From positions 30,939,986 to 31,003,985 of the forward strand of contig CAIIXF020000004.1 of assembly GCA_903813345.2 (NCBI GenBank): a stretch of 64,000 nucleotides of DNA. Reading direction: 5' to 3'. The notes under the pieces are model-generated. The model made no database searches. It worked only from the letters and a program-made list of their open reading frames with translations, and was not told the origin of the DNA. This DNA comes from Owenia fusiformis (lineage: Eukaryota; Annelida; Polychaeta; Sabellida; Oweniidae). Below, piece after piece: positions 1 through 64,000 of this stretch (position 1 is its first letter; the number at the start of each line of letters is the position of its first letter). The translations under genes were made by a program, and so were the position numbers.

Positions 1-304
1 ATACAGTACATAGGCTCCTTGAAAGGAAAACCAATCGAATGGGGGGAGTAATCCCCGTGGTCATAGTATTACGTTCACAAGAATCTCTTCAAAACTTTCG
101 GTTGAGCCGCTATTTTACGTCGGAATGTGTGAATGATTTATAGACCTCTGTACCTTCAATCCGTATCATGAAGTCTCGCGCCACTGTGCATTACATTTAA
201 AGTATGGTGTCGTCAAGGGAAAGATCAATACCCGGTGATTTCAGCGGGAAGTGGCGTTTCGTTCAGTGGATGAGCTGCGCGCGCACGCATAAATGTGATT
301 ATCC
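1..304. other. Flank without recognisable gene
   Basis: No open frame, RNA gene or repeat that I can name. It precedes the first unit of the 1260-bp tandem repeat and shares no obvious sequence with it. Confidence 0.5.
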
Positions 305-3303
305 AAGGTATGAGTACCGTAATCCAACACCAAATTCGAAAATTCATAACAATACTTTGCACATATGGCGTTCGTGACCAACTATAAAACGCTTACCCCC
401 CATAGTGTTATATATCAAAATGTACCTGTTCATATAGGGGTTCGATTGATCTACATCAAATTATAGGGAGTCAGGTTACTTTTTGAGATATCAGCGTCCA
501 TTTATTGTGACTCGCGTTTGCTACCACTTCCTCAATTCTGATATGATGGGCAAACGCGTAGTAAACATGCTCACGTCGGAACTATTTTTGACCTACATCG
601 CTATTTTCGTAATTCAAATGAAAGTTGAACTCCTCCTCTTTATTTTGATACCAAATAGTGGCATACTAGGTACCCTAGAAGCCAACTATGGCGTTATTTA
701 GAACAAAACCACAAGTTTTTAAATGGACTATATAGGGGTCATACCTTTTGGCGGATGGATATGGAACCTCATACCTTAATGTGTTATGACATCACACTGA
801 TTTTTGTCTCTGCAACTTTTTTTGGCAGAAAATATCATTTCTAGTTCAAAAATGCATAAAAACGTCGGAAATGGCTGAATATGTGAAAAATTTATCCATT
901 TAGGCTAGAAAGGGTTAATTTGCCCTACCCCAAATACGTCTAAATATGCTGGTCTAACTTTGCCACTGTGACGTCACAAATCTAACCTGACTATCTCTGA
1001 GTTTATTGAAGAAAATGATACGTCTGACAAACAGCTTTCATTCCCTATATGGCACACCTTCTACTAAGAGTTGCATCATTGACTAAATCTAAGACAAAGG
1101 GCCTGTGTCCCGAGGATTTTGACTGAAATTTGGCCATTTTCGCCCAACTCTAACTAAATTGCAGTTTCCCTCACACCTGTATTTTGAAATAAATATTGCT
1201 ACAACGTAGCAATTTGAAAATCACACATGCTTACTGTTTCTGTCGACCTGACACGTGTATCTAGCCTGTAAAAATGAAAAATCGCTACATTGTAGCAATT
1301 TCACTGAGATATGGGCCCTGAAAATCATGTAATTTTAGCAAAAAATGAAGAAATAACCTGCAATTTTGACGGAATTTCAGAAGGCTTTCTTTCATTCCAG
1401 ACCCTCCACGGGCCTCTTATGACCATTCTTATACTCACAGAATGGTTGAAAGTGATTTCAAATCATTGTTTGCCCTACGCAGAACGAAAAAATCGATTCT
1501 GTTCTCAAAATCTGCTAGAATATTGGTCTCTGGCCAACTAGCAGACAATTTTAGGCCTCATATTAAGGTATGAGTACCGTAATCCAACACCAAATTCGAA
1601 AATTCATAACAATACTTTGCACATATGGCGTTCGTGACCAACTATAAAACGCTTACCCCCCATAGTGTTATATATCAAAATGTACCTGTTCATATAGGGG
1701 TTCGATTGATCTACATCAAATTATAGGGAGTCAGGTTACTTTTTGAGATATCAGCGTCCATTTATTGTGACTCGCGTTTGCTACCACTTCCTCAATTCTG
1801 ATATGATGGGCAAACGCGTAGTAAACATGCTCACGTCGGAACTATTTTTGACCTACATCGCTATTTTCGTAATTCAAATGAAAGTTGAACTCCTCCTCTT
1901 TATTTTGATACCAAATAGTGGCATACTAGGTACCCTAGAAGCCAACTATGGCGTTATTTAGAACAAAACCACAAGTTTTTAAATGGACTATATAGGGGTC
2001 ATACCTTTTGGCGGATGGATATGGAACCTCATACCTTAATGTGTTATGACATCACACTGATTTTTGTCTCTGCAACTTTTTTTGGCAGAAAATATCATTT
2101 CTAGTTCAAAAATGCATAAAAACGTCGGAAATGGCTGAATATGTGAAAAATTTATCCATTTAGGCTAGAAAGGGTTAATTTGCCCTACCCCAAATACGTC
2201 TAAATATGCTGGTCTAACTTTGCCACTGTGACGTCACAAATCTAACCTGACTATCTCTGAGTTTATTGAAGAAAATGATACGTCTGACAAACAGCTTTCA
2301 TTCCCTATATGGCACACCTTCTACTAAGAGTTGCATCATTGACTAAATCTAAGACAAAGGGCCTGTGTCCCGAGGATTTTGACTGAAATTTGGCCATTTT
2401 CGCCCAACTCTAACTAAATTGCAGTTTCCCTCACACCTGTATTTTGAAATAAATATTGCTACAATGTAGCAATTTGAAAATCACACATGCTTACTGTTTC
2501 TGTCGACCTGACACGTGTATCTAGCCTGTAAAAATGAAAAATCGCTACATTGTAGCAATTTCACTGAGATATGGGCCCTGAAAATCATGTAATTTTAGCA
2601 AAAAATGAAGAAATAACCTGCAATTTTGACGGAATTTCAGAAGGCTTTCTTTCATTCCAGACCCTCCACGGGCCTCTTATGACCATTCTTATACTCACAG
2701 AATGGTTGAAAGTGATTTCAAATCATTGTTTGCCCTACGCAGAACGAAAAAATCGATTCTGTTCTCAAAATCTGCTAGAATATTGGTCTCTGGCCAACTA
2801 GCAGACAATTTTAGGCCTCATATTAAGGTATGAGTACCGTAATCCAACACCAAATTCGAAAATTCATAACAATACTTTGCACATATGGCGTTCGTGACCA
2901 ACTATAAAACGCTTACCCCCCATAGTGTTATATATCAAAATGTACCTGTTCATATAGGGGTTCGATTGATCTACATCAAATTATAGGGAGTCAGGTTACT
3001 TTTTGAGATATCAGCGTCCATTTATTGTGACTCGCGTTTGCTACCACTTCCTCAATTCTGATATGATGGGCAAACGCGTAGTAAACATGCTCACGTCGGA
3101 ACTATTTTTGACCTACATCGCTATTTTCGTAATTCAAATGAAAGTTGAACTCCTCCTCTTTATTTTGATACCAAATAGTGGCATACTAGGTACCCTAGAA
3201 GCCAACTATGGCGTTATTTAGAACAAAACCACAAGTTTTTAAATGGACTATATAGGGGTCATACCTTTTGGCGGATGGATATGGAACCTCATACCCCAAT
3301 GTG
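305..3303. repeat. 1260-bp satellite-like tandem repeat, about 2.4 units
   Basis: Units begin at 305, 1565 and 2825 with an exact 1260-bp step; the third unit breaks off at about 3295-3303. The two full units look almost identical; the one difference I noticed is C versus T in a short palindrome near 1205 and 2465. Each unit carries two short hairpins around the core GCTACATTGTAGC. Small open frames recur at the same place in each unit but use non-ATG starts and show no protein features, so they are not annotated. A diverged piece of the same family lies at about 53924-54235, so the family is dispersed as well as tandem. Confidence 0.9.
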
Positions 3304-5098
3304 GCCCAAATGCCCTAATACGTCACTTCCGCTGAATAGAAAAAAGTAGTATTCAAAAATAAATGTAGTCCCAACACAATTGTGATCATGACGAGTCAGT
3401 AAGCTAGTATGTAGGCATAGTTGTAATCTTTTTGCAATGGCAACATGCCATTTCTTCTGAAAATGCGTTTATTTGGGTTATCTGAAGGAAAATTTCGAGT
3501 CAAGTGGCGTATTAATTTTGCCTTCATTTTTGTGAATTTCAATTTGTGTCTGCAGAGAGAGGGGGTAGTGTCACAATTGACCAATTATTTCAAAAAGTAG
3601 ATGATTGGCCCCTATTGAGTTTAGTGTCAAGATGTAGCTTAGACATAGCTTTAGAACCTCAGATAGGCCAGTGAGGCCACGTAAATCCATAACTCGAGAT
3701 AAAAAGTCAGGCGTTTGCCCTTTTGCCCATTGACTAGTATGGTGACGTGAATTAGGGCAGTTTTGCCTATTAGTCACATGTGAAAGTGACCAAAATTTTT
3801 TAAAACTACTCAGAATCGCCCAGAATTGAAGTTTATTAGTGTGAAACATATTTTGGACGGAGGCAAAAAGGGGAATTTTCATGAACAAATTTAATGTTTT
3901 TGCTGAATCAGCAGTTTTCGCTTTTTACCCCAAAAACCACTGATTTTGACGATATTTGGCTACAATTTTGTCCTTAGTGACCCCTAAATGTCATTTGTTG
4001 TCGTAAATGGGGAAGCCAACGAGTTGCTATTCATCATAAAGATTGAATTTTCCATCTTATGGTTTCCAGTATAGAAAGAAGGTACATATCGGGGTTGCAG
4101 TCAGAAATTGGTGAGTTAAGTGTCAATTTTTGATGTATTTGTTCACTCTGAATGACTACATTCGAGCTAAAAATATCTCAAAAGTCCCAATTCTCTAGGC
4201 CAGAGTCAAAACTGATCAAATTTGTCATCATTTTTCAAATCAGGAGGTTGTTGAATGGAATAAAGTATGAAAAAGTGATGATTTTAGTAAGATTTTGCCA
4301 AAAAGTGGGCCAAATTTGTCCAATTTTCTGGTTCACGGTTCAGTGATTTTGGCTAAAAATCGCAATATGCAATAAAATACTCAATTTCTTGACACGATAC
4401 TGAAAAATGTCACCATCAGGCAGTGGATTTCATGATGTAAATGAAAAACTAGTCAAATTTAAAGGAAAACCATTGGGTTCTTGGAAAAATGACCCCAGGG
4501 GTAATGAAGTAGCCATATTTCTCATAATTGCTGTCAGAATATTCTTAAACTGCACAAAACTACTTGAAAAACTCTAGTAAATTGGAAAAAACGCAATTTA
4601 AAGCCAGAAATCATCCAACCATGTGGCTATTAGGCCCAAATGCCCTAATACGTCACTTCCGCTGAATAGAAAAAAGTAGTATTCAAAAATAAATGTAGTC
4701 CCAACACAATTGTGATCATGACGAGTCAGTAAGCTAGTATGTAGGCACAGTTGTAATCTTTTTGCAATGGCAACATGCCATTTCTTCTGAAAATGCGTTT
4801 ATTTGGGTTATCTGAAGGAAAATTTCGAGTCAAGTGGCGTATTAATTTTGCCTTCATTTTTGTGAATTTCAATTTGTGTCTGCAGAGAGAGGGGGTAGTG
4901 TCACAATTGACCAATTATTTCAAAAAGTAGATGATTGGCCCCTATTGAGTTTAGTGTCAAGATGTAGCTTAGACATAGCTTTAGAACCTCAGATAGGCCA
5001 GTGAGGCCACGTAAATCCATAACTCGAGATAAAAAGTCAGGCGTTTGCCCTTTTGCCCATTGACTAGTATGGTGACGTGAATTAGGGCAGTTTTGCCT
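3303..5098. repeat. 1330-bp unit repeated 1.35 times
   Basis: The 466-bp segment 3303-3768 recurs almost unchanged at 4633-5098 (step 1330 bp). The 864 bp between them occur once. This is either a partial tandem array of a second satellite or a small element with long direct repeats. The ends lack the TG...CA termini of an LTR and I see no target-site duplication, so a tandem duplication is preferred. It directly abuts the 1260-bp array. Confidence 0.8.
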
Positions 5099-5716
5099 GT
5101 ATTACTGTAGGCTATAAGCACAGTGACCTACAGAGGGCGCTATCACAAACAAGTACTGCACGAACCGATAAATTCCCGGGTATTGTAACGCCCTTGGTGT
5201 CGTACGGAACGTATTGGGATTAGTTGTGTACATCAATGAATAAGCACGTTAATCTTGAGTTGTCGCCAAAGCTTGAATAAAGCTCGTGTTTTCAAACTTA
5301 ATTTCCAGTTCTCGTTCAAAAACTTCTGAATTTTTATACTTCTGTAAACTTGTCATGTCTGACTTGAATTGTATCCTGCTGACGCCATGAACGTATGCAG
5401 GTCCTACCAGCAATGCGAAATTTAATATGAGTTCGACTTACTAAGGAACTCCAGCTACGCTACACGTTTTAAAGAGGTACGAGTGACATACGTGTGTGAT
5501 CCCATATGGATTACTATAATCCCCTATCAATTAGTCTTCCAAGGGACATTATTTCAACTATCTTCATAATACCTTCTTAATCGATCAGGCAAGTCAGTAC
5601 TCCGAATCATTAGAGAACCACGCTCACAACTCTACAGGTTCACGTACAAGTTTCCCTAAAACAGTGCAAACGTAACCTCTCTATTTTTTAAAGTAAAATG
5701 ACCCTTTTCGTTTCAG
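5099..5716. other. Presumed intron or flank before the TSP1 exon
   Basis: No coding exon recognised. The stretch ends in a pyrimidine-rich tract and the acceptor TTTCAG at 5711-5716. Confidence 0.4.
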
Positions 5717-5895
5717 CGCTGGATGGAGGTTGGGGTCCTTGGGGAAGTTACAGCGAATGTTCCAGAAAGTGTGGCGAGGGTCACATGACACGAACCCGAC
5801 AATGCGACAATCCGCCGACACAAAGAAACGGGCGCCCATGTCGGGGTACCTCTTCACAATCCGCCATATGCACTGGGACTGAGTGTGAACTTTAG
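5717..5895 (+). CDS. Thrombospondin type 1 repeat, terminal exon (partial gene)
   Basis: The exon opens after the acceptor TTTCAG and encodes one thrombospondin type 1 (TSP1/TSR) module, about 57 residues, closed by TAG at 5893-5895. Visible marks are the WGPWGSYSECS tryptophan ladder, the CGEGHMTRTRQC segment with its basic TRTR strand, and six cysteines ending in CTGTEC. TSP1 modules are extracellular and bind matrix, glycosaminoglycans or receptors. The exon begins in phase 1, as is usual for this module. The stop follows two residues after the last cysteine, so this would be the last coding exon of a secreted or membrane protein whose earlier exons lie off the left edge or were not recognised. 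No AATAAA is seen before the transposon at 6139. An alternative is a single stranded module exon in a decayed gene. Confidence 0.75.
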
Positions 5896-6739
5896 TGTGG
5901 TTTATTGTCTTGTTACACAAATTGGAGAAAATCTGGACGTGTAATATTCTGACCCAAGGGATACTCTTATTTTCCCATCTGGTTAATGAACACTCTACCT
6001 TGCATTTGGTGTTCATGAGCAACCCATTTGGCTTATTAGTAATGATTATGTTATTTGTTTTTATGTGTCTGTTCCTTATGAATGGTTTATCTGATGACAT
6101 TAGATGTTAATAAGGTAATTTCAAAAATATACTAAATACTGTAGATTGGGTTAATTTGGCGCTACTTAATTTGGCGATTTTGCCATTTTTGGCATATTGG
6201 CGGCTATTTAATTTGGCGGATATGCAAAAAAATGTTAATGGAATGTTAAACTTACGCGCTGTTTGCGAATTACCATGTAAATGGGCATGTTTGGCTATTG
6301 TAACAGTTTGGCCTTTTTTGTGGATATGTGGTAGTGTGGCTAATAAAAAAACCACTGTTTAGTAAACGGTGTTTACTTGTGGATTGCACGGCACACGTTA
6401 AATGTGCTTTGTCCCTAAAGAAATAAACAAAATATACAATTTTATATATATAATATAAAACAATATATTGTGGCGTTTATAAGCCCAAATAAGATGTACA
6501 TGCAATTTCAAATGTAATGTAAGAATATTACGGTGTTATTATTTCTCTCAAAACTCACAACTCAAAAGTCCATATGAGCTAATAATAATTATCACTGATA
6601 AAATAATATCCAGAGTCCATATAAATTGAAACTGATGATCACTATATAACACTGTTGTATCCCGAATATTCAAAGTTCATGTATATTGTACCACTTGTAC
6701 GTCTTGTATTGTTATTGTATCTTGAACCTGGAATAGTAA

Positions 6740-8575
6740 TCTCCTGGATCCTCTTCTATGTAGTGTAGTATGATTCAAGTTTGATGATGTGAAATCATCC
6801 AAGTCAAACTATCAGCTCTCCTGGATCCTCCTCACTGTGTTGTAGTATAATTCAACTTTGATTATGTAAAATAATCTAAGTCAAACTATCAAGTCTGGAA
6901 ACGACTATCTCCTGAATCCTCCTCAATGTGTTGTAGTATAATTCAACTTTGACTATGTAAAATAATCTAAGTCAAATTATCAAGTCTGGAAACGACTATC
7001 TCCTGGATCCTCCTCAATGTGTTGTAGTATAATTCAACTTTGATTATGTGAAATAATCTAAGTCAAACTATCGCTCTGTAAACGGCTATCTCCTGGATCC
7101 TCCTCACTGTGTTGTAGTATAATTCAACTTTGATTATGCGAAATAATCTAAGTCAAACTATCGGCTCTGTAAATGGCTATCTCCTGGATCCTCCTCAATG
7201 TGTTGTAGTATAATTCGACTTTGACTATGTAAAATAATCCAAGTCAAATTATCAAGTCTGGAAACGACTATCTCCTGGATCCTCCTCAATGTGTTGTAGT
7301 ATAATTCAACTTTGATTATGTGAAATAATCTAAGTCAAATTATCAAGTCTGGAAACGACTATCTCCTGGATCCTCCTCAATGTGTTGTAGTATAATTCAA
7401 CTTTGATTATGTGAAATAATCTAAGTCAAACTATCAAGTCTGGAAACGACTATCTCCTGGATCCTCCTCAATGTGTTATAGTATAATTCAACTTTGATTA
7501 TGTGAAATAATCTAAGTCAAACTATCAAGTCTGGAAACGACTATCTCCTGGATCCTCCTCAATGTGTTGTAGTATAATTCAACTTTGATTATGTGAAATA
7601 ATCTAAGTCAAATTATAAAGTCTGGAAACGACTATCTCCTGGATCCTCCTCTATGTGTTGTAGTATAATTCGACTTTGACTATGTAAAATAATCTAAGTC
7701 AAATTATCAAGTCTGGAAACGACTATCTCCTGGATCCTCCTCTATGTGTTGTAGTATAATTCAACTTTGATTATGTGAAATAATCCAAGTCAAATTATAA
7801 AGTCTGGAAACGACTATCTCCTGGATCCTCCTCTATGTGTTGTAGTATAATTCGACTTTGACTATGTAAAATAATCTAAGTCAAATTATCAAGTCTGGAA
7901 ACGATTATCTCCTGGATCCTCCTCTATGTGTTGTAGTATAATTCAACTTTGATTATGTGAAATAATCTAAGTCAAATTATAAAGTCTGGAAACGACTATC
8001 TCCTGGATCCTCCTCTATGTGTTGTAGTATAATTCGACTTTGACTATGTAAAATAATCTAAGTCAAATTATCAAGTCTGGAAACGACTATCTCCTGGATC
8101 CTCCTCAATGTGTTGTAGTATAATTCGACTTTGACTATGTAAAATAATCTAAGTCAAATTATCAAGTCTGGAAACGACTATCTCCTGGATCCTCCTCAAT
8201 GTGTTGTAGTATAATTCAACTTTGACTATGTAAAATAATCTAAGTCAAATTATCAAGTCTGGAAACGACTATCTCCTGGATCCTCCTCTATGTGTTGTAG
8301 TATAATTCAACTTTGATTATGTGAAATAATCTAAGTCAAACTATTGCTCTGTAAACGGCTATCTCCTGGATCCTCCTCAATGTGTTGTAGTATAATTCGA
8401 CTTTGACTATGTAAAATAATCCAAGTCAAATTATCAAGTCTGTAAACGGCTATCTCCTGGATCCTCCTCAATGTGCTGTAGTATAATTCGACTTTGACTA
8501 TGTAAAATAATCTAAGTCAAACTATCGACTCTGTAATGGCTATCTCCTGGATCCTCCTCACTGTGTTGTAGGATA
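6740..8575. repeat. 91-bp minisatellite inside the 3' LTR, about 20 units
   Basis: The unit carries CTCCTGGATCCTCCTC followed by an AT-rich half. Unit starts step by 91 bp (for example 6909 and 7000). Two sub-variants alternate: ACTTTGATTATGTG and ACTTTGACTATGTA. Each unit holds an inverted repeat, ACTTTGATTAT then about 5 bases then ATAATCTAAGT, with one mismatch in the 11-bp stem, so the transcribed array could fold into a row of hairpins. Confidence 0.9.
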
Positions 8576-8811
8576 ATCACTAAATCACTAAAGTCAAACT
8601 ATCACAATTGACAGTTTAAGAACGTCTTATATGGCATCAACTGCTAAGTACACAAACTTCCTTCACAATTAAGTAATCAGTCTACCTACAAATATAGCAT
8701 GCGAACAACAGCATAGGCAAAAATATTACAAGTCAAAATATGTGCCCTTGAAAATAACTAAGTTCAGTTAATGTTGAGTTATACTGATATTGAAATATTC
8801 TAAGTTCAATA

Positions 8812-8817
8812 TTTATT
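8812..8817 (-). terminator. Candidate polyadenylation signal in the 3' LTR
   Basis: AATAAA on the minus strand about 0.5 kb downstream of the TATA box position in the same LTR. If used, the R region is about 0.5 kb and the minisatellite falls in U5, so it would be at the 5' end of the RNA only. Other AT-rich sites could serve instead. Confidence 0.35.
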
Positions 8818-9757
8818 CTCCAAAAAAAAACAAAGTCCAAAATAATGTTTCTCCAAATATTGACTAAGTTCAATAATTTCTATCTCAAAAATACGCAAAG
8901 TCCAATTTCATGTGTTCATGAAATTGAACTGACAGAGCTCAGAAATATAGGCTTGATGCCGCCTCCAAACACGGTACTGAATATTCCCTCTTGAGGTATC
9001 CTCTACACAAATACACGGGTAGATGGCCAAGTTATCATCTACAGAATCACGGTGTAGCAGTCTTCCCTCTCAGGTATCCTTCATCACAAGTAGATGTCCA
9101 AGTTATCATCCACTGAACTAAAGTGCAGCTATGTATCTCCTATCTGCCTCGAGAAATATTCAAAGTCCCAACAACTTTCTACTGAAAGTTGTCAAAGTCC
9201 AAAAATATTTCCTTGAAAAACGACTAAGTCCAACTTCACATAAAAATATGAAATTGAACGGAGCTCTGTCCCGAACGAAAGCTAGCTGTGATCTGCCGAG
9301 TTTACATCGGCGAAATACTTATATAGGCCTGGTGACGTCATCACTTTTCGAACAAGATTTCAAAGTTGAATAACAAGTTATTGACGCCATATCCCGCTTT
9401 AATATTACGCATACAACAAGATTTTAATATTGACTCAAGAAATATAACAGTAATTGATCGCTACTTACTCTAGTTTTACTTCGGTTTGATAGAATCAAAA
9501 GCAGGAAGTAAAATAATAAAGCTGCCATGTTAGACTACCCATCAACTACAAATTAGACTGCCAGATAAGACTGCCCGATCAACATAAACAAAATCTTAAT
9601 TGGATAACAGGAAAACGCTATTTCACCACTGTAACTACAACTAAAGTACTGCAAACGATACTACTATTTAAGATCATAATGATCTCAAGTGTAATAAATG
9701 TACAATAACGAGTACACAGCACTAAATCAAAAATCAAAAATTCAAAATTTTGTTACA

Positions 9758-9764
9758 CTCCTCC
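9758..9764 (-). other. Polypurine tract
   Basis: The minus strand reads GGAGGAG directly before the 3' LTR terminus TGTAACA, the expected place for plus-strand priming. Confidence 0.6.
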
Positions 9765-10049
9765 AATCCAATGATTTTGGTGTTTACAACACCAAGCTTA
9801 AAGTACAAAAATAACAAAATTTTGCTAACTTAGCTGCCTTAACAAAATACAACTGTACAATGGTGTTCAACTAGTTGCTACTACAATCCTACACATAAAT
9901 ATCTACATCTAAAGCTAACTACTATTTACAGTATTCACAAAAGTAACTACAACTTTCAGCTGTGTATGACGTGAGACCTCAAGTCTCTAACAAACAAGTT
10001 AGCTATACATATCTAACTCACAACTCTGCTGTAAAGTTGCTGTTTAGTT

Positions 10050-12737
10050 CTAGGAACCCTTCCTCCAGTTAACATCTATATCGCTTCTCTGCCGAGGCCT
10101 CTGATATCTTCCTCGATAAACTCTAGCCAAAGGCACCTTTACTGGATAAGTACTTGGCATGCCTTCATGACTCGAAGAACTTTGTTTGCTACCTCGGCGT
10201 CCAGGGACTTTGTTCAATCCTCTGTCCCTGCCATGTCTCTGCTCGTGAACCGGATGACTATCTGGTAAATCCAAGGTCCTCCTCTTGGATGCTATCGGTT
10301 GATGAGTTACTTTCCCTGCAGGATTGACTGCTCTTTTTCCAAGAATCCGCTTGTCCTTGGTTTCACTCGGCAGGCTGTTTGACGGTTTGGTAGCTCCGAC
10401 TCCTAACTGAGCAGCACTAGGACTCCCTGGTTCAAAAGTCATGGAACATTTGCCATAGTCCAATATTGCCCTTGAAGCTGCTAAATAGTCACTGCCCAGA
10501 ATTCCTTCGAACTCAATGTCTGCCAAAAATACTTCTAAATTTTGTTTATGATCATCTATGTGTAGGTCAACGTGCATAACACCTGCAACAGCTAAAGGTT
10601 CTCCACCAGCTTGCAAAATGATTCTCTTTTGTGGCTCAAGCTCGGGTCTTATGTCTTCAGGGATCTCTTTGTAGATCTTTAAACTCAAAATACTACTAGC
10701 TGCACCCGAGTCTACAAGGAATTCAACCTTCGTGTCACAAACTTTTCCAGAAGCAACAATCTTCTTAGTATCTCTGGAAGATTTGACATCCTTCCCTTGT
10801 AGCGATTGGAACCTTACTGTTGCAACTTGACTCTGCCTCTCTTTAGCTTCCTTGATTTCTTCTGCACGTTTTCTAGTGTAACAGTCAGCAATAAGATGTC
10901 CGGTTTTGTGACAATAAAAGCACTCCAATCGTTTATAGCCATTTCTTCTGGATTCATTTGACTGGATCTGTTGCTCAAGTAGCTTGATTCTTTTCTCAAA
11001 ATTTTCTCGATCTTTCTCAAAGTTTTTGCGATCTTGTTCCATATTTTTACGTTCTTCTTCTTGTTTGTTGCATAACTCTTCTAACAGCCTAGTGAGGTTC
11101 TTTAATTGGTCTTCCTTTTCTTCCAAAACATTCACATGACTGTATTGAGGCTTCGATCCTTTCCATATTCTTTCTGACTCCAGATAAGACTCTTCTCTTA
11201 GAGCTATCTCAATTGCCTTATCCAATGCAGTGCATTCGTTAACATGTATTGCTCGGCGTATGTCATCCTCTGCAATCGCCTGCTCAAAACTACGCCTTGC
11301 TAATCGGTCCTGTTCTGACCTACTCATCTCAGGATATGCCAATGCTGTCAGTCGCCTGATATCCTGTCCTAAAGTTTGTAATGATTCCTTTGGCTTCCTC
11401 ACTCGCCCAAGTAATTCAGCCTCATATATCTCAGCTTTTCCTTCTGGCCCATATCTCTTCTCCAAGGCTAAAACTAACTGGTCATATGTGTACTCAGCTT
11501 CCATCTCCAACACAATCTGTTGGGCGGTACCTCGTAGACTGGTAGCTAAGTATTCATTTTTCTCTTCTGTGGTCCAGCTGTTAGACTTAGCACATATCTC
11601 AAAGTGAGCTCGGTACTCCTGCCAAGGAGTGGTGCCATTGTAAGTCTCAGGCTTTATACTGTTCCTAGGCTTAGACATCTGACTAAACATCCTCATTAAG
11701 TCCATTGACTCACTGGGGGAATTGGTATGAATTTTTCCACTCTTCTCATTAGCAGAATCGCCACATGGAACTCTAGTCTCAAACTTATGTTCCTCACCAG
11801 GAAACTGTTTCTCGGAATCATTGTTCCTTTGAACATGCCCCTCCCTTGGGCCTGCAACTTCCTGTGCAGCATACTGGCTTTCTGAAGCACAAACATCCTC
11901 TTGTTTACAGTGTATTCTGGTAGGATCTCGCTGGTCTCTACCAGCAGGCTGGTGTGTTGGAGTTGTGTACATTCTGTCTTGTCTCTCCAACTTCCATGGC
12001 CTCCTTTCTGGAGTAGGGAGTTCAGGTGTAAAACAATCTGTGTTCTGCTGAAACTGCCTCATGGGCAAAGGAGGCGACCTTTGTGCTCCCCTTCGAACTC
12101 CACTTGGAGTGACATACATGTCATTATCAATAGCATTCCCTGCATACAAAACACCATTGGACTTGGTCTCTTTACTAGCTGCTTCCGTATTACTCTCTAA
12201 TCTTTCGAGGATCGCCTGCAACTGATCCATATCATCTCTAATTTGTTGTGTACTTCTACTCCCTGTCATTTGCTCTGCTATTCGAGTCATACTATGAGTT
12301 TGTCTTTGTTGGGTCTCTCTAATATCATTCAACTGTGTCTGTCGTGCCTCTGCAATATTCCCAAAAACAGACAACTGATCTCGAAGCTGACCTTCCACCA
12401 TAGTTAACTCTTGTTTCACTATATCCTCTGACTGGCTCTTAGTCAAAGGCGGATCAATCATGGTAGATGTCCTTGGACTCTGTCTTCTCACAGAAGGATT
12501 CATCTTATCCTTACTAAAGGGATTTGCTGGCGTCTCTAGATTGGTCAATCCTCCTCTAGACCAATATCCTGTACCTAAACTACTAGGCAATCCTCTCTCC
12601 ACAGTTTCTCTCATTGGATCCTTAACTCCAGGATTCCTAAATTCCCCAGAATATGTCTTCACATATACAGAAGTCTCCCCTTCAATATCTACATAATCTC
12701 CACGCTTCGGATATGGGAGACTGGGCTCTGGATCCAT
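10050..12737 (-). CDS. Gag-protease polyprotein of the LTR retrotransposon (895 aa)
   Basis: One unbroken frame with an ATG start, 67 bases inside the 5' LTR. Order of parts: a polar N-terminus; a Gln-rich probable coiled coil (about 105-195); a Ty3-type Gag core around 345-515 (ETYNGTTPWQEYRAHFE, then LEKRYGPEGKAEIYEAELLG); a strongly charged coiled coil (about 540-600); a CCHC zinc knuckle CFYCHKTGHLIADC near 606-620; an aspartic protease with the catalytic loop FLVDSGAASS near 670-680 and the partner strand ILGSDY near 745; and a basic, Ser/Arg-rich tail of about 120 residues. Gag packages the RNA into particles and the protease matures it. The frame closes where reverse transcriptase would normally follow. 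The basic tail could be the remnant of a polymerase C-terminus joined by an internal deletion, or a new extension. No frameshifts, consistent with a young or selected copy. Confidence 0.92.
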   Translation of the reverse strand: MDPEPSLPYPKRGDYVDIEGETSVYVKTYSGEFRNPGVKDPMRETVERGLPSSLGTGYWSRGGLTNLETPANPFSKDKMNPSVRRQSPRTSTMIDPPLTKSQSEDIVKQELTMVEGQLRDQLSVFGNIAEARQTQLNDIRETQQRQTHSMTRIAEQMTGSRSTQQIRDDMDQLQAILERLESNTEAASKETKSNGVLYAGNAIDNDMYVTPSGVRRGAQRSPPLPMRQFQQNTDCFTPELPTPERRPWKLERQDRMYTTPTHQPAGRDQRDPTRIHCKQEDVCASESQYAAQEVAGPREGHVQRNNDSEKQFPGEEHKFETRVPCGDSANEKSGKIHTNSPSESMDLMRMFSQMSKPRNSIKPETYNGTTPWQEYRAHFEICAKSNSWTTEEKNEYLATSLRGTAQQIVLEMEAEYTYDQLVLALEKRYGPEGKAEIYEAELLGRVRKPKESLQTLGQDIRRLTALAYPEMSRSEQDRLARRSFEQAIAEDDIRRAIHVNECTALDKAIEIALREESYLESERIWKGSKPQYSHVNVLEEKEDQLKNLTRLLEELCNKQEEERKNMEQDRKNFEKDRENFEKRIKLLEQQIQSNESRRNGYKRLECFYCHKTGHLIADCYTRKRAEEIKEAKERQSQVATVRFQSLQGKDVKSSRDTKKIVASGKVCDTKVEFLVDSGAASSILSLKIYKEIPEDIRPELEPQKRIILQAGGEPLAVAGVMHVDLHIDDHKQNLEVFLADIEFEGILGSDYLAASRAILDYGKCSMTFEPGSPSAAQLGVGATKPSNSLPSETKDKRILGKRAVNPAGKVTHQPIASKRRTLDLPDSHPVHEQRHGRDRGLNKVPGRRGSKQSSSSHEGMPSTYPVKVPLARVYRGRYQRPRQRSDIDVNWRKGS

Positions 12738-12786
12738 CTTGAATCTGTATAATGTACCTCTGGTTTAAATCTTCAGACACAATCAA

Positions 12787-12803
12787 TCCCACCGCTGCCA
12801 CCA
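12787..12803 (-). other. Primer-binding-like site
   Basis: One base inside the 5' LTR the minus strand reads TGGTGGCAGCGGTGGGA. It begins with the TGG complementary to a tRNA 3' CCA end, in the position where reverse transcription is primed. I cannot assign the tRNA with certainty. Confidence 0.6.
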
Positions 12804-13245
12804 GTGTAACAGTTTGGCCTTTTTTGTGGATATGTGGTAGTGTGGCTAATAAAAAAACCACTGTTTAGTAAACGGTGTTTACTTGTGGATTGCACGGCAC
12901 ACGTTAAATGTGCTTTGTCCCTAAAGAAATAAACAAAATATACAATTTTATATATATAATATAAAACAATATATTGTGGCGTTTATAAGCCCAAATAAGA
13001 TGTACATGCAATTTCAAATGTAATGTAAGAATATTACGGTGTTATTATTTCTCTCAAAACTCACAACTCAAAAGTCCATATGAGCTAATAATAATTATCA
13101 CTGATAAAATAATATCCAGAGTCCATATAAATTGAAACTGATGATCACTATATAACACTGTTGTATCCCGAATATTCAAAGTTCATGTATATTGTACCAC
13201 TTGTACGTCTTGTATTGTTATTGTATCTTGAACCTGGAATAGTAA

Positions 13246-15081
13246 TCTCCTGGATCCTCTTCTATGTAGTGTAGTATGATTCAAGTTTGATGATGTGAAA
13301 TCATCCAAGTCAAACTATCAGCTCTCCTGGATCCTCCTCACTGTGTTGTAGTATAATTCAACTTTGATTATGTAAAATAATCTAAGTCAAACTATCAAGT
13401 CTGGAAACGACTATCTCCTGAATCCTCCTCAATGTGTTGTAGTATAATTCAACTTTGACTATGTAAAATAATCTAAGTCAAATTATCAAGTCTGGAAACG
13501 ACTATCTCCTGGATCCTCCTCAATGTGTTGTAGTATAATTCAACTTTGATTATGTGAAATAATCTAAGTCAAACTATCGCTCTGTAAACGGCTATCTCCT
13601 GGATCCTCCTCACTGTGTTGTAGTATAATTCAACTTTGATTATGCGAAATAATCTAAGTCAAACTATCGGCTCTGTAAATGGCTATCTCCTGGATCCTCC
13701 TCAATGTGTTGTAGTATAATTCGACTTTGACTATGTAAAATAATCCAAGTCAAATTATCAAGTCTGGAAACGACTATCTCCTGGATCCTCCTCAATGTGT
13801 TGTAGTATAATTCAACTTTGATTATGTGAAATAATCTAAGTCAAATTATCAAGTCTGGAAACGACTATCTCCTGGATCCTCCTCAATGTGTTGTAGTATA
13901 ATTCAACTTTGATTATGTGAAATAATCTAAGTCAAACTATCAAGTCTGGAAACGACTATCTCCTGGATCCTCCTCAATGTGTTATAGTATAATTCAACTT
14001 TGATTATGTGAAATAATCTAAGTCAAACTATCAAGTCTGGAAACGACTATCTCCTGGATCCTCCTCAATGTGTTGTAGTATAATTCAACTTTGATTATGT
14101 GAAATAATCTAAGTCAAATTATAAAGTCTGGAAACGACTATCTCCTGGATCCTCCTCTATGTGTTGTAGTATAATTCGACTTTGACTATGTAAAATAATC
14201 TAAGTCAAATTATCAAGTCTGGAAACGACTATCTCCTGGATCCTCCTCTATGTGTTGTAGTATAATTCAACTTTGATTATGTGAAATAATCCAAGTCAAA
14301 TTATAAAGTCTGGAAACGACTATCTCCTGGATCCTCCTCTATGTGTTGTAGTATAATTCGACTTTGACTATGTAAAATAATCTAAGTCAAATTATCAAGT
14401 CTGGAAACGATTATCTCCTGGATCCTCCTCTATGTGTTGTAGTATAATTCAACTTTGATTATGTGAAATAATCTAAGTCAAATTATAAAGTCTGGAAACG
14501 ACTATCTCCTGGATCCTCCTCTATGTGTTGTAGTATAATTCGACTTTGACTATGTAAAATAATCTAAGTCAAATTATCAAGTCTGGAAACGACTATCTCC
14601 TGGATCCTCCTCAATGTGTTGTAGTATAATTCGACTTTGACTATGTAAAATAATCTAAGTCAAATTATCAAGTCTGGAAACGACTATCTCCTGGATCCTC
14701 CTCAATGTGTTGTAGTATAATTCAACTTTGACTATGTAAAATAATCTAAGTCAAATTATCAAGTCTGGAAACGACTATCTCCTGGATCCTCCTCTATGTG
14801 TTGTAGTATAATTCAACTTTGATTATGTGAAATAATCTAAGTCAAACTATTGCTCTGTAAACGGCTATCTCCTGGATCCTCCTCAATGTGTTGTAGTATA
14901 ATTCGACTTTGACTATGTAAAATAATCCAAGTCAAATTATCAAGTCTGTAAACGGCTATCTCCTGGATCCTCCTCAATGTGCTGTAGTATAATTCGACTT
15001 TGACTATGTAAAATAATCTAAGTCAAACTATCGACTCTGTAATGGCTATCTCCTGGATCCTCCTCACTGTGTTGTAGGATA
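13246..15081. repeat. 91-bp minisatellite inside the 5' LTR, about 20 units
   Basis: Same array as at 6740-8575, with the same order of unit variants. In this LTR it would lie in the long untranslated leader of the element RNA. Confidence 0.9.
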
Positions 15082-15823
15082 ATCACTAAATCACTAAAGT
15101 CAAACTATCACAATTGACAGTTTAAGAACGTCTTATATGGCATCAACTGCTAAGTACACAAACTTCCTTCACAATTAAGTAATCAGTCTACCTACAAATA
15201 TAGCATGCGAACAACAGCATAGGCAAAAATATTACAAGTCAAAATATGTGCCCTTGAAAATAACTAAGTTCAGTTAATGTTGAGTTATACTGATATTGAA
15301 ATATTCTAAGTTCAATATTTATTCTCCAAAAAAAAACAAAGTCCAAAATAATGTTTCTCCAAATATTGACTAAGTTCAATAATTTCTATCTCAAAAATAC
15401 GCAAAGTCCAATTTCATGTGTTCATGAAATTGAACTGACAGAGCTCAGAAATATAGGCTTGATGCCGCCTCCAAACACGGTACTGAATATTCCCTCTTGA
15501 GGTATCCTCTACACAAATACACGGGTAGATGGCCAAGTTATCATCTACAGAATCACGGTGTAGCAGTCTTCCCTCTCAGGTATCCTTCATCACAAGTAGA
15601 TGTCCAAGTTATCATCCACTGAACTAAAGTGCAGCTATGTATCTCCTATCTGCCTCGAGAAATATTCAAAGTCCCAACAACTTTCTACTGAAAGTTGTCA
15701 AAGTCCAAAAATATTTCCTTGAAAAACGACTAAGTCCAACTTCACATAAAAATATGAAATTGAACGGAGCTCTGTCCCGAACGAAAGCTAGCTGTGATCT
15801 GCCGAGTTTACATCGGCGAAATA

Positions 15824-15846
15824 CTTATATAGGCCTGGTGACGTCA
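15824..15846 (-). promoter_or_regulatory. LTR core promoter: TATA box with CRE site
   Basis: On the minus strand the sequence reads TGACGTCA (15839-15846), a consensus cAMP-response/ATF site, then TATATAAG (15824-15831) 7 bp further on. The same pair is in the other LTR at 9318-9340. Position, orientation relative to Gag and the classic spacing make this the likely U3 promoter; transcription would start near 15795. Function is inferred. Confidence 0.6.
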
Positions 15847-16600
15847 TCACTTTTCGAACAAGATTTCAAAGTTGAATAACAAGTTATTGACGCCATATCC
15901 CGCTTTAATATTACGCATACAACAAGATTTTAATATTGACTCAAGAAATATAACAGTAATTGATCGCTACTTACTCTAGTTTTACTTCGGTTTGATAGAA
16001 TCAAAAGCAGGAAGTAAAATAATAAAGCTGCCATGTTAGACTACCCATCAACTACAAATTAGACTGCCAGATAAGACTGCCCGATCAACATAAACAAAAT
16101 CTTAATTGGATAACAGGAAAACGCTATTTCACCACTGTAACTACAACTAAAGTACTGCAAACGATACTACTATTTAAGATCATAATGATCTCAAGTGTAA
16201 TAAATGTACAATAACGAGTACACAGCACTAAATCAAAAATCAAAAATTCAAAATTTTGTTACACTATGTTCATTTTTTCTTTTGAGGACCACTGGCGATA
16301 TTCACCACGTTTGTACATTTTTGTGAGATCATCCTTTACATTTTACACCTCAATCGATCCTGCTACTTTTCCCTGAGTATAAATGAGTGACTGACCAGTT
16401 CTGAGCCAATTTATGAGAGACATTTTTTCATATTTTTGGAAAAAATAAACCGGAAGTGACCTAAATACACTGGACGAAATACCCTAGATGATTCCCGGGG
16501 ATTTATTCTAAATTTTGGCGGAGATTTATATTGGCGAATTTTTCAATTTCGCCAAATTCGCCAAATTAAAGCGGGCGCCAAATTAACCCAATCTACAGTA

Positions 16601-19471
16601 AACAAGACAATTGGACAAATAGAGTATCTTATGCATTTCTAGGGGTTAGGTATAGTAGAGTGATAAAGGGACCTACTATTTTCTTTTATAACCTTATTTG
16701 TCAGGGAGGAAAGAAATTCCCGAGGAACAGAAATCTTATTCCTCATAAAATCCCGGGGAGGCTTCATACATAAAGAAAACCCCGTGGACAACGTAACAGA
16801 AGTCATTCGACATGAAGTATAGTCATATTTAAAGTATTGTTCTGACCATTACCTGTCATAAGAAAGAATCTTTGAAGAGGGAGACATATATTTAGATATT
16901 CCAAATGGATGCCAGTTATGATGCATACGGATGTAAAGATAAAGTATGAAATAAAGCATTACTTTTATAATAAGGCATCTTTAGATTATGAACAATATTG
17001 GTTCCTATGGCAACGAACTGTTGGACTTGCCCCAATGTTCTGTTGTGTAAATGTAAAGGAGAATTCGATGGGATGCTGTACGAGATTTACAAATATCCTA
17101 TAGCCAATCTCCCTAAATCGTTGCCATGGTAAATGAGTGGACAGTAACAAGCTCAAGTATAAGATGCAAACGGAAAGAACACGAATACAAGCTACGATTA
17201 TTTATATCAAGGCAATAACATACAAAATGTCACAACCTTCCATTTGTTACAGACGCTGACCGCCTAACACCGTCCACAAAAAGTTGCAGACAATTATGAT
17301 ATGTCATCGCTTCTGGTGTTGACATGATATTTTTCTTTGGTGGAGACAAAATATTGGATTCATATTTCTCTTCTACAAATAATTTCTACACAACCAGTAT
17401 TCCATTTGTATAAGAACATTTTATTAGACAAAATAAAAAGTTTTCACATGTTTTGTTGTTTGGAGATCAATACATTCATCATTTGGATCAATCAATTTAA
17501 TTCTAACACCCCCTACACTGTAATACTGATCTCATCACACAATTTTCAATAATCACAAAATACATTTGGTTCATCTGAACGAATATAAAACTGGGGTGCT
17601 TACAGGTGTACAATTAAAGATTCATACCCCTTGAGGGGTAGTTACTGGGGTAGAATCAGGGGTTAAATCAATGCTTCAAGCCCCTTTATGAGGTGATACT
17701 AGTTTGACCACCAGAGACCTACTCAGAAAAATTGCAATTCTTTCAAATGATTTTTGAAATAAACCCCAAATGGCTGGAGTATATGTTAGATAAAAATTGC
17801 AAATAAAATATGAGTACCTCTTTAAGTCATCATATAAAGTGTTTATAAAGTACACATGCATATTGAGAATTTTTATGTTATTTTCATGATAATGACCATA
17901 TTTACATAATATAATAGCATAAAAACAAAAATATTTAGCTTAAATGTTGAAATTTCCACAATTTTAGCAGGTGTTGGGCCGGGAACTACCTTAATCCCTT
18001 AAATCGAGTGGAGTTTTAACACTCTGCACAACAGCAAAGACCTTTTTAATAATAAACATTTCCTCACTGAGCTAAACATAAAACATTTGTACATCTGAAA
18101 AAAATGACCTTCAAACTTTTAGGATTGATAAAATATGATACAAGGGATGTCAAAAATGTTTTGAAACTAGGAACTTTCGGAAAACCCTCATAATACCCCA
18201 ATCAAATAATATTAAGAACTATTTTGCGCTTGAGATACATTTCAAAAATATACAATTGAGAAATTCACACATTTCAGGTTTACATATAATGAACATTTTT
18301 ACATTACATACAGACTACAACTGGCCATTAAAGTTCCAACCAGAGATTGAAACAAACATTTTTAGTCTCAACATGTTTTCACCTATATTATCCCACACCG
18401 AGTTTGCCAAATCTTTTGAGTCATGTGAAATAGGTACCATAATTGGTGAATTAAAATTAACACGCAGCTTACAATTAAAACCATTTATATGAACTATAGA
18501 TGAACCCCAAACATTGAATTCTCACATCCCCCAATATGCTGCACTATTATAAAGTATCCCCACTGCTCCAAATGAGTTACATATACAGATCTACACCCAC
18601 CATCCATCCAGAGCTGCAACTCAATAATATGTAACTTCTGCGTAGATAACTAAGTTTCATATGTGAAAATACATAAAATAGCTCGGGCCAAATATCAACA
18701 TTTTAAGTATGAAACAATAGTTACCTGTTACAAGTAAATCAACAGCAAAAAATACATTCAGATTTACAGGGGGTATCACACAATCCATAATATACGTGAT
18801 CCATAATATACGTGATCCATAATATACAAGATCCAAAATATGCGTGATCCATAATATATGTGATCCACAATATACCTGATCCATTATATTAACATGAACA
18901 GAGAAACATAGTACAAATATTACAGACTAGATATTAGAATATGTGTGACAACTCAATTCTTAAACATTACCTCAAAAACATTGATCTAAACAAAAGGTCA
19001 AGTTTATAAGCGACAATTTCCCATAAACATGAATTCCTCACTAGGCTATATAATATTAAATTTTCCCCCACCCAATTTTTTACTAAAATTGCAGATACAA
19101 AATCGTCAATGGAGAAAACATGATAGGGCATTGAAAGATGTGTCACTTCCCCCTCTTTCCTTAACATGACTCCCTTCTCTTGCCTTTCAAACTAATATAA
19201 TGTATTTGGTTTAGCTCCAAATCGATTGCCATATTTTGGTTTGAGATTATTGAGAAAAGTAGCTTTTTGTGAATATCCAGGCATTGAATATGGATTTTGT
19301 TCTTTACATGTGTTTTTTCTCATTAATACACTGTCATGAGATATTCTCATCAGAGATGAAGTTTATAAGTCCTACATTGTGTCTGCATGATGGAAAGTAC
19401 CATTGTATGATGGAAAATTCCAGCTTAATAACATCACTTAAATTGCTGACACAACGCTGGCTTGAATGGCA
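16601..19471. other. Intergenic or 3' untranslated region, no coding gene recognised
   Basis: AT-rich sequence without supported coding exons. Part may be the long 3' untranslated exon of the CIRBP-like gene, whose candidate acceptor lies at 19472-19475. It contains the small 18-bp array at 18783-18885. Confidence 0.4.
18783..18885. repeat. 18-bp minisatellite, about 6 units
   Basis: Tandem copies of the 18-mer ATCCATAATATACGTGAT with substitutions. No gene association seen. Confidence 0.85.
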
Positions 19472-20311
19472 CCTGCAAATAAACAAATAAAAATCAAAGT
19501 TAAAAAATGTGGACAAAGGAAAAGGAACAAATGAAAGGCAATTAAATATCATTACAAAATTGTTGCGTAAGTGAAGTAATGTATTACAAATGTCAAGCAA
19601 TTCATTACAGATGTCAAGAAATATATTACAGATGTCAAGTGCAGAAAAGGATCGATTTATGAAAAATTTTCAAAAAATTTTCAATTTAGAAATCATGAAT
19701 CTATTCTGGTTTCTTTGGTTCACCAAAAATGGTTGGGTTCCCATGGGCATTCCCAGCAGGATGGTGTTTGTTGGGTGCGACCAACACCCCCCCCCCACAC
19801 ACACACCCCTTATTGACCAAAATCCCTGGGAATCAAGTTAATGGTGCTAAGGAGAATGAGATTCGGAGGATAGAAGAGCTATGAGCTCTGAAGAATGAGG
19901 TAGAGTAACTAGGCATCAAGTGTAAGCAATTATGACAGAGACTTTTTGATAAGATGTAAATGCAACCCCTAGGAAAAATCCTACAAACACCCCTCAGGAT
20001 TTTGGGTTTGCATCACTGCAAGCAAAGCACGTCTCAAAAACCCCTAAAATTTTTTAACAACATTGTATATGGTGCATTCCAAACTTTATTTTGTTAGTGA
20101 TTTATCAACAAATTTTACAACATTGCTTTTGTTCTTTTTTTGCAACCCCTCTGGCTAAGCACATGCCCCTTGTCCATAGATCACTGACAAAGTCTAATAA
20201 AACTAATAAACCATACTTTTAATATCCTGACTTTAAATATGTGAACATATCATGCTTTAAAATCATGATTAAAAGCCTGCCTCGTGCTTAAAAAACAAAA
20301 AATACTCTTAC

Positions 20312-20322
20312 CAAGCAATGAC
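20312..20322 (-). other. Start of 3' UTR with a splice donor just after the stop
   Basis: Eleven bases after the stop codon of the CIRBP-like gene the minus strand shows CTTG then GTAAGAG, a good donor. A matching acceptor, a T-rich tract ending TTTGCAG, lies at 19473-19475 and would open a 3' untranslated exon at 19472. The polyadenylation site was not determined. Confidence 0.45.
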
Positions 20323-23300
20323 TTAATAGTCGTCTCGACTCCTATAGCTGCTGCGATTGTCATCACGGCTGCCGTATGAATCACGTTGGCCACCTTAAAT
20401 GTACATCACCAAATTAACAAATGCTTCGCTATTGGACATAAGAAAGACCATGGGCTACATACTAATTACAAAAATAAATTATATCTTCATTCAAGAATAT
20501 GTCTTTTTACCAAATGGCAGATTATTACATTCAACACAGAATTATAATTCTGTGGGAATAGAATTTTATATACATAATAATTATTCTATAATTATCTTTA
20601 GGTGTAAAGTTCTCTTGTCAAGGGGAATTTTCTGTACAGTAAAATTTCATCAATTTGTCCAGAGCTATAAGAGCCAGGGGTCCATTTCTGAAATGTTCAT
20701 AACTTTGTCTTTTTAAAAAGGCAATGACTTGTATAATCATTATATAAGTTTCAACAGTTTCAAAACAGACCCCCAAACTACTCAATTTTGATTGGAGTTT
20801 CTTCAGATATAATTTCAAAATGTTTGTTATTTCTTTTTGTATGTGTAGCCCTGATCTTTTATCTGACGGAGATACACTCTTCTAAAGAATAAACGATACA
20901 ACTATTTCAACCAAAGATGATTTTAAAAATCATTAGTAACAATTGCTCAGATTAAAGGCAAGAGTATTAAGTGATTTAGTAAGACAAATCGAGTCTCAAG
21001 TCAGGGGAATGAAGTGTAGCTGAACTTGGTAGATTTCAAATTGGAAAGTAAAACTTTTGGAAGAGTGTATAAGCCCAATGTTAAATTTTATGGAAATTTA
21101 CAAATATTTTGTGGTTCTTTCGTCGTCTCTTGTTGTTCTACAAGTAAATGTGATGCAATACCCCTATATATAAATCACACCTGGTCATGTATTCAAAAAA
21201 CTACTGTGAAAATGAAGAAAAAAAATTCCGCTGCATGATGGAAAATTCCGCAGCAGGTCTAGCTTCTTTTGACCAACAATAAAGACACATAGAGTTGAAC
21301 GATATTGTCAATTCAATATGTAGAGGGGGAGACTAATAATCTTTATAGCCCTCCACAATTTACTATGCAAGTGAAAAATTAAGCTGTTAAAAAAATTCAA
21401 AATGTATAGGTGAATAAAAATTGTCCTTTAAAATGCTAAAAATTTGAACACATGACCAGTTGAAGGTTTTTTCTATTGGGGTTTATCAGTGGAAGACAGA
21501 TTTTATACATATATCAACACAGAGAATAATGCTGCATATATAATAACATTACATTACCTAATATATATACAATATATATATTTAGATACAATACTAAAAC
21601 TTACCCCTATGTAAGTATTTGAAAGTAAGTAAGTAAGTGAGTATAGATATTTAGACTAGTGACTGCTCACAAAATGAAGGGGACATCACGTCTTGAATTT
21701 ATGGAAAATTCTGCTTCATGATGGAAAATTCCGCTGCATGATGGAAAATTCCGCTGTGGGGTCACCCTAAATAACATCACCATAGGTTATTAAAACAGTT
21801 GGAAATGAACACATTACAGAGGCAATGCTAGTTGTGTAGGCAGTTCCTCAGGAACAAACCATAGAAACTGCCAGCCTTAAGGCCTTGAAGCTTGTTCCTT
21901 GACTTCTCCTGGTAAATCACTTTGAGGAGCTAATTGTCATAAATAAATAAAACAAGTCACACGGTTAATCAGTTTAGCCACTGATATCTCATATTTCATG
22001 AAAACTATTTATTCAAAATTATTCAAAAGAAACAACCATGTTTATTCAGTAAATGAAGAGGGATTCAAGAATTGTTTGTTTTTCTAATTCTAATTTTAAT
22101 AGAGTTCACTACAATAAATGCAACTCCATAAAGTACAAACTGGGGACTATATTCAGCATTGATATTATCATAATGACGACTGGTTACTATTTATGTCAAA
22201 ATAGTTACTATAGTTACCATAGCCACCGCCGCCGCCGCCTCTACCGCCACCCCCATAGCTACGGTTTCCACCACCGCCATATCCACGGTTACCACCACCA
22301 CCGTAGCCTCTATCTCCGCCGCCATAGCTCCTATTTCCGCCGCCATAACCACCGCTGAAACAAATCACACTAACTTTGTCAAAATTTTAGGAACAAAATT
22401 TCTTTTGGTTTGATTCAAAATTACTGTACATCAGAAAAGGAACAAGATAACAGCTAGATAACAACACAAAAGTGTAGCAAATCCCAGCAACAGCCATTTA
22501 TGGCTGCACTGTTCTCCAAAGGATTTTTTCTCAAATGGGTGCAAATTCTGTTTTTTACAATTCAGACGAAAGTTGGTCAAAATGTGCAAATTCTTCATGA
22601 TTTTTCCCATATTCAAGTGGGTGCAAGTCTGTTTTTAAAATCTCAGATGGGTGGCGCGCCCACTTGCTTAAATGATGATGTGATCACTGGGCTGCTTATG
22701 AGCCAAATTGTCATTAAAATTAATTTGCTTTAAAAATTCACATATGAAATATATAAATAATCGCTTCAGTACTTTTCCAGTTAAAGCAAAATCGTATATA
22801 ACACATATAAAAATGCCTCCATTTACATACATTACAATGGCTACCTGTTAGCCAAACTGTTATTAGACAGTGCAATATTCATGTCTTACCCCCCATAGCC
22901 ACCTCCGCCCCCGCGCCTGTCGCCTCCTTCTCTCTTTGGCTTAGCTTTAGCACAATGAACTGTTCTGCCATCCAAGTCCTATAATAAGAAATGTACATAC
23001 TATTGAATAATTTCTTTGGCATCCAAGTCCTATAATAAGAAGTTTACATACTATCGAATAATTTCTTTGGCATCCAAGTCCTATCATAAGAAATGTACAT
23101 ACTATCGAATAATTTCTTTGGCATCCAAGTCCTATTATTAGAAAATGTACGTACTATCAAATAATTTCTTTGGCATCCAAGTCCTATAATAAGAAATGTA
23201 CGTACTATCAAATAATTTCTTTGGCATCCAAGTCCTATAATAAGAAATGTACGTACTATCAAATAATTTCTTTGGTATCCAAGTCCTATTATAAGAAATG

Positions 23301-24598
23301 TACGTACTATCTAATAATTTCTTTGGCATCCAAGTCCTATAATAAGAAATGTACATACTATCGAAATAATTTCTGTGGCATCCAAGTCCTATAATAAGGA
23401 GTTTCCATACTGGGGCCAATTGGAAATTTGTACACTTAATTCTAATGTTATTTATTTTGCTACTACAGGCTCCTCATAGACAAACCAAGCTTGTTTTGTA
23501 TATTTTGATTTTGAAATTGATGTTTCTGAAAAAAAATTGCACTGAAATGAAAAACAATATGGCTGGTGATTTTGGGGAAATTTGAAGGTTTTTTAACCAG
23601 AAGTAATTACCATCTAATTCTTACTGACAGCCATATTGTAATCACAAAATAAGAATAAGAAAAAACAGTAACTCCACAGAGTAGCAAATCCAACTACACA
23701 AAACATATTTTGATATTTAGTGGCAATCTTGGAAAAAAATTCATGAAAAGAGCATATCAGCAATCAAATCCATCCACTGTTTTTTAAGTTATAAAAGATT
23801 ATATTTTTCCTGAAAAATGGTTGACATTTTAGAAATTCACCAACTGGTATTTAGTTATCTAAAGATTATATTTTTTCAAAAAATGGTGGTCCATTTTGAA
23901 ATTCAGCTACCAGTTTTAAATTTTTTCTCGAGCAGAGCTCCTTTGTCCAAAGCTACAGAGAGAACATTTTTCAAAAGTTTTCAATTCATTGATATAAATT
24001 CCATGAAAATGGTTATCATAAACATACCCTGTTATCCATGCCGGCAATAGCATCCTCAGCATCCCGTATCTCTTCATAAGTCACAAAACCAAATCCTTTG
24101 GACTCTTGGGTTGCTCTGTCCATGACTACCCTAACTGTAAAAAAAAAAGTTCGTCATTTCTCGAAAATAAATTCATTACTGGCATGCATCATCCATATGT
24201 CACCATAAAGTTCTACACTCCTGTTTTCAATTGTTAAAGAAAATGGTTCTCAGTAGGCGGACTTTTAGACACAATGGGTCACATACACAGCCAATATAAT
24301 TCGGCACTGTTCTGGCACCGTTTCGACACCAAAATTTGCTACCAGACTAGTCAGTCCATTTGGTGTCGAAACGGCACCGAAATGACGTCGAAAATCAGAT
24401 TGCATTTTGGGGGTGTATGCTGTATATCTGGGAGTAATGGGACTTTATCTAAAAATAAAATGATAAGCAGTTACCTTCTTTGATTGGACCATATTTTTCA
24501 AATGAATCTTTTAGATCCCTTTCTGTGATTGATCTTGATAAACCAGCAACGAAAACTTTAGCACTAATATCTTCACTTCCTCCACCGTTGTAGGACAT
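20323..24598 (-). CDS. CIRBP: Glycine-rich RNA-binding protein, CIRBP/RBM3-like (5 coding exons, 175 aa)
   Basis: Exons on the minus strand: 24603-24475 (ATG at 24598), 24134-24028, 22978-22890, 22354-22218 and 20393-20323 (stop TAA). All borders are GT/AG and the phases (1, 0, 2, 1) join without loss. The 175-residue product matches the family length (about 170). One RRM spans about 15-90, with RNP2 VFVAGL at 15-20 and RNP1 KGFGFVTY at 54-61, whose aromatic residues contact RNA. Then come a basic hinge (KAKPKREGGDRR), a Gly/Tyr/Arg-rich RGG-type tail of about 55 residues, and the end RDSYGSRDDNRSSYRSRDDY typical of CIRBP. Members bind mRNA 3' UTRs, stabilise transcripts in cold or stress, and shuttle between nucleus and granules. 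Intron 3 carries a 51-bp minisatellite copying the exon 3 acceptor, and exon 4 can be read through to another stop. Close alternatives are RBM3 or RBMX-type proteins. Confidence 0.9.
21190..21760. repeat. Scattered short repeat GGAAAATTCCGCTGCATGAT
   Basis: The motif occurs in small clusters at about 21220-21256 and 21700-21762, with a related pair near 19390-19422, inside the last intron and 3' region of the CIRBP-like gene. GGAAAATTCC is itself nearly palindromic. Role unknown. Confidence 0.5.
22168..22217 (-). CDS. Alternative 3' end of the CIRBP-like gene (exon 4 read-through)
   Basis: If the donor GTAACT at 22217-22212 is skipped, exon 4 stays open for 16 codons, adding NYSNYFDINSNQSSL after the glycine-rich region, and then stops. 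This isoform would lack the RDSYGS-type C-terminus. The donor is weaker than consensus (GTAACT rather than GTAAGT), which makes retention plausible. No transcript evidence is available here. Confidence 0.4.
22979..23395 (-). repeat. 51-bp minisatellite spanning the exon 3 acceptor of the CIRBP-like gene
   Basis: About eight units in steps of 51 bp, directly upstream of exon 3 in transcription direction. Each unit contains the acceptor TTATTATAG and the first exon bases, GACTTGGATGCCA against GACTTGGATGGCA in the true exon, followed by about 38 bases of intron-like sequence. Each is therefore a decoy acceptor. Used in the exon 3 frame, the first decoy exon reads D-L-D-A-K-E-I-I and then TGA, so upstream choice would truncate the RRM. 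Confidence 0.85.
24314..24378. repeat. Short inverted repeat in intron 1 of the coding region
   Basis: Arms 24314-24333 and 24359-24378 pair at 18 of 20 positions (core TTTGGTGTCGAAACGG) around a 25-base loop. It could be a small foldback element or an RNA hairpin in the intron between coding exons 1 and 2. Confidence 0.6.
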
Positions 24599-25824
24599 TT
24601 TGACTGGAAATATAAAGACAATTACATGTTGAAATATTCCTCTCCATTGTAAGACATTTGGACTGCATGTAAAAAAAATATTTCTTGGGAGCCGTTATTG
24701 AGTTTAACTTCCTTGCTATGTTCTGTACTCTGACTAATATTTGGCGCTATCATATTTTGTGCTATCTTAATCTGCGATTATTATATTTCGCTAATTTCAA
24801 GCATCTTTGAAATTTCACGGCTATTAATTTCCGCAGATTTGTGACTTTGTCCTGCTTCTCTTTTTAGTTGGCAATTCCTCAACAATGTATCAGAACAACA
24901 TTTTCATTTCAATTTCAGCCATGCTCTTCCCTTCACCCGGAGATTTTGGCTTCATCTTGAGCCATTTTGTAAATGTTCATTTTGATGATGAATTTTCAAA
25001 ATGTAAGAATACAGTAACCTCCCTAAAACCGTATCTTTTAATGCCAAGCACAGAATGATGAAAATATGGTCAATATTGAGCAAAATTAATTCTGAACCAA
25101 GAAATTTGAATATTATCAGCCATGATTGGTCAAAGTAGCTTCAGGATGAGGTTGTCAAACAGTGGTGATTGGTCGTATATTTGGCATATTTTCTTGAATT
25201 TTAAAATCAAATGTCTCAAACTGATGATTTGGATTCAAATGACTGGCTTTAACCTAAGTGCGCATGACAACGATGTGTGCCATGTTTTTTTCTAGTGATT
25301 TTGTTTCATTCCATGGAGTTTGTGTTTCAGTGTAACATCCACAAAAATGGCGGACCGATGACAGAATCAACAGGTAAACATCTGTTAAGGTTGAACTTTG
25401 TCTCACTATAGCGAAAAACAAAATTGCCGTTTCTACTGAAGGATTTTTTTCAAAATATTGCTCTTAGAAAAGACTAAATAAAAGCTGATGTAAAGAGACA
25501 TATGAACTAAGACTACATATTAGTTCAATGAAGGTATGTTTATTACATTCTAGTTAATTTAAAGCAACAGTCTATGAGAGATAGCGAAAAAAGCAATAAA
25601 ACAAACAGGGCTTCATGACCAGCGTAAGGCAACACAGTGGCCGAAGAATAAGGTAAGTTCATAATAACCTTTATATTTAAATCAATACATAATTTATTTG
25701 TGGTTACCTTATTTTGTTCCTTCAACAGTCTGTTTAGGTAGTAAATCAATGTTCTATTAAACTATAAAAAATTTTAATTTTGATTGCAGCCATTTTTAGG
25801 TCTCGCAGGATCTTGAGATAGTAA

Positions 25825-26335
25825 GAAAGTAAGTCCGAAAGTAAAGATTTGCTACAAAATAACTCGCATTAGCTAAATATGATTGGTTACATGATCTCTC
25901 AATGGCAATGCCCATGCGCGCTTAAAGTACAGTGCACAAAAAATAGAAATGAAAGTAAGTCCGAAAGTAAAGATTTGCTACAAAATAACTCGCATTAGCT
26001 AAATATGATTGGTTACATGATCTCTCAATGGCAATGCCCATGCGCACTTAAAGTACAGTGCACAAAAAAATAGAAATGAAAGTAAGTCTGAAAGTAAAGA
26101 TTTGCTACAAAATAACTCGCGTCAGCTAAATAAGAATGGTCACATGATCTCTCAATGGCAATGCCCATGAGCACATAAGTACAGTGCACAAAAAATTAGA
26201 AATGAAAGTCCGAAAGTAAAGATTTGCAACAAAATAACTCGCGTTAGCTAAATATGAATGGTTACATGATCTCTCAAAGGCAATGCCTATGCGCATGTTT
26301 AGTACAATGCACAAAAAATTAAAAATGATGCGCAC
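25825..26335. repeat. 126-bp tandem repeat, 4 units
   Basis: Units of about 126 bp start with GTAAGTCCGAAAGTAAAG near 25829, 25955 and 26082, with a shorter fourth. Each contains ATGATCTCTCAATGGCAATG. They lie in the intron between the untranslated first exon and the start-codon exon of the CIRBP-like gene. Confidence 0.85.
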
Positions 26336-26984
26336 CAAAATCAAAATTTCTCCACTTTAATTACAAATTACATGTAACAAGTAGGACTTATGGTCACCAC
26401 ACGTCATGAAAAAGGCAAGTTATATTCAATTATCTTCTTTAATACCATTTCTTATCCCAGCATGCAGGCTGGAAATTGGAAAAAAAACTACTACCTAAAA
26501 CAGTCTATTTCAACATTCCCTCAGCTGGCTTTTGAGCCAGCTGTGTTCAGTAAGATATAACCAACCAACCAATCACTTTGCATGGCTGAAGTTTAAATTT
26601 CCTAAATCACAAGACAAGATGCCAAAATTTTGAGTGGTCATCCTAGGCAAAGGGAGTTGGCATTTGTGTGCTTGATTGACATGGGCCACTATGTATAAGA
26701 AATATGATTGACTTACTTGTTTGTAAAAATTATGCCAACTTTTTAATATTTGCAACAAATGCTTCAGAACTAGCTTTGCACTGTAACAGGGATATCGAGT
26801 ATCCTTTTCATAACAATAAATTTTTAAATTATGATTTATTTAGCTATAAGGAGTGATTGTTGATACTTATAGGATATCCTATGATTTCGTGGAATATCAT
26901 TTTTTTTCTACGAGGTGATATTGATATCAATATCACGAGTAGATTAAAATTATATTCTGAAAAAATCATAGGATGTTCTTATTA

Positions 26985-27222
26985 TCCTACACTTACAAGG
27001 AGTGTACTAAATGTGTAATATCATTGCAAAATGAATTTCATGCCAAATAGAGCCAATTTGGCGGGAAATCAACAAGCGGAGTATATCGTCACAATATCCT
27101 CCGCATATTGGGTTTTCCGGAGTATATCGTCATGATATCCTCCTCCCGGAGTATTCATTTTGCCAATAAATATCAAATTTATTTTTTAATGTTATTTTAG
27201 TACACTAAGTGTTAGGATAAAG
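26985..27222. mobile_element. Candidate small inverted-repeat element
   Basis: The ends read inward as ATCCTACACTTA...GTGTACTAAA and, from the other side, ATCCTAACACTTAGTGTACTAAAATAA: imperfect inverted termini of about 25 bp around roughly 190 bp. The interior has two near copies of GGAGTATATCGTCA. No target duplication was identified. Confidence 0.4.
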
Positions 27223-27727
27223 TTGATTCTCTTCCGTTCGTAGTTTTCATATCAAATATCGATGATAGAATTGATAAAAATTTTAAAGTTTATTCTGATT
27301 TTATTGCATATATCCATGTACATGTATTTAAATATATATAATCCAGAGGTCGCCTTTAATACAACTTCCTGTGAGTTTGTGAAAAATATTTGCACCAAAA
27401 AGATTTGCACCAACCTGAGAAAAATTCCTAAAGAGGGAGATCACTGCAACGGTTTGCATAATAATGAATCTATTTTCCATATGATACTGCACTATAGTCG
27501 TTCGATTGCTTTTCTAGTTATTGACGAACAATCCAATGTGAAATGTAGAAGCATTTAACTTGTAGGCTTAGGCCTTTGTGATTTTGAATTTTTTCATTCT
27601 CGCCGTTTCAGTGAAATTTGCAATGGATTATCTCGTATGTTCTACACAACAAAAGCATATAAGTCATCGAAATAATTAAACTTGCCCATCGAATGGTACA
27701 AACTGAAAGGTGAAAATGTTTACTTAC

Positions 27728-27830
27728 CTGTATTTGTTGAGATATTTGTTAAAATGCAGAATCTACGAAGAAGAATGACCACTCGGTAGTAAAACAAGAT
27801 GGCTGACACGACTCACGTGGTGGCGCTGTT
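27728..27830 (-). promoter_or_regulatory. Promoter region and untranslated first exon of the CIRBP-like gene
   Basis: On the minus strand an E-box CACGTG is followed by GCCATCTTG, a YY1-type element often placed at the start site of RNA-binding and ribosomal protein genes, and then a short untranslated exon ending ACAAATACAG with the donor GTAAGT at 27727. The next acceptor, TTTCCAG, precedes the start-codon exon at 24603. The exact start site is inferred, not seen. Confidence 0.55.
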
Positions 27831-29031
27831 GCGGGTATAAAGTATGGCTTGCCAATTCAACAGTACAATCTCGTCTGAAGGGCAACTTGTAGTTTCTGAA
27901 TAGCTAAATAAAGCTGAAATAATAGATTTCACCCTTGCCATTCTTCGTGTTGCTTGGATCAGACTGCCATAACCAACCATGTTATTTAATTTGGGAAATT
28001 ACTGAAGTGAAAAAGAAATTATTCGCATAGAAAACAGCATTTGAAGTTCAGAGATCGATAAAAGTTAATTACCACTGATTTTCATAAAGTGTATGTTATA
28101 AATAACTCTTGGATTAAAAGATGGCGTATTGTTGAAAATTCTATCAGAAATTAATGGATAATGTCAGATGTCATGCAAAAAACTTCGCCATCTTTCATTG
28201 GCATTGCTAAAAACTTGACATATTAATAGCTGGAAAATCTATTTTGATAATCTAGTGTCAACTCTGATGTGGTCTGTTTGAGGTGTTTTCTCGTGTCAAA
28301 CGATAGGTCAGTACTTATCAATCCATTGGAAATACTATGAAGATCAAATTATATAAAGTAAAACTTCATTTTGCCGATACTTGCATTTAGTTCATTTAAT
28401 TTAATGATTTTTGAAGAAGTGCTGGTTGAATCTGTCTGAAATACAAATCATGGCACTACTACATGTATGGGAATAGGATGACCCTGCCTTTTAATGTTCC
28501 TTTTGTGATTATCCTTGAAATTTTAGGTTGTCCCAACAAATAAACGAAGGTTAGAGAATCATAGCATTGCATTAATGGAGATCTGGCCCCATTAGCTTAC
28601 GTCATGGAAAACGGATTTTTATGACTCATAAGTAGGTACAAATCAAAGTTATTATTGTAGAAAACTTTCCACTGAATTCAAATATGCTTTTAAAAAGCCT
28701 CCGGAAAGAAAAAATAGTCTTTTCAAACTTGAATACCCCGGCAAGTGTTTTAAAAGCGTGCTAAATGAGACAATGCGCAAGTGATATAGCTTGACAACAC
28801 TCTAAAAAACGACTCTCTACATCAGTTCATATCCAGCAATCATAATGTTAAATCGGACATCAACTTATCTCCTAACTGGTACTATTACTGAGATTTCGTA
28901 TCAACACTTTAGTCTACTAAATTAATGTTTAAAACTCATATGTGAGCGTTAATGCAGGGTATTACAAATTTCCCTTAAACTTGAATATTCATCAGTTTTA
29001 GAGGTTCACTTTTCATCATTTCCCTTATGTA

Positions 29032-30078
29032 CAGGGTGTTCCATATGTTTCAGGAATGATGCTGTGTTTTATTGGTTTTCTTTTCAATCTAACTGAATTT
29101 TTGACACAATGTGTCTAAACATGTTTTGAATAAGTTGGGAAAGTTTCATATTGTGAAATTCAGTAGTCTTAATTATATGGTTGCTATAGTAACTTAGGGG
29201 TAGGGTAGGTGGAGCAGGTGTAACAATGCGCAAAATATATGAAATATTTGTAAAAATAGTTTTTTTTGTACGAAGTGTTACTAAGTATTAGGTTGTCAGA
29301 GTTGGATCAAACAAAAATGAAGGTGGATTCCAAGAAAGTAAAAAAATGTCATCACCCTTGATCACATCATAATTTAGACACCTGTCATGTCATGAGTCAC
29401 AAAGGAGAATAGACACAGGTCATTTTGGACGAGCGGCCATCTTGAAAAGTGAAAAAGTCATTAGCAAAAGAAAACCTTCGACTTAGGCATTACACAACAA
29501 GTGACAAGACATGACATGTGTGGATAACAGTTTCCTGCAGCAGACACAATTAAACTCCTGACGAATGCACATGGGGACTCAATGATGGTAACCTCTAGTG
29601 TATGACTGGTACAAGCGGTTCAAATCTGGAAGGGAAACTGAGACCGATTATCCCGGCAAAATGTGGACATCCGGGAACAGTAAGAGCGCTAACTAATGCA
29701 GAAGGGATAGATGCTGAAATAATGATGATGGCTAATAAAGGGTGTGATAACATTTTTTGTTTCCAGGAATCCACATTTATTCTTTTTAATTTTCAACAAG
29801 TTTGATGCAACTATGACAAATTAATACTTTGAACACTTCATACAAAAACTACTATTTTCACAAAAATGTCATGTTTTGCGCGTTGTTACACCTGCTCCAC
29901 CTACCCTACCCCTAGGTTACTATAGCTACCATATTATTCAGTCTACTGAGTTTCATGATATGAAACTTTTCTAACTTATTCACAACATATTTGGACACAT
30001 TTTGTCAAAAAATCAGCTAGATTGAAAAGAAAAACCAATAAAGTACAGCATCATTCCTGAAACATATGGAACACCCTG
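29032..30078 (+). mobile_element. Mariner-like element, deletion derivative, long inverted repeats
   Basis: The ends CAGGGTGTTCCATATGTTTC and its reverse complement are flanked by TA (29030-29031, 30079-30080). The inverted repeats extend about 200 bp inward, up to GGTGGAGCAGGTGTAACAATG. Between them a short plus-strand piece near 29590-29700 encodes YDWYKRFKSGRETETDYP, the helix-turn-helix part of mariner transposases, out of frame downstream. The catalytic DDE region is missing, so the copy is non-autonomous. The same insertion is in both duplication copies and predates the duplication. Confidence 0.8.
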
Positions 30079-30625
30079 TATGTGATAGTTATACAAATTA
30101 AAATATGTCCAGTAAAAGAAAATATTATCTGCCCAACACAAAAAATATATTTCACTTTTTGTAGTTTTTCAACATAGGGTCTATGGGGAATCTCCCCGAC
30201 CTAGAAGTCACATTTTCAAAGAAAATTAAATTTTCAAAGTTGATTAACCCTTTTCAAAACCTCATTTTTAGATGTAATTTTATATGTAGATTCCAAATAT
30301 GACACCAGTTTGACTGAATTGTGAATTTTTAATGACGTAAATCAAGATTATTTCTACTCGCATCTAGAATATTGAATACTAAGCAAGAAGCGCAGAGCGG
30401 CCATTTTGAGAAATGACGGACATTTTTCCATGTTCATAATGAATCTTGATTAATCCTAACGTTTTTATATGATTTAGGTTATCTTGCATTCCCTTGCGTC
30501 ACTTCCGTCCATCTGTTAGCTCTTGTGATGGAAAGGATTTGTAAAGGGAGTGGACGGGGATCAGTAAGGCTTCGAGCAAGACTAAGATTGTTGATATCAA
30601 AAAAGGATTTCAAAATAGTATACTA

Positions 30626-31475
30626 CAGGGTGTCCAAAAAAACAGGACCGTAAGAAAGTTGAATAACTCGGTCAATTTTGGATATTTTGCCTTGACATTT
30701 AAGAATTATTTAGTTCATTCAATGTGAATTTTGTTCTGAAAGTTTGATGATAAACTGTTTATTGTGTCAAAAACTACAGTCCTTTACAAAACATGCTCAA
30801 AGTGGGCACTTCTCCTCTCTATGCACAAATGAATCCTGCGAACAAAGTTGTTAATGACCCTTACCTATACACATTAATGTGGATGGTAAATATTGGGGTA
30901 GTTATTGCCCTCTTAAGATTGTTAGGGGCCTGTCAGTATACACATTGGCTTTGAGAAATCCTCAAAGATAAAAATTTGGGGGATTTAGATCAGGCGAATG
31001 AGCTGCCCATATGGTTTGCGTTCTGCAACTGATGAGCTGACCACCAAAGCATTGCCTAAACCATTTCGGCATATCATTTGCAGTGTTGGGGTGGTATTGG
31101 CTTGTTGAAACCACTGCTTAATTATCTCCTTAGATGTCTCTTCTGGTGCTTAGTGACCTCCAAAACTTGGTGAGAACTTACTGGTCCTTGTTCATGGTGA
31201 TAGCAAGTCTCCAGTCACCTTCGAACCAAAAGGGACTGATGAATCCATGTTTCCTCATTGTCACCCAGAGAGTGCATTGTTCAGAATGCAATGGATGCTG
31301 TAACACTTCATCAGGAGGATTTAAGCCCCAGTAGCAATTGTTCTTGGAACAAACTTGTCCATTCAGAAAGACATGTGTGTAGGAGGATCATCAACAGCTT
31401 TGTTCGCCGGATTGAATTGTGCATAGAGATGAGTTATTCAACTTTCTTACGGTCCTGTTTTTTTTGGACACCCTG
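30626..31475 (-). mobile_element. Mariner-like element, decayed transposase, 850 bp
   Basis: Inverted repeats of about 42 bp begin CAGGGTGTCCAAAAAAACAG, with TA duplications at 30624-30625 and 31476-31477. The second duplication copy has the intact empty site at 39093-39094, proving the insertion boundaries. On the minus strand, fragments in shifting frames match the mariner catalytic domain: a piece like FISPFWFEGDW and the WAAHSPDLNPPNFYL segment corresponding to the SPDLNP motif. The N-terminal DNA-binding part is absent. Inactive. Confidence 0.85.
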
Positions 31476-31549
31476 TACAAAAGATTAAGTTTCTGTTGAT
31501 CACTCAACACTTTTTATTTGATATTATATCTTAGTACTATAAATAACAA

Positions 31550-31735
31550 GGCGACCGTAATTTTCCTACGTTCGATTCGCCGCAGAAAATTTAGTTAAAT
31601 TAATAATAGTTTATTTCTGTGTCACAAGTTAACTGAAATATGACAAGTAAAATACACGTGTAGTCACTGAAGTAACTGATTAAATGATCTGCGGTCGACT
31701 TACGGCTGCTGGCGACAAATGTGACTGGGGTGTTA
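31550..31735. mobile_element. Partial copy of the TTAA (piggyBac-type) MITE, copy 1
   Basis: The stretch up to AAATGTGACTGGGGTGTTA at 31717-31735 matches the right end of the complete element at 62141-62621, including GATCTGCGGTCGACTTAC and an upstream CGCCGCAGAAA. The left end is not recognisable. Confidence 0.6.
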
Positions 31736-33290
31736 GATGTATTCATAAAAAATTGTAATCAATAAGAGCCGAGTCACTGGGAGCAAGGTGGTTGCAGTTT
31801 TCGCACTTTGATAGCTCACACTTCACAGTGATTATGGTCAACTCAATACATCTGATAAACACTACATGAAGTGTTTTCTATGCAATGATCAAAAGCCTCC
31901 AAATTGTTTGGAATAGAGCATGCAATGTTTTTCAGTTTCAAGCAGGTTTTAGTACATTCTGACCAATTGTATTTTCAGACTTATTCATTTCATGACTACA
32001 TGTATGTAATACTGACCCCCGGGTACTGACCTTAAATCTGTTTAGCATGTCTTTAAAGCTCAAATATAAATCCCATAATAAATTTATGCTTACAAAACAT
32101 TTCCAGACGTTTGACCTATTAATCGTCATACTGATCGAATAAATATTATCGTCTGCGATCCAAATCATCGGTTCTCTTATTTAAACACGAATCCAATAAA
32201 AACGTATTACGTAACGTAATAATAGCAACCTTCTAAATATAGAACTTCAAAAGGGCCAGGCTAAAGATTATCGTATATACGATCCAACTCACAGTTGACA
32301 TCAATTATGTTCCATGTAATCTAACTTGACCACAAAGATAATCTAATTATATTTGCAAAAAGTTAAATCTTTGTTAAACTAAAATCCTAGTTGAGCTTAA
32401 AGTTGGTTACCAAAAAGTACTTTTTAAAGTTGTATCATAGGTTAAGACCGTCAAACGTTAACAGATGTTTGGAGGGATTCAAAAGATGGAAAACACTATA
32501 ATTGATTGATACATTCATTTATCTATTTATTCATTTATTTATTTAGATAAAATCATTAATAACAACAGCACTTAACAGACTTTGGTTTTAGGTAGTTAAT
32601 TATGCGCTTGTCGATTTAAAGAGACATACGGGTTAACATATCATGTTTAATCATATTTCAAATTAGGCTATTTATAATTTCTAAGTAATAACATTTAAGA
32701 ATGTCAATTCATTAAATAATGACACAAGTTCTCCTATTTTTACAATTTTTAACCAACGGCTTTCTTGAAAGAAGCTAATAGAAGGCCATGGTATATCATG
32801 GTATGGTATATCAATAAATTTTATTTGTATACGTCTTTTCATCAAAATTGAGTAAAATTGAAGACTCCGTCGACACACTTGTGACCAAGTTGCTATGGCA
32901 ACGATTATTTTACTGTGATGAAGTCGTATATTTTGGGACTATACAAATGAAATTTACAATATCTAACCCTAATGTTTGGAAGGGGGATCTTATCACCCTG
33001 CCTTCGACTTTCTCCGTTGTTTAGCTTAAAGCAATAGATGAATGACACATATTTGGGAAATATCAGGGTGATTGGGGTAGAGGGGCAAAGTTATGATAGT
33101 CGGAAGTTGATGCCAATAAAAATAAAATTTTGACAATGTTATCAATATTTGAAGGTAAAATAAATTCATCGCTAAGTATTCGCGAATCGCATACTCTTCA
33201 CAAATGAGGAAAAATGTTTTTCAAAATTTATTTGAATATTAAATATTTTCTGAATGTTCCTGAATATTACCAAGTGTTCCTAAGTAATAT

Positions 33291-34360
33291 TTTTAAAACT
33301 TTTTTTTTAATTAAACAAATCAGAGTCGTGTGAATCAGAAATAACAGAATTATTCAATAGTATAAGGACTATTCTGTACTTTTTCAAAAGTCTATACTTA
33401 AATGTTGTAAAAAGTTATAATCGAAAAACCATCTTTCGAAGTTAAGTCCGACTGCGCCGATTTCAATAACTTCGTACTTGATCAGAACGGGGTTCCAACA
33501 GAATTCCTACAAACTCATGAATGAAATAGCCATTGCATGGAATACTTACTTTTGTCAAAATCAAAGTAGAACTCTCGTTAAAAAATATATTGTGCTAAAT
33601 TATTGCCATTTCTTAGTAAAATGTCGTTCTCCGGTACGTTGCCAAAATTATTCGATGGTACCCCGTGATGTTGTAGAGGAAGGTCTAAAATTTATGTTGG
33701 TACCATACATTTTTCTTAGTCTTGAAATTTGCAGAAATTATAAGCCCTAACCAAACATTACTGAAAAATGGACAAATTGTGATTTTCAATATCCGCGATT
33801 CTTCAACCCTTTAACACCTTTCCCCTGAGAATTTTTTAAGCTGCAGTCTTAAAAAACTTATATTTTCTGACTTTGTTCAATTTTAAATCCTGCACATTAT
33901 GGCTTAAAACTAGCATCCTACATTTGTTAGTTGCAAAGTTATTGTGATCCAAAGAGATGTGCTAAGCTTCCACAGACGAAAACATTTTCCAGTGAAATCA
34001 TGAACATACCCCTATATGATCTTGAAATGTCAATATCTTCATAAATCATGGACCAATTCTAATGATATATGGCTCAAAACATTGAAAATCAAAAGTATGG
34101 TATAGAATCTATATATCTGAAAACTCAGAAGCGATACGCATTGTTGTGGCTTGTTAGCGGCCATTTTGAAAAATTGTGGATATTTTTCCATGGTAATTTA
34201 TCGCGGTGCATTTTTTATGATGTCATCTCCTATCTATCTGCTACTCTGCTAGCAAATAGGAGTGGGAGGGATTAGAAAGGCTTGAAGCACGACAAAGATT
34301 TCTAATAACAAAAACAACTTTGCTTTGATAAAATATTATTGAAACTGCGCCCGACTCTTA
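33291..34360. other. Spacer between duplication copies, no gene
   Basis: No supported exon. The part at about 34150-34335 is a diverged relative of 30390-30620 (shared AGCGGCCATTTTGA and the downstream GTGGGAGGGAT-like stretch), so a third, older copy of that repeat is present. Confidence 0.5.
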
Positions 34361-35240
34361 CACTCCCCTACAGAAGTTTGGCAACCTTTTCCCCCATTGA
34401 ACTACGTGTTAAAGCCTCTTTACGTTTGAATTTTTATTTACTTAACCGGCGATGAAATAACTTATAATATTGATGGAAACGTAACTTGACTTTATCTCCA
34501 ATACCTCCAAATTTTGTCAATTGTTTTCCTCAATTACAATAGGTCGAAAATTGATGATAAATTTGATGAATTTTTGAAAATCGTCATTCCCATGTAATCC
34601 AATGGGAAATGAAGGGTTCGGGGCAAATCAGAAATCAGGATATCTTTTCAGTAAAAGATTCAGCAAAAAATATTTTTACATAGAAAATTGAATTGTCTAA
34701 CTTTTTTGAACACCGAGTGTTTAGTTTATTTGATGAATATTAAGGTTACAGCGCTTCAAAAAAAAGTCATTTTTGAAAATAATTTTTCGCCTCATGTGTT
34801 ATTTCAATGGGAGAGGTTTTTTGAAAAACAATTTTGACTTCAAAGCCCTATAACTTTGTTGAACCTGAAGAAACATATCAATTTTTTGTTAAATAAAGTT
34901 AGCAAATTCAATTGCCTGTCTAACTCGTATTTTTTGCAAGGACTCGGAAGGATGGATATTCTGTCATATGACTTGCGGCAAACCTACCATTTCCCATTGG
35001 TCAACATGGGAATGTCGATTTTCAAAAACTCATCAAATTTATCATCAATTTTCGACCTATTGTAATTGAGGAAAAAAATTGAGAAAATTTGGAGGTATTG
35101 GAATTAAAGTCAAATTACGTTTCCATCAATAGTATAAGTATTTTCATCGCAGGTTAGGTAAATAAAAATTCAAAGGTAAAGAGGCTTTAACACGTAGTTC
35201 AATGGGGGAAAAAAGGTTGCCAAACTTATGGAGGGGAGTG
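34361..35240. mobile_element. Foldback element with arms of about 250 bp
   Basis: The ends CACTCCCCTACAGAAGTTTG and CCAAACTTATGGAGGGGAGTG are inverted and flanked by TA (34359-34360, 35241-35242). The arms, about 34361-34605 and 34990-35240, match imperfectly, for example the CAATGGGGGAAAAAGGTTG-type stretch near both ends. 880 bp with no coding capacity. Confidence 0.8.
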
Positions 35241-35242
35241 TA

Positions 35243-36449
35243 TGTACTGTATGTACAATGTTAAAAAACTCGGTTGAATATCTAGGTACACTTGGTGAAC
35301 ATTTTATGGCTCATGATGCACATATTTTGCCCGTGGTGTAATCTCGTATACGGAGAAATATAATGCTGTAATAAACCAACCCCTATTCATCAATAGAATT
35401 TACAGCATTATATCATTGATCTTTAGTCCTTGACCACACATTGTAGTTAAATAAGAAAATATTGGACTCGAAGGGTCATTTAAGGATTATATACTAATCG
35501 CTTTGACATCAATTGTGTTCTACTTAATCCAGATTGACCGTCAAGGATTATCTAGATTAGATTTGGTAGGAGAGTTTACTTGTATCCTCGGCGATTAAAT
35601 AGCTTTGTCAATACAAAAGTACTTTTAGCATTTATATCATATCTTATTTATTGTATCTATATAAAACCCTAAAAGAGGATAATTATTAAACTGTATGGTT
35701 GTAAAGAATTATCGGATTATATTTAAATCAAATATTAACTTATAATTCTTGACGATCAAGGATACAGTGTACTCTATTCCCAATCACATATTATATATAT
35801 TTATGGTTCGCATGATAGCCAAAGCCTGTCAAACTTGAACGGATCTAAGGAGCAATTTGCCCGTGCTTAGGATGCATAAGGTATGTTACGTAAAACATGA
35901 TAACTAGTTTTGATATTAATTAATTTATTTAGATGAAATAATTTATAACATTTACGTCACTCCGGTTATGGTTATGTCGCATGCCGATCTACTGATCTTA
36001 TTCATCATTTTCAATTGAACACGGCACAGAAAAAGGGGTCTTATCACAGACCTTTTCATTTTTTTGATTTGTTTTGTTTTTTCTTAAAAAGCACAAAGAG
36101 ACCTAAAATTAGCCATTGTCGTATCTCGACAATTTTTACTTGCAGATAAAGACAAAAAGACAGATTTGAATTTAGCACATTTTTCTCTCAATCTTGGGCA
36201 CATTTTTGTTCTGTAGCACTATTTTGAGTTAAGTGGACAGACGGTTTACCAATGTTGAGGGTTGATTTATGTAAAAAAATAAAATAAGTTAATATTTACT
36301 TTTAATAAGCAATTACGAAGAATATACTATATCGTAGGCATGTCTTTCTCCTCGGCAATATATGTTTTATCCCAAGATAATCATTTCGGTTTCGTAATAA
36401 TTGAGAAACTGGAGAGAATATGTTTCTAAAATAGGAGTTCTTCATTTAA
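35243..36449. other. Spacer, nothing recognised
   Basis: AT-rich sequence without exon, RNA gene or repeat that I can name; it completes the 8.47-kb duplication unit. Confidence 0.4.
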
Positions 36450-37503
36450 TTTGTTATCTAATTTGGGAAATTACTGAAATGAAAAAGAAATTATTCGCAT
36501 AGAAAACAGCATTTGAAGTTCAGAGATCGATAAAAGTTAATTACCACTGATTTTCATAAAGTGTATGTTATAAATAACTCTTGGATTAAAAGATGGCGTA
36601 TTGTTGAAAATTCTATCAGAAATTAATGGATAATGTCAGATGTCATGCAAAAAACTTCGCCATCTTTCATTGGCATTGCTAAAAACTTGACATATTAATA
36701 GCTGGAAAATCTATTTTGATAATCTAGTGTCAACTCTGATGTGGTCTGTTTGAGGTGTTTTCTCGTGTCAAACGATAGGTCAGTACTTATCAATCCATTG
36801 GAAATACTATGAAGATCAAATTATATAAAGTAAAACTTCATTTTGCCGATACTTGCATTTAGTTCATTTAATTTAATGATTTTTGAAGAAGTGCTGGTTG
36901 AATCTGTCTGAAATACAAATCATGGCACTACTACATGTATGGGAATAGGATGACCCTGCCTTTTAATGTTCCTTTTGTGATTAACCATGAGATTTTAGGT
37001 TGTCCCAACAAATAAACCAAGGTTAAAGAATCTAAGAATTGCATCAATGGAGATCTGGCCCCATTAGCCTACGTCATGGAAAACGGATTTTTATAACTCA
37101 TAACTAGGTACAAATCAAAGTTATTATTGTAGAAAACTTTCCACTGAATTCAAATATGCTTTTAAAAAGCCTTCGGAAAGAAAAAATAGTCTTTTCAAAC
37201 TTGAATACCCCGGCAAGTGTTTTAAAAGCGTGCTAAATGAGACAATGCCCAAGTGATATAGCTTGACAACACTCTAAAAAACGACTCTCTACATCAGTTC
37301 ATATCCAGCAATCATAATGTTAAATCGGACATCACCTTATCTCCTAACTGGTACTATTACTGAGATTTCGTATCAACACTTTAGTCTACTAAATTAATGT
37401 TTAAAACTCATATGTGAGCGTTAATGCAGGGTATTACAAATTTCCCTTAAACTTGAATATTCATCAGTTTTAGAGGTTCACTTTTCATCATTTCCCTTAT
37501 GTA

Positions 37504-38547
37504 CAGGGTGTTCCATATGTTTCAGGAATGATGCTGTGTTTTATTGGTTTTCTTTTCAATCTAACTGAATTTTTGACACAATGTGTCTAAACATGTTTTG
37601 AATAAGTTGGGAAAGTTTCATATTGTGAAGTTCAGTAGTCTTTATTATATGGTTGCTATAGTAACTTAGGGGTAGGGTAGGTGGAGCAGGTGTAACAATG
37701 CGCAAAATATATGAAATATTTGTAAAAATAGTTTTTTTTGTACGAAGTGTTACTAAGTATTAGGTTGTCAGAGTTGGATCAAACTTGTCAGTAATTAAAC
37801 AAAAATGAAGGTGGATTCCAAGAAAGTAAAAAAATGTCATCACCCTTGATCACATCACAATTTAGACACCTGTCATGTCATGAGTCACAAAGGAGAATAA
37901 ACACAGGTCATTTTGGACGAGCGGCCATCTTGAAAAGTGAAAAAGTCATTAGCAAAAGAAAACTTTCACAACAAGTGACAAGACATGACATGTGTGGATA
38001 ACAGTTTCCTGCAGCAGACACAATTAAACTCCTGACGAATGCACATGGGGACTCAATGATGGTAACCTCTAGTGTATGACTGGTACAAGCGGTTCAAATC
38101 TGGAAGGGAAACTGAGACCGATTATCCAAAATGTGGACATCCGGGAACAGTAAGAGCGCTAACTAATGCAGAAGGGATAGATGCTGAAATAATGATGATG
38201 GCTAATAAAGGGTGTGATAACATTTTTTGTTTCCAGGAATCCACATTTATTCTTTTTAATTTTCAACAAGTTTGATGCAACTATGACAAATTAATACTTT
38301 GAACACTTCATACAAAAACTACTATTTTCACAAAAATGTCATGTTTTGCGCGTTGTTACACCTGCTCCACCTACCCTACCCCTAGGTTACTATAGCTACC
38401 ATATTATTCAGTCTACTGAGTTTCATGATATAAAACTTTTCTAACTTATTCACAACATATTTGGACACATTTTGTCAAAAAATCAGCTAGATTGAAAAGA
38501 AAACCAATAAAGTACAGCACCATTCCTGAAACATATGGAACACCCTA
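37504..38547 (+). mobile_element. Mariner-like element, duplicated copy
   Basis: Counterpart of 29032-30078. The transposase N-terminal fragment at 38072-38275 is open for longer here (MYDWYKRFKSGRET) because a few bases differ near 38127. Its right terminal base is changed (CACCCTA instead of CACCCTG). Confidence 0.8.
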
Positions 38548-39169
38548 TATGTGATAGTTATACAAATTAAAATATGTCCAGTAAAAGAAAATATTATCTG
38601 CCCAACACAAAAAAAGATATTTCACTTTTTGTAGTTTTTCAACATAGGGTCTATGGGGAATCTCCCCGACCTAGAAGTCACATTTTCAAAGAAAATTAAA
38701 TTTTCAAAGTTGATAAACCCTTTTCAAAACCTCATTTTTAGATGTAATTTTATATGTAGATTCCAAATATGACACCAGTTTGACTGAATTGTGAATTTTT
38801 AATGACGTAAATCAAGATTATTTTACTCGCATCTAGAATATTGAATACTAAGCAAGAAGCGCAGAGCGGCCATTTTGAGAAATGACGGACATTTTTCCAT
38901 GTTCATAATGAATCTTGATTAATCCTAACGTTTTTATATGATTTAGGTTATCTTGCATTCCCTTGCGTCACTTCCGTCCATCTGCTAGCTCTTGTGATGG
39001 AAAGGATTTGTAAAGGGAGTGGACGGGGATCAGTAAGGCTTCGAGCAAGACTAAGATTGTTGATATCAAAAAAGGATTTCAAAATAGTATACTACAAAAG
39101 ATTAAGTTTCTGTTGATCACTCAACACTTTTTATTTGATATTATATCTTAGTACTATAAATAACAAGGC

Positions 39170-39352
39170 GACCGTAATTTTCCTACGTTCGATTCGCCGC
39201 AGAAAGTTTAGTTAAATTAATAATAGTTTATTTCTGTGTCACAAGTTAACTGAAATATGACAAGTAAAATACACGTGTAGTCACTGAAGTAACTGATTAA
39301 ATGCTCTGCGGTCGACTTACAGCTGCCTGCGACAAATGTGTCTGGGGTGTTA
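39170..39352. mobile_element. Partial TTAA (piggyBac-type) MITE, copy 2
   Basis: Duplicated counterpart of 31550-31735, with a few substitutions near the terminus. Confidence 0.55.
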
Positions 39353-40153
39353 GATGTATTCATAAAAAATTGTAATCAATAAGAGCCGAGTCACTGGGAG
39401 CAAGGTGGTTGCAGTTTTCGCACTTTGATAGCTCACACTTCACAGTGATTATGGTCAACTCAATACATCTGATAAACACTACATGAAGTGTTTTCTATGC
39501 AATGATCAAAAGCCTCCAAATTGTTTGGAATAGAGCATGCAATGTTTTTCAGTTTCAAGCAGGTTTTAGTACATTCTGACCAATTGTATTTTCAGACTTA
39601 TTCATTTCATGACTACATGTATGTAATACTGACCCCCGGGTACTGACCTTAAATCTGTTTAGCATGTCTTTAAAGCTCAAATATAAATCCCATAATAAAT
39701 TTATGCTTACAAAACATTTCCAGACGTTTGACTTATTAATCGTCATAGTGATCGAATAAATATTATCGTCTGCGATCCAAATCATCGGTTCTCTTATTTA
39801 AACACGAATCCAATAATAACGTATTACGTAACGTAATAATAGCAACCTTCTGAATATAGAACTTCAAAAGGGTCAGGCTAAAGATTATCGTATATACGAT
39901 CCAACTCACAGTTGACATCAACTATGTTCCATGTAATCTAACTTGACCACAAAGATAATCTAATTATATTTGCAAAAAGTTAAATCTTTGTTAAACTTAA
40001 ATCCTAGTTGAGCTTAAAGTTGTTTACCAAAACAGTAACTTTTTAAAGTTGTATCATAGGTTAAGACCGTCAAACGTTAACAGATCTTTGGAGGGATTCA
40101 TCAATCCTAAAGATGAAAAAAGTATGTAAAACACTATAATTAATTGATACATT

Positions 40154-40156
40154 AAT

Positions 40157-40203
<47 letters not shown>

Positions 40204-40204
40204 G
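40154..40204. repeat. ATTT microsatellite
   Basis: About 12 perfect ATTT units. The matching site in copy 1 near 32517-32545 is shorter and imperfect, so the run expanded after the duplication. Confidence 0.9.
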
Positions 40205-41075
40205 ATAAAATCATTAATAACAACAGCACTTAACAGACTTTGGTTTTAGGTAGTTAATTTTGCGCTTGTCGATTTCAAGAGACAAACGGGTGAACATATC
40301 ATGTTTAATCATATTTCAAATTAGGCTATTTATAATTTCTAAGTAATAACATTTAAGAATGTCAATTCATTAAATAATGACACTAGTTCTCCTATTTTTA
40401 CAATTTTTAACCAACGGCTTTCTCGAAAGAAGCTAATAGAAGGCCATGGTATATCATGATGAAGAATCCCTTCAGTTTTTTTAACTGTTATTATCATGAT
40501 GTTAGACTATGGATGTAACCATGGTAACACTATATTTGGCATATCTTAATAATCAACTTGCATGAATTAATAACAGAGAATATATCAAAATTATGCAAAA
40601 CCCTTATATTATACGTCTTTTCATCAAAATTTAGTAAAATTGAAGACTCTGTCGACACACTTGTGACCAAGTTGCTATGGCAACCATTATTTTACTGTGA
40701 TGAAGTTGTATTTTTTGGGACTTTACAAATGGATTTACAATCATATTTCTAACCCTAATGTTTAGAAGGGGGATCTTATCACCCTGCCTTCGACTTTCTC
40801 CGTTGTTTAGCTTAAAGCAATAGATGAATGACACATATTTGGGAAAAATCAGGGTGATTGGGGTAGAGGGGCAAAGTGTTGATAGTCGGAAGTTGATGCC
40901 AATAAAAATGAAATTTTGACAATGTTATCAATATTTGAAGGTAAAATAAGTTCATCGCTAAGTATTCGCGAATCGCATACTCTTCACAAATGAGGAAAAA
41001 TGTTTTTCAAAAACTATTTGAATATTAAATATTTTCTGAATGTTCCTGAATATTACAGAGTGTTACTGAATATTT

Positions 41076-42198
41076 ATGCAAGGGTGGATTATGATAACCC
41101 TACCCGATTTTTAAAATTTATATGCCGTTGCTAGACGGTTGTTAGGCAAAATCATAGACCGAAATTATATTTGAATTACAAAAGCCAAACATTTATATAT
41201 ATTCTTACTAAATCCCTGATTGGTATCTGTGGATCAGTGTATCTATAAATACAAATGGTTAAGACAAACGCAAGATTCATTATTCAATTCATCGTTCCGT
41301 TGATCGTTGATTTCAATGGGGGGGGGTTCTGCTTTCTTCATGAATATGCATAAGTTCAGTTATAGAGAAAAAATGTCTTTGCTTTTTTTATTTGAAAAAA
41401 TAGTAAATTATTATTTTAGGAAATAAAGCACTTCGGCCCGCAAAAGCTTTTATTTTGAAATATGATAATTTACTTGTCTGTTTATCATATCAGAATCGTA
41501 ACAAAGACCTCAATTTTATAATTTATGTCAAATATTTGACCTCATATTTTATTCTGCCAATTGCAAAAGATGTCAATCGTTACGTGATTTCGGTCTTTTA
41601 ACAATGCACAGAATAAAATTTTCGGTCATATTAAGTGGTTAGAAAATATGATTAAAGCCATGATGATGAAAGAAGGGATTGTTTTCAAAAAATCTTCCAT
41701 TTACCCCCTCAGTTCCTATTCCGAGGTAACGCATGGGAGTACAGTCCTAAGAAAGCCATTTTACTTTTTTTTAAATTAGAAGCGGAAGAGGTTCCGTTAG
41801 TAAGCATTGGACGTAAGAGAATTTTCCTTAATATAAGTTTTTAAAAGTGGAATATTAGATCACTACTGAATTGCCTGGTAAAAGCTGATGTGAATCAGTT
41901 TGGTAATAGTATAACATGCTGAAGACTAGCGCTGTTACCGGAGTTTGTAGGCATGTGGTGTTACATTACAAAACATTTTCAAAATATGAGTGAAATTGTT
42001 GATTTATTTCTATTGTTTTGACGACCTTCTTGTGCAACACCATGTTGTAAACATGATACAAACCTGCAAAGGGAAACGAGCTATAACATCATCCATCCGA
42101 AAGGAACCGATTTGAGATCGATCGATGGATCGATGACTTTAAAAATAGAAAAACAAGGCATAAACATGCACAATTTCACCAATTGCCAATTGTTACAG
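41076..42198. other. Spacer, nothing recognised
   Basis: No supported exon or named repeat; includes a G-run near 41320. Confidence 0.4.
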
Positions 42199-42358
42199 AC
42201 GGCGAGCGCCGAATTCGAGCACCAACTTGTGATGAACACTGTACACGTAGTATTGTTTTACCCTGTGGCTTACCTATTCCTGACATTCCTAGTCATGAAC
42301 ATGTATCAAACTTTACAGAACTAAAGGTTCATTATAGTTGTTTATGGGCAAAGGATAG
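42199..42358 (+). CDS. Candidate exon of unknown extracellular protein
   Basis: After the acceptor TTGTTACAG an open frame encodes a Cys-containing segment (CDEHC, LPCGLPIP, YSCLWAKD) ending at a possible donor AG|GTATCG. If that donor is not used, the frame runs to TGA at 42411-42413. No family recognised. It shares an LPC-x4-P stretch with the candidate at 44136-44428, and both would end in phase 2. Could be a chance frame. Confidence 0.3.
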
Positions 42359-44135
42359 GTATCGATATGGTGAACTGAATTCGACAATGTTTTTCTATTC
42401 AACCAATTATTGAAAACATTCTGTAAAAAACACGATCCTTTAAGTAATGTTGACTGATTGGCAACAATTTAGTGCAAAAATTATAATATATATTTTATAT
42501 AACTGTTTTTGTTAACATTTTTTGTTTTTTAGTGCAATTGTTTTTTTTTCTTTCTACCAATTCTTGAGAATGAAATAAAATGTCTTTCCGAAAATTGTTC
42601 GAACAAAATAGCATATACAACATTTTTCTTAGACCTCTCAATATTAAAGTTATACAAAGGGAATTTGGTTGATTTAACAAAAACCATTCAAATACTTCAA
42701 ACAAAACCCCCCAAAATAGATAAAAATTAATAGTCTGGGAGCAAAAGTCCAAATAAGAGGTTCCGTGTCCTTTTTAGAGGCGAGCTAAGCGACATACATT
42801 TTTATGAACTATACGTGATACTTACCAAGAAAAATGATGTTGGCAATTCTGGATCCGCGACGGCGTTGCTATGGTAACCAAGTGAATGAGCCACGCCCAC
42901 TTTTAGGGGCTCTTTTCAGTGTTTGGCCCCTATCTCCTTCATTATTGCTCAGATTTCGATGAAATTCACACCAAATGAAAGGTAATAGATGATGCAATCA
43001 AAATATATTAAGTTAACAATTCTTAATCCGATGCAGCGTTACTATGGTAACAAAGTAAATATGCCACACCAACTTTTAGGGGCTCTTTTCAGTGTTTGGC
43101 CCATATCTTTGTCATTATTGCTCAGCTTAAGATGAAATTTACACCAAATGAAAGATAATAGATAAAACAATCATATATTTTATAAAATATGCAATTAGGG
43201 TGATTTGCATCTTAATTATGACGTCATAACTGTTTGTTCTTGCATATTTTATCTTAATCATGATGTATAACTCTGAAATTACTGTCTTTACAATGATCAG
43301 TGGTGCTTTCAACTAGTTTATTTCTTTTAGTTGAGTTTATAAGTTTATTTCATTCATACATTTATGGTCATAGAAAAATTGAATGAATGTAATGAGAGAT
43401 GTCTAATTCAAATAAAAATGTTCAATTCACACTGTTGCTATGGTAACATCATGTAGCAAAACTGTCCGCTGTAAACAAGAATTATTTAGGAAATGTTACA
43501 TTTTGACCAGTTGACTGACATGTATTTTTTTTTTAATTTGATGACAAATAATTTAATAACTATAGAAAATTATTTAATTTGGATTGTGTTATATTATTAT
43601 GGCATAAGGGCAATTATTAATCAGGGGTTCAGCCAGCTTTCAGTGGGGGGGGGGGTGATCGTGGCATAAGCAACCCAAAAAATGTTTTTAAGATGAATTT
43701 TACAAAAATTGATGCAACTTCCTTCAAAATTGAGCTAGAAGCTTCAAGTCAAAAGCATTTAAACCCAATAATGACAACATATTGAATGCATTAGTATTTT
43801 TTCTAACCTGGGTAGCATTACTAAAATTGGTTTTTGTCCTCAAAAGCATCCTAGTTGTCCCCAGTGGCCCCCAAAAACAAATTAGTGCTGCTATGATGCC
43901 CTCAAAAGTATCCTAGTACCCCTCTGTCAGAGATCACGATAGTTGAAAAAACTTGTTAGCCATTGTGGCTAAATCTTCCAAAAAAAATTTCGCCAACCAA
44001 AATATGAATTAGCCATTTTGAAAAACCGTAAAAAAGGGAACATTAAAAATGATGCAATGTCGATGACAGTTTCACTTTCAGTTTCACTTTTCAAAATAAT
44101 ATTCAGAAATAAAAAAAACGTCAATTAAAATTGAA

Positions 44136-44428
44136 TGTAAAGCATCTGCCGCGAATGTGATCGGCATTTCACATAGTCTGCACGGTGTAATATCACCAAT
44201 TCGTTTACCTTGTGATATCAGAGTCCCAAAATACTTCCAAACTGCTGACCTTTTCGACTTAGATGCCGGCTCGATTTTTCAATTTCTTTCCTACATCCGG
44301 CATACTGATAATGCACTCGATTTGCGAACGACGATGAAGAAATTTACGAACAAGCATTACCATCTACCTGAAATCGCGGGTCCGTTAATAACACTTTTCA
44401 ATGCAAAGAAGTGTAAACTAGGTACGAG
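44136..44428 (+). CDS. Candidate exon of unknown protein inside the inverted duplication
   Basis: An open frame of about 98 codons ends at a strong donor, ACGAG then GTAAGTG at 44429. Segments include LPCDIRVPKYF and LPEIAGPLITLF. There is no clear acceptor; the open frame begins near CKASAANVIG. Base composition is less AT-rich than its surroundings, which favours real or formerly real coding sequence. Family not recognised. Confidence 0.35.
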
Positions 44429-44689
44429 GTAAGTGAAAATATTTAATTTTTCAGAACGAAGTCGGAGGTGTTCCTCGCTATTTATGCACGTTTTTATGCA
44501 TCTAGGGAAGGAATCTATGTACCGATATTAACCCTTTCTGTCCCCTGTCCCGAACCGAAGCATCTGGACCGAAATTCGGTCCAATATCGGGAAACCGTGA
44601 CACCTCTAATTCGCCATAACTGCGAAATACCTTTACATATTTTTCGCCACCTCTTTCGAAAATTCGCGATTGGCGAATGGCGAACGTCT

Positions 44690-46075
44690 ACCGTGATCTC
44701 TGTCTCTGTGACCAATGACATCAACCCAGTGGCCCCCTGTGGCCCCAAAATGTTGCCCAGAAAAGCATCTCAGAGGCCCCAAGTGGCCTCTAAAAGCACT
44801 CCAATGGCCCCAAACTCATTCTAGAGGCCCCAAAAGCTTCCCAGTTGCCCCCCAGTGACCCCCAAAAAGCATACTAGTGACACCCAGTGGCACTAAAAAG
44901 CATCCAAGTGGCCCCATTATGCCCCTTAAAAGCATCCTAGTGGCCCCCGAAAGCATTCTATTGACCCCTGTGGCCCCAAAAAGCATTCCAGCGGCCTCTA
45001 AAAGCCCCCTGTGGACCTCAAAATCATTCTAGTTGCCCCCAGTGGCCCCATAAGCTTCCCATTTCCCCTGCCAGTGGCCCCCAAAAAGCATACTAGTGAC
45101 ACCCAGTGGCCCAAAAAAGCATTCAAGTGGCCCCATTATGCCCCTTAAAAGCATCCTAGTGGCCCCCGAAAGCATCCTATTGACCCCTGTGGCCCCAAAA
45201 AACATTCCAGTGGCCTCTAAAAGCCCCCTGTGGACCTCAAAATCATTCTAGTTGCCCCCAGTGGCCCCATAAGCTTCCCATTTCCCCTGCCAGTGGCCCC
45301 AAAAAGCATACTAGTGACACCCAGTGGCCCAAAAAGCATCCAAGTTGCCCCACTATGCCCCATAAAAGCATCCTAGTGGCCCCCGAAAGCATCCAATTGG
45401 CCCCCCGTGGTCCAAAAAGCATCTCAGTGGCCCCAGGTGGCCTCTAAAAGCACTTCAATGGGCCCTTAAATCATTCTAATGGCCCCCAGTGGTCCAAAAA
45501 GCTTCCCATTTGCCGCCCCAGTGGCCCCCCAAAAAGCATACTAGTGACACCCAGTGGCCCAAAAAGCATCCAAGTGGCCCCATTATGCCCCCTAAAAGCA
45601 TCCTAGTGGCCCCGAAAGCATCCCATTGGCCCCCTGTGACCCCAAAAAGCATCTCAGTGGCCCCAAGTGGCCTCTAAAAGCACTCCAATGGGCCCCTGTG
45701 GACCCTAAAATCATTTTAGTGGCCCCCAAAAAGCATACTAGTCACACCCAATGGCCCAAAACACATCCAAGGGCCCCATTATGCCCCCTAAAAGCATGTA
45801 AGTGGCCCTTGAAAGCATCCTATTGGCCCCCTGAGGCTGCCAGAAGCATGCAAATGGCTCAGCATGGCCATCAAAAGCACCCTAGTGGCCCCCTGTGACC
45901 CCTAAAAGCATCCCGGTGGCCCCCAAGCCCCAAACTTATTCCAGTGGACCCCGTGGCCCCCAAATGCATCCTAGTAGACCCCTGTGGTCCCAAAAGAAAT
46001 TTAAGTGGCCCGATGGCATCCAAAACATGCAAGTGGCCCTCAATAGCATGGTAGTGGCCCCCTATGGCCCATGGA
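44690..46075. repeat. GC-rich irregular minisatellite (AGTGGCCCC / AAAAGCATCC)
   Basis: Dozens of copies of a core CAGTGGCCCC plus AAAAAGCATCC in units of roughly 25-30 bp, grouped into higher-order blocks (for example 44870-45060 resembles 45080-45290). It stands out as C-rich in an AT-rich window. Frames across it give Pro/Ser/Lys-rich translations that are a by-product of the repeat. Confidence 0.9.
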
Positions 46076-46292
46076 CTGATATATCAATTTGAGGGACATT
46101 GGGCCCTTTCCTGAGAAAAAATTCAAAAGATGTCTGCAAAAAAACCAAAATGACCTTGAACTTTGGAGAAATCTACTATTCTAGTATCTTCTTTTCTAAG
46201 AAATATAAAGTACTAATGATACAGTGCAAACATCTTCCAATATACTCAAAAATGTGCCATATTCGGGACATAGACACTAATGGGTTAAAGCT

Positions 46293-46862
46293 CTTCTATC
46301 TAATGGTTCTATCTTGTTGTTTATGGGAGGGGGGGGGTTATTTTAATCAAATTTGATGTTGCTATGGTAACCAGGTGAATATGCCAGGTAAATCAGAAAA
46401 TGCATGGATAATGTAGATTAAATGACTGGAATACTCGTTATGGTATCATAGCTGCTTTTGTGATTATTTTCTTGAAATAAGGTAGAATTGCTCAAAATGA
46501 TTCCAAATTGGTACTTTGTCCTTTGACATTCACCATAAAATGAGGTCAAAGTGAAAACTATGATTGATTCTCATTCCATTTCTTTACAAGTATGAATATC
46601 TAAGCGCAAATGCCAAAGAGAAAGGACCTAACACTGTAAAGAAACCCAGCAAGAAAAGCAAACTTTAGCTTCCATTTGATGAAGATTTCATATACACCAG
46701 AGCTATCATGATGACAAAGATAGACGTAAAACTTTGGAAAAGTCGTGAAAAATGGGGACGGCATATTCACCTGGTTACCATAGCTAACATAGGCATAGCC
46801 AGGGGTGTGATGAGTGCACCTCCCTGTAACCAATAAAAAAGAACCATTAGATAGAAGAAGAG
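46293..46862. repeat. Inner inverted repeat nested at the right arm
   Basis: About 46293-46400 (CTTCTATCTAATGGTTCT, then GGTAACCAGGTGAATATGCC) is mirrored at about 46765-46862 (GGCATATTCACCTGGTTACC, then AGAACCATTAGATAGAAG). It abuts the start of the outer right arm, so two foldbacks are chained. Confidence 0.7.
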
Positions 46863-47942
46863 TTTTAAAATGCATTTGACTCGAAGCTTCTAGCTCAGTT
46901 TTGAAGGAAGTTGCATCAATTTTGGTAAAATTAAACAAAATCTTTAAAAAAAGTTTGTGTTGAACCACCCACCCCCCCCCCCCCCCGACTGAGAGCCTGC
47001 TTCGCCCCGATTAACAATTGCCCTTATGACATCATAATATAACACAATCCAAATTAAATAAGTTTCTATAGTTATTAGGTTATTTTCTGTCACCAAATTT
47101 TAAAAAGAATACATGTCAGTCAAATGGTCAAAATGTAACATTTCCTAAAGAATTCTCTTGTTTACAGCGGATCGTTTTGCTACTTGCTGTTACCATAGCA
47201 ACAGCGTGAATTGGACACTTCATTACATTTATTCAATGTTTTATGACCATACATGTATCAATGTAATAAACTAATAAACTCAACTAAAATAATTAAACTA
47301 ATTAACTAGTTAAAAGCATTACTGACCATTTTGAAAATACTCATTTCGCAGATTTATACATCATGATTAAAATAAAATGCACAAAAACAAACAGTTATGA
47401 CGTCATAATTAAGATGCAAATCACCCTATTTGCATATTTTATGAACTGTATGATTGCTTCATCTATTACCTTTCATGTGGTGCAAATTTCATCTTAATCT
47501 GAGCAATAATGACAAAGATATGGGCCAAACACCGAAAAGAGCCCCTAAAAGTGGGTGTGGCATATTTACTTTGTTACCATAGTAACGCTGCCGCGGATTC
47601 AGAATTGCCAACTTAATATATTTTGAGTGCATCATCTATTACCTTCCATTTGGTGCGAATTTCATCGAAATCTGAGCAATAACGAAGGAGATAAGGGCCA
47701 AACACTGAAAAGAGCCCCTAAAAGTGGGCGTGGCTTATTTACTTGGTTACCATAGCAACGCCGTCGCGGATTCAGAATTGCCAACATCATTTTTCTTGGT
47801 AAGTATCACATATAGTTCATAAAAATATATGTCGCTTAGCTCGCCTCTAAAAAGGACACGGAATTACCTTTGCTCCCATACTATAAGATAAACCTTTTAT
47901 TTAATTCACAAGATACTTTTTCAATATCAACCAAACTTTCCT

Positions 47943-48230
47943 TTGTACAATTACAATATTGAGAGACCTAAACACGTTGTGTTTATGTCGTTTTGTTCCA
48001 ACGAGGTTCGGATAGATGTTTCATTTCGTTCCGAACATAGGCTACCAAGAACGGAAGAAGTGCTGATGTGCTTTCTAAAACAATGTAGAGAAAAGTTTAC
48101 AATATATAATTCAAATTATCATGTTACCATCCAAAGGATGACCATTAAATTGACGATGTGTAGAATGACTGGTTTAAGGGAAACGCGTTTCAAAAAGTTC
48201 ACCATTTCGATACCACTCCTTTACGATAGC
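47943..48230 (+). CDS. Candidate coding remnant of unknown protein
   Basis: Open frame of 96 codons ending in TAG, with no ATG at its head. It begins YNYNIERPKHVVF and its first part has a degenerate counterpart on the opposite strand at about 42560-42650. Weak similarity to the frame at 58397-58681 (shared pattern of hydrophobic strands and I/V-x-F-R). Family not recognised; could be a pseudogene fragment. Confidence 0.3.
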
Positions 48231-48427
48231 TGATATTTTCAAATATTGTCAAATTCTGTTATTCTACCAAAGCCTGCGCCATGTCTATTGATATCAATGC
48301 CATTAATGTGTTATATTTGAATGTCAACATAACTGGCTATCATGACCAGGCGATATATACAGAAAATATTGCTCATAAATTCTAAAAAACAGTATTAACG
48401 ATGATTTTTTGGAAAATCATTTAAATA

Positions 48428-48470
48428 CAGGGTGTTTCATAATGACCGTCCCCCCATCAACCACCAATCC
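48428..48470. mobile_element. Isolated mariner-type terminus
   Basis: TA followed by CAGGGTGTTTCATAATGACC and a C-run, the terminal signature shared with the other CAGGGTGT elements here. The opposite end was not found. Confidence 0.4.
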
Positions 48471-48634
48471 CAAATAGCATACCAGCATGTGTAATATATC
48501 ATATGAAAGCTTTCAACAAATTATCCATCAACAACATTTATTTAAACAGTTGGTTAGAGGATACAAATCATATAAGATATTGTGGGAAATTTAGGAATTC
48601 CCCATTTTGTGTTATTCTATTAAAATGTAATTAT

Positions 48635-50617
48635 CTGTGGGAAATTCAGAAGTTAATTGTTACATGTCATTAGCAATTTAAGAGGGATTCTCCCGGGAGT
48701 TATTAATTACGCTGGACCAAAAGGTACGGGGTATTTCCCCTAAAATTTGTGACGTCACAACCCTTGATCTTCAATAGTTCAACCTGGGGCTTGAAGGAGA
48801 AGAAGCGTGAGGAAGATGGCGGCCATTTAGCTTTGGATTGATGCTGAAACTTGTGGAGATATCGTAGGAGATAAGTGTAATCTGTCATTAAGGATAGTGA
48901 CATTTATTCGAGAAGTATTTTGTGCTGTTGTTGAGGCAGTTTAATCTACACGGAAGTAGGTTTATTGGACGTTTTGGAGAGGGAAAAGCGGGAGAGAATT
49001 AGGGCCACGTGTGGTGTGACTACCTGTTGATGACCTGAAGTTTGGAGTAAGGTATCTAGCAGGAAGACGCATGTGGTAAGGTAACCTTTTTCTATGGCTC
49101 GTATTCCATAACTTCAGATGATGTTGAGGATGATGATGTGCTGATCATCTATTATTTTTCGAGAAGCAGTGAATTATTTATAAGACTTTATGAAAGGTGT
49201 ATTATTGTGCGTTTAACTTTGTAATTCCAAGCTAAATATTTCCATCTGGCTGCCAGTGTTGTCTTCTAAGTGTTTGATATCTAAGCCTGTACATTTTATT
49301 CTCAGTTGCAGCATCTAAAAGTGAGCTGGAGGTAATTGTCACCTCCTGCGGAACTACCAGAGAGTGACTGGGAATAATTGTTTAGTGTTGATCAGAACCT
49401 GATTTATATAGTATTTCTATGCTTATATCAGTTTGAGATCGAGAATAACCTTTTCATAATTGTGCTTTTGGTATTTTCCTACTTTTGCAAATACAAGGGG
49501 AATCCATATCTCTGTAACAAATTAATTCATTATCAGTTAGCTTGTCTGAACAAATACTTTACTTTCCCAACGTTTCTTTTGTTACCTTTGCATATTATTG
49601 CTATCTGTGGAGTAAATTGATCGTTTGCCTTTGCTCCTGATGTGAAATATCAGGGGAGTAATATAGATTGTGCATTTCTCATTAGAATTACTCATCTCCA
49701 GCATTGTTTCACTCTTATTGTAAGAGCTAATTTATTCAGGTTTACTCATTGGTCCTACAGAATCTACCAGTGAGCCGAGAGTAATTATTATTCTCTGCGG
49801 AACTAACAGAGAGTAGGCTAGGAGTAATCTGAGAGTGGAAAGAGTAAGTTGAAGAGCAATTGGGAGTAATTTGGGAGTAGAGTAAGCTGGGAGTAAGCTT
49901 AGAGTAGAAGGAGTGAGCAAGGAGAAATTGAGGAGTTATCTGAGAGTAGGAATATACAAAAAGTAATCCAAGGAGTAATTGAGGAGTTATCTGAGAGGGG
50001 GAATAAACATTGAGTAACCCTAGGAGTAATTGAGGAGTAATCTAAGAGAAGGTGTGATCGAGGAGTAACGTGAGAGTATAGGAGGAGTAAACAAAGAGTA
50101 ATCCTAATAACAGTCGGGAAGCAACTTATGAGTAAAACATAGGAGTTACTGGTAAATAAATCAAGAGTGATCTGAAGGATAATTGGACACATTGATCTTT
50201 AATCTTTAAGTGAGGAGTTGTCAAGAGCATTAATCTTTCCCTGAGGAGGAATCAGAGTAACTACGACTTAGGGCGAACCAGTGTGTACAAGAATAAAGAC
50301 ATTTGGAGTGATAATTTAGTGGTGATAAAGACAATTGATAATTATTTAGATTAGAGCTTATGAGTGATTAAAGGACTTTGAGTAGACTTTGAGTTTACAG
50401 GAATTGTAATAAAGACAAAAGACATTGATCATTCACTGATATTTTATTGTAACATTTTATTGTATAAATATATGTGTTTTGTTGCCATTAATTCTTGTCG
50501 TGTATGTTCCCTTAAGCCGCAGTACCACCAAACCAGGTCTGCGCCCACGTAGATAATCTGTGAAAATCCCATAATAAAATATTTGTCAGTGACTTGACCT
50601 CTCCACACTACCACATT
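48635..50617 (+). repeat. Possible LTR or non-coding transcription unit
   Basis: The stretch begins TGTGGGAAAT and ends CTACCACA, followed by TTTTGGCCAGGTCCGACA, which looks like the start of an LTR-element interior with a primer-binding site. It contains GAAGATGGCGGCCAT near 48813, a YY1-like initiator, and AATAAA signals near 50292 and 50409. There is no second LTR or internal domain in the window and no target duplication, so this may instead be a non-coding first exon region of a host gene. Confidence 0.25.
49745..50215. repeat. Purine-rich minisatellite (GAGTAATCTGAGAGTAG)
   Basis: Irregular units of about 17-40 bp made of GAGTAA, GGAGTAAT and GAGAGTAG, nearly all purine plus T on the plus strand. 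Such strand asymmetry can form unusual DNA structures. No coding potential. Confidence 0.75.
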
Positions 50618-50639
50618 TTGGCCAGGTCCGACAATATAT

Positions 50640-52179
50640 TATGTTTTACGAGCATGAAATATCAAACAACCCCCTTTCAAGAGCTGGTTGCAAACATACT
50701 TATAACAAGTTAGAAATTATCGAAGGACATGATACATTATTTTTTATGTTGTCTGAGTCTATATGAAAAAAAATTGAGTTTTGTCCAAAAATCATCATTA
50801 AAGCGGTTTTTAAGAATTAATAAGCAATATTTTTAGTATATATCGTATGGTCATGATAGCCAGCTGTGTTGACATTAAAATAGCTAACATTAAATGTCGT
50901 TGATATAACCCTAATGTACATTTCATAACACTAATGGACAGGGGAGGGGTCGGATGACAGTAACAAGTAAGGAACCATATTTTAAGTCATTCAAAACTCT
51001 CGAGGGGTGTATTAAAATCTCAAAAATAGGTCAAGTGAGGTCAAAAGTAGGTCAAAGTAACATAGGGGTGAGCTTTTTCGAATATTTTTTTTACTTATTT
51101 CAATTAAAAATGACATATAATGTTTTTTTACCCAGAAAATAATACTAAATGTGATAGATGTACATAGTATCTAACCTTAAGGACAAAAAACGTGGGTAAA
51201 TACCTTTCCTAGGCTAGATCCAAAGATAGGTAATTTGGTCAAAAACTTTACAAATGACATATCGAAAAACGAGGGGATGGGAGACAAATCAACGCCCAGG
51301 ACCTAAGATACTGAATAGATTTTTTTGATTATCTCATAGGACATACCCCTGGGCCCTGGCTATAAAATAGTGTAAAGATTTTGGAATATTGGTTGAGTAT
51401 TTGCTGAGAAAATTTGTTTTTAGTGCATATTGGCGAAAACGTAATGTTACAAGTTGAAAATAAGTGTATTTGAGCCAGAAGTTGCAGTATTGACAAATTT
51501 TCATGGTTTATTTTGCTTCTCATTATAGTTGCTATATGTCTCTACTTAAGAAAATAAAAATAACCAGCTTATATTTCTATTCTACGAAACTATAGAGATG
51601 GTGTGATTTTCAAGCAATTTCTGAAAAAAAGTTCCCACCATCCTTACTCACCCAAATTACCCCCAATCACCTCGAATTTTGCACCAAAAATTATCTTTTA
51701 TCTGTAGCTATATAAACTAAGGTTATAAGAAAATAGTTTTTGTTGGCAGAGAAGTTCCAGGGAAAAATCCGAAGAAGGGGGTCCCCCCTGTACACATTAG
51801 GGTTAACTTACACGGCAATAACGTCATTTCTAAGGGCGATATAGTGAAATATTGGACCGAGGGCAAAAGACCCAAGGTCCAATATTTCACTATATTGCTC
51901 GCAGAAATGACGTTATTAGTATTATTACCACCGTTAACGACCAGGACTGAAACCGCAAAATCTTACGCATTGAACGATATCTAATTTCCCGGGGAAAATT
52001 GCCGGTCCAGAATATATTCTAGACCGGTCCATATGGACCACCACTATGACGTCACACATTTCTCAGGTCGATATCGTAAAATAAGCGCCTTCTAAACTAG
52101 CACTAAAACCCCTAGAACCGGCCCGGCAAGGTGGTAATAATTATCGTTAATTTGCCCTTATGTTCTATTTTTATTTCAG
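50640..52179. other. Presumed intergenic or intron sequence before the signal-peptide exon
   Basis: No exon recognised. Contains the hairpin at 51817-51917 and a short palindrome with GACCGGTCC near 52023. Confidence 0.4.
51817..51917. repeat. Inverted repeat with 42-bp arms
   Basis: Arms 51817-51858 and 51876-51917 pair with a few mismatches (outer AATAACGTCATTTCT, inner AATATTGGACC) around a 17-base loop. Probably a small foldback MITE or the core of one. Confidence 0.8.
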
Positions 52180-52243
52180 AGAGAATTTCTGCCGACGGCG
52201 TGGGTTTTGTTTTTTGTGGTAATATCCATTCTGACCAATGGAG
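52180..52243 (+). CDS. Signal-peptide exon of a secreted protein (partial gene)
   Basis: Acceptor TTATTTCAG, then a 64-base exon reading REFLPTAWVLFFVVISILTN, a basic/polar start and a hydrophobic core typical of a signal peptide, then the donor GTAAGA. It ends in phase 1, compatible with the EGF-like exon at 53664. The start codon must be in an earlier exon that I did not find. The donor side is repeated in the following minisatellite. Confidence 0.55.
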
Positions 52244-52738
52244 GTAAGAACCTTTGTATTTGGTTGAAATGTAATAGTTAAAGAACACCTTTAGAGTTCA
52301 AAAAATTGGTTTTGTTCTAATTTCCAATTTGCCCAATGGAGGTAACAACATTGTATTTGGTTGAAATGTAATAGTTAAAGAACACCTTTAAAGTTCAAAA
52401 AAATTGGTTTTGTTCTAATTTCCAATTTGACCAATGGAGGTAACAACATTGTATTTGGTTGAAATGTAATAGTTAAAGAACACATTTAAAGTTCAAAAAA
52501 TTGGTTTTGTTCTAATTTCCAATTTGACCAATGGAGGTAACAACATTGTATTTGGTTGAAATGTAATAGTTAAAGAACACCTTTAACGTTCAAAAAATTG
52601 GTTTTGTTCTAATTTCCAATTTGACCAATGGAGGTAACAACATTTGTATTTGGTTGAAATGTACTAGTTAAAAACACCTTTAAAGTTCAAAAAATTGGTT
52701 TTGTTCTTTGTGATAATTTCCATTCTAACCAATGGAGA
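52244..52738 (+). repeat. 98-bp minisatellite spanning the signal-exon donor, about 5 extra copies
   Basis: Steps of 97-98 bp. Each unit includes the exon end TTTGACCAATGGAG and a donor GTAACA, then TTGTATTTGGTTGAAATGTA and AAGTTCAAAAA. The last unit, near 52700-52738, resembles the parental exon more (TTTGTGATAATTTCCATTCT) but has lost its donor (GAGATC). Confidence 0.85.
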
Positions 52739-53075
52739 TCATGTATTTGATTTTAATTTAAACCCCATTACCAAAAAGAAGAAAATAATCACTTGATCAT
52801 CAAATATGATACAAAGGTTAATTGCATTTAATATTGAACCTAAAAAAACGCACGTAGAAAAAAGCATTTGAAGTTCAGGGATCATCAGTAATATACAAGT
52901 AGTTATATTAGGCCGTGACGTCATATGTTGACGTCATATGTTGATTCCAGTATACATAATTCAACATAAGATGTGAACTCATGTTCCATGTTTATTTATT
53001 GTTATATTCAGGATCAATCCTATTTTAACGATGATAATAATAATATAATGATTTCATTCTGGTTCTCAGCTTATA

Positions 53076-53110
53076 CAGGGTGTCAAATAGTATGTCCCCC
53101 CCCCCACTTA
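53076..53110. mobile_element. Isolated mariner-type terminus
   Basis: TA followed by CAGGGTGTCAAATAGTATGT and a C-run, close to the terminus at 55759. The opposite end was not found. Confidence 0.35.
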
Positions 53111-53663
53111 AGTTTAAAATAATGAACTTTTGTGCATAAAGGTGCATCTAGTTTAACGTTTTATCTGAAACTCAACAACAAGTCAAGTACAACATGAATA
53201 TCGCATCCATCGAATAATATACTCCAAATTAATAACGCATATATTCTGGTCTCGATACTCTGTATTGGCACTCGACTTCGTCTCGTTCCAATAAGGAATT
53301 TCTCGAGCAGAATATATCCTGTATTGCACTTCAAATCATTCAATAACTTATGTTGTTACGTCATTAGTTTTCAAACAAAACATACATCTTCTCTCTGTTT
53401 ATGGTGTCGAAAATGTGCTTTTCCACTAAATGAGGATGACATACATTCATAAGGGATCTCCAGCTGAAGTTGTCGCCACTTAATTAAAGCAATTTCTTTA
53501 ATTAAATTCAAATCATTTATGGTTGAGAAATTAATCCAAACAAGGATTTTAAATTACTTCATAGTGTTTATATAACTGGGCATTGTGTTTGTGAAACGTT
53601 AAACGTCAGTGCTAACACCATGGTCATAATGCTGTGCTCCTAATAATCATTTATTTCTTCCAG

Positions 53664-53777
53664 CCAATTGTACCAAAAACTGTTCGGACAATCCATGTGA
53701 CGACTTTGCAAATTGCACAGATACCGATGATGGTTGCTATACATGTGAATGTCAATCAATGTATGCCGGGGATGCAT
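53664..53777 (+). CDS. EGF-like domain exon (partial gene)
   Basis: Acceptor CTTCCAG, then a 114-base exon, phase 1 at both ends, then the donor GTGAGT. It encodes an EGF-like module: CSDNPCDDFANC, then TCECQSMYAGDA, with the final cysteine codon split by the intron (T|GT). Two extra cysteines (NCTKN and DGCYT) may form an additional bond. EGF modules mediate extracellular protein contacts. Phase 1 matches the upstream signal exon, so they probably belong together. The last cysteine needs the next exon to begin with GT or GC; the exon at 63380 begins AT, so at least one exon between them is missing or the genes differ. Confidence 0.75.
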
Positions 53778-53923
53778 GTGAGTATATTGTTGTTCAGGAA
53801 AACATCGTCAATTACGATTTGTCAATTCAATCGTCTTCCACGATTTTCCCGTTTCTCGAAACTTGACGATTATGTTCAATCTACGATTATATCGTGGATG
53901 GAGATGATATTAACGACACCTCA

Positions 53924-54235
53924 AAGATGTGAGTACCGTAAGCAAACACCAAATTCGAAAATTCAGAACAATACTTTGCACACATGGCATTCGTGATCAA
54001 CTATAAAACGCTTACCCCCCCATAGTGTTATATATCAAAATGTACCTGTTCATATAGGAGTTCGATTGATCGACATCAAATTATAGGGAGTCCGGTTACT
54101 TTTTGAGATTTTAGCGTCATTTATTGTAACTCGCGTTTGCGACCATTCGCTTATTTCTGAGATGACGGGCACACACATAGTAAATATGCTCACGTCAGAA
54201 CTATTTTGACCTATTTTGACATGGCGCCGGTAGTT
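53924..54235. repeat. Diverged dispersed copy of the 1260-bp satellite
   Basis: Matches the first part of the unit at 305-1564 (GAGTACCGTAA, ACACCAAATTCGAAAATTCA, AAACGCTTACCCCCC) with scattered changes. It interrupts the intron between the EGF-like exon and its donor-side minisatellite. Confidence 0.85.
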
Positions 54236-54321
54236 CACTTCCAGTAGCATTTGTAACCCCGTGTTAAAGGGCCGTTATAATCCGAGAACATTCCTGAAAA
54301 ATGAAACACCCTAATGGAATA

Positions 54322-55725
54322 CTAATTTATGATGGCTATATACGTGTGAATATCAATCATCGTATGAAGGAGATGCATGTGAGTATATTGTATAGGGAAT
54401 ATTAACTTATTCATGAGGGCTTTACATGTGAATGTCAATCATCGTATGAAGGAGATGCATGTGCGTATATTGTATAGAGAATACTAACTTATGAGGGCTT
54501 TACATATGAATGTCAACCAATGTATGAAGGAGATGCATGTGCGTATATTGTATAAGGAATACTAACTTATGAGGGCTTTACATGTGAATGTCAACCAATG
54601 TATGAAGGAGATGCATGTGCGTATATTGTATAGGGAATACTAACTTATGAGGGCTTTACATATGAATGTCAACCAATGTATGAAGGAGATGCATGTGCGT
54701 ATATTGTATAGGGAATACTAACTTATGAGGGCTTTACATGTGAATGTCAACCAATGTATGAAGGAGATGCATGTGCATATATTGTATAGGGAATACTAAA
54801 TTATGAGGGCTTTACATGTGAATGTCAACCAATGTATGAAGGAGATGCATGTGCGTATATTTTATAGGGAATACTAACTTATGAGGGCTTTACATGTGAA
54901 TGTCAACCACTGTATGAAGGAGATGCATGTGCGTATATTGTACAGGGAATATTAACTTATGAGGGCTTTACATGTGAATGTCAACCAATGTATGAAAGAG
55001 ATGCATGTGAGTATATTGTATAGGGAATGTTAACTTATGAGGGCTTTACATGTGAATGTCAACCAATGTATGAAGGAGATGCATGTGCATATATTGTATA
55101 GGGAATACTAACTTATGAGGGCTTTACATGTGAATGTCAACCAATGTATGAAGGAGATGCATGTGCGTATATTGTATAGGGAATACTAACTTATGAGGGC
55201 TTTACATGTGAATGTCAACCACTGTATGAAGGAGATGCATGTGCGTATATTGTACAGGGAATATTAACTTATGAGGGCTTTACATGTGAATGTCAACCAA
55301 TGTATGAAAGAGATGCATGTGAGTATATTGTATAGGGAATGTTAACTTATGAGGGCTTTACATGTGAATGTCAGTCATCGTATGCCGGAGATGCATGTGA
55401 GTATATTGTATAGGGAATACTAACTTATGAGGGCTTTACATGTGAATGTCAGTCATCGTATGCCGGAGATGCATGTGAGTATATTGTATAGGGAATACTA
55501 ACTTATGAGGACTTTACATGTGAATGTCAACCAATGTATGAAAGAGATGCATGTGAGTATATTGTATAGGGAACACTAACTTATGAGGGCTTTACATGTG
55601 AATATCAATCATCGTATGCCGGAGATGCATGTGAGTATATTGTATAGGGAATATTAACTTATGAGGGCTTTACATGTGAATATCAATCATCGTATGCCGG
55701 AGATGCATGTAAGTATATTGTGTCG
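54322..55725 (+). repeat. 78-bp minisatellite spanning the EGF-exon donor, 18 units
   Basis: Steps of 78 bp (54415, 54493, 54571 and so on). Each unit copies about 45 bases of the EGF exon end (ACATGTGAATGTCAA...GGAGATGCAT) plus about 33 intron bases (ATATTGTATAGGGAATACTA). The donor in each unit is GTGAGT, GTGCGT or GTGCAT; by my reading seven are GTGAGT, one (the last) is GTAAGT, eight are GTGCGT and two GTGCAT. Confidence 0.9.
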
Positions 55726-55758
55726 GGACTACTCTTTTAGAAACTTATGAGGCCTATA

Positions 55759-56364
55759 CAGGGTGTCAAATAAGTCCCGTCCCCCCCCTCTACAGCCAAA
55801 ACCAACATATTTGGTACCAAGTGTGATATATCATTGAAAAGGTCTTCCAAAGTTACGTTGATTGGCATATATCTGACACATGTCAATCAATCTCATAAAT
55901 TTTTACATTGTATCAATGGAGTTGACCATATGCCTAGAAACATGGCAATTTGGCGTATTTTGCAGGATTTTAAGAATCCGGTATAAGAAAGCTCAAGGGA
56001 CCAAAAGATGACTAAATATGTTTATGGCGATGAATTTAACCAATTTCTGGATAGGGTTAGATGTGTAGAAAATAGAGGTGCAAGGAAAGTGGTGAAAACA
56101 TTTTTGTAACAAGTGGAATGCGAAAAAGATTAACTTTTTGACGTATTTCTGAGGTCATATCCTTGTCATTTTGACCCAAAAAAGCTAGTTAAAGGAGGGC
56201 ACGTTAACTATAAAAGACATCATAAAAAAATAGGTAAATTCCATCCAAAATACTTGAGAATTGGTGAGTTAACATAACTTTGGATGATCTTTCCAATGGT
56301 ATATCACACTAGGTACCGTCTGTTAAGGTTTTAGCTGTAGCAGGGGGGACGGGACTTATTTGAG
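55759..56364. mobile_element. Mariner-type MITE with damaged right end
   Basis: Left end TA then CAGGGTGTCAAATAAGTCCC; right end reads GGGACGGGACTTATTTGA and then runs into the perfect palindrome instead of the expected CACCCTG. About 600 bp, no transposase seen. Confidence 0.6.
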
Positions 56365-56462
56365 AATATATTCCCGACACAGTGTACAGGGTGTCCCGAA
56401 AGTATACCCCCCCCCCCATACTTTCGGGACACCCTGTACACTGTGTCGGGAATATATTCTCA
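56361..56462. repeat. Perfect palindrome, 45-bp arms, poly-C centre
   Basis: Arms 56361-56405 and 56418-56462 are exact reverse complements around a 12-base centre, A followed by eleven C. The inner part is the mariner-type terminus TACAGGGTGTCCCGAAAGTA facing itself; the outer part is GAATATATTCCCGACACAG. Confidence 0.95.
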
Positions 56463-56914
56463 ATTAAATTAGATATTGAAGTCAAGTCCCTGTCCAGGGC
56501 ATTTAATTGTTTCAAATTCTATTCATTGATTGTATTCTTTTTTGACTCATACTACTCGGAAAGATTTAGCTTTTCCTTGAGGTGTCACTACGGTAAAAAA
56601 CACTTTAAAAACGAAGCCTGGCAAATCCAATGGTGTGTATAGTAAGTTTAAGTGTATGTACAGTGGTCATTTGAGATATGTATGTAAAGCTTAGGTCAAG
56701 TACTTTCTAAATGTACTTTTCTTAGAAAAAAATACAAGAATATAGTACCGTAAACTGGTACTACTTTATTCGTTATTCGTTGATTGTCATCGGTGAAGCA
56801 GAGGTTTTACCTAAAAATGAGTCCCTATGTTGGCGTAGTTTAATTTTAAAATCGATAAGCAAAAAACTTATTTTAAATATAGTGTACGAAGCTTTGAAAG
56901 GGACATTTTTACAC

Positions 56915-57639
56915 AAAGGTCCATCTGCAGTATAGCAAGTGATTTTAGACAGTTAATATTGAACCATGAATACTTTCTGGGCATGCATACAGTGTTTTTT
57001 AGAACAATATGTTCCCTTTCAGGTAAAGTACCCAGGGTGATAAAAATATCAATCGAACAATTCGAAAATTTATGAATAGGACCCCATGTCAACAATGTTT
57101 TCAAAATGTTGAACCTATTTACTCAAGAGAGGATCTTCTTTTTCTGGTTTCTATTGCACGAAACGATTATTCAACAAGGGGTCTTAAACTTCTTCAAAAG
57201 TAAAATGGTATTGAAAGTCTAGTTTTGAAGATATCAATTTTCGATGACCAAAATTATACCGAAAACAATGGATAGCACGAGTTTTCCTATGGGAAAATAA
57301 CATGGGATATGTGGTTTTTAACTTTAACGCATTTCAATACGCATCCCCTTTTCAGAAAGCATTAATATAGTGTAGAAGAAACTTTTGATATGTTTATATT
57401 AAGAAAACAAGATCCTCTTTTAAGAAAATGAGCCTAACATTTTTAAAAAGTGCAAAGGTGGGGTCCTTATCCATCATCTTTCAGAGAGTTAGAATAACAT
57501 TTTACTATCATGGAGACTTCACTTGAAAGAAAGCATATTTTCCAAATAAAAAAACACTGTATTGATGACCAGAAAGTACCCAATTAAGGTACTTGATACG
57601 ACCGTCTAAAATCACTTGCCATACTGCACATAGACCTTT
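56915..57639. mobile_element. Foldback element, family F, copy A
   Basis: 725 bp bounded by AAAGGTCCATCTGCAGTAT and its mirror ATACTGCACATAGACCTTT. The arms are about 300 bp. The centre contains ATGGATAGCACGAGTTTTCC. A second copy lies at 61713-62882, which defines the boundaries. No coding capacity. Confidence 0.8.
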
Positions 57640-57649
57640 GAAAAATCAA

Positions 57650-58245
57650 TTTTATCCCAGGTGATTGTTTTGGATTGCAGTTAATTGTTATTTTTTCCTA
57701 AGTGATTATTATTGATCATTAGTGATTGTTCTCGCTTGAATGTGATTGTCCTTGATCCCAAGAGCTTGTTCTTATTTCTTAGTGATTGTTTTTGATCCTA
57801 TGAGATTGTTATTGAGTGCAATGGTTGTTCTTTTGTCTAAGTGATTATTCTTGATCATAATTGATTGTTCTCGACTGAAGGTGATTTTCCTGATCTCATG
57901 TGATTGTAGGTGGTTGTTCTTGTTCCTTGGTGATCGTTCTTGATCCTAGGTAATTGTTCTTGATTATGGTGATAGTTAATGATCTTAAGTGCTTGCCCTT
58001 GATCCCAAGTGATTGCTTTTGACCCAAAGTGATTGGTTTTGATCCTTTATAATTTGTTATTGATATTTAGTGATTGTTCTAGATCCTATGTGATTGTCAA
58101 TTTATCGTGGGTGATTATCCTTGTTCCAATGTTATTGATTTTTATCATTTCTGATTGTTCTTCATTGTAGGTGATATTTGTTGTTCCCAAGTGATTGTTT
58201 TTGATCCTTTTTGATTGTATGATCCTAAGTGATTTTTCTAAAATA
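57650..58245. repeat. Irregular 18-24-bp minisatellite (GTGATTGTTCTTGATCC)
   Basis: About 25 imperfect copies of GTGATTGTTCTTGATCCTA. It begins right after the foldback copy A. Confidence 0.85.
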
Positions 58246-58396
58246 ATTGATACAAATGGTATATTCTGTTTTTTATTTTCTTTTTATTTTAGATAAGTAT
58301 TGTGAATTTGCATGAGTTTGTTGAGAGTCAAGAAAATAAAATTGAATTTCTTTTTGATTGTAAAAATGTTTTGTAAAGCTTCGTAATAGTGTCAAG

Positions 58397-58681
58397 ATGA
58401 AGGTTATATATGGGGGACGCAGAAATATAATGGTCATTGTATGGTCTAATTCACTCGAAAATGCAATATGTACCATAGAAATTGAATTTCGTGAATCCTT
58501 TCAATATTTTCCAATGCATTACCGTAATGACACTTTGACATTCAAACGACAAAAATGTTTTTCGTTTGCTGAAATGCTAATAGAGATTTCCACCCCATGC
58601 AGACAGATCGCCTTAAATTACATTCATACGATGCGAGACTCAACATCCACCAGTACAGTCGAAACATTTTGTGACCTATGA
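58397..58681 (+). CDS. Hypothetical open frame, 94 codons
   Basis: ATG start, stop at 58679-58681. Not recognised; pattern IMVIVW...CTIEIEFRES suggests beta strands, with weak resemblance to the frame at 47943-48230. No splice borders are obvious, though a good acceptor (TTTATTTTAG) lies near 58292. May be a chance frame or gene fragment. Confidence 0.25.
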   Translation: MKVIYGGRRNIMVIVWSNSLENAICTIEIEFRESFQYFPMHYRNDTLTFKRQKCFSFAEMLIEISTPCRQIALNYIHTMRDSTSTSTVETFCDL

Positions 58682-58759
58682 AGCAAGTTAAATGTTTATT
58701 GCTTGATAATTATTGAAAGAAACTAAGCTTGCTCTAGGAAATATTCTGCCTTACTTATT

Positions 58760-61165
58760 AATATATCACTTAAAACTGGAGTTTTCCCAGGCACCTTAAA
58801 ACTGCCAAAATTACTCTGTATATAAAGGGGCTATGTTCACCTTTTTACTTATTATAGACCAATCTCACTTCTTAACGTTTTCTTTAAGTATTTATGAAAA
58901 TTATGTATAAAAAAGTCACACTATTTTTGGATGAATTCAAATAATTAAGAAAAGATCAATTTGGTTTCAGAAAATCTTATTAACCTTTATGGCAATTCTC
59001 ACCTTTTTAAAATCACTTCGAGATTCTCTTAATAATAATAAATTATGTATCAGTCTTTTTCTTGACATATCGAAAGCTTTTGATACGGTTGATCACACTA
59101 TTTTGCTGGAGAAGCTTCATTATTATGGAATTCCTTGTGTTGCAAACTCTTGGTTTAAATCTTACTTAACAGATAGGAAACAAAATACACAATATAAAAA
59201 CCATGTGTCAACCCAACAAATATTGCATGTGTAGTAACCAAGGGTCTATCCTAGGACCTCTGATTTTTATTATCTATGTAAATCACCTCAGTTTTGCTTC
59301 TGCTATATTGAAGTTTGTACTTTTTGCAGATGACACCAGTATTTTACATTCAAATAAAACAAAAGAAGAACTCGTCATCTGTTGCGAATAATGAACTTAA
59401 AAAAGTCAATGTCTGGTTCATGGCTAACAAAAACTACAAGGGGAAATAGCAAAAATTATACACATATCATATACTTCTAAGCATTTACTTGAGAACTGAG
59501 CGAAAATGAAAACTTATAGTGCTCTGATTCATTCGGGGCTTGATTACTGTTATATAATTTGGGGTAGAAATTTGCCAGGTTAATAACAAATTTTAGTAAG
59601 TTAGCTCATGCCGCCCCTTTATTGAAAGATCTTAGAATCTTAAGTATTTATGACATATTTACACACCCGGTGATCGTACAAAAATGATGGAGGGGGGATT
59701 AGGCGATTTCTGCAAGAAAACACAACAAATTCGGAAGAATTATTTTTTCAAGAGAAAATTTACAACTGAATTGCCAAATGAATAGGCGCAATGCATGGCA
59801 AAATATGTTAGGTCATCTCATATTTTTTATGAACTGATACCCTTCTAAGATATATGAGATCTATTAAAAAAGGTGCAACATCACCAACGTGCAAAAGTCA
59901 ATGTTTTTGCTATAAATCGGGCAACAATGGTCTACACGACCTGTAATAAATAGGTATAAGGGACGTTATTATCACAATACTTATGACATTGTTCACTTTT
60001 CAAAGTTAGTTTCCATGCGTTATACAAAAATAATCAAAATAAATTAATTGAGGATGGAGGGGGGATCGGATGGAGGGGGGGGGAGTTATATATTTTTATG
60101 ATTGAACAAATTCACAAGAACTCGTGTATTTGAAAAAACTAAACTCAGTACCCCAGCAAGAAACTGGATATTATATCTCTGGAGAATGAAAAATATGAAA
60201 ATTTGGAGTCATAAGAATAAATTCAAGTAGCATGTCTTATCATGTCTTACATACACGTGATCCCCCCTCCATCCGACCCTCCCCCCTCCATCCTAAATTA
60301 ATTTATTTCGATCATTTTTTGTATAACGCATGGAAACTAACTTTAAAAAGTGAGTAATGTCATTAGTATTGTGATAATAACGTCCCTTATATCTATTTAT
60401 TACAGGTCGAGTAGACCATTGTTGCCCGATTTATAGCAAAAACATTGACTTTTACACGTTGGTGATGATGCGCCTTTTTTAATAGATCTCATATCTTAGA
60501 AGGGTATCAGTTCCAAAAAAATACTAGATGACCTAACATATTTTGCCATGCACTGCGCCTATTCATTTGGCAATTCAGTTGAAAATATTCTCTTGAAAAA
60601 ATAAATCTTCCAAATTTGTTGAGTTTTCTTGCAGAAATCGCCTAATCCCCCCCCCCTCCATCATTTTTGTACGATCACCGGGCGTGATTTAACTTCAATG
60701 TTGCCAACTTTGCATACCAAAATATGAATACCTGACAAGTTCCCACATCACCTTTTTAAACATTTCTCTTCTACAAATACTGACCATGAAACTAGTAATA
60801 AAGACCGACTACGTTCATTTATGTTTAAAAATGAATTTGGGGAAAATCAATAAAAGTAGTACTATCGAGAGTATGGAACGGCGTAAATGAAAACATCATT
60901 ATGTCTTCTCCTATATCTTTGTTTAAATTTTTTTTGAAATCACTTCTCCTCTCCACCTACATCTAATATCAAATATCATGTCATGGTTTGTTCATGTTTC
61001 ATTGCTAATCTAGTGATCCTTATCATCAAGGAATGTGCTCTTGCTATATATATATAATATACTACAAAATAATATGTAATGTGGTGTAAACGCCCAGCGT
61101 CTTGTGCATACCGTGTAATTCAAATTGTAATAATTAAATATGAAAATAAATATAACATAACATAA
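58760..61165 (+). pseudogene. Decayed LINE (non-LTR retrotransposon) reverse transcriptase, split by a foldback
   Basis: Reverse transcriptase pieces in shifted frames: FLDISKAFDTVDH (motif A, catalytic Asp) near 59065, then QGSILGPLIFIIYVN and the catalytic FADDTSI near 59260-59345. An upstream piece is like the N-terminal region of the domain, and a C-terminal tail piece follows near 60840-60960. A stop at 59232-59234 and frameshifts break it. The 3' end finishes in a short ATAAC repeat near 61155, as some CR1/L2/Jockey-type LINEs do. The foldback at 59667-60686 is inserted in it. Confidence 0.8.
59667..60686. mobile_element. Foldback element with arms of about 420 bp, inserted in the LINE
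   Basis: Outer ends CCCGGTGATCGTACAAAAAT and its reverse complement. Arms about 59667-60086 and 60252-60686 match closely, with G-runs on one arm and C-runs on the other (GATGGAGGGGGGAT). The spacer of about 165 bp has no coding capacity. Confidence 0.9.
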
Positions 61166-61712
61166 CAAATGGTGAAAAGCAGTCACATTGAGTTCTATAA
61201 GTATGAGAAATTACGATATTAAGATAAAACCGCAACGAAATATTTGTAAAAAAACAAGGAAGGTATCGCAACAGATTTTAAACAGTCGTATGTTGAATTG
61301 CAGCTGTTTTCTGCTGATTTAAAAGAACATAAGTTAGTCCTATGCACCATTTAAAGGCAAGGTGCTTATAGAGATGATAAAATAAGTTGAACTTCGAGAC
61401 AAGGAAGGTGCAAACACCCCACCTACATTTTTTTTCAAAAATGTTTTCCTGTTTATAAAATTTGTCATCGAACGTGTCGAATACTACAAGTCAATACTAC
61501 ATCTTTTGGAAATCTCCCCTCCTGTGTTTGATGCCTAGAGAAACGGGAGCTCTGCTAATATACTGGCTGCCATTGTTCATAAAAACATTACCTTTAATAT
61601 CCCAAATTGTATATGGTGATACCTAGGGACAAAGGAGCTCTGTTCGTAAAGAAATCGTCAAAATGGCCACTATCATCCAAACATTTTTTGTTCAGTGGGA
61701 TTTGCTACTCCT

Positions 61713-62882
61713 TAAAGGTCCATGTGTAGTATGGCAAGTGATTTCAGAAGGTCATATCTTTCACCATGAGTACATTCTGGCCATAAATACATTTTTTATA
61801 AAAACAATATGTTTTCTTTCAAGTGAAGTTTCCGTAATAGTAAAATATCAATCCAACTCTCTGGAAAATTATGGTTTAGGACCCCATCTGGGTACTTTTT
61901 AGAAAATGTTAGGCTTATTTTCTAAAGAGATGATCTTGTTTTTCTCGATTTAACCATATCGAAAGTTTCTTCTACACTATTTTAACACTTCTGAAGTTAA
62001 AAACCACATATCCCATGTTATTTCCCATAGGCGTGCTATCCATTGTCTTCAGCATAATTCTGGCCATCGGAAATTGATATCTTCAAAACTAGACTTTCAA
62101 TACCAGTCTACTTTTGAAGAAGTTGTAGACCCCTTTTTAACACCCCAGTCACATTTCCTGCGGCCGCCGTGCGGTCTATCATTTCTGCGGCCAGTTGCTT
62201 TTCTACGCTCGCCGTAGAATTTCTGCGCTCTCATACTTTTGCAGTCACATTTCACACGGCAGCCGCACGGTGAATTTTAAATTTCTGTTGATAAATAATA
62301 CTTTTTTCATTTTATTTACATTCATAAATGTTATTCATAGTGCTAGGATGTAATATCAAATGAAAAGTGATCATGAAACATTGACAAATAATGATTCAAT
62401 CTTGTTGAGCCAGTTGATTTCTACGGGGACCTCAGAAATGAACAAATATTATAACTCCGAGTTATAATTTCTACGCCTTCCCTGCGGCCTGTAAAAATCT
62501 GCACACGCCGCACGGAGGCTGCAAGGCGAGCGTAGTTTTTCTACGCTCGCCGCAGAAATTCACCGATTTAATTGATCTGCGGTCGACTTGCGGCCGCCGT
62601 GCGACAAATGTGACTGGGGTGTTAATAATCTTTTCATGCAATAAAAATTTGAAAAGGAAGATCCTTTTTGGTAAATAGGTTCACCATTATGAAAAAAAAT
62701 GTTGACATGGGGTCCCTTTTCAGAATTTTCCAATATTCGATTGATATTTTTATCATTATGGGTACTTCACTCGAAACAAAACATATTGTTTTAATAAAAA
62801 CAACTGTATTTATGCCCAGAAAGTACTCATGATGAAAGATATGACTTTCTACAATCACTTGCCATACTGCACATGGACCTTT
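61713..62882. mobile_element. Foldback element, family F, copy B
   Basis: Same family as 56915-57639: ends AAAGGTCCATGTGTAGTAT and its mirror, centre GCGTGCTATCCATTGTCTTC. About 685 bp once the 485-bp TTAA element and its duplication are removed. It ends directly beside the 42-bp minisatellite. Confidence 0.8.
62141..62621. mobile_element. TTAA-flanked MITE (piggyBac-type), 481 bp
   Basis: Termini CACCCCAGTCACATTT and AAATGTGACTGGGGTG flanked by TTAA (62137-62140 and 62622-62625), the target site of piggyBac transposases. The inner ends are also inverted and rich in GCGGCCGCCGTGCG, unlike its AT-rich surroundings. No transposase. Nested inside foldback copy B. Confidence 0.9.
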
Positions 62883-62883
62883 G

Positions 62884-63379
62884 GGTTTTCTAGTTGTCTA
62901 TAATTTGTCATTTGCAGATGGGTGTGACTGTATAATTGTCTATAATTTGCCATTTGCAGATGGTTGTGACTCTGTAATTGTCTATAATTTGTCATTCGCA
63001 GATGGATGTGACTCTATAATTGTCTATAATTTGTCATTTGCAGATGAATATGACTCTATAATTGTCTATAATATGACATTTGCAGATGAACGTGACTGTA
63101 TAATTGTCTATAATTTGTCGTTTGCAGATGGTTGTGACTCTATAATTGTCTATAATTTGTCATTTGCAGATAAACGTGACTCTATAATTGTCTATAATTT
63201 GTCATTTGCAGATGAACATGACTCTATAATTGTCTATAATATGACATTTGCAGATGAACGTGACTGTATAATTGTCTATAATTTGTCGTTTGCAGATGGT
63301 TGTGACTCTATAATTGTCTATAATTTGTCATTTGCAGATAAACGTGGCTCTATAATTGTTTATTATTTGTCATTTGCAG
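62884..63379 (+). repeat. 42-bp minisatellite spanning the acceptor of the next exon, about 12 units
   Basis: Each unit reads TCTATAATTGTCTATAATTT then GTCATTTGCAGATGGTTGTGAC: pyrimidine-poor intron-like bases, the acceptor TTTGCAG and the first exon bases. The unit is 14 codons long and free of stops, so the whole array is one open frame with the exon at 63380. Confidence 0.9.
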
Positions 63380-63694
63380 ATGGTTGCGATCTTATAATTG
63401 TCGACTTTGACCTAATCATGCCGCCTGAAGATAAACCCTCTTCTGTAGACGGCTTGTACAGAAAACAGAAGGAAAAATGGAATTCCCGTTCAGTTTGGGC
63501 AAACGAAGATGCTTCGTTGTTCCTTTACAATTATGGTGGCGGGGAACCTTATTGGGAGATATCGCCTAATCCTGATGGTGGTAGTTATATTGCCTTGACT
63601 GGATCTATTTTTTGGGCAATACCTGTTACGAATGATTGGTGTTATAATAAAGGTAGTGGATTGTGTTATCCCGACTCCTATCCTGTACGATGTG
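63380..63694 (+). CDS. Extracellular Trp/Tyr-rich module exon (partial gene)
   Basis: Acceptor TTTGCAG, a 315-base exon (105 codons, phase 1 at both ends), donor GTGAGT. After a hydrophobic/acidic start (CDLIIVDFDLIMPPE) it shows DGLYRKQKEKWNSRSVWANE, LFLYNYGGGEPYWEIS, SIFWAIPV and paired cysteines toward the end. The layout G-x-Y ... R-x-VW ... YLYxx...YW-x-I ... W is a small module I associate with secreted and membrane multidomain proteins of marine invertebrates, without a firm family name. Equal phases let it be shuffled or skipped cleanly. Possibly part of the same gene as the EGF-like exon. Confidence 0.6.
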
Positions 63695-64000
63695 GTGAGT
63701 CTTTTCTAATCAATGGTGAACGTTATACCCGGTCAGGAATAAATTAAATGTTTTTGTTGAATTATAGGATTTAGCTCCTTACTCCCTTATCATTTATTTT
63801 GACGATATTTGTCTCCAATTAACTACTGCAGGAATGTCAAATGCCTTTTAAAATATAATCAAATAAATGTTTGCCAGAGGATACGGGTTTGGCTGCAATA
63901 CTTGTAGGATGTTAACGGTCAAGACAAGTAACTTGGTCAACATTCGATATTCGTATGTTCATCAATATTTACTAAGAATGTTGCCACAATTGAAGTAAAC
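63695..64000 (+). other. Intron at the right edge
   Basis: Follows the donor GTGAGT; no further exon recognised before the window ends. Confidence 0.5.

Follow-up and report, generated by a model that had tools for sequence, protein, structure and literature searches.

Tandem arrays that copy splice junctions recur in the annelid Owenia fusiformis and are probably neutral duplications

Splice junctions of Owenia fusiformis are repeatedly caught up in tandem repeats. In the window, the whole 64,000-nucleotide stretch analysed here, three of the four minisatellites straddle and copy a credible splice junction, and similar arrays recur in unrelated genes. With a probability of roughly three in four, we take these arrays to be neutral tandem duplications that span a junction ('mirages') and that would be tolerated because splicing would continue at the original site. 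No dedicated process directed at splice sites seems to be needed, and random duplication in short introns would explain most of the arrays.

Junction-copying arrays in the window

TRF recovered all four minisatellites described in the initial annotation, with periods of 97, 78, 51 and 42 bp (Table 1). That annotation had placed the units of each astride a splice site, which holds for the donor at 52243 and the acceptors at 22978 and 63380 but not for the donor at 53777/53778, where we rejected the assignment because the array starts 539 bp downstream.

The predicted donor 52243/52244 was confirmed to be straddled by the 97-bp array, which begins 32 bp inside the putative exon. GT is kept in four further copies, which read GTAACA compared to GTAAGA at the used site, and the last copy, at 52737, has no GT. 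The predicted acceptor 22978 on the minus strand was likewise confirmed to be straddled by the 51-bp array, with an exon share of only 10 bp; when spliced, the three exons of this gene give an RRM_1 domain (Pfam, 86 bits) that is continuous across the junction. At 63380, the first base of the predicted exon, 23 bp of exon lie inside the 42-bp array. A Pfam search of this exon gave no match at E 0.1, and its acceptor is confirmed by comparison with two paralogues that have the same predicted acceptor and phase.

Table 1 Features of the window and the arrays that copy its splice junctions (a slash marks a junction)
Feature	Positions	Strand	Description	Basis
RRM gene exon 3 (DLDGRTVHCAKAKPKREGGDRRGGGGGYG)	22900–22978	−	Low end approximate	
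51-bp × 8.4 array	22969–23398	−	Copies RRM gene acceptor TTATTATAG/GACTTGGATG	TRF
RRM gene exon 2	about 24028–24135	−		
RRM gene exon 1	about 24476–24598	−		
Signal-peptide-like exon (LPTAWVLFFVVISILTNG), putative	52180–52243	+	Ends at donor GGAG/GTAAGA	Read from sequence
97-bp × 5.1 array	52212–52707	+	Straddles donor 52243; 4 copies with GTAACA	TRF and copy comparison
EGF-domain exon	53664–53777	+	Phase 1-1, donor T/GTGAGT	Pfam EGF_3, E 3e-4, under gathering score
290-bp dispersed repeat	53924–54213		Sits between EGF donor and 78-bp array	
78-bp × 18.1 array	54316–55733	+	Copies last 38 bp of EGF exon and donor region; detached from exon	TRF
42-bp × 12.1 array	62894–63402	+	Copies acceptor TTTGCAG/ATGG	TRF
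C-terminal exon	63380–63694	+	Phase 1-1, ends ...YPVRCG/GTGAGT	Paralogues: L065 (expanded), L066 (single-copy)

The last 38 bases of the EGF exon together with 13 intron bases gave 18 matches at 87–92% identity, every one of them within the detached 78-bp array. The repeat that sits between donor and array has at least 39 other copies in the genome at 89–91% identity, plus one partial match, and most copies terminate at the same two positions. This repeat would account for only part of the gap, of which some 250 bp remains unaccounted for.

The presence of a dispersed repeat in this intron, and of splice signals within the units, would fit introner-like mobile elements that insert at AG/GT sites and brought the units with them. 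However, exon bases of the host gene itself are found within the units, and a genome-wide search with the RRM array region (the only array searched in this way, with very common words skipped) returned a single match, itself. We therefore regard such an origin as highly improbable.

Recurrence in myosin and kinesin genes and the chance expectation

Among 235 modelled introns from myosin and kinesin genes selected with Pfam, 12 (about 5%) contained a junction-straddling array. In total, 13 of 34 sampled arrays straddled a junction (7 donors and 6 acceptors), and these 13 lie at 9 myosin or kinesin loci on 5 contigs outside the window. In one myosin intron (L014), an 83 bp × 7 array lies at the donor and a 91 bp × 12 array at the acceptor, and a kinesin gene (L040) had 18 acceptor copies. 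Across all arrays compared, L065 among them, the number of copies retaining AG or GT varied by array (for example 18/18, 21/23, 3/16 and 0/1). Array lengths tended towards integer multiples of the unit, as expected of simple tandem duplication (31 of 48 lengths deviated by −10 to +20 bp, a range fixed after some values had been seen, against 23.4 expected; P = 0.009). Assemblers can misjudge copy number, and the arrays might have been made or inflated in this way; yet the units differ from one another and the pattern appears at many unrelated loci, which makes an artefact of assembly very unlikely indeed. The genome has 12 large contigs, its muscle myosin is closest to those of molluscs, and GC content is 35% where measured; the contigs and the myosin tell against amphioxus. 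The best matches for phosphagen kinases carry the names creatine kinase and arginine kinase, which does not settle their use as an annelid marker, and searches for mitochondrial COX1 and for GFP gave no match, a result of little weight since the GFP search missed its controls as well.

Kinesin loci were taken by rule (clusters of at least three hits within 9 kb); myosin stretches were hand-chosen among Pfam hits (89 of 92 rows entered), and repeats there had been seen before the test was designed. With L002 left out, the first and replicate sets held 49 arrays with a score of at least 100 (36 in the first set, including L040, and 13 in the replicate), 17 of which lay outside strictly modelled introns. 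The main counts exclude L002, which has alternative exons, and L040, whose array had shown up among the listed hits; L040 was counted only in an earlier first-set count. The minimum straddling overlap was lowered from 5 to 3 bp after L008 had been seen, and once the strict exon rule had been found to omit clear exons in L009 and L014, a looser one was introduced.

The median intron is about 380 bp and array units measure 23–260 bp, so a randomly placed unit will often straddle a junction. The view that chance placement is unlikely, put forward in the initial annotation, fails with introns this short; the unit-drop probability is 0.17 for the intron of donor 52243 and 0.13 for that of acceptor 22978. 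With strict exons and the arrays of each intron collapsed, 10 of 31 arrays straddle a junction against 6.8 expected (P = 0.075). Under the looser exon rule the count is 13 of 34 against 8.25 expected (P = 0.021), or P = 0.005 when several arrays in one intron are each counted. The comparison of arrays with splice sites that had been suggested as a check thus gives, in the myosin and kinesin sample, an observed to expected ratio of 1.5–1.6 with collapsing and 1.5–1.8 otherwise. Kinesins alone gave 7 of 14 in the first set against 3.7 expected (P = 0.012), and in the replicate set of leftover loci none of six arrays straddled a junction, with 0.67 expected. In general, straddling is at most weakly above chance, and a weak excess beyond random placement may remain. 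Given the low P under the looser rule, the excess in kinesins and the straddlers left uncounted outside modelled introns (L019 and probably L051, L056 and L057), junctions may in reality be preferred by a factor of up to about two.

The initial annotation had proposed a recurring process that seeds tandem duplication at exon edges. The recurrence stands, but a seeding mechanism does not follow from so weak an excess and from units that end at no fixed offset. A junction-aimed process, such as breaks associated with transcription or splicing, or template switching at sites of pausing, would fit the looser-rule excess, the myosin intron with both donor and acceptor arrays and the many acceptor copies in the kinesin gene. 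It sits poorly with the strict count and the empty replicate. Furthermore, junction 40-mers were not duplicated more than nearby intron (donors 4/133, acceptors 6/124, intron 30–60 bp from the junction 4.8% of 252) in an ungapped test that covered Pfam-supported exons only and misses several visible arrays. The break points of straddling units also lay at no set distance from the splice site, with an exonic share across the 13 units of 0.12–0.88 that is compatible with a uniform distribution (KS p = 0.63). Together, these results make an aimed process unlikely.

Origin and fate of the copied sites

If the arrays are neutral junction-spanning duplications, as we favour, a short segment that chances to cross an exon–intron border would be duplicated in tandem. 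The copy of the splice site next to the exon, at the outer edge of the array, would stay intact and the extra copies would land in the intron, so that the duplication could leave the mRNA as it is and would be tolerated. The array would grow, and be partly homogenised, through slippage or unequal exchange. With introns and units of these sizes and frequent tandem duplication, junctions would often be struck without targeting. The C-terminal exon suggests that an ordinary junction can turn into an array, since its acceptor lies in an array in the window and in L065 and is single-copy in L066. The window and L065 exons are 41% identical, while the consensus sequences of their 42-bp units are separated by 5 changes in 42 bases, a combination that simple drift would not predict without exchange between the loci.

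Selection might instead keep the arrays as a store of alternative splice sites or as repeats that encode protein. In the frame of the exon, the two 42-bp arrays are mostly free of stop codons (300 and 358 codons of open frame, exon included), their acceptor copies mostly retain AG (11/11 in the window and 21/23 in L065), and 11 of 17 copies in L040 outscore the used acceptor. However, distinct N:S changes in the 42-bp units (12:4 among 11 window units, with 94:25 possible, and 14:4 among 20 L065 units, with 97:23 possible) look neutral, as expected without protein constraint, and we rejected a coding role as not needed. The two arrays of the EGF gene contain no donor copy stronger than the one in use (4/4 and 11/18 are weaker), and the period is a multiple of three in only 4 of the 13 straddling arrays. 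Maintenance by selection thus appears quite unlikely. Drift of unused copies predicts that these should be weaker than the used site. Across 19 arrays, the median intact copy was weaker in 8, equal in 8 and stronger in 2 (L030 and L040), with no intact copy in the remaining one, and the weakening was not significant (sign test P = 0.11).

Relation to known systems and significance

In amphioxus, minisatellite-like tandem copies of exon–intron borders have been described as mirages in the Adh3, globin, PGBD5 and troponin C genes (PMC3087553, PMC3902484). This parallel, raised in the initial annotation, is in print (PMC3087553). In these accounts, as in our arrays, both donors and acceptors are affected and many copies have AG or GT. 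Tandem units likewise span a predicted exon–intron border in the three window arrays and 13 of the 34 sampled arrays. Our literature search found no report of such arrays under the name 'mirages' outside amphioxus; those presented here are from Owenia fusiformis, with a sampled frequency and a chance expectation measured from the sequence of one assembly. Published transcriptomes cover the life cycle of this species (PMC9977687). Human genes in segmental duplications also have variable internal tandem repeats, some of them minisatellites at exon–intron borders, that alter gene structure (PMC2812944). In that account half of the repeats are in coding sequence and recent paralogues are compared, whereas the copied junctions here are intronic. 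A further case similarly involves a tandem duplication across an intron–exon border (PMC4974935); it is described as giving a new intron, whereas the arrays here come from existing junctions and no new intron is shown.

It is conceivable but unlikely that, in this lineage (probably a spiralian one), a process tied to splicing or transcription makes tandem duplication at least about twice as frequent at exon edges as in neighbouring intron, in which case the arrays would keep supplying decoy sites and new introns in about 1 in 20 introns. On the preferred reading of neutral duplication, the chance calculation is a warning that, where introns are short, placement on a junction alone is no proof of targeting. 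Junction-copying arrays occur in about one in twenty sampled introns of a second genome, those described under the name 'mirages' in the accounts cited above coming from amphioxus genes. With this frequency and a single-copy paralogue of one array to hand, it can now be tested by what means up to 17 near-identical extra acceptors would be passed over in splicing, and whether junction-copying arrays feed intron gain.

Arrays on splice junctions in the window

The initial annotation held that four minisatellites in the window each copy a splice junction. TRF recovered all four arrays, and sequence reading and translation placed three of them on junctions, but not the one assigned to the donor at 53777. 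In the RRM gene, exon 2 ends in AACAGG/GTATGT (window ~24027) and a 1049-bp intron separates it from exon 3; after splicing, the product matches RRM_1 (Pfam) at 86 bits in an alignment that runs across the junction. The array at 22978 contains the intron end and 10 bp of exon. The 97-bp array begins 32 bp within the exon ending at 52243, keeps a weaker donor, GTAACA, in four copies, and has lost the donor in its last copy. The EGF donor at 53777 lies outside any array, and the 78-bp array, which copies the last 38 bp of the EGF exon and 13 bp of the intron, starts 539 bp downstream. The sequence between the two includes a dispersed repeat of 290 bp, of which at least 39 further copies exist (~90% identity), and thus the array has been displaced at least in part.

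If a border-crossing segment were duplicated in tandem, one intact splice site would stay beside the exon, and the extra junction copies would then sit within the intron. Arrays of period at least 30 tend to have near-integer lengths with a small surplus, which matches simple tandem duplication: 31 of 48 fall within -10 to +20 bp of whole unit numbers versus 23.4 expected (P 0.009), although this range was set after some values had been seen and the 48 include two copies of one LTR array. Of 19 arrays, 8 had in-register copies that scored weaker as splice sites than the used site, 8 had copies of equal score and 2 had stronger ones; the remaining array had no intact copy (sign test, P 0.11). 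The median copy was weaker in all four window arrays. Drift of unused copies would give such a pattern, although the scores do not prove it.

Features in the window and in fetched stretches (L numbers)
Feature	Position	Strand	Details	Basis
RRM gene exon 3	start 22978	minus		translation, sequence reading
Signal-peptide-like exon	end 52243	plus	donor GGAG/GTAAGA	sequence reading
Exon at 63380	63380		preceded by TTTGCAG inside 42-bp array, 12 copies	TRF, reading
LTR-like direct repeats	6299-15433		6506 bp apart, each with 19 x 91-bp array, equal TRF scores	
Gag-like ORF, 904 aa	10050-12764	minus	in the stretch of the LTR-like repeats; aspartyl protease match; no pol among listed ORFs of at least 100 aa	
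280-bp dispersed repeat	311-3108		three copies, spacing 1260 bp; spacing recurs at C1:1309924 and C1:1311184	
Nested array	44826-45994		AAAGCATCC-type units, higher-order periods ~200-220 bp	TRF
Large inverted repeat	~51815-51925		arms tccaatatttcactatat / atatagtgaaatattgga	by eye
Transposase-like ORF, 199 aa	L066 37-640	minus	Tc1/mariner type; upstream of single-copy acceptor	by eye
Myosin intron	L014 2090-3889		almost all of it array sequence: 83 bp x 7 at the donor, 91 bp x 12 at the acceptor	
Twelve tandem versions of a single myosin heavy chain exon	G000 C9:37986009-37994334 (L001 end, L002)		QTYSGLFCVVINPY...	

Paralogues of the exon at 63380

The strongest single piece of evidence comes from two relatives of the 63380 exon found by protein search. 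One, L065, 49 kb downstream, has its acceptor in an array of 42-bp units whose register matches that in the window, with at least 25.6 copies (it reaches the edge of the fetched piece). The other, L066, on another contig, shares the acceptor and exon start of the 63380 exon, with no second junction copy within the fetched 1.4 kb. All three share a start phase and end in ...CCTGT...GATGTG/GTGAGT (YPVRCG). With single-copy L066 beside its arrayed relatives, an ordinary junction can therefore turn into an array. The 42-bp arrays are mostly open in the exon frame, and changes between units are distributed as expected without protein constraint, so the arrays need not be coding. By eye, TATAATTGTTC in the L066 intron and TATAATTGTC in the window exon are possibly a short direct repeat flanking the ancestral junction, which is only a lead.

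The three exons (63380-63694 in the window) encode a domain of extracellular appearance, phase 1-1 and fast-diverging, that ends in YPVRCG; the window exon gave no Pfam match. The window and L065 exons are 41% identical, while the consensus sequences of their 42-bp units show differences at 5 of 42 bases.

Recurrence and chance in myosin and kinesin genes

Exons were located genome-wide by Pfam searches (Myosin_head and Kinesin). The first set comprised 19 stretches with myosin hits and 21 with kinesin hits, and 18 more from the leftovers served as a replicate; exon models came from spliced alignment to PDB sequences, and the stretches were scanned for arrays with TRF. Junction-copying arrays occur in 10 of 216 introns under the strict exon rule and 12 of 235 under the looser one (L002 and L040 left out). 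A single myosin intron (L014) has arrays at both ends, with units of 83 bp at the donor and 91 bp at the acceptor; L019 has a 61-bp acceptor array, L008 and L009 have donor arrays (34 and 41 bp), and in the kinesin locus L040 the acceptor, together with 127 bp of exon, occurs in 18 copies spaced 158-159 bp apart. The twelve tandem myosin exon versions look like mutually exclusive exons.

The earlier argument that chance placement is unlikely left intron length out of account; the median sampled intron is 380 bp. In our chance model, each intron's arrays were collapsed to a single unit each and a unit was dropped randomly, with at least 3 bp in an exon counted as straddling. Under strict exons 10 of 31 arrays straddle versus 6.8 expected (P 0.075), and under looser exons 13 of 34 versus 8.25 (P 0.021); with other arrays uncollapsed, the expectations are 6.6 (P 0.059) and 7.25 (P 0.005), respectively. 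The first set gave 11 of 26 versus 6.4 (P 0.011), or 10 of 25 versus 5.9 (P 0.019) without L040, divided into myosins (3 of 11 versus 2.3) and kinesins without L040 (7 of 14 versus 3.7, P 0.012). The replicate gave 0 of 6 versus 0.67. The excess may be overstated, because later intron growth reduces the computed chance, or understated, because straddlers at the outer edges of models (L019, probably L051, L056 and L057) went uncounted.

In a second test, junction-centred 40-mers had a nearby copy at 4 of 133 donors and 6 of 124 acceptors, versus 14 of 607 in exon interiors and 229 of 1891 in introns (4.8% of 252 intron 40-mers 30-60 bp off a junction). In the 13 straddling units, the fraction that is exon ranges from 0.12 to 0.88, and a uniform spread fits. 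We conclude that targeting, a process seeding duplication at exon edges, is superfluous for most of the pattern, and that there may be a junction preference of up to about two-fold.

A known counterpart

The amphioxus precedent named in the initial annotation is in print (PMC3087553, PMC3902484): minisatellites over intron borders are called mirages there and are structures equal to the junction-spanning arrays found here, so the kind is known. GC is 35% in both the window and the myosin loci. Among the PDB matches listed, the muscle myosin is nearest to chains that we take to be molluscan (868 to 847 bits, the first eight rows), compared to 801 and 798 bits for two cardiac chains, Myosin-6 and Myosin-7; the first entry titled 'Myosin heavy chain, muscle' scored 737 bits. 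The GC content and the myosin match are among the signs that point away from amphioxus and towards a spiralian. If the host is Owenia fusiformis, mirages are no cephalochordate speciality.
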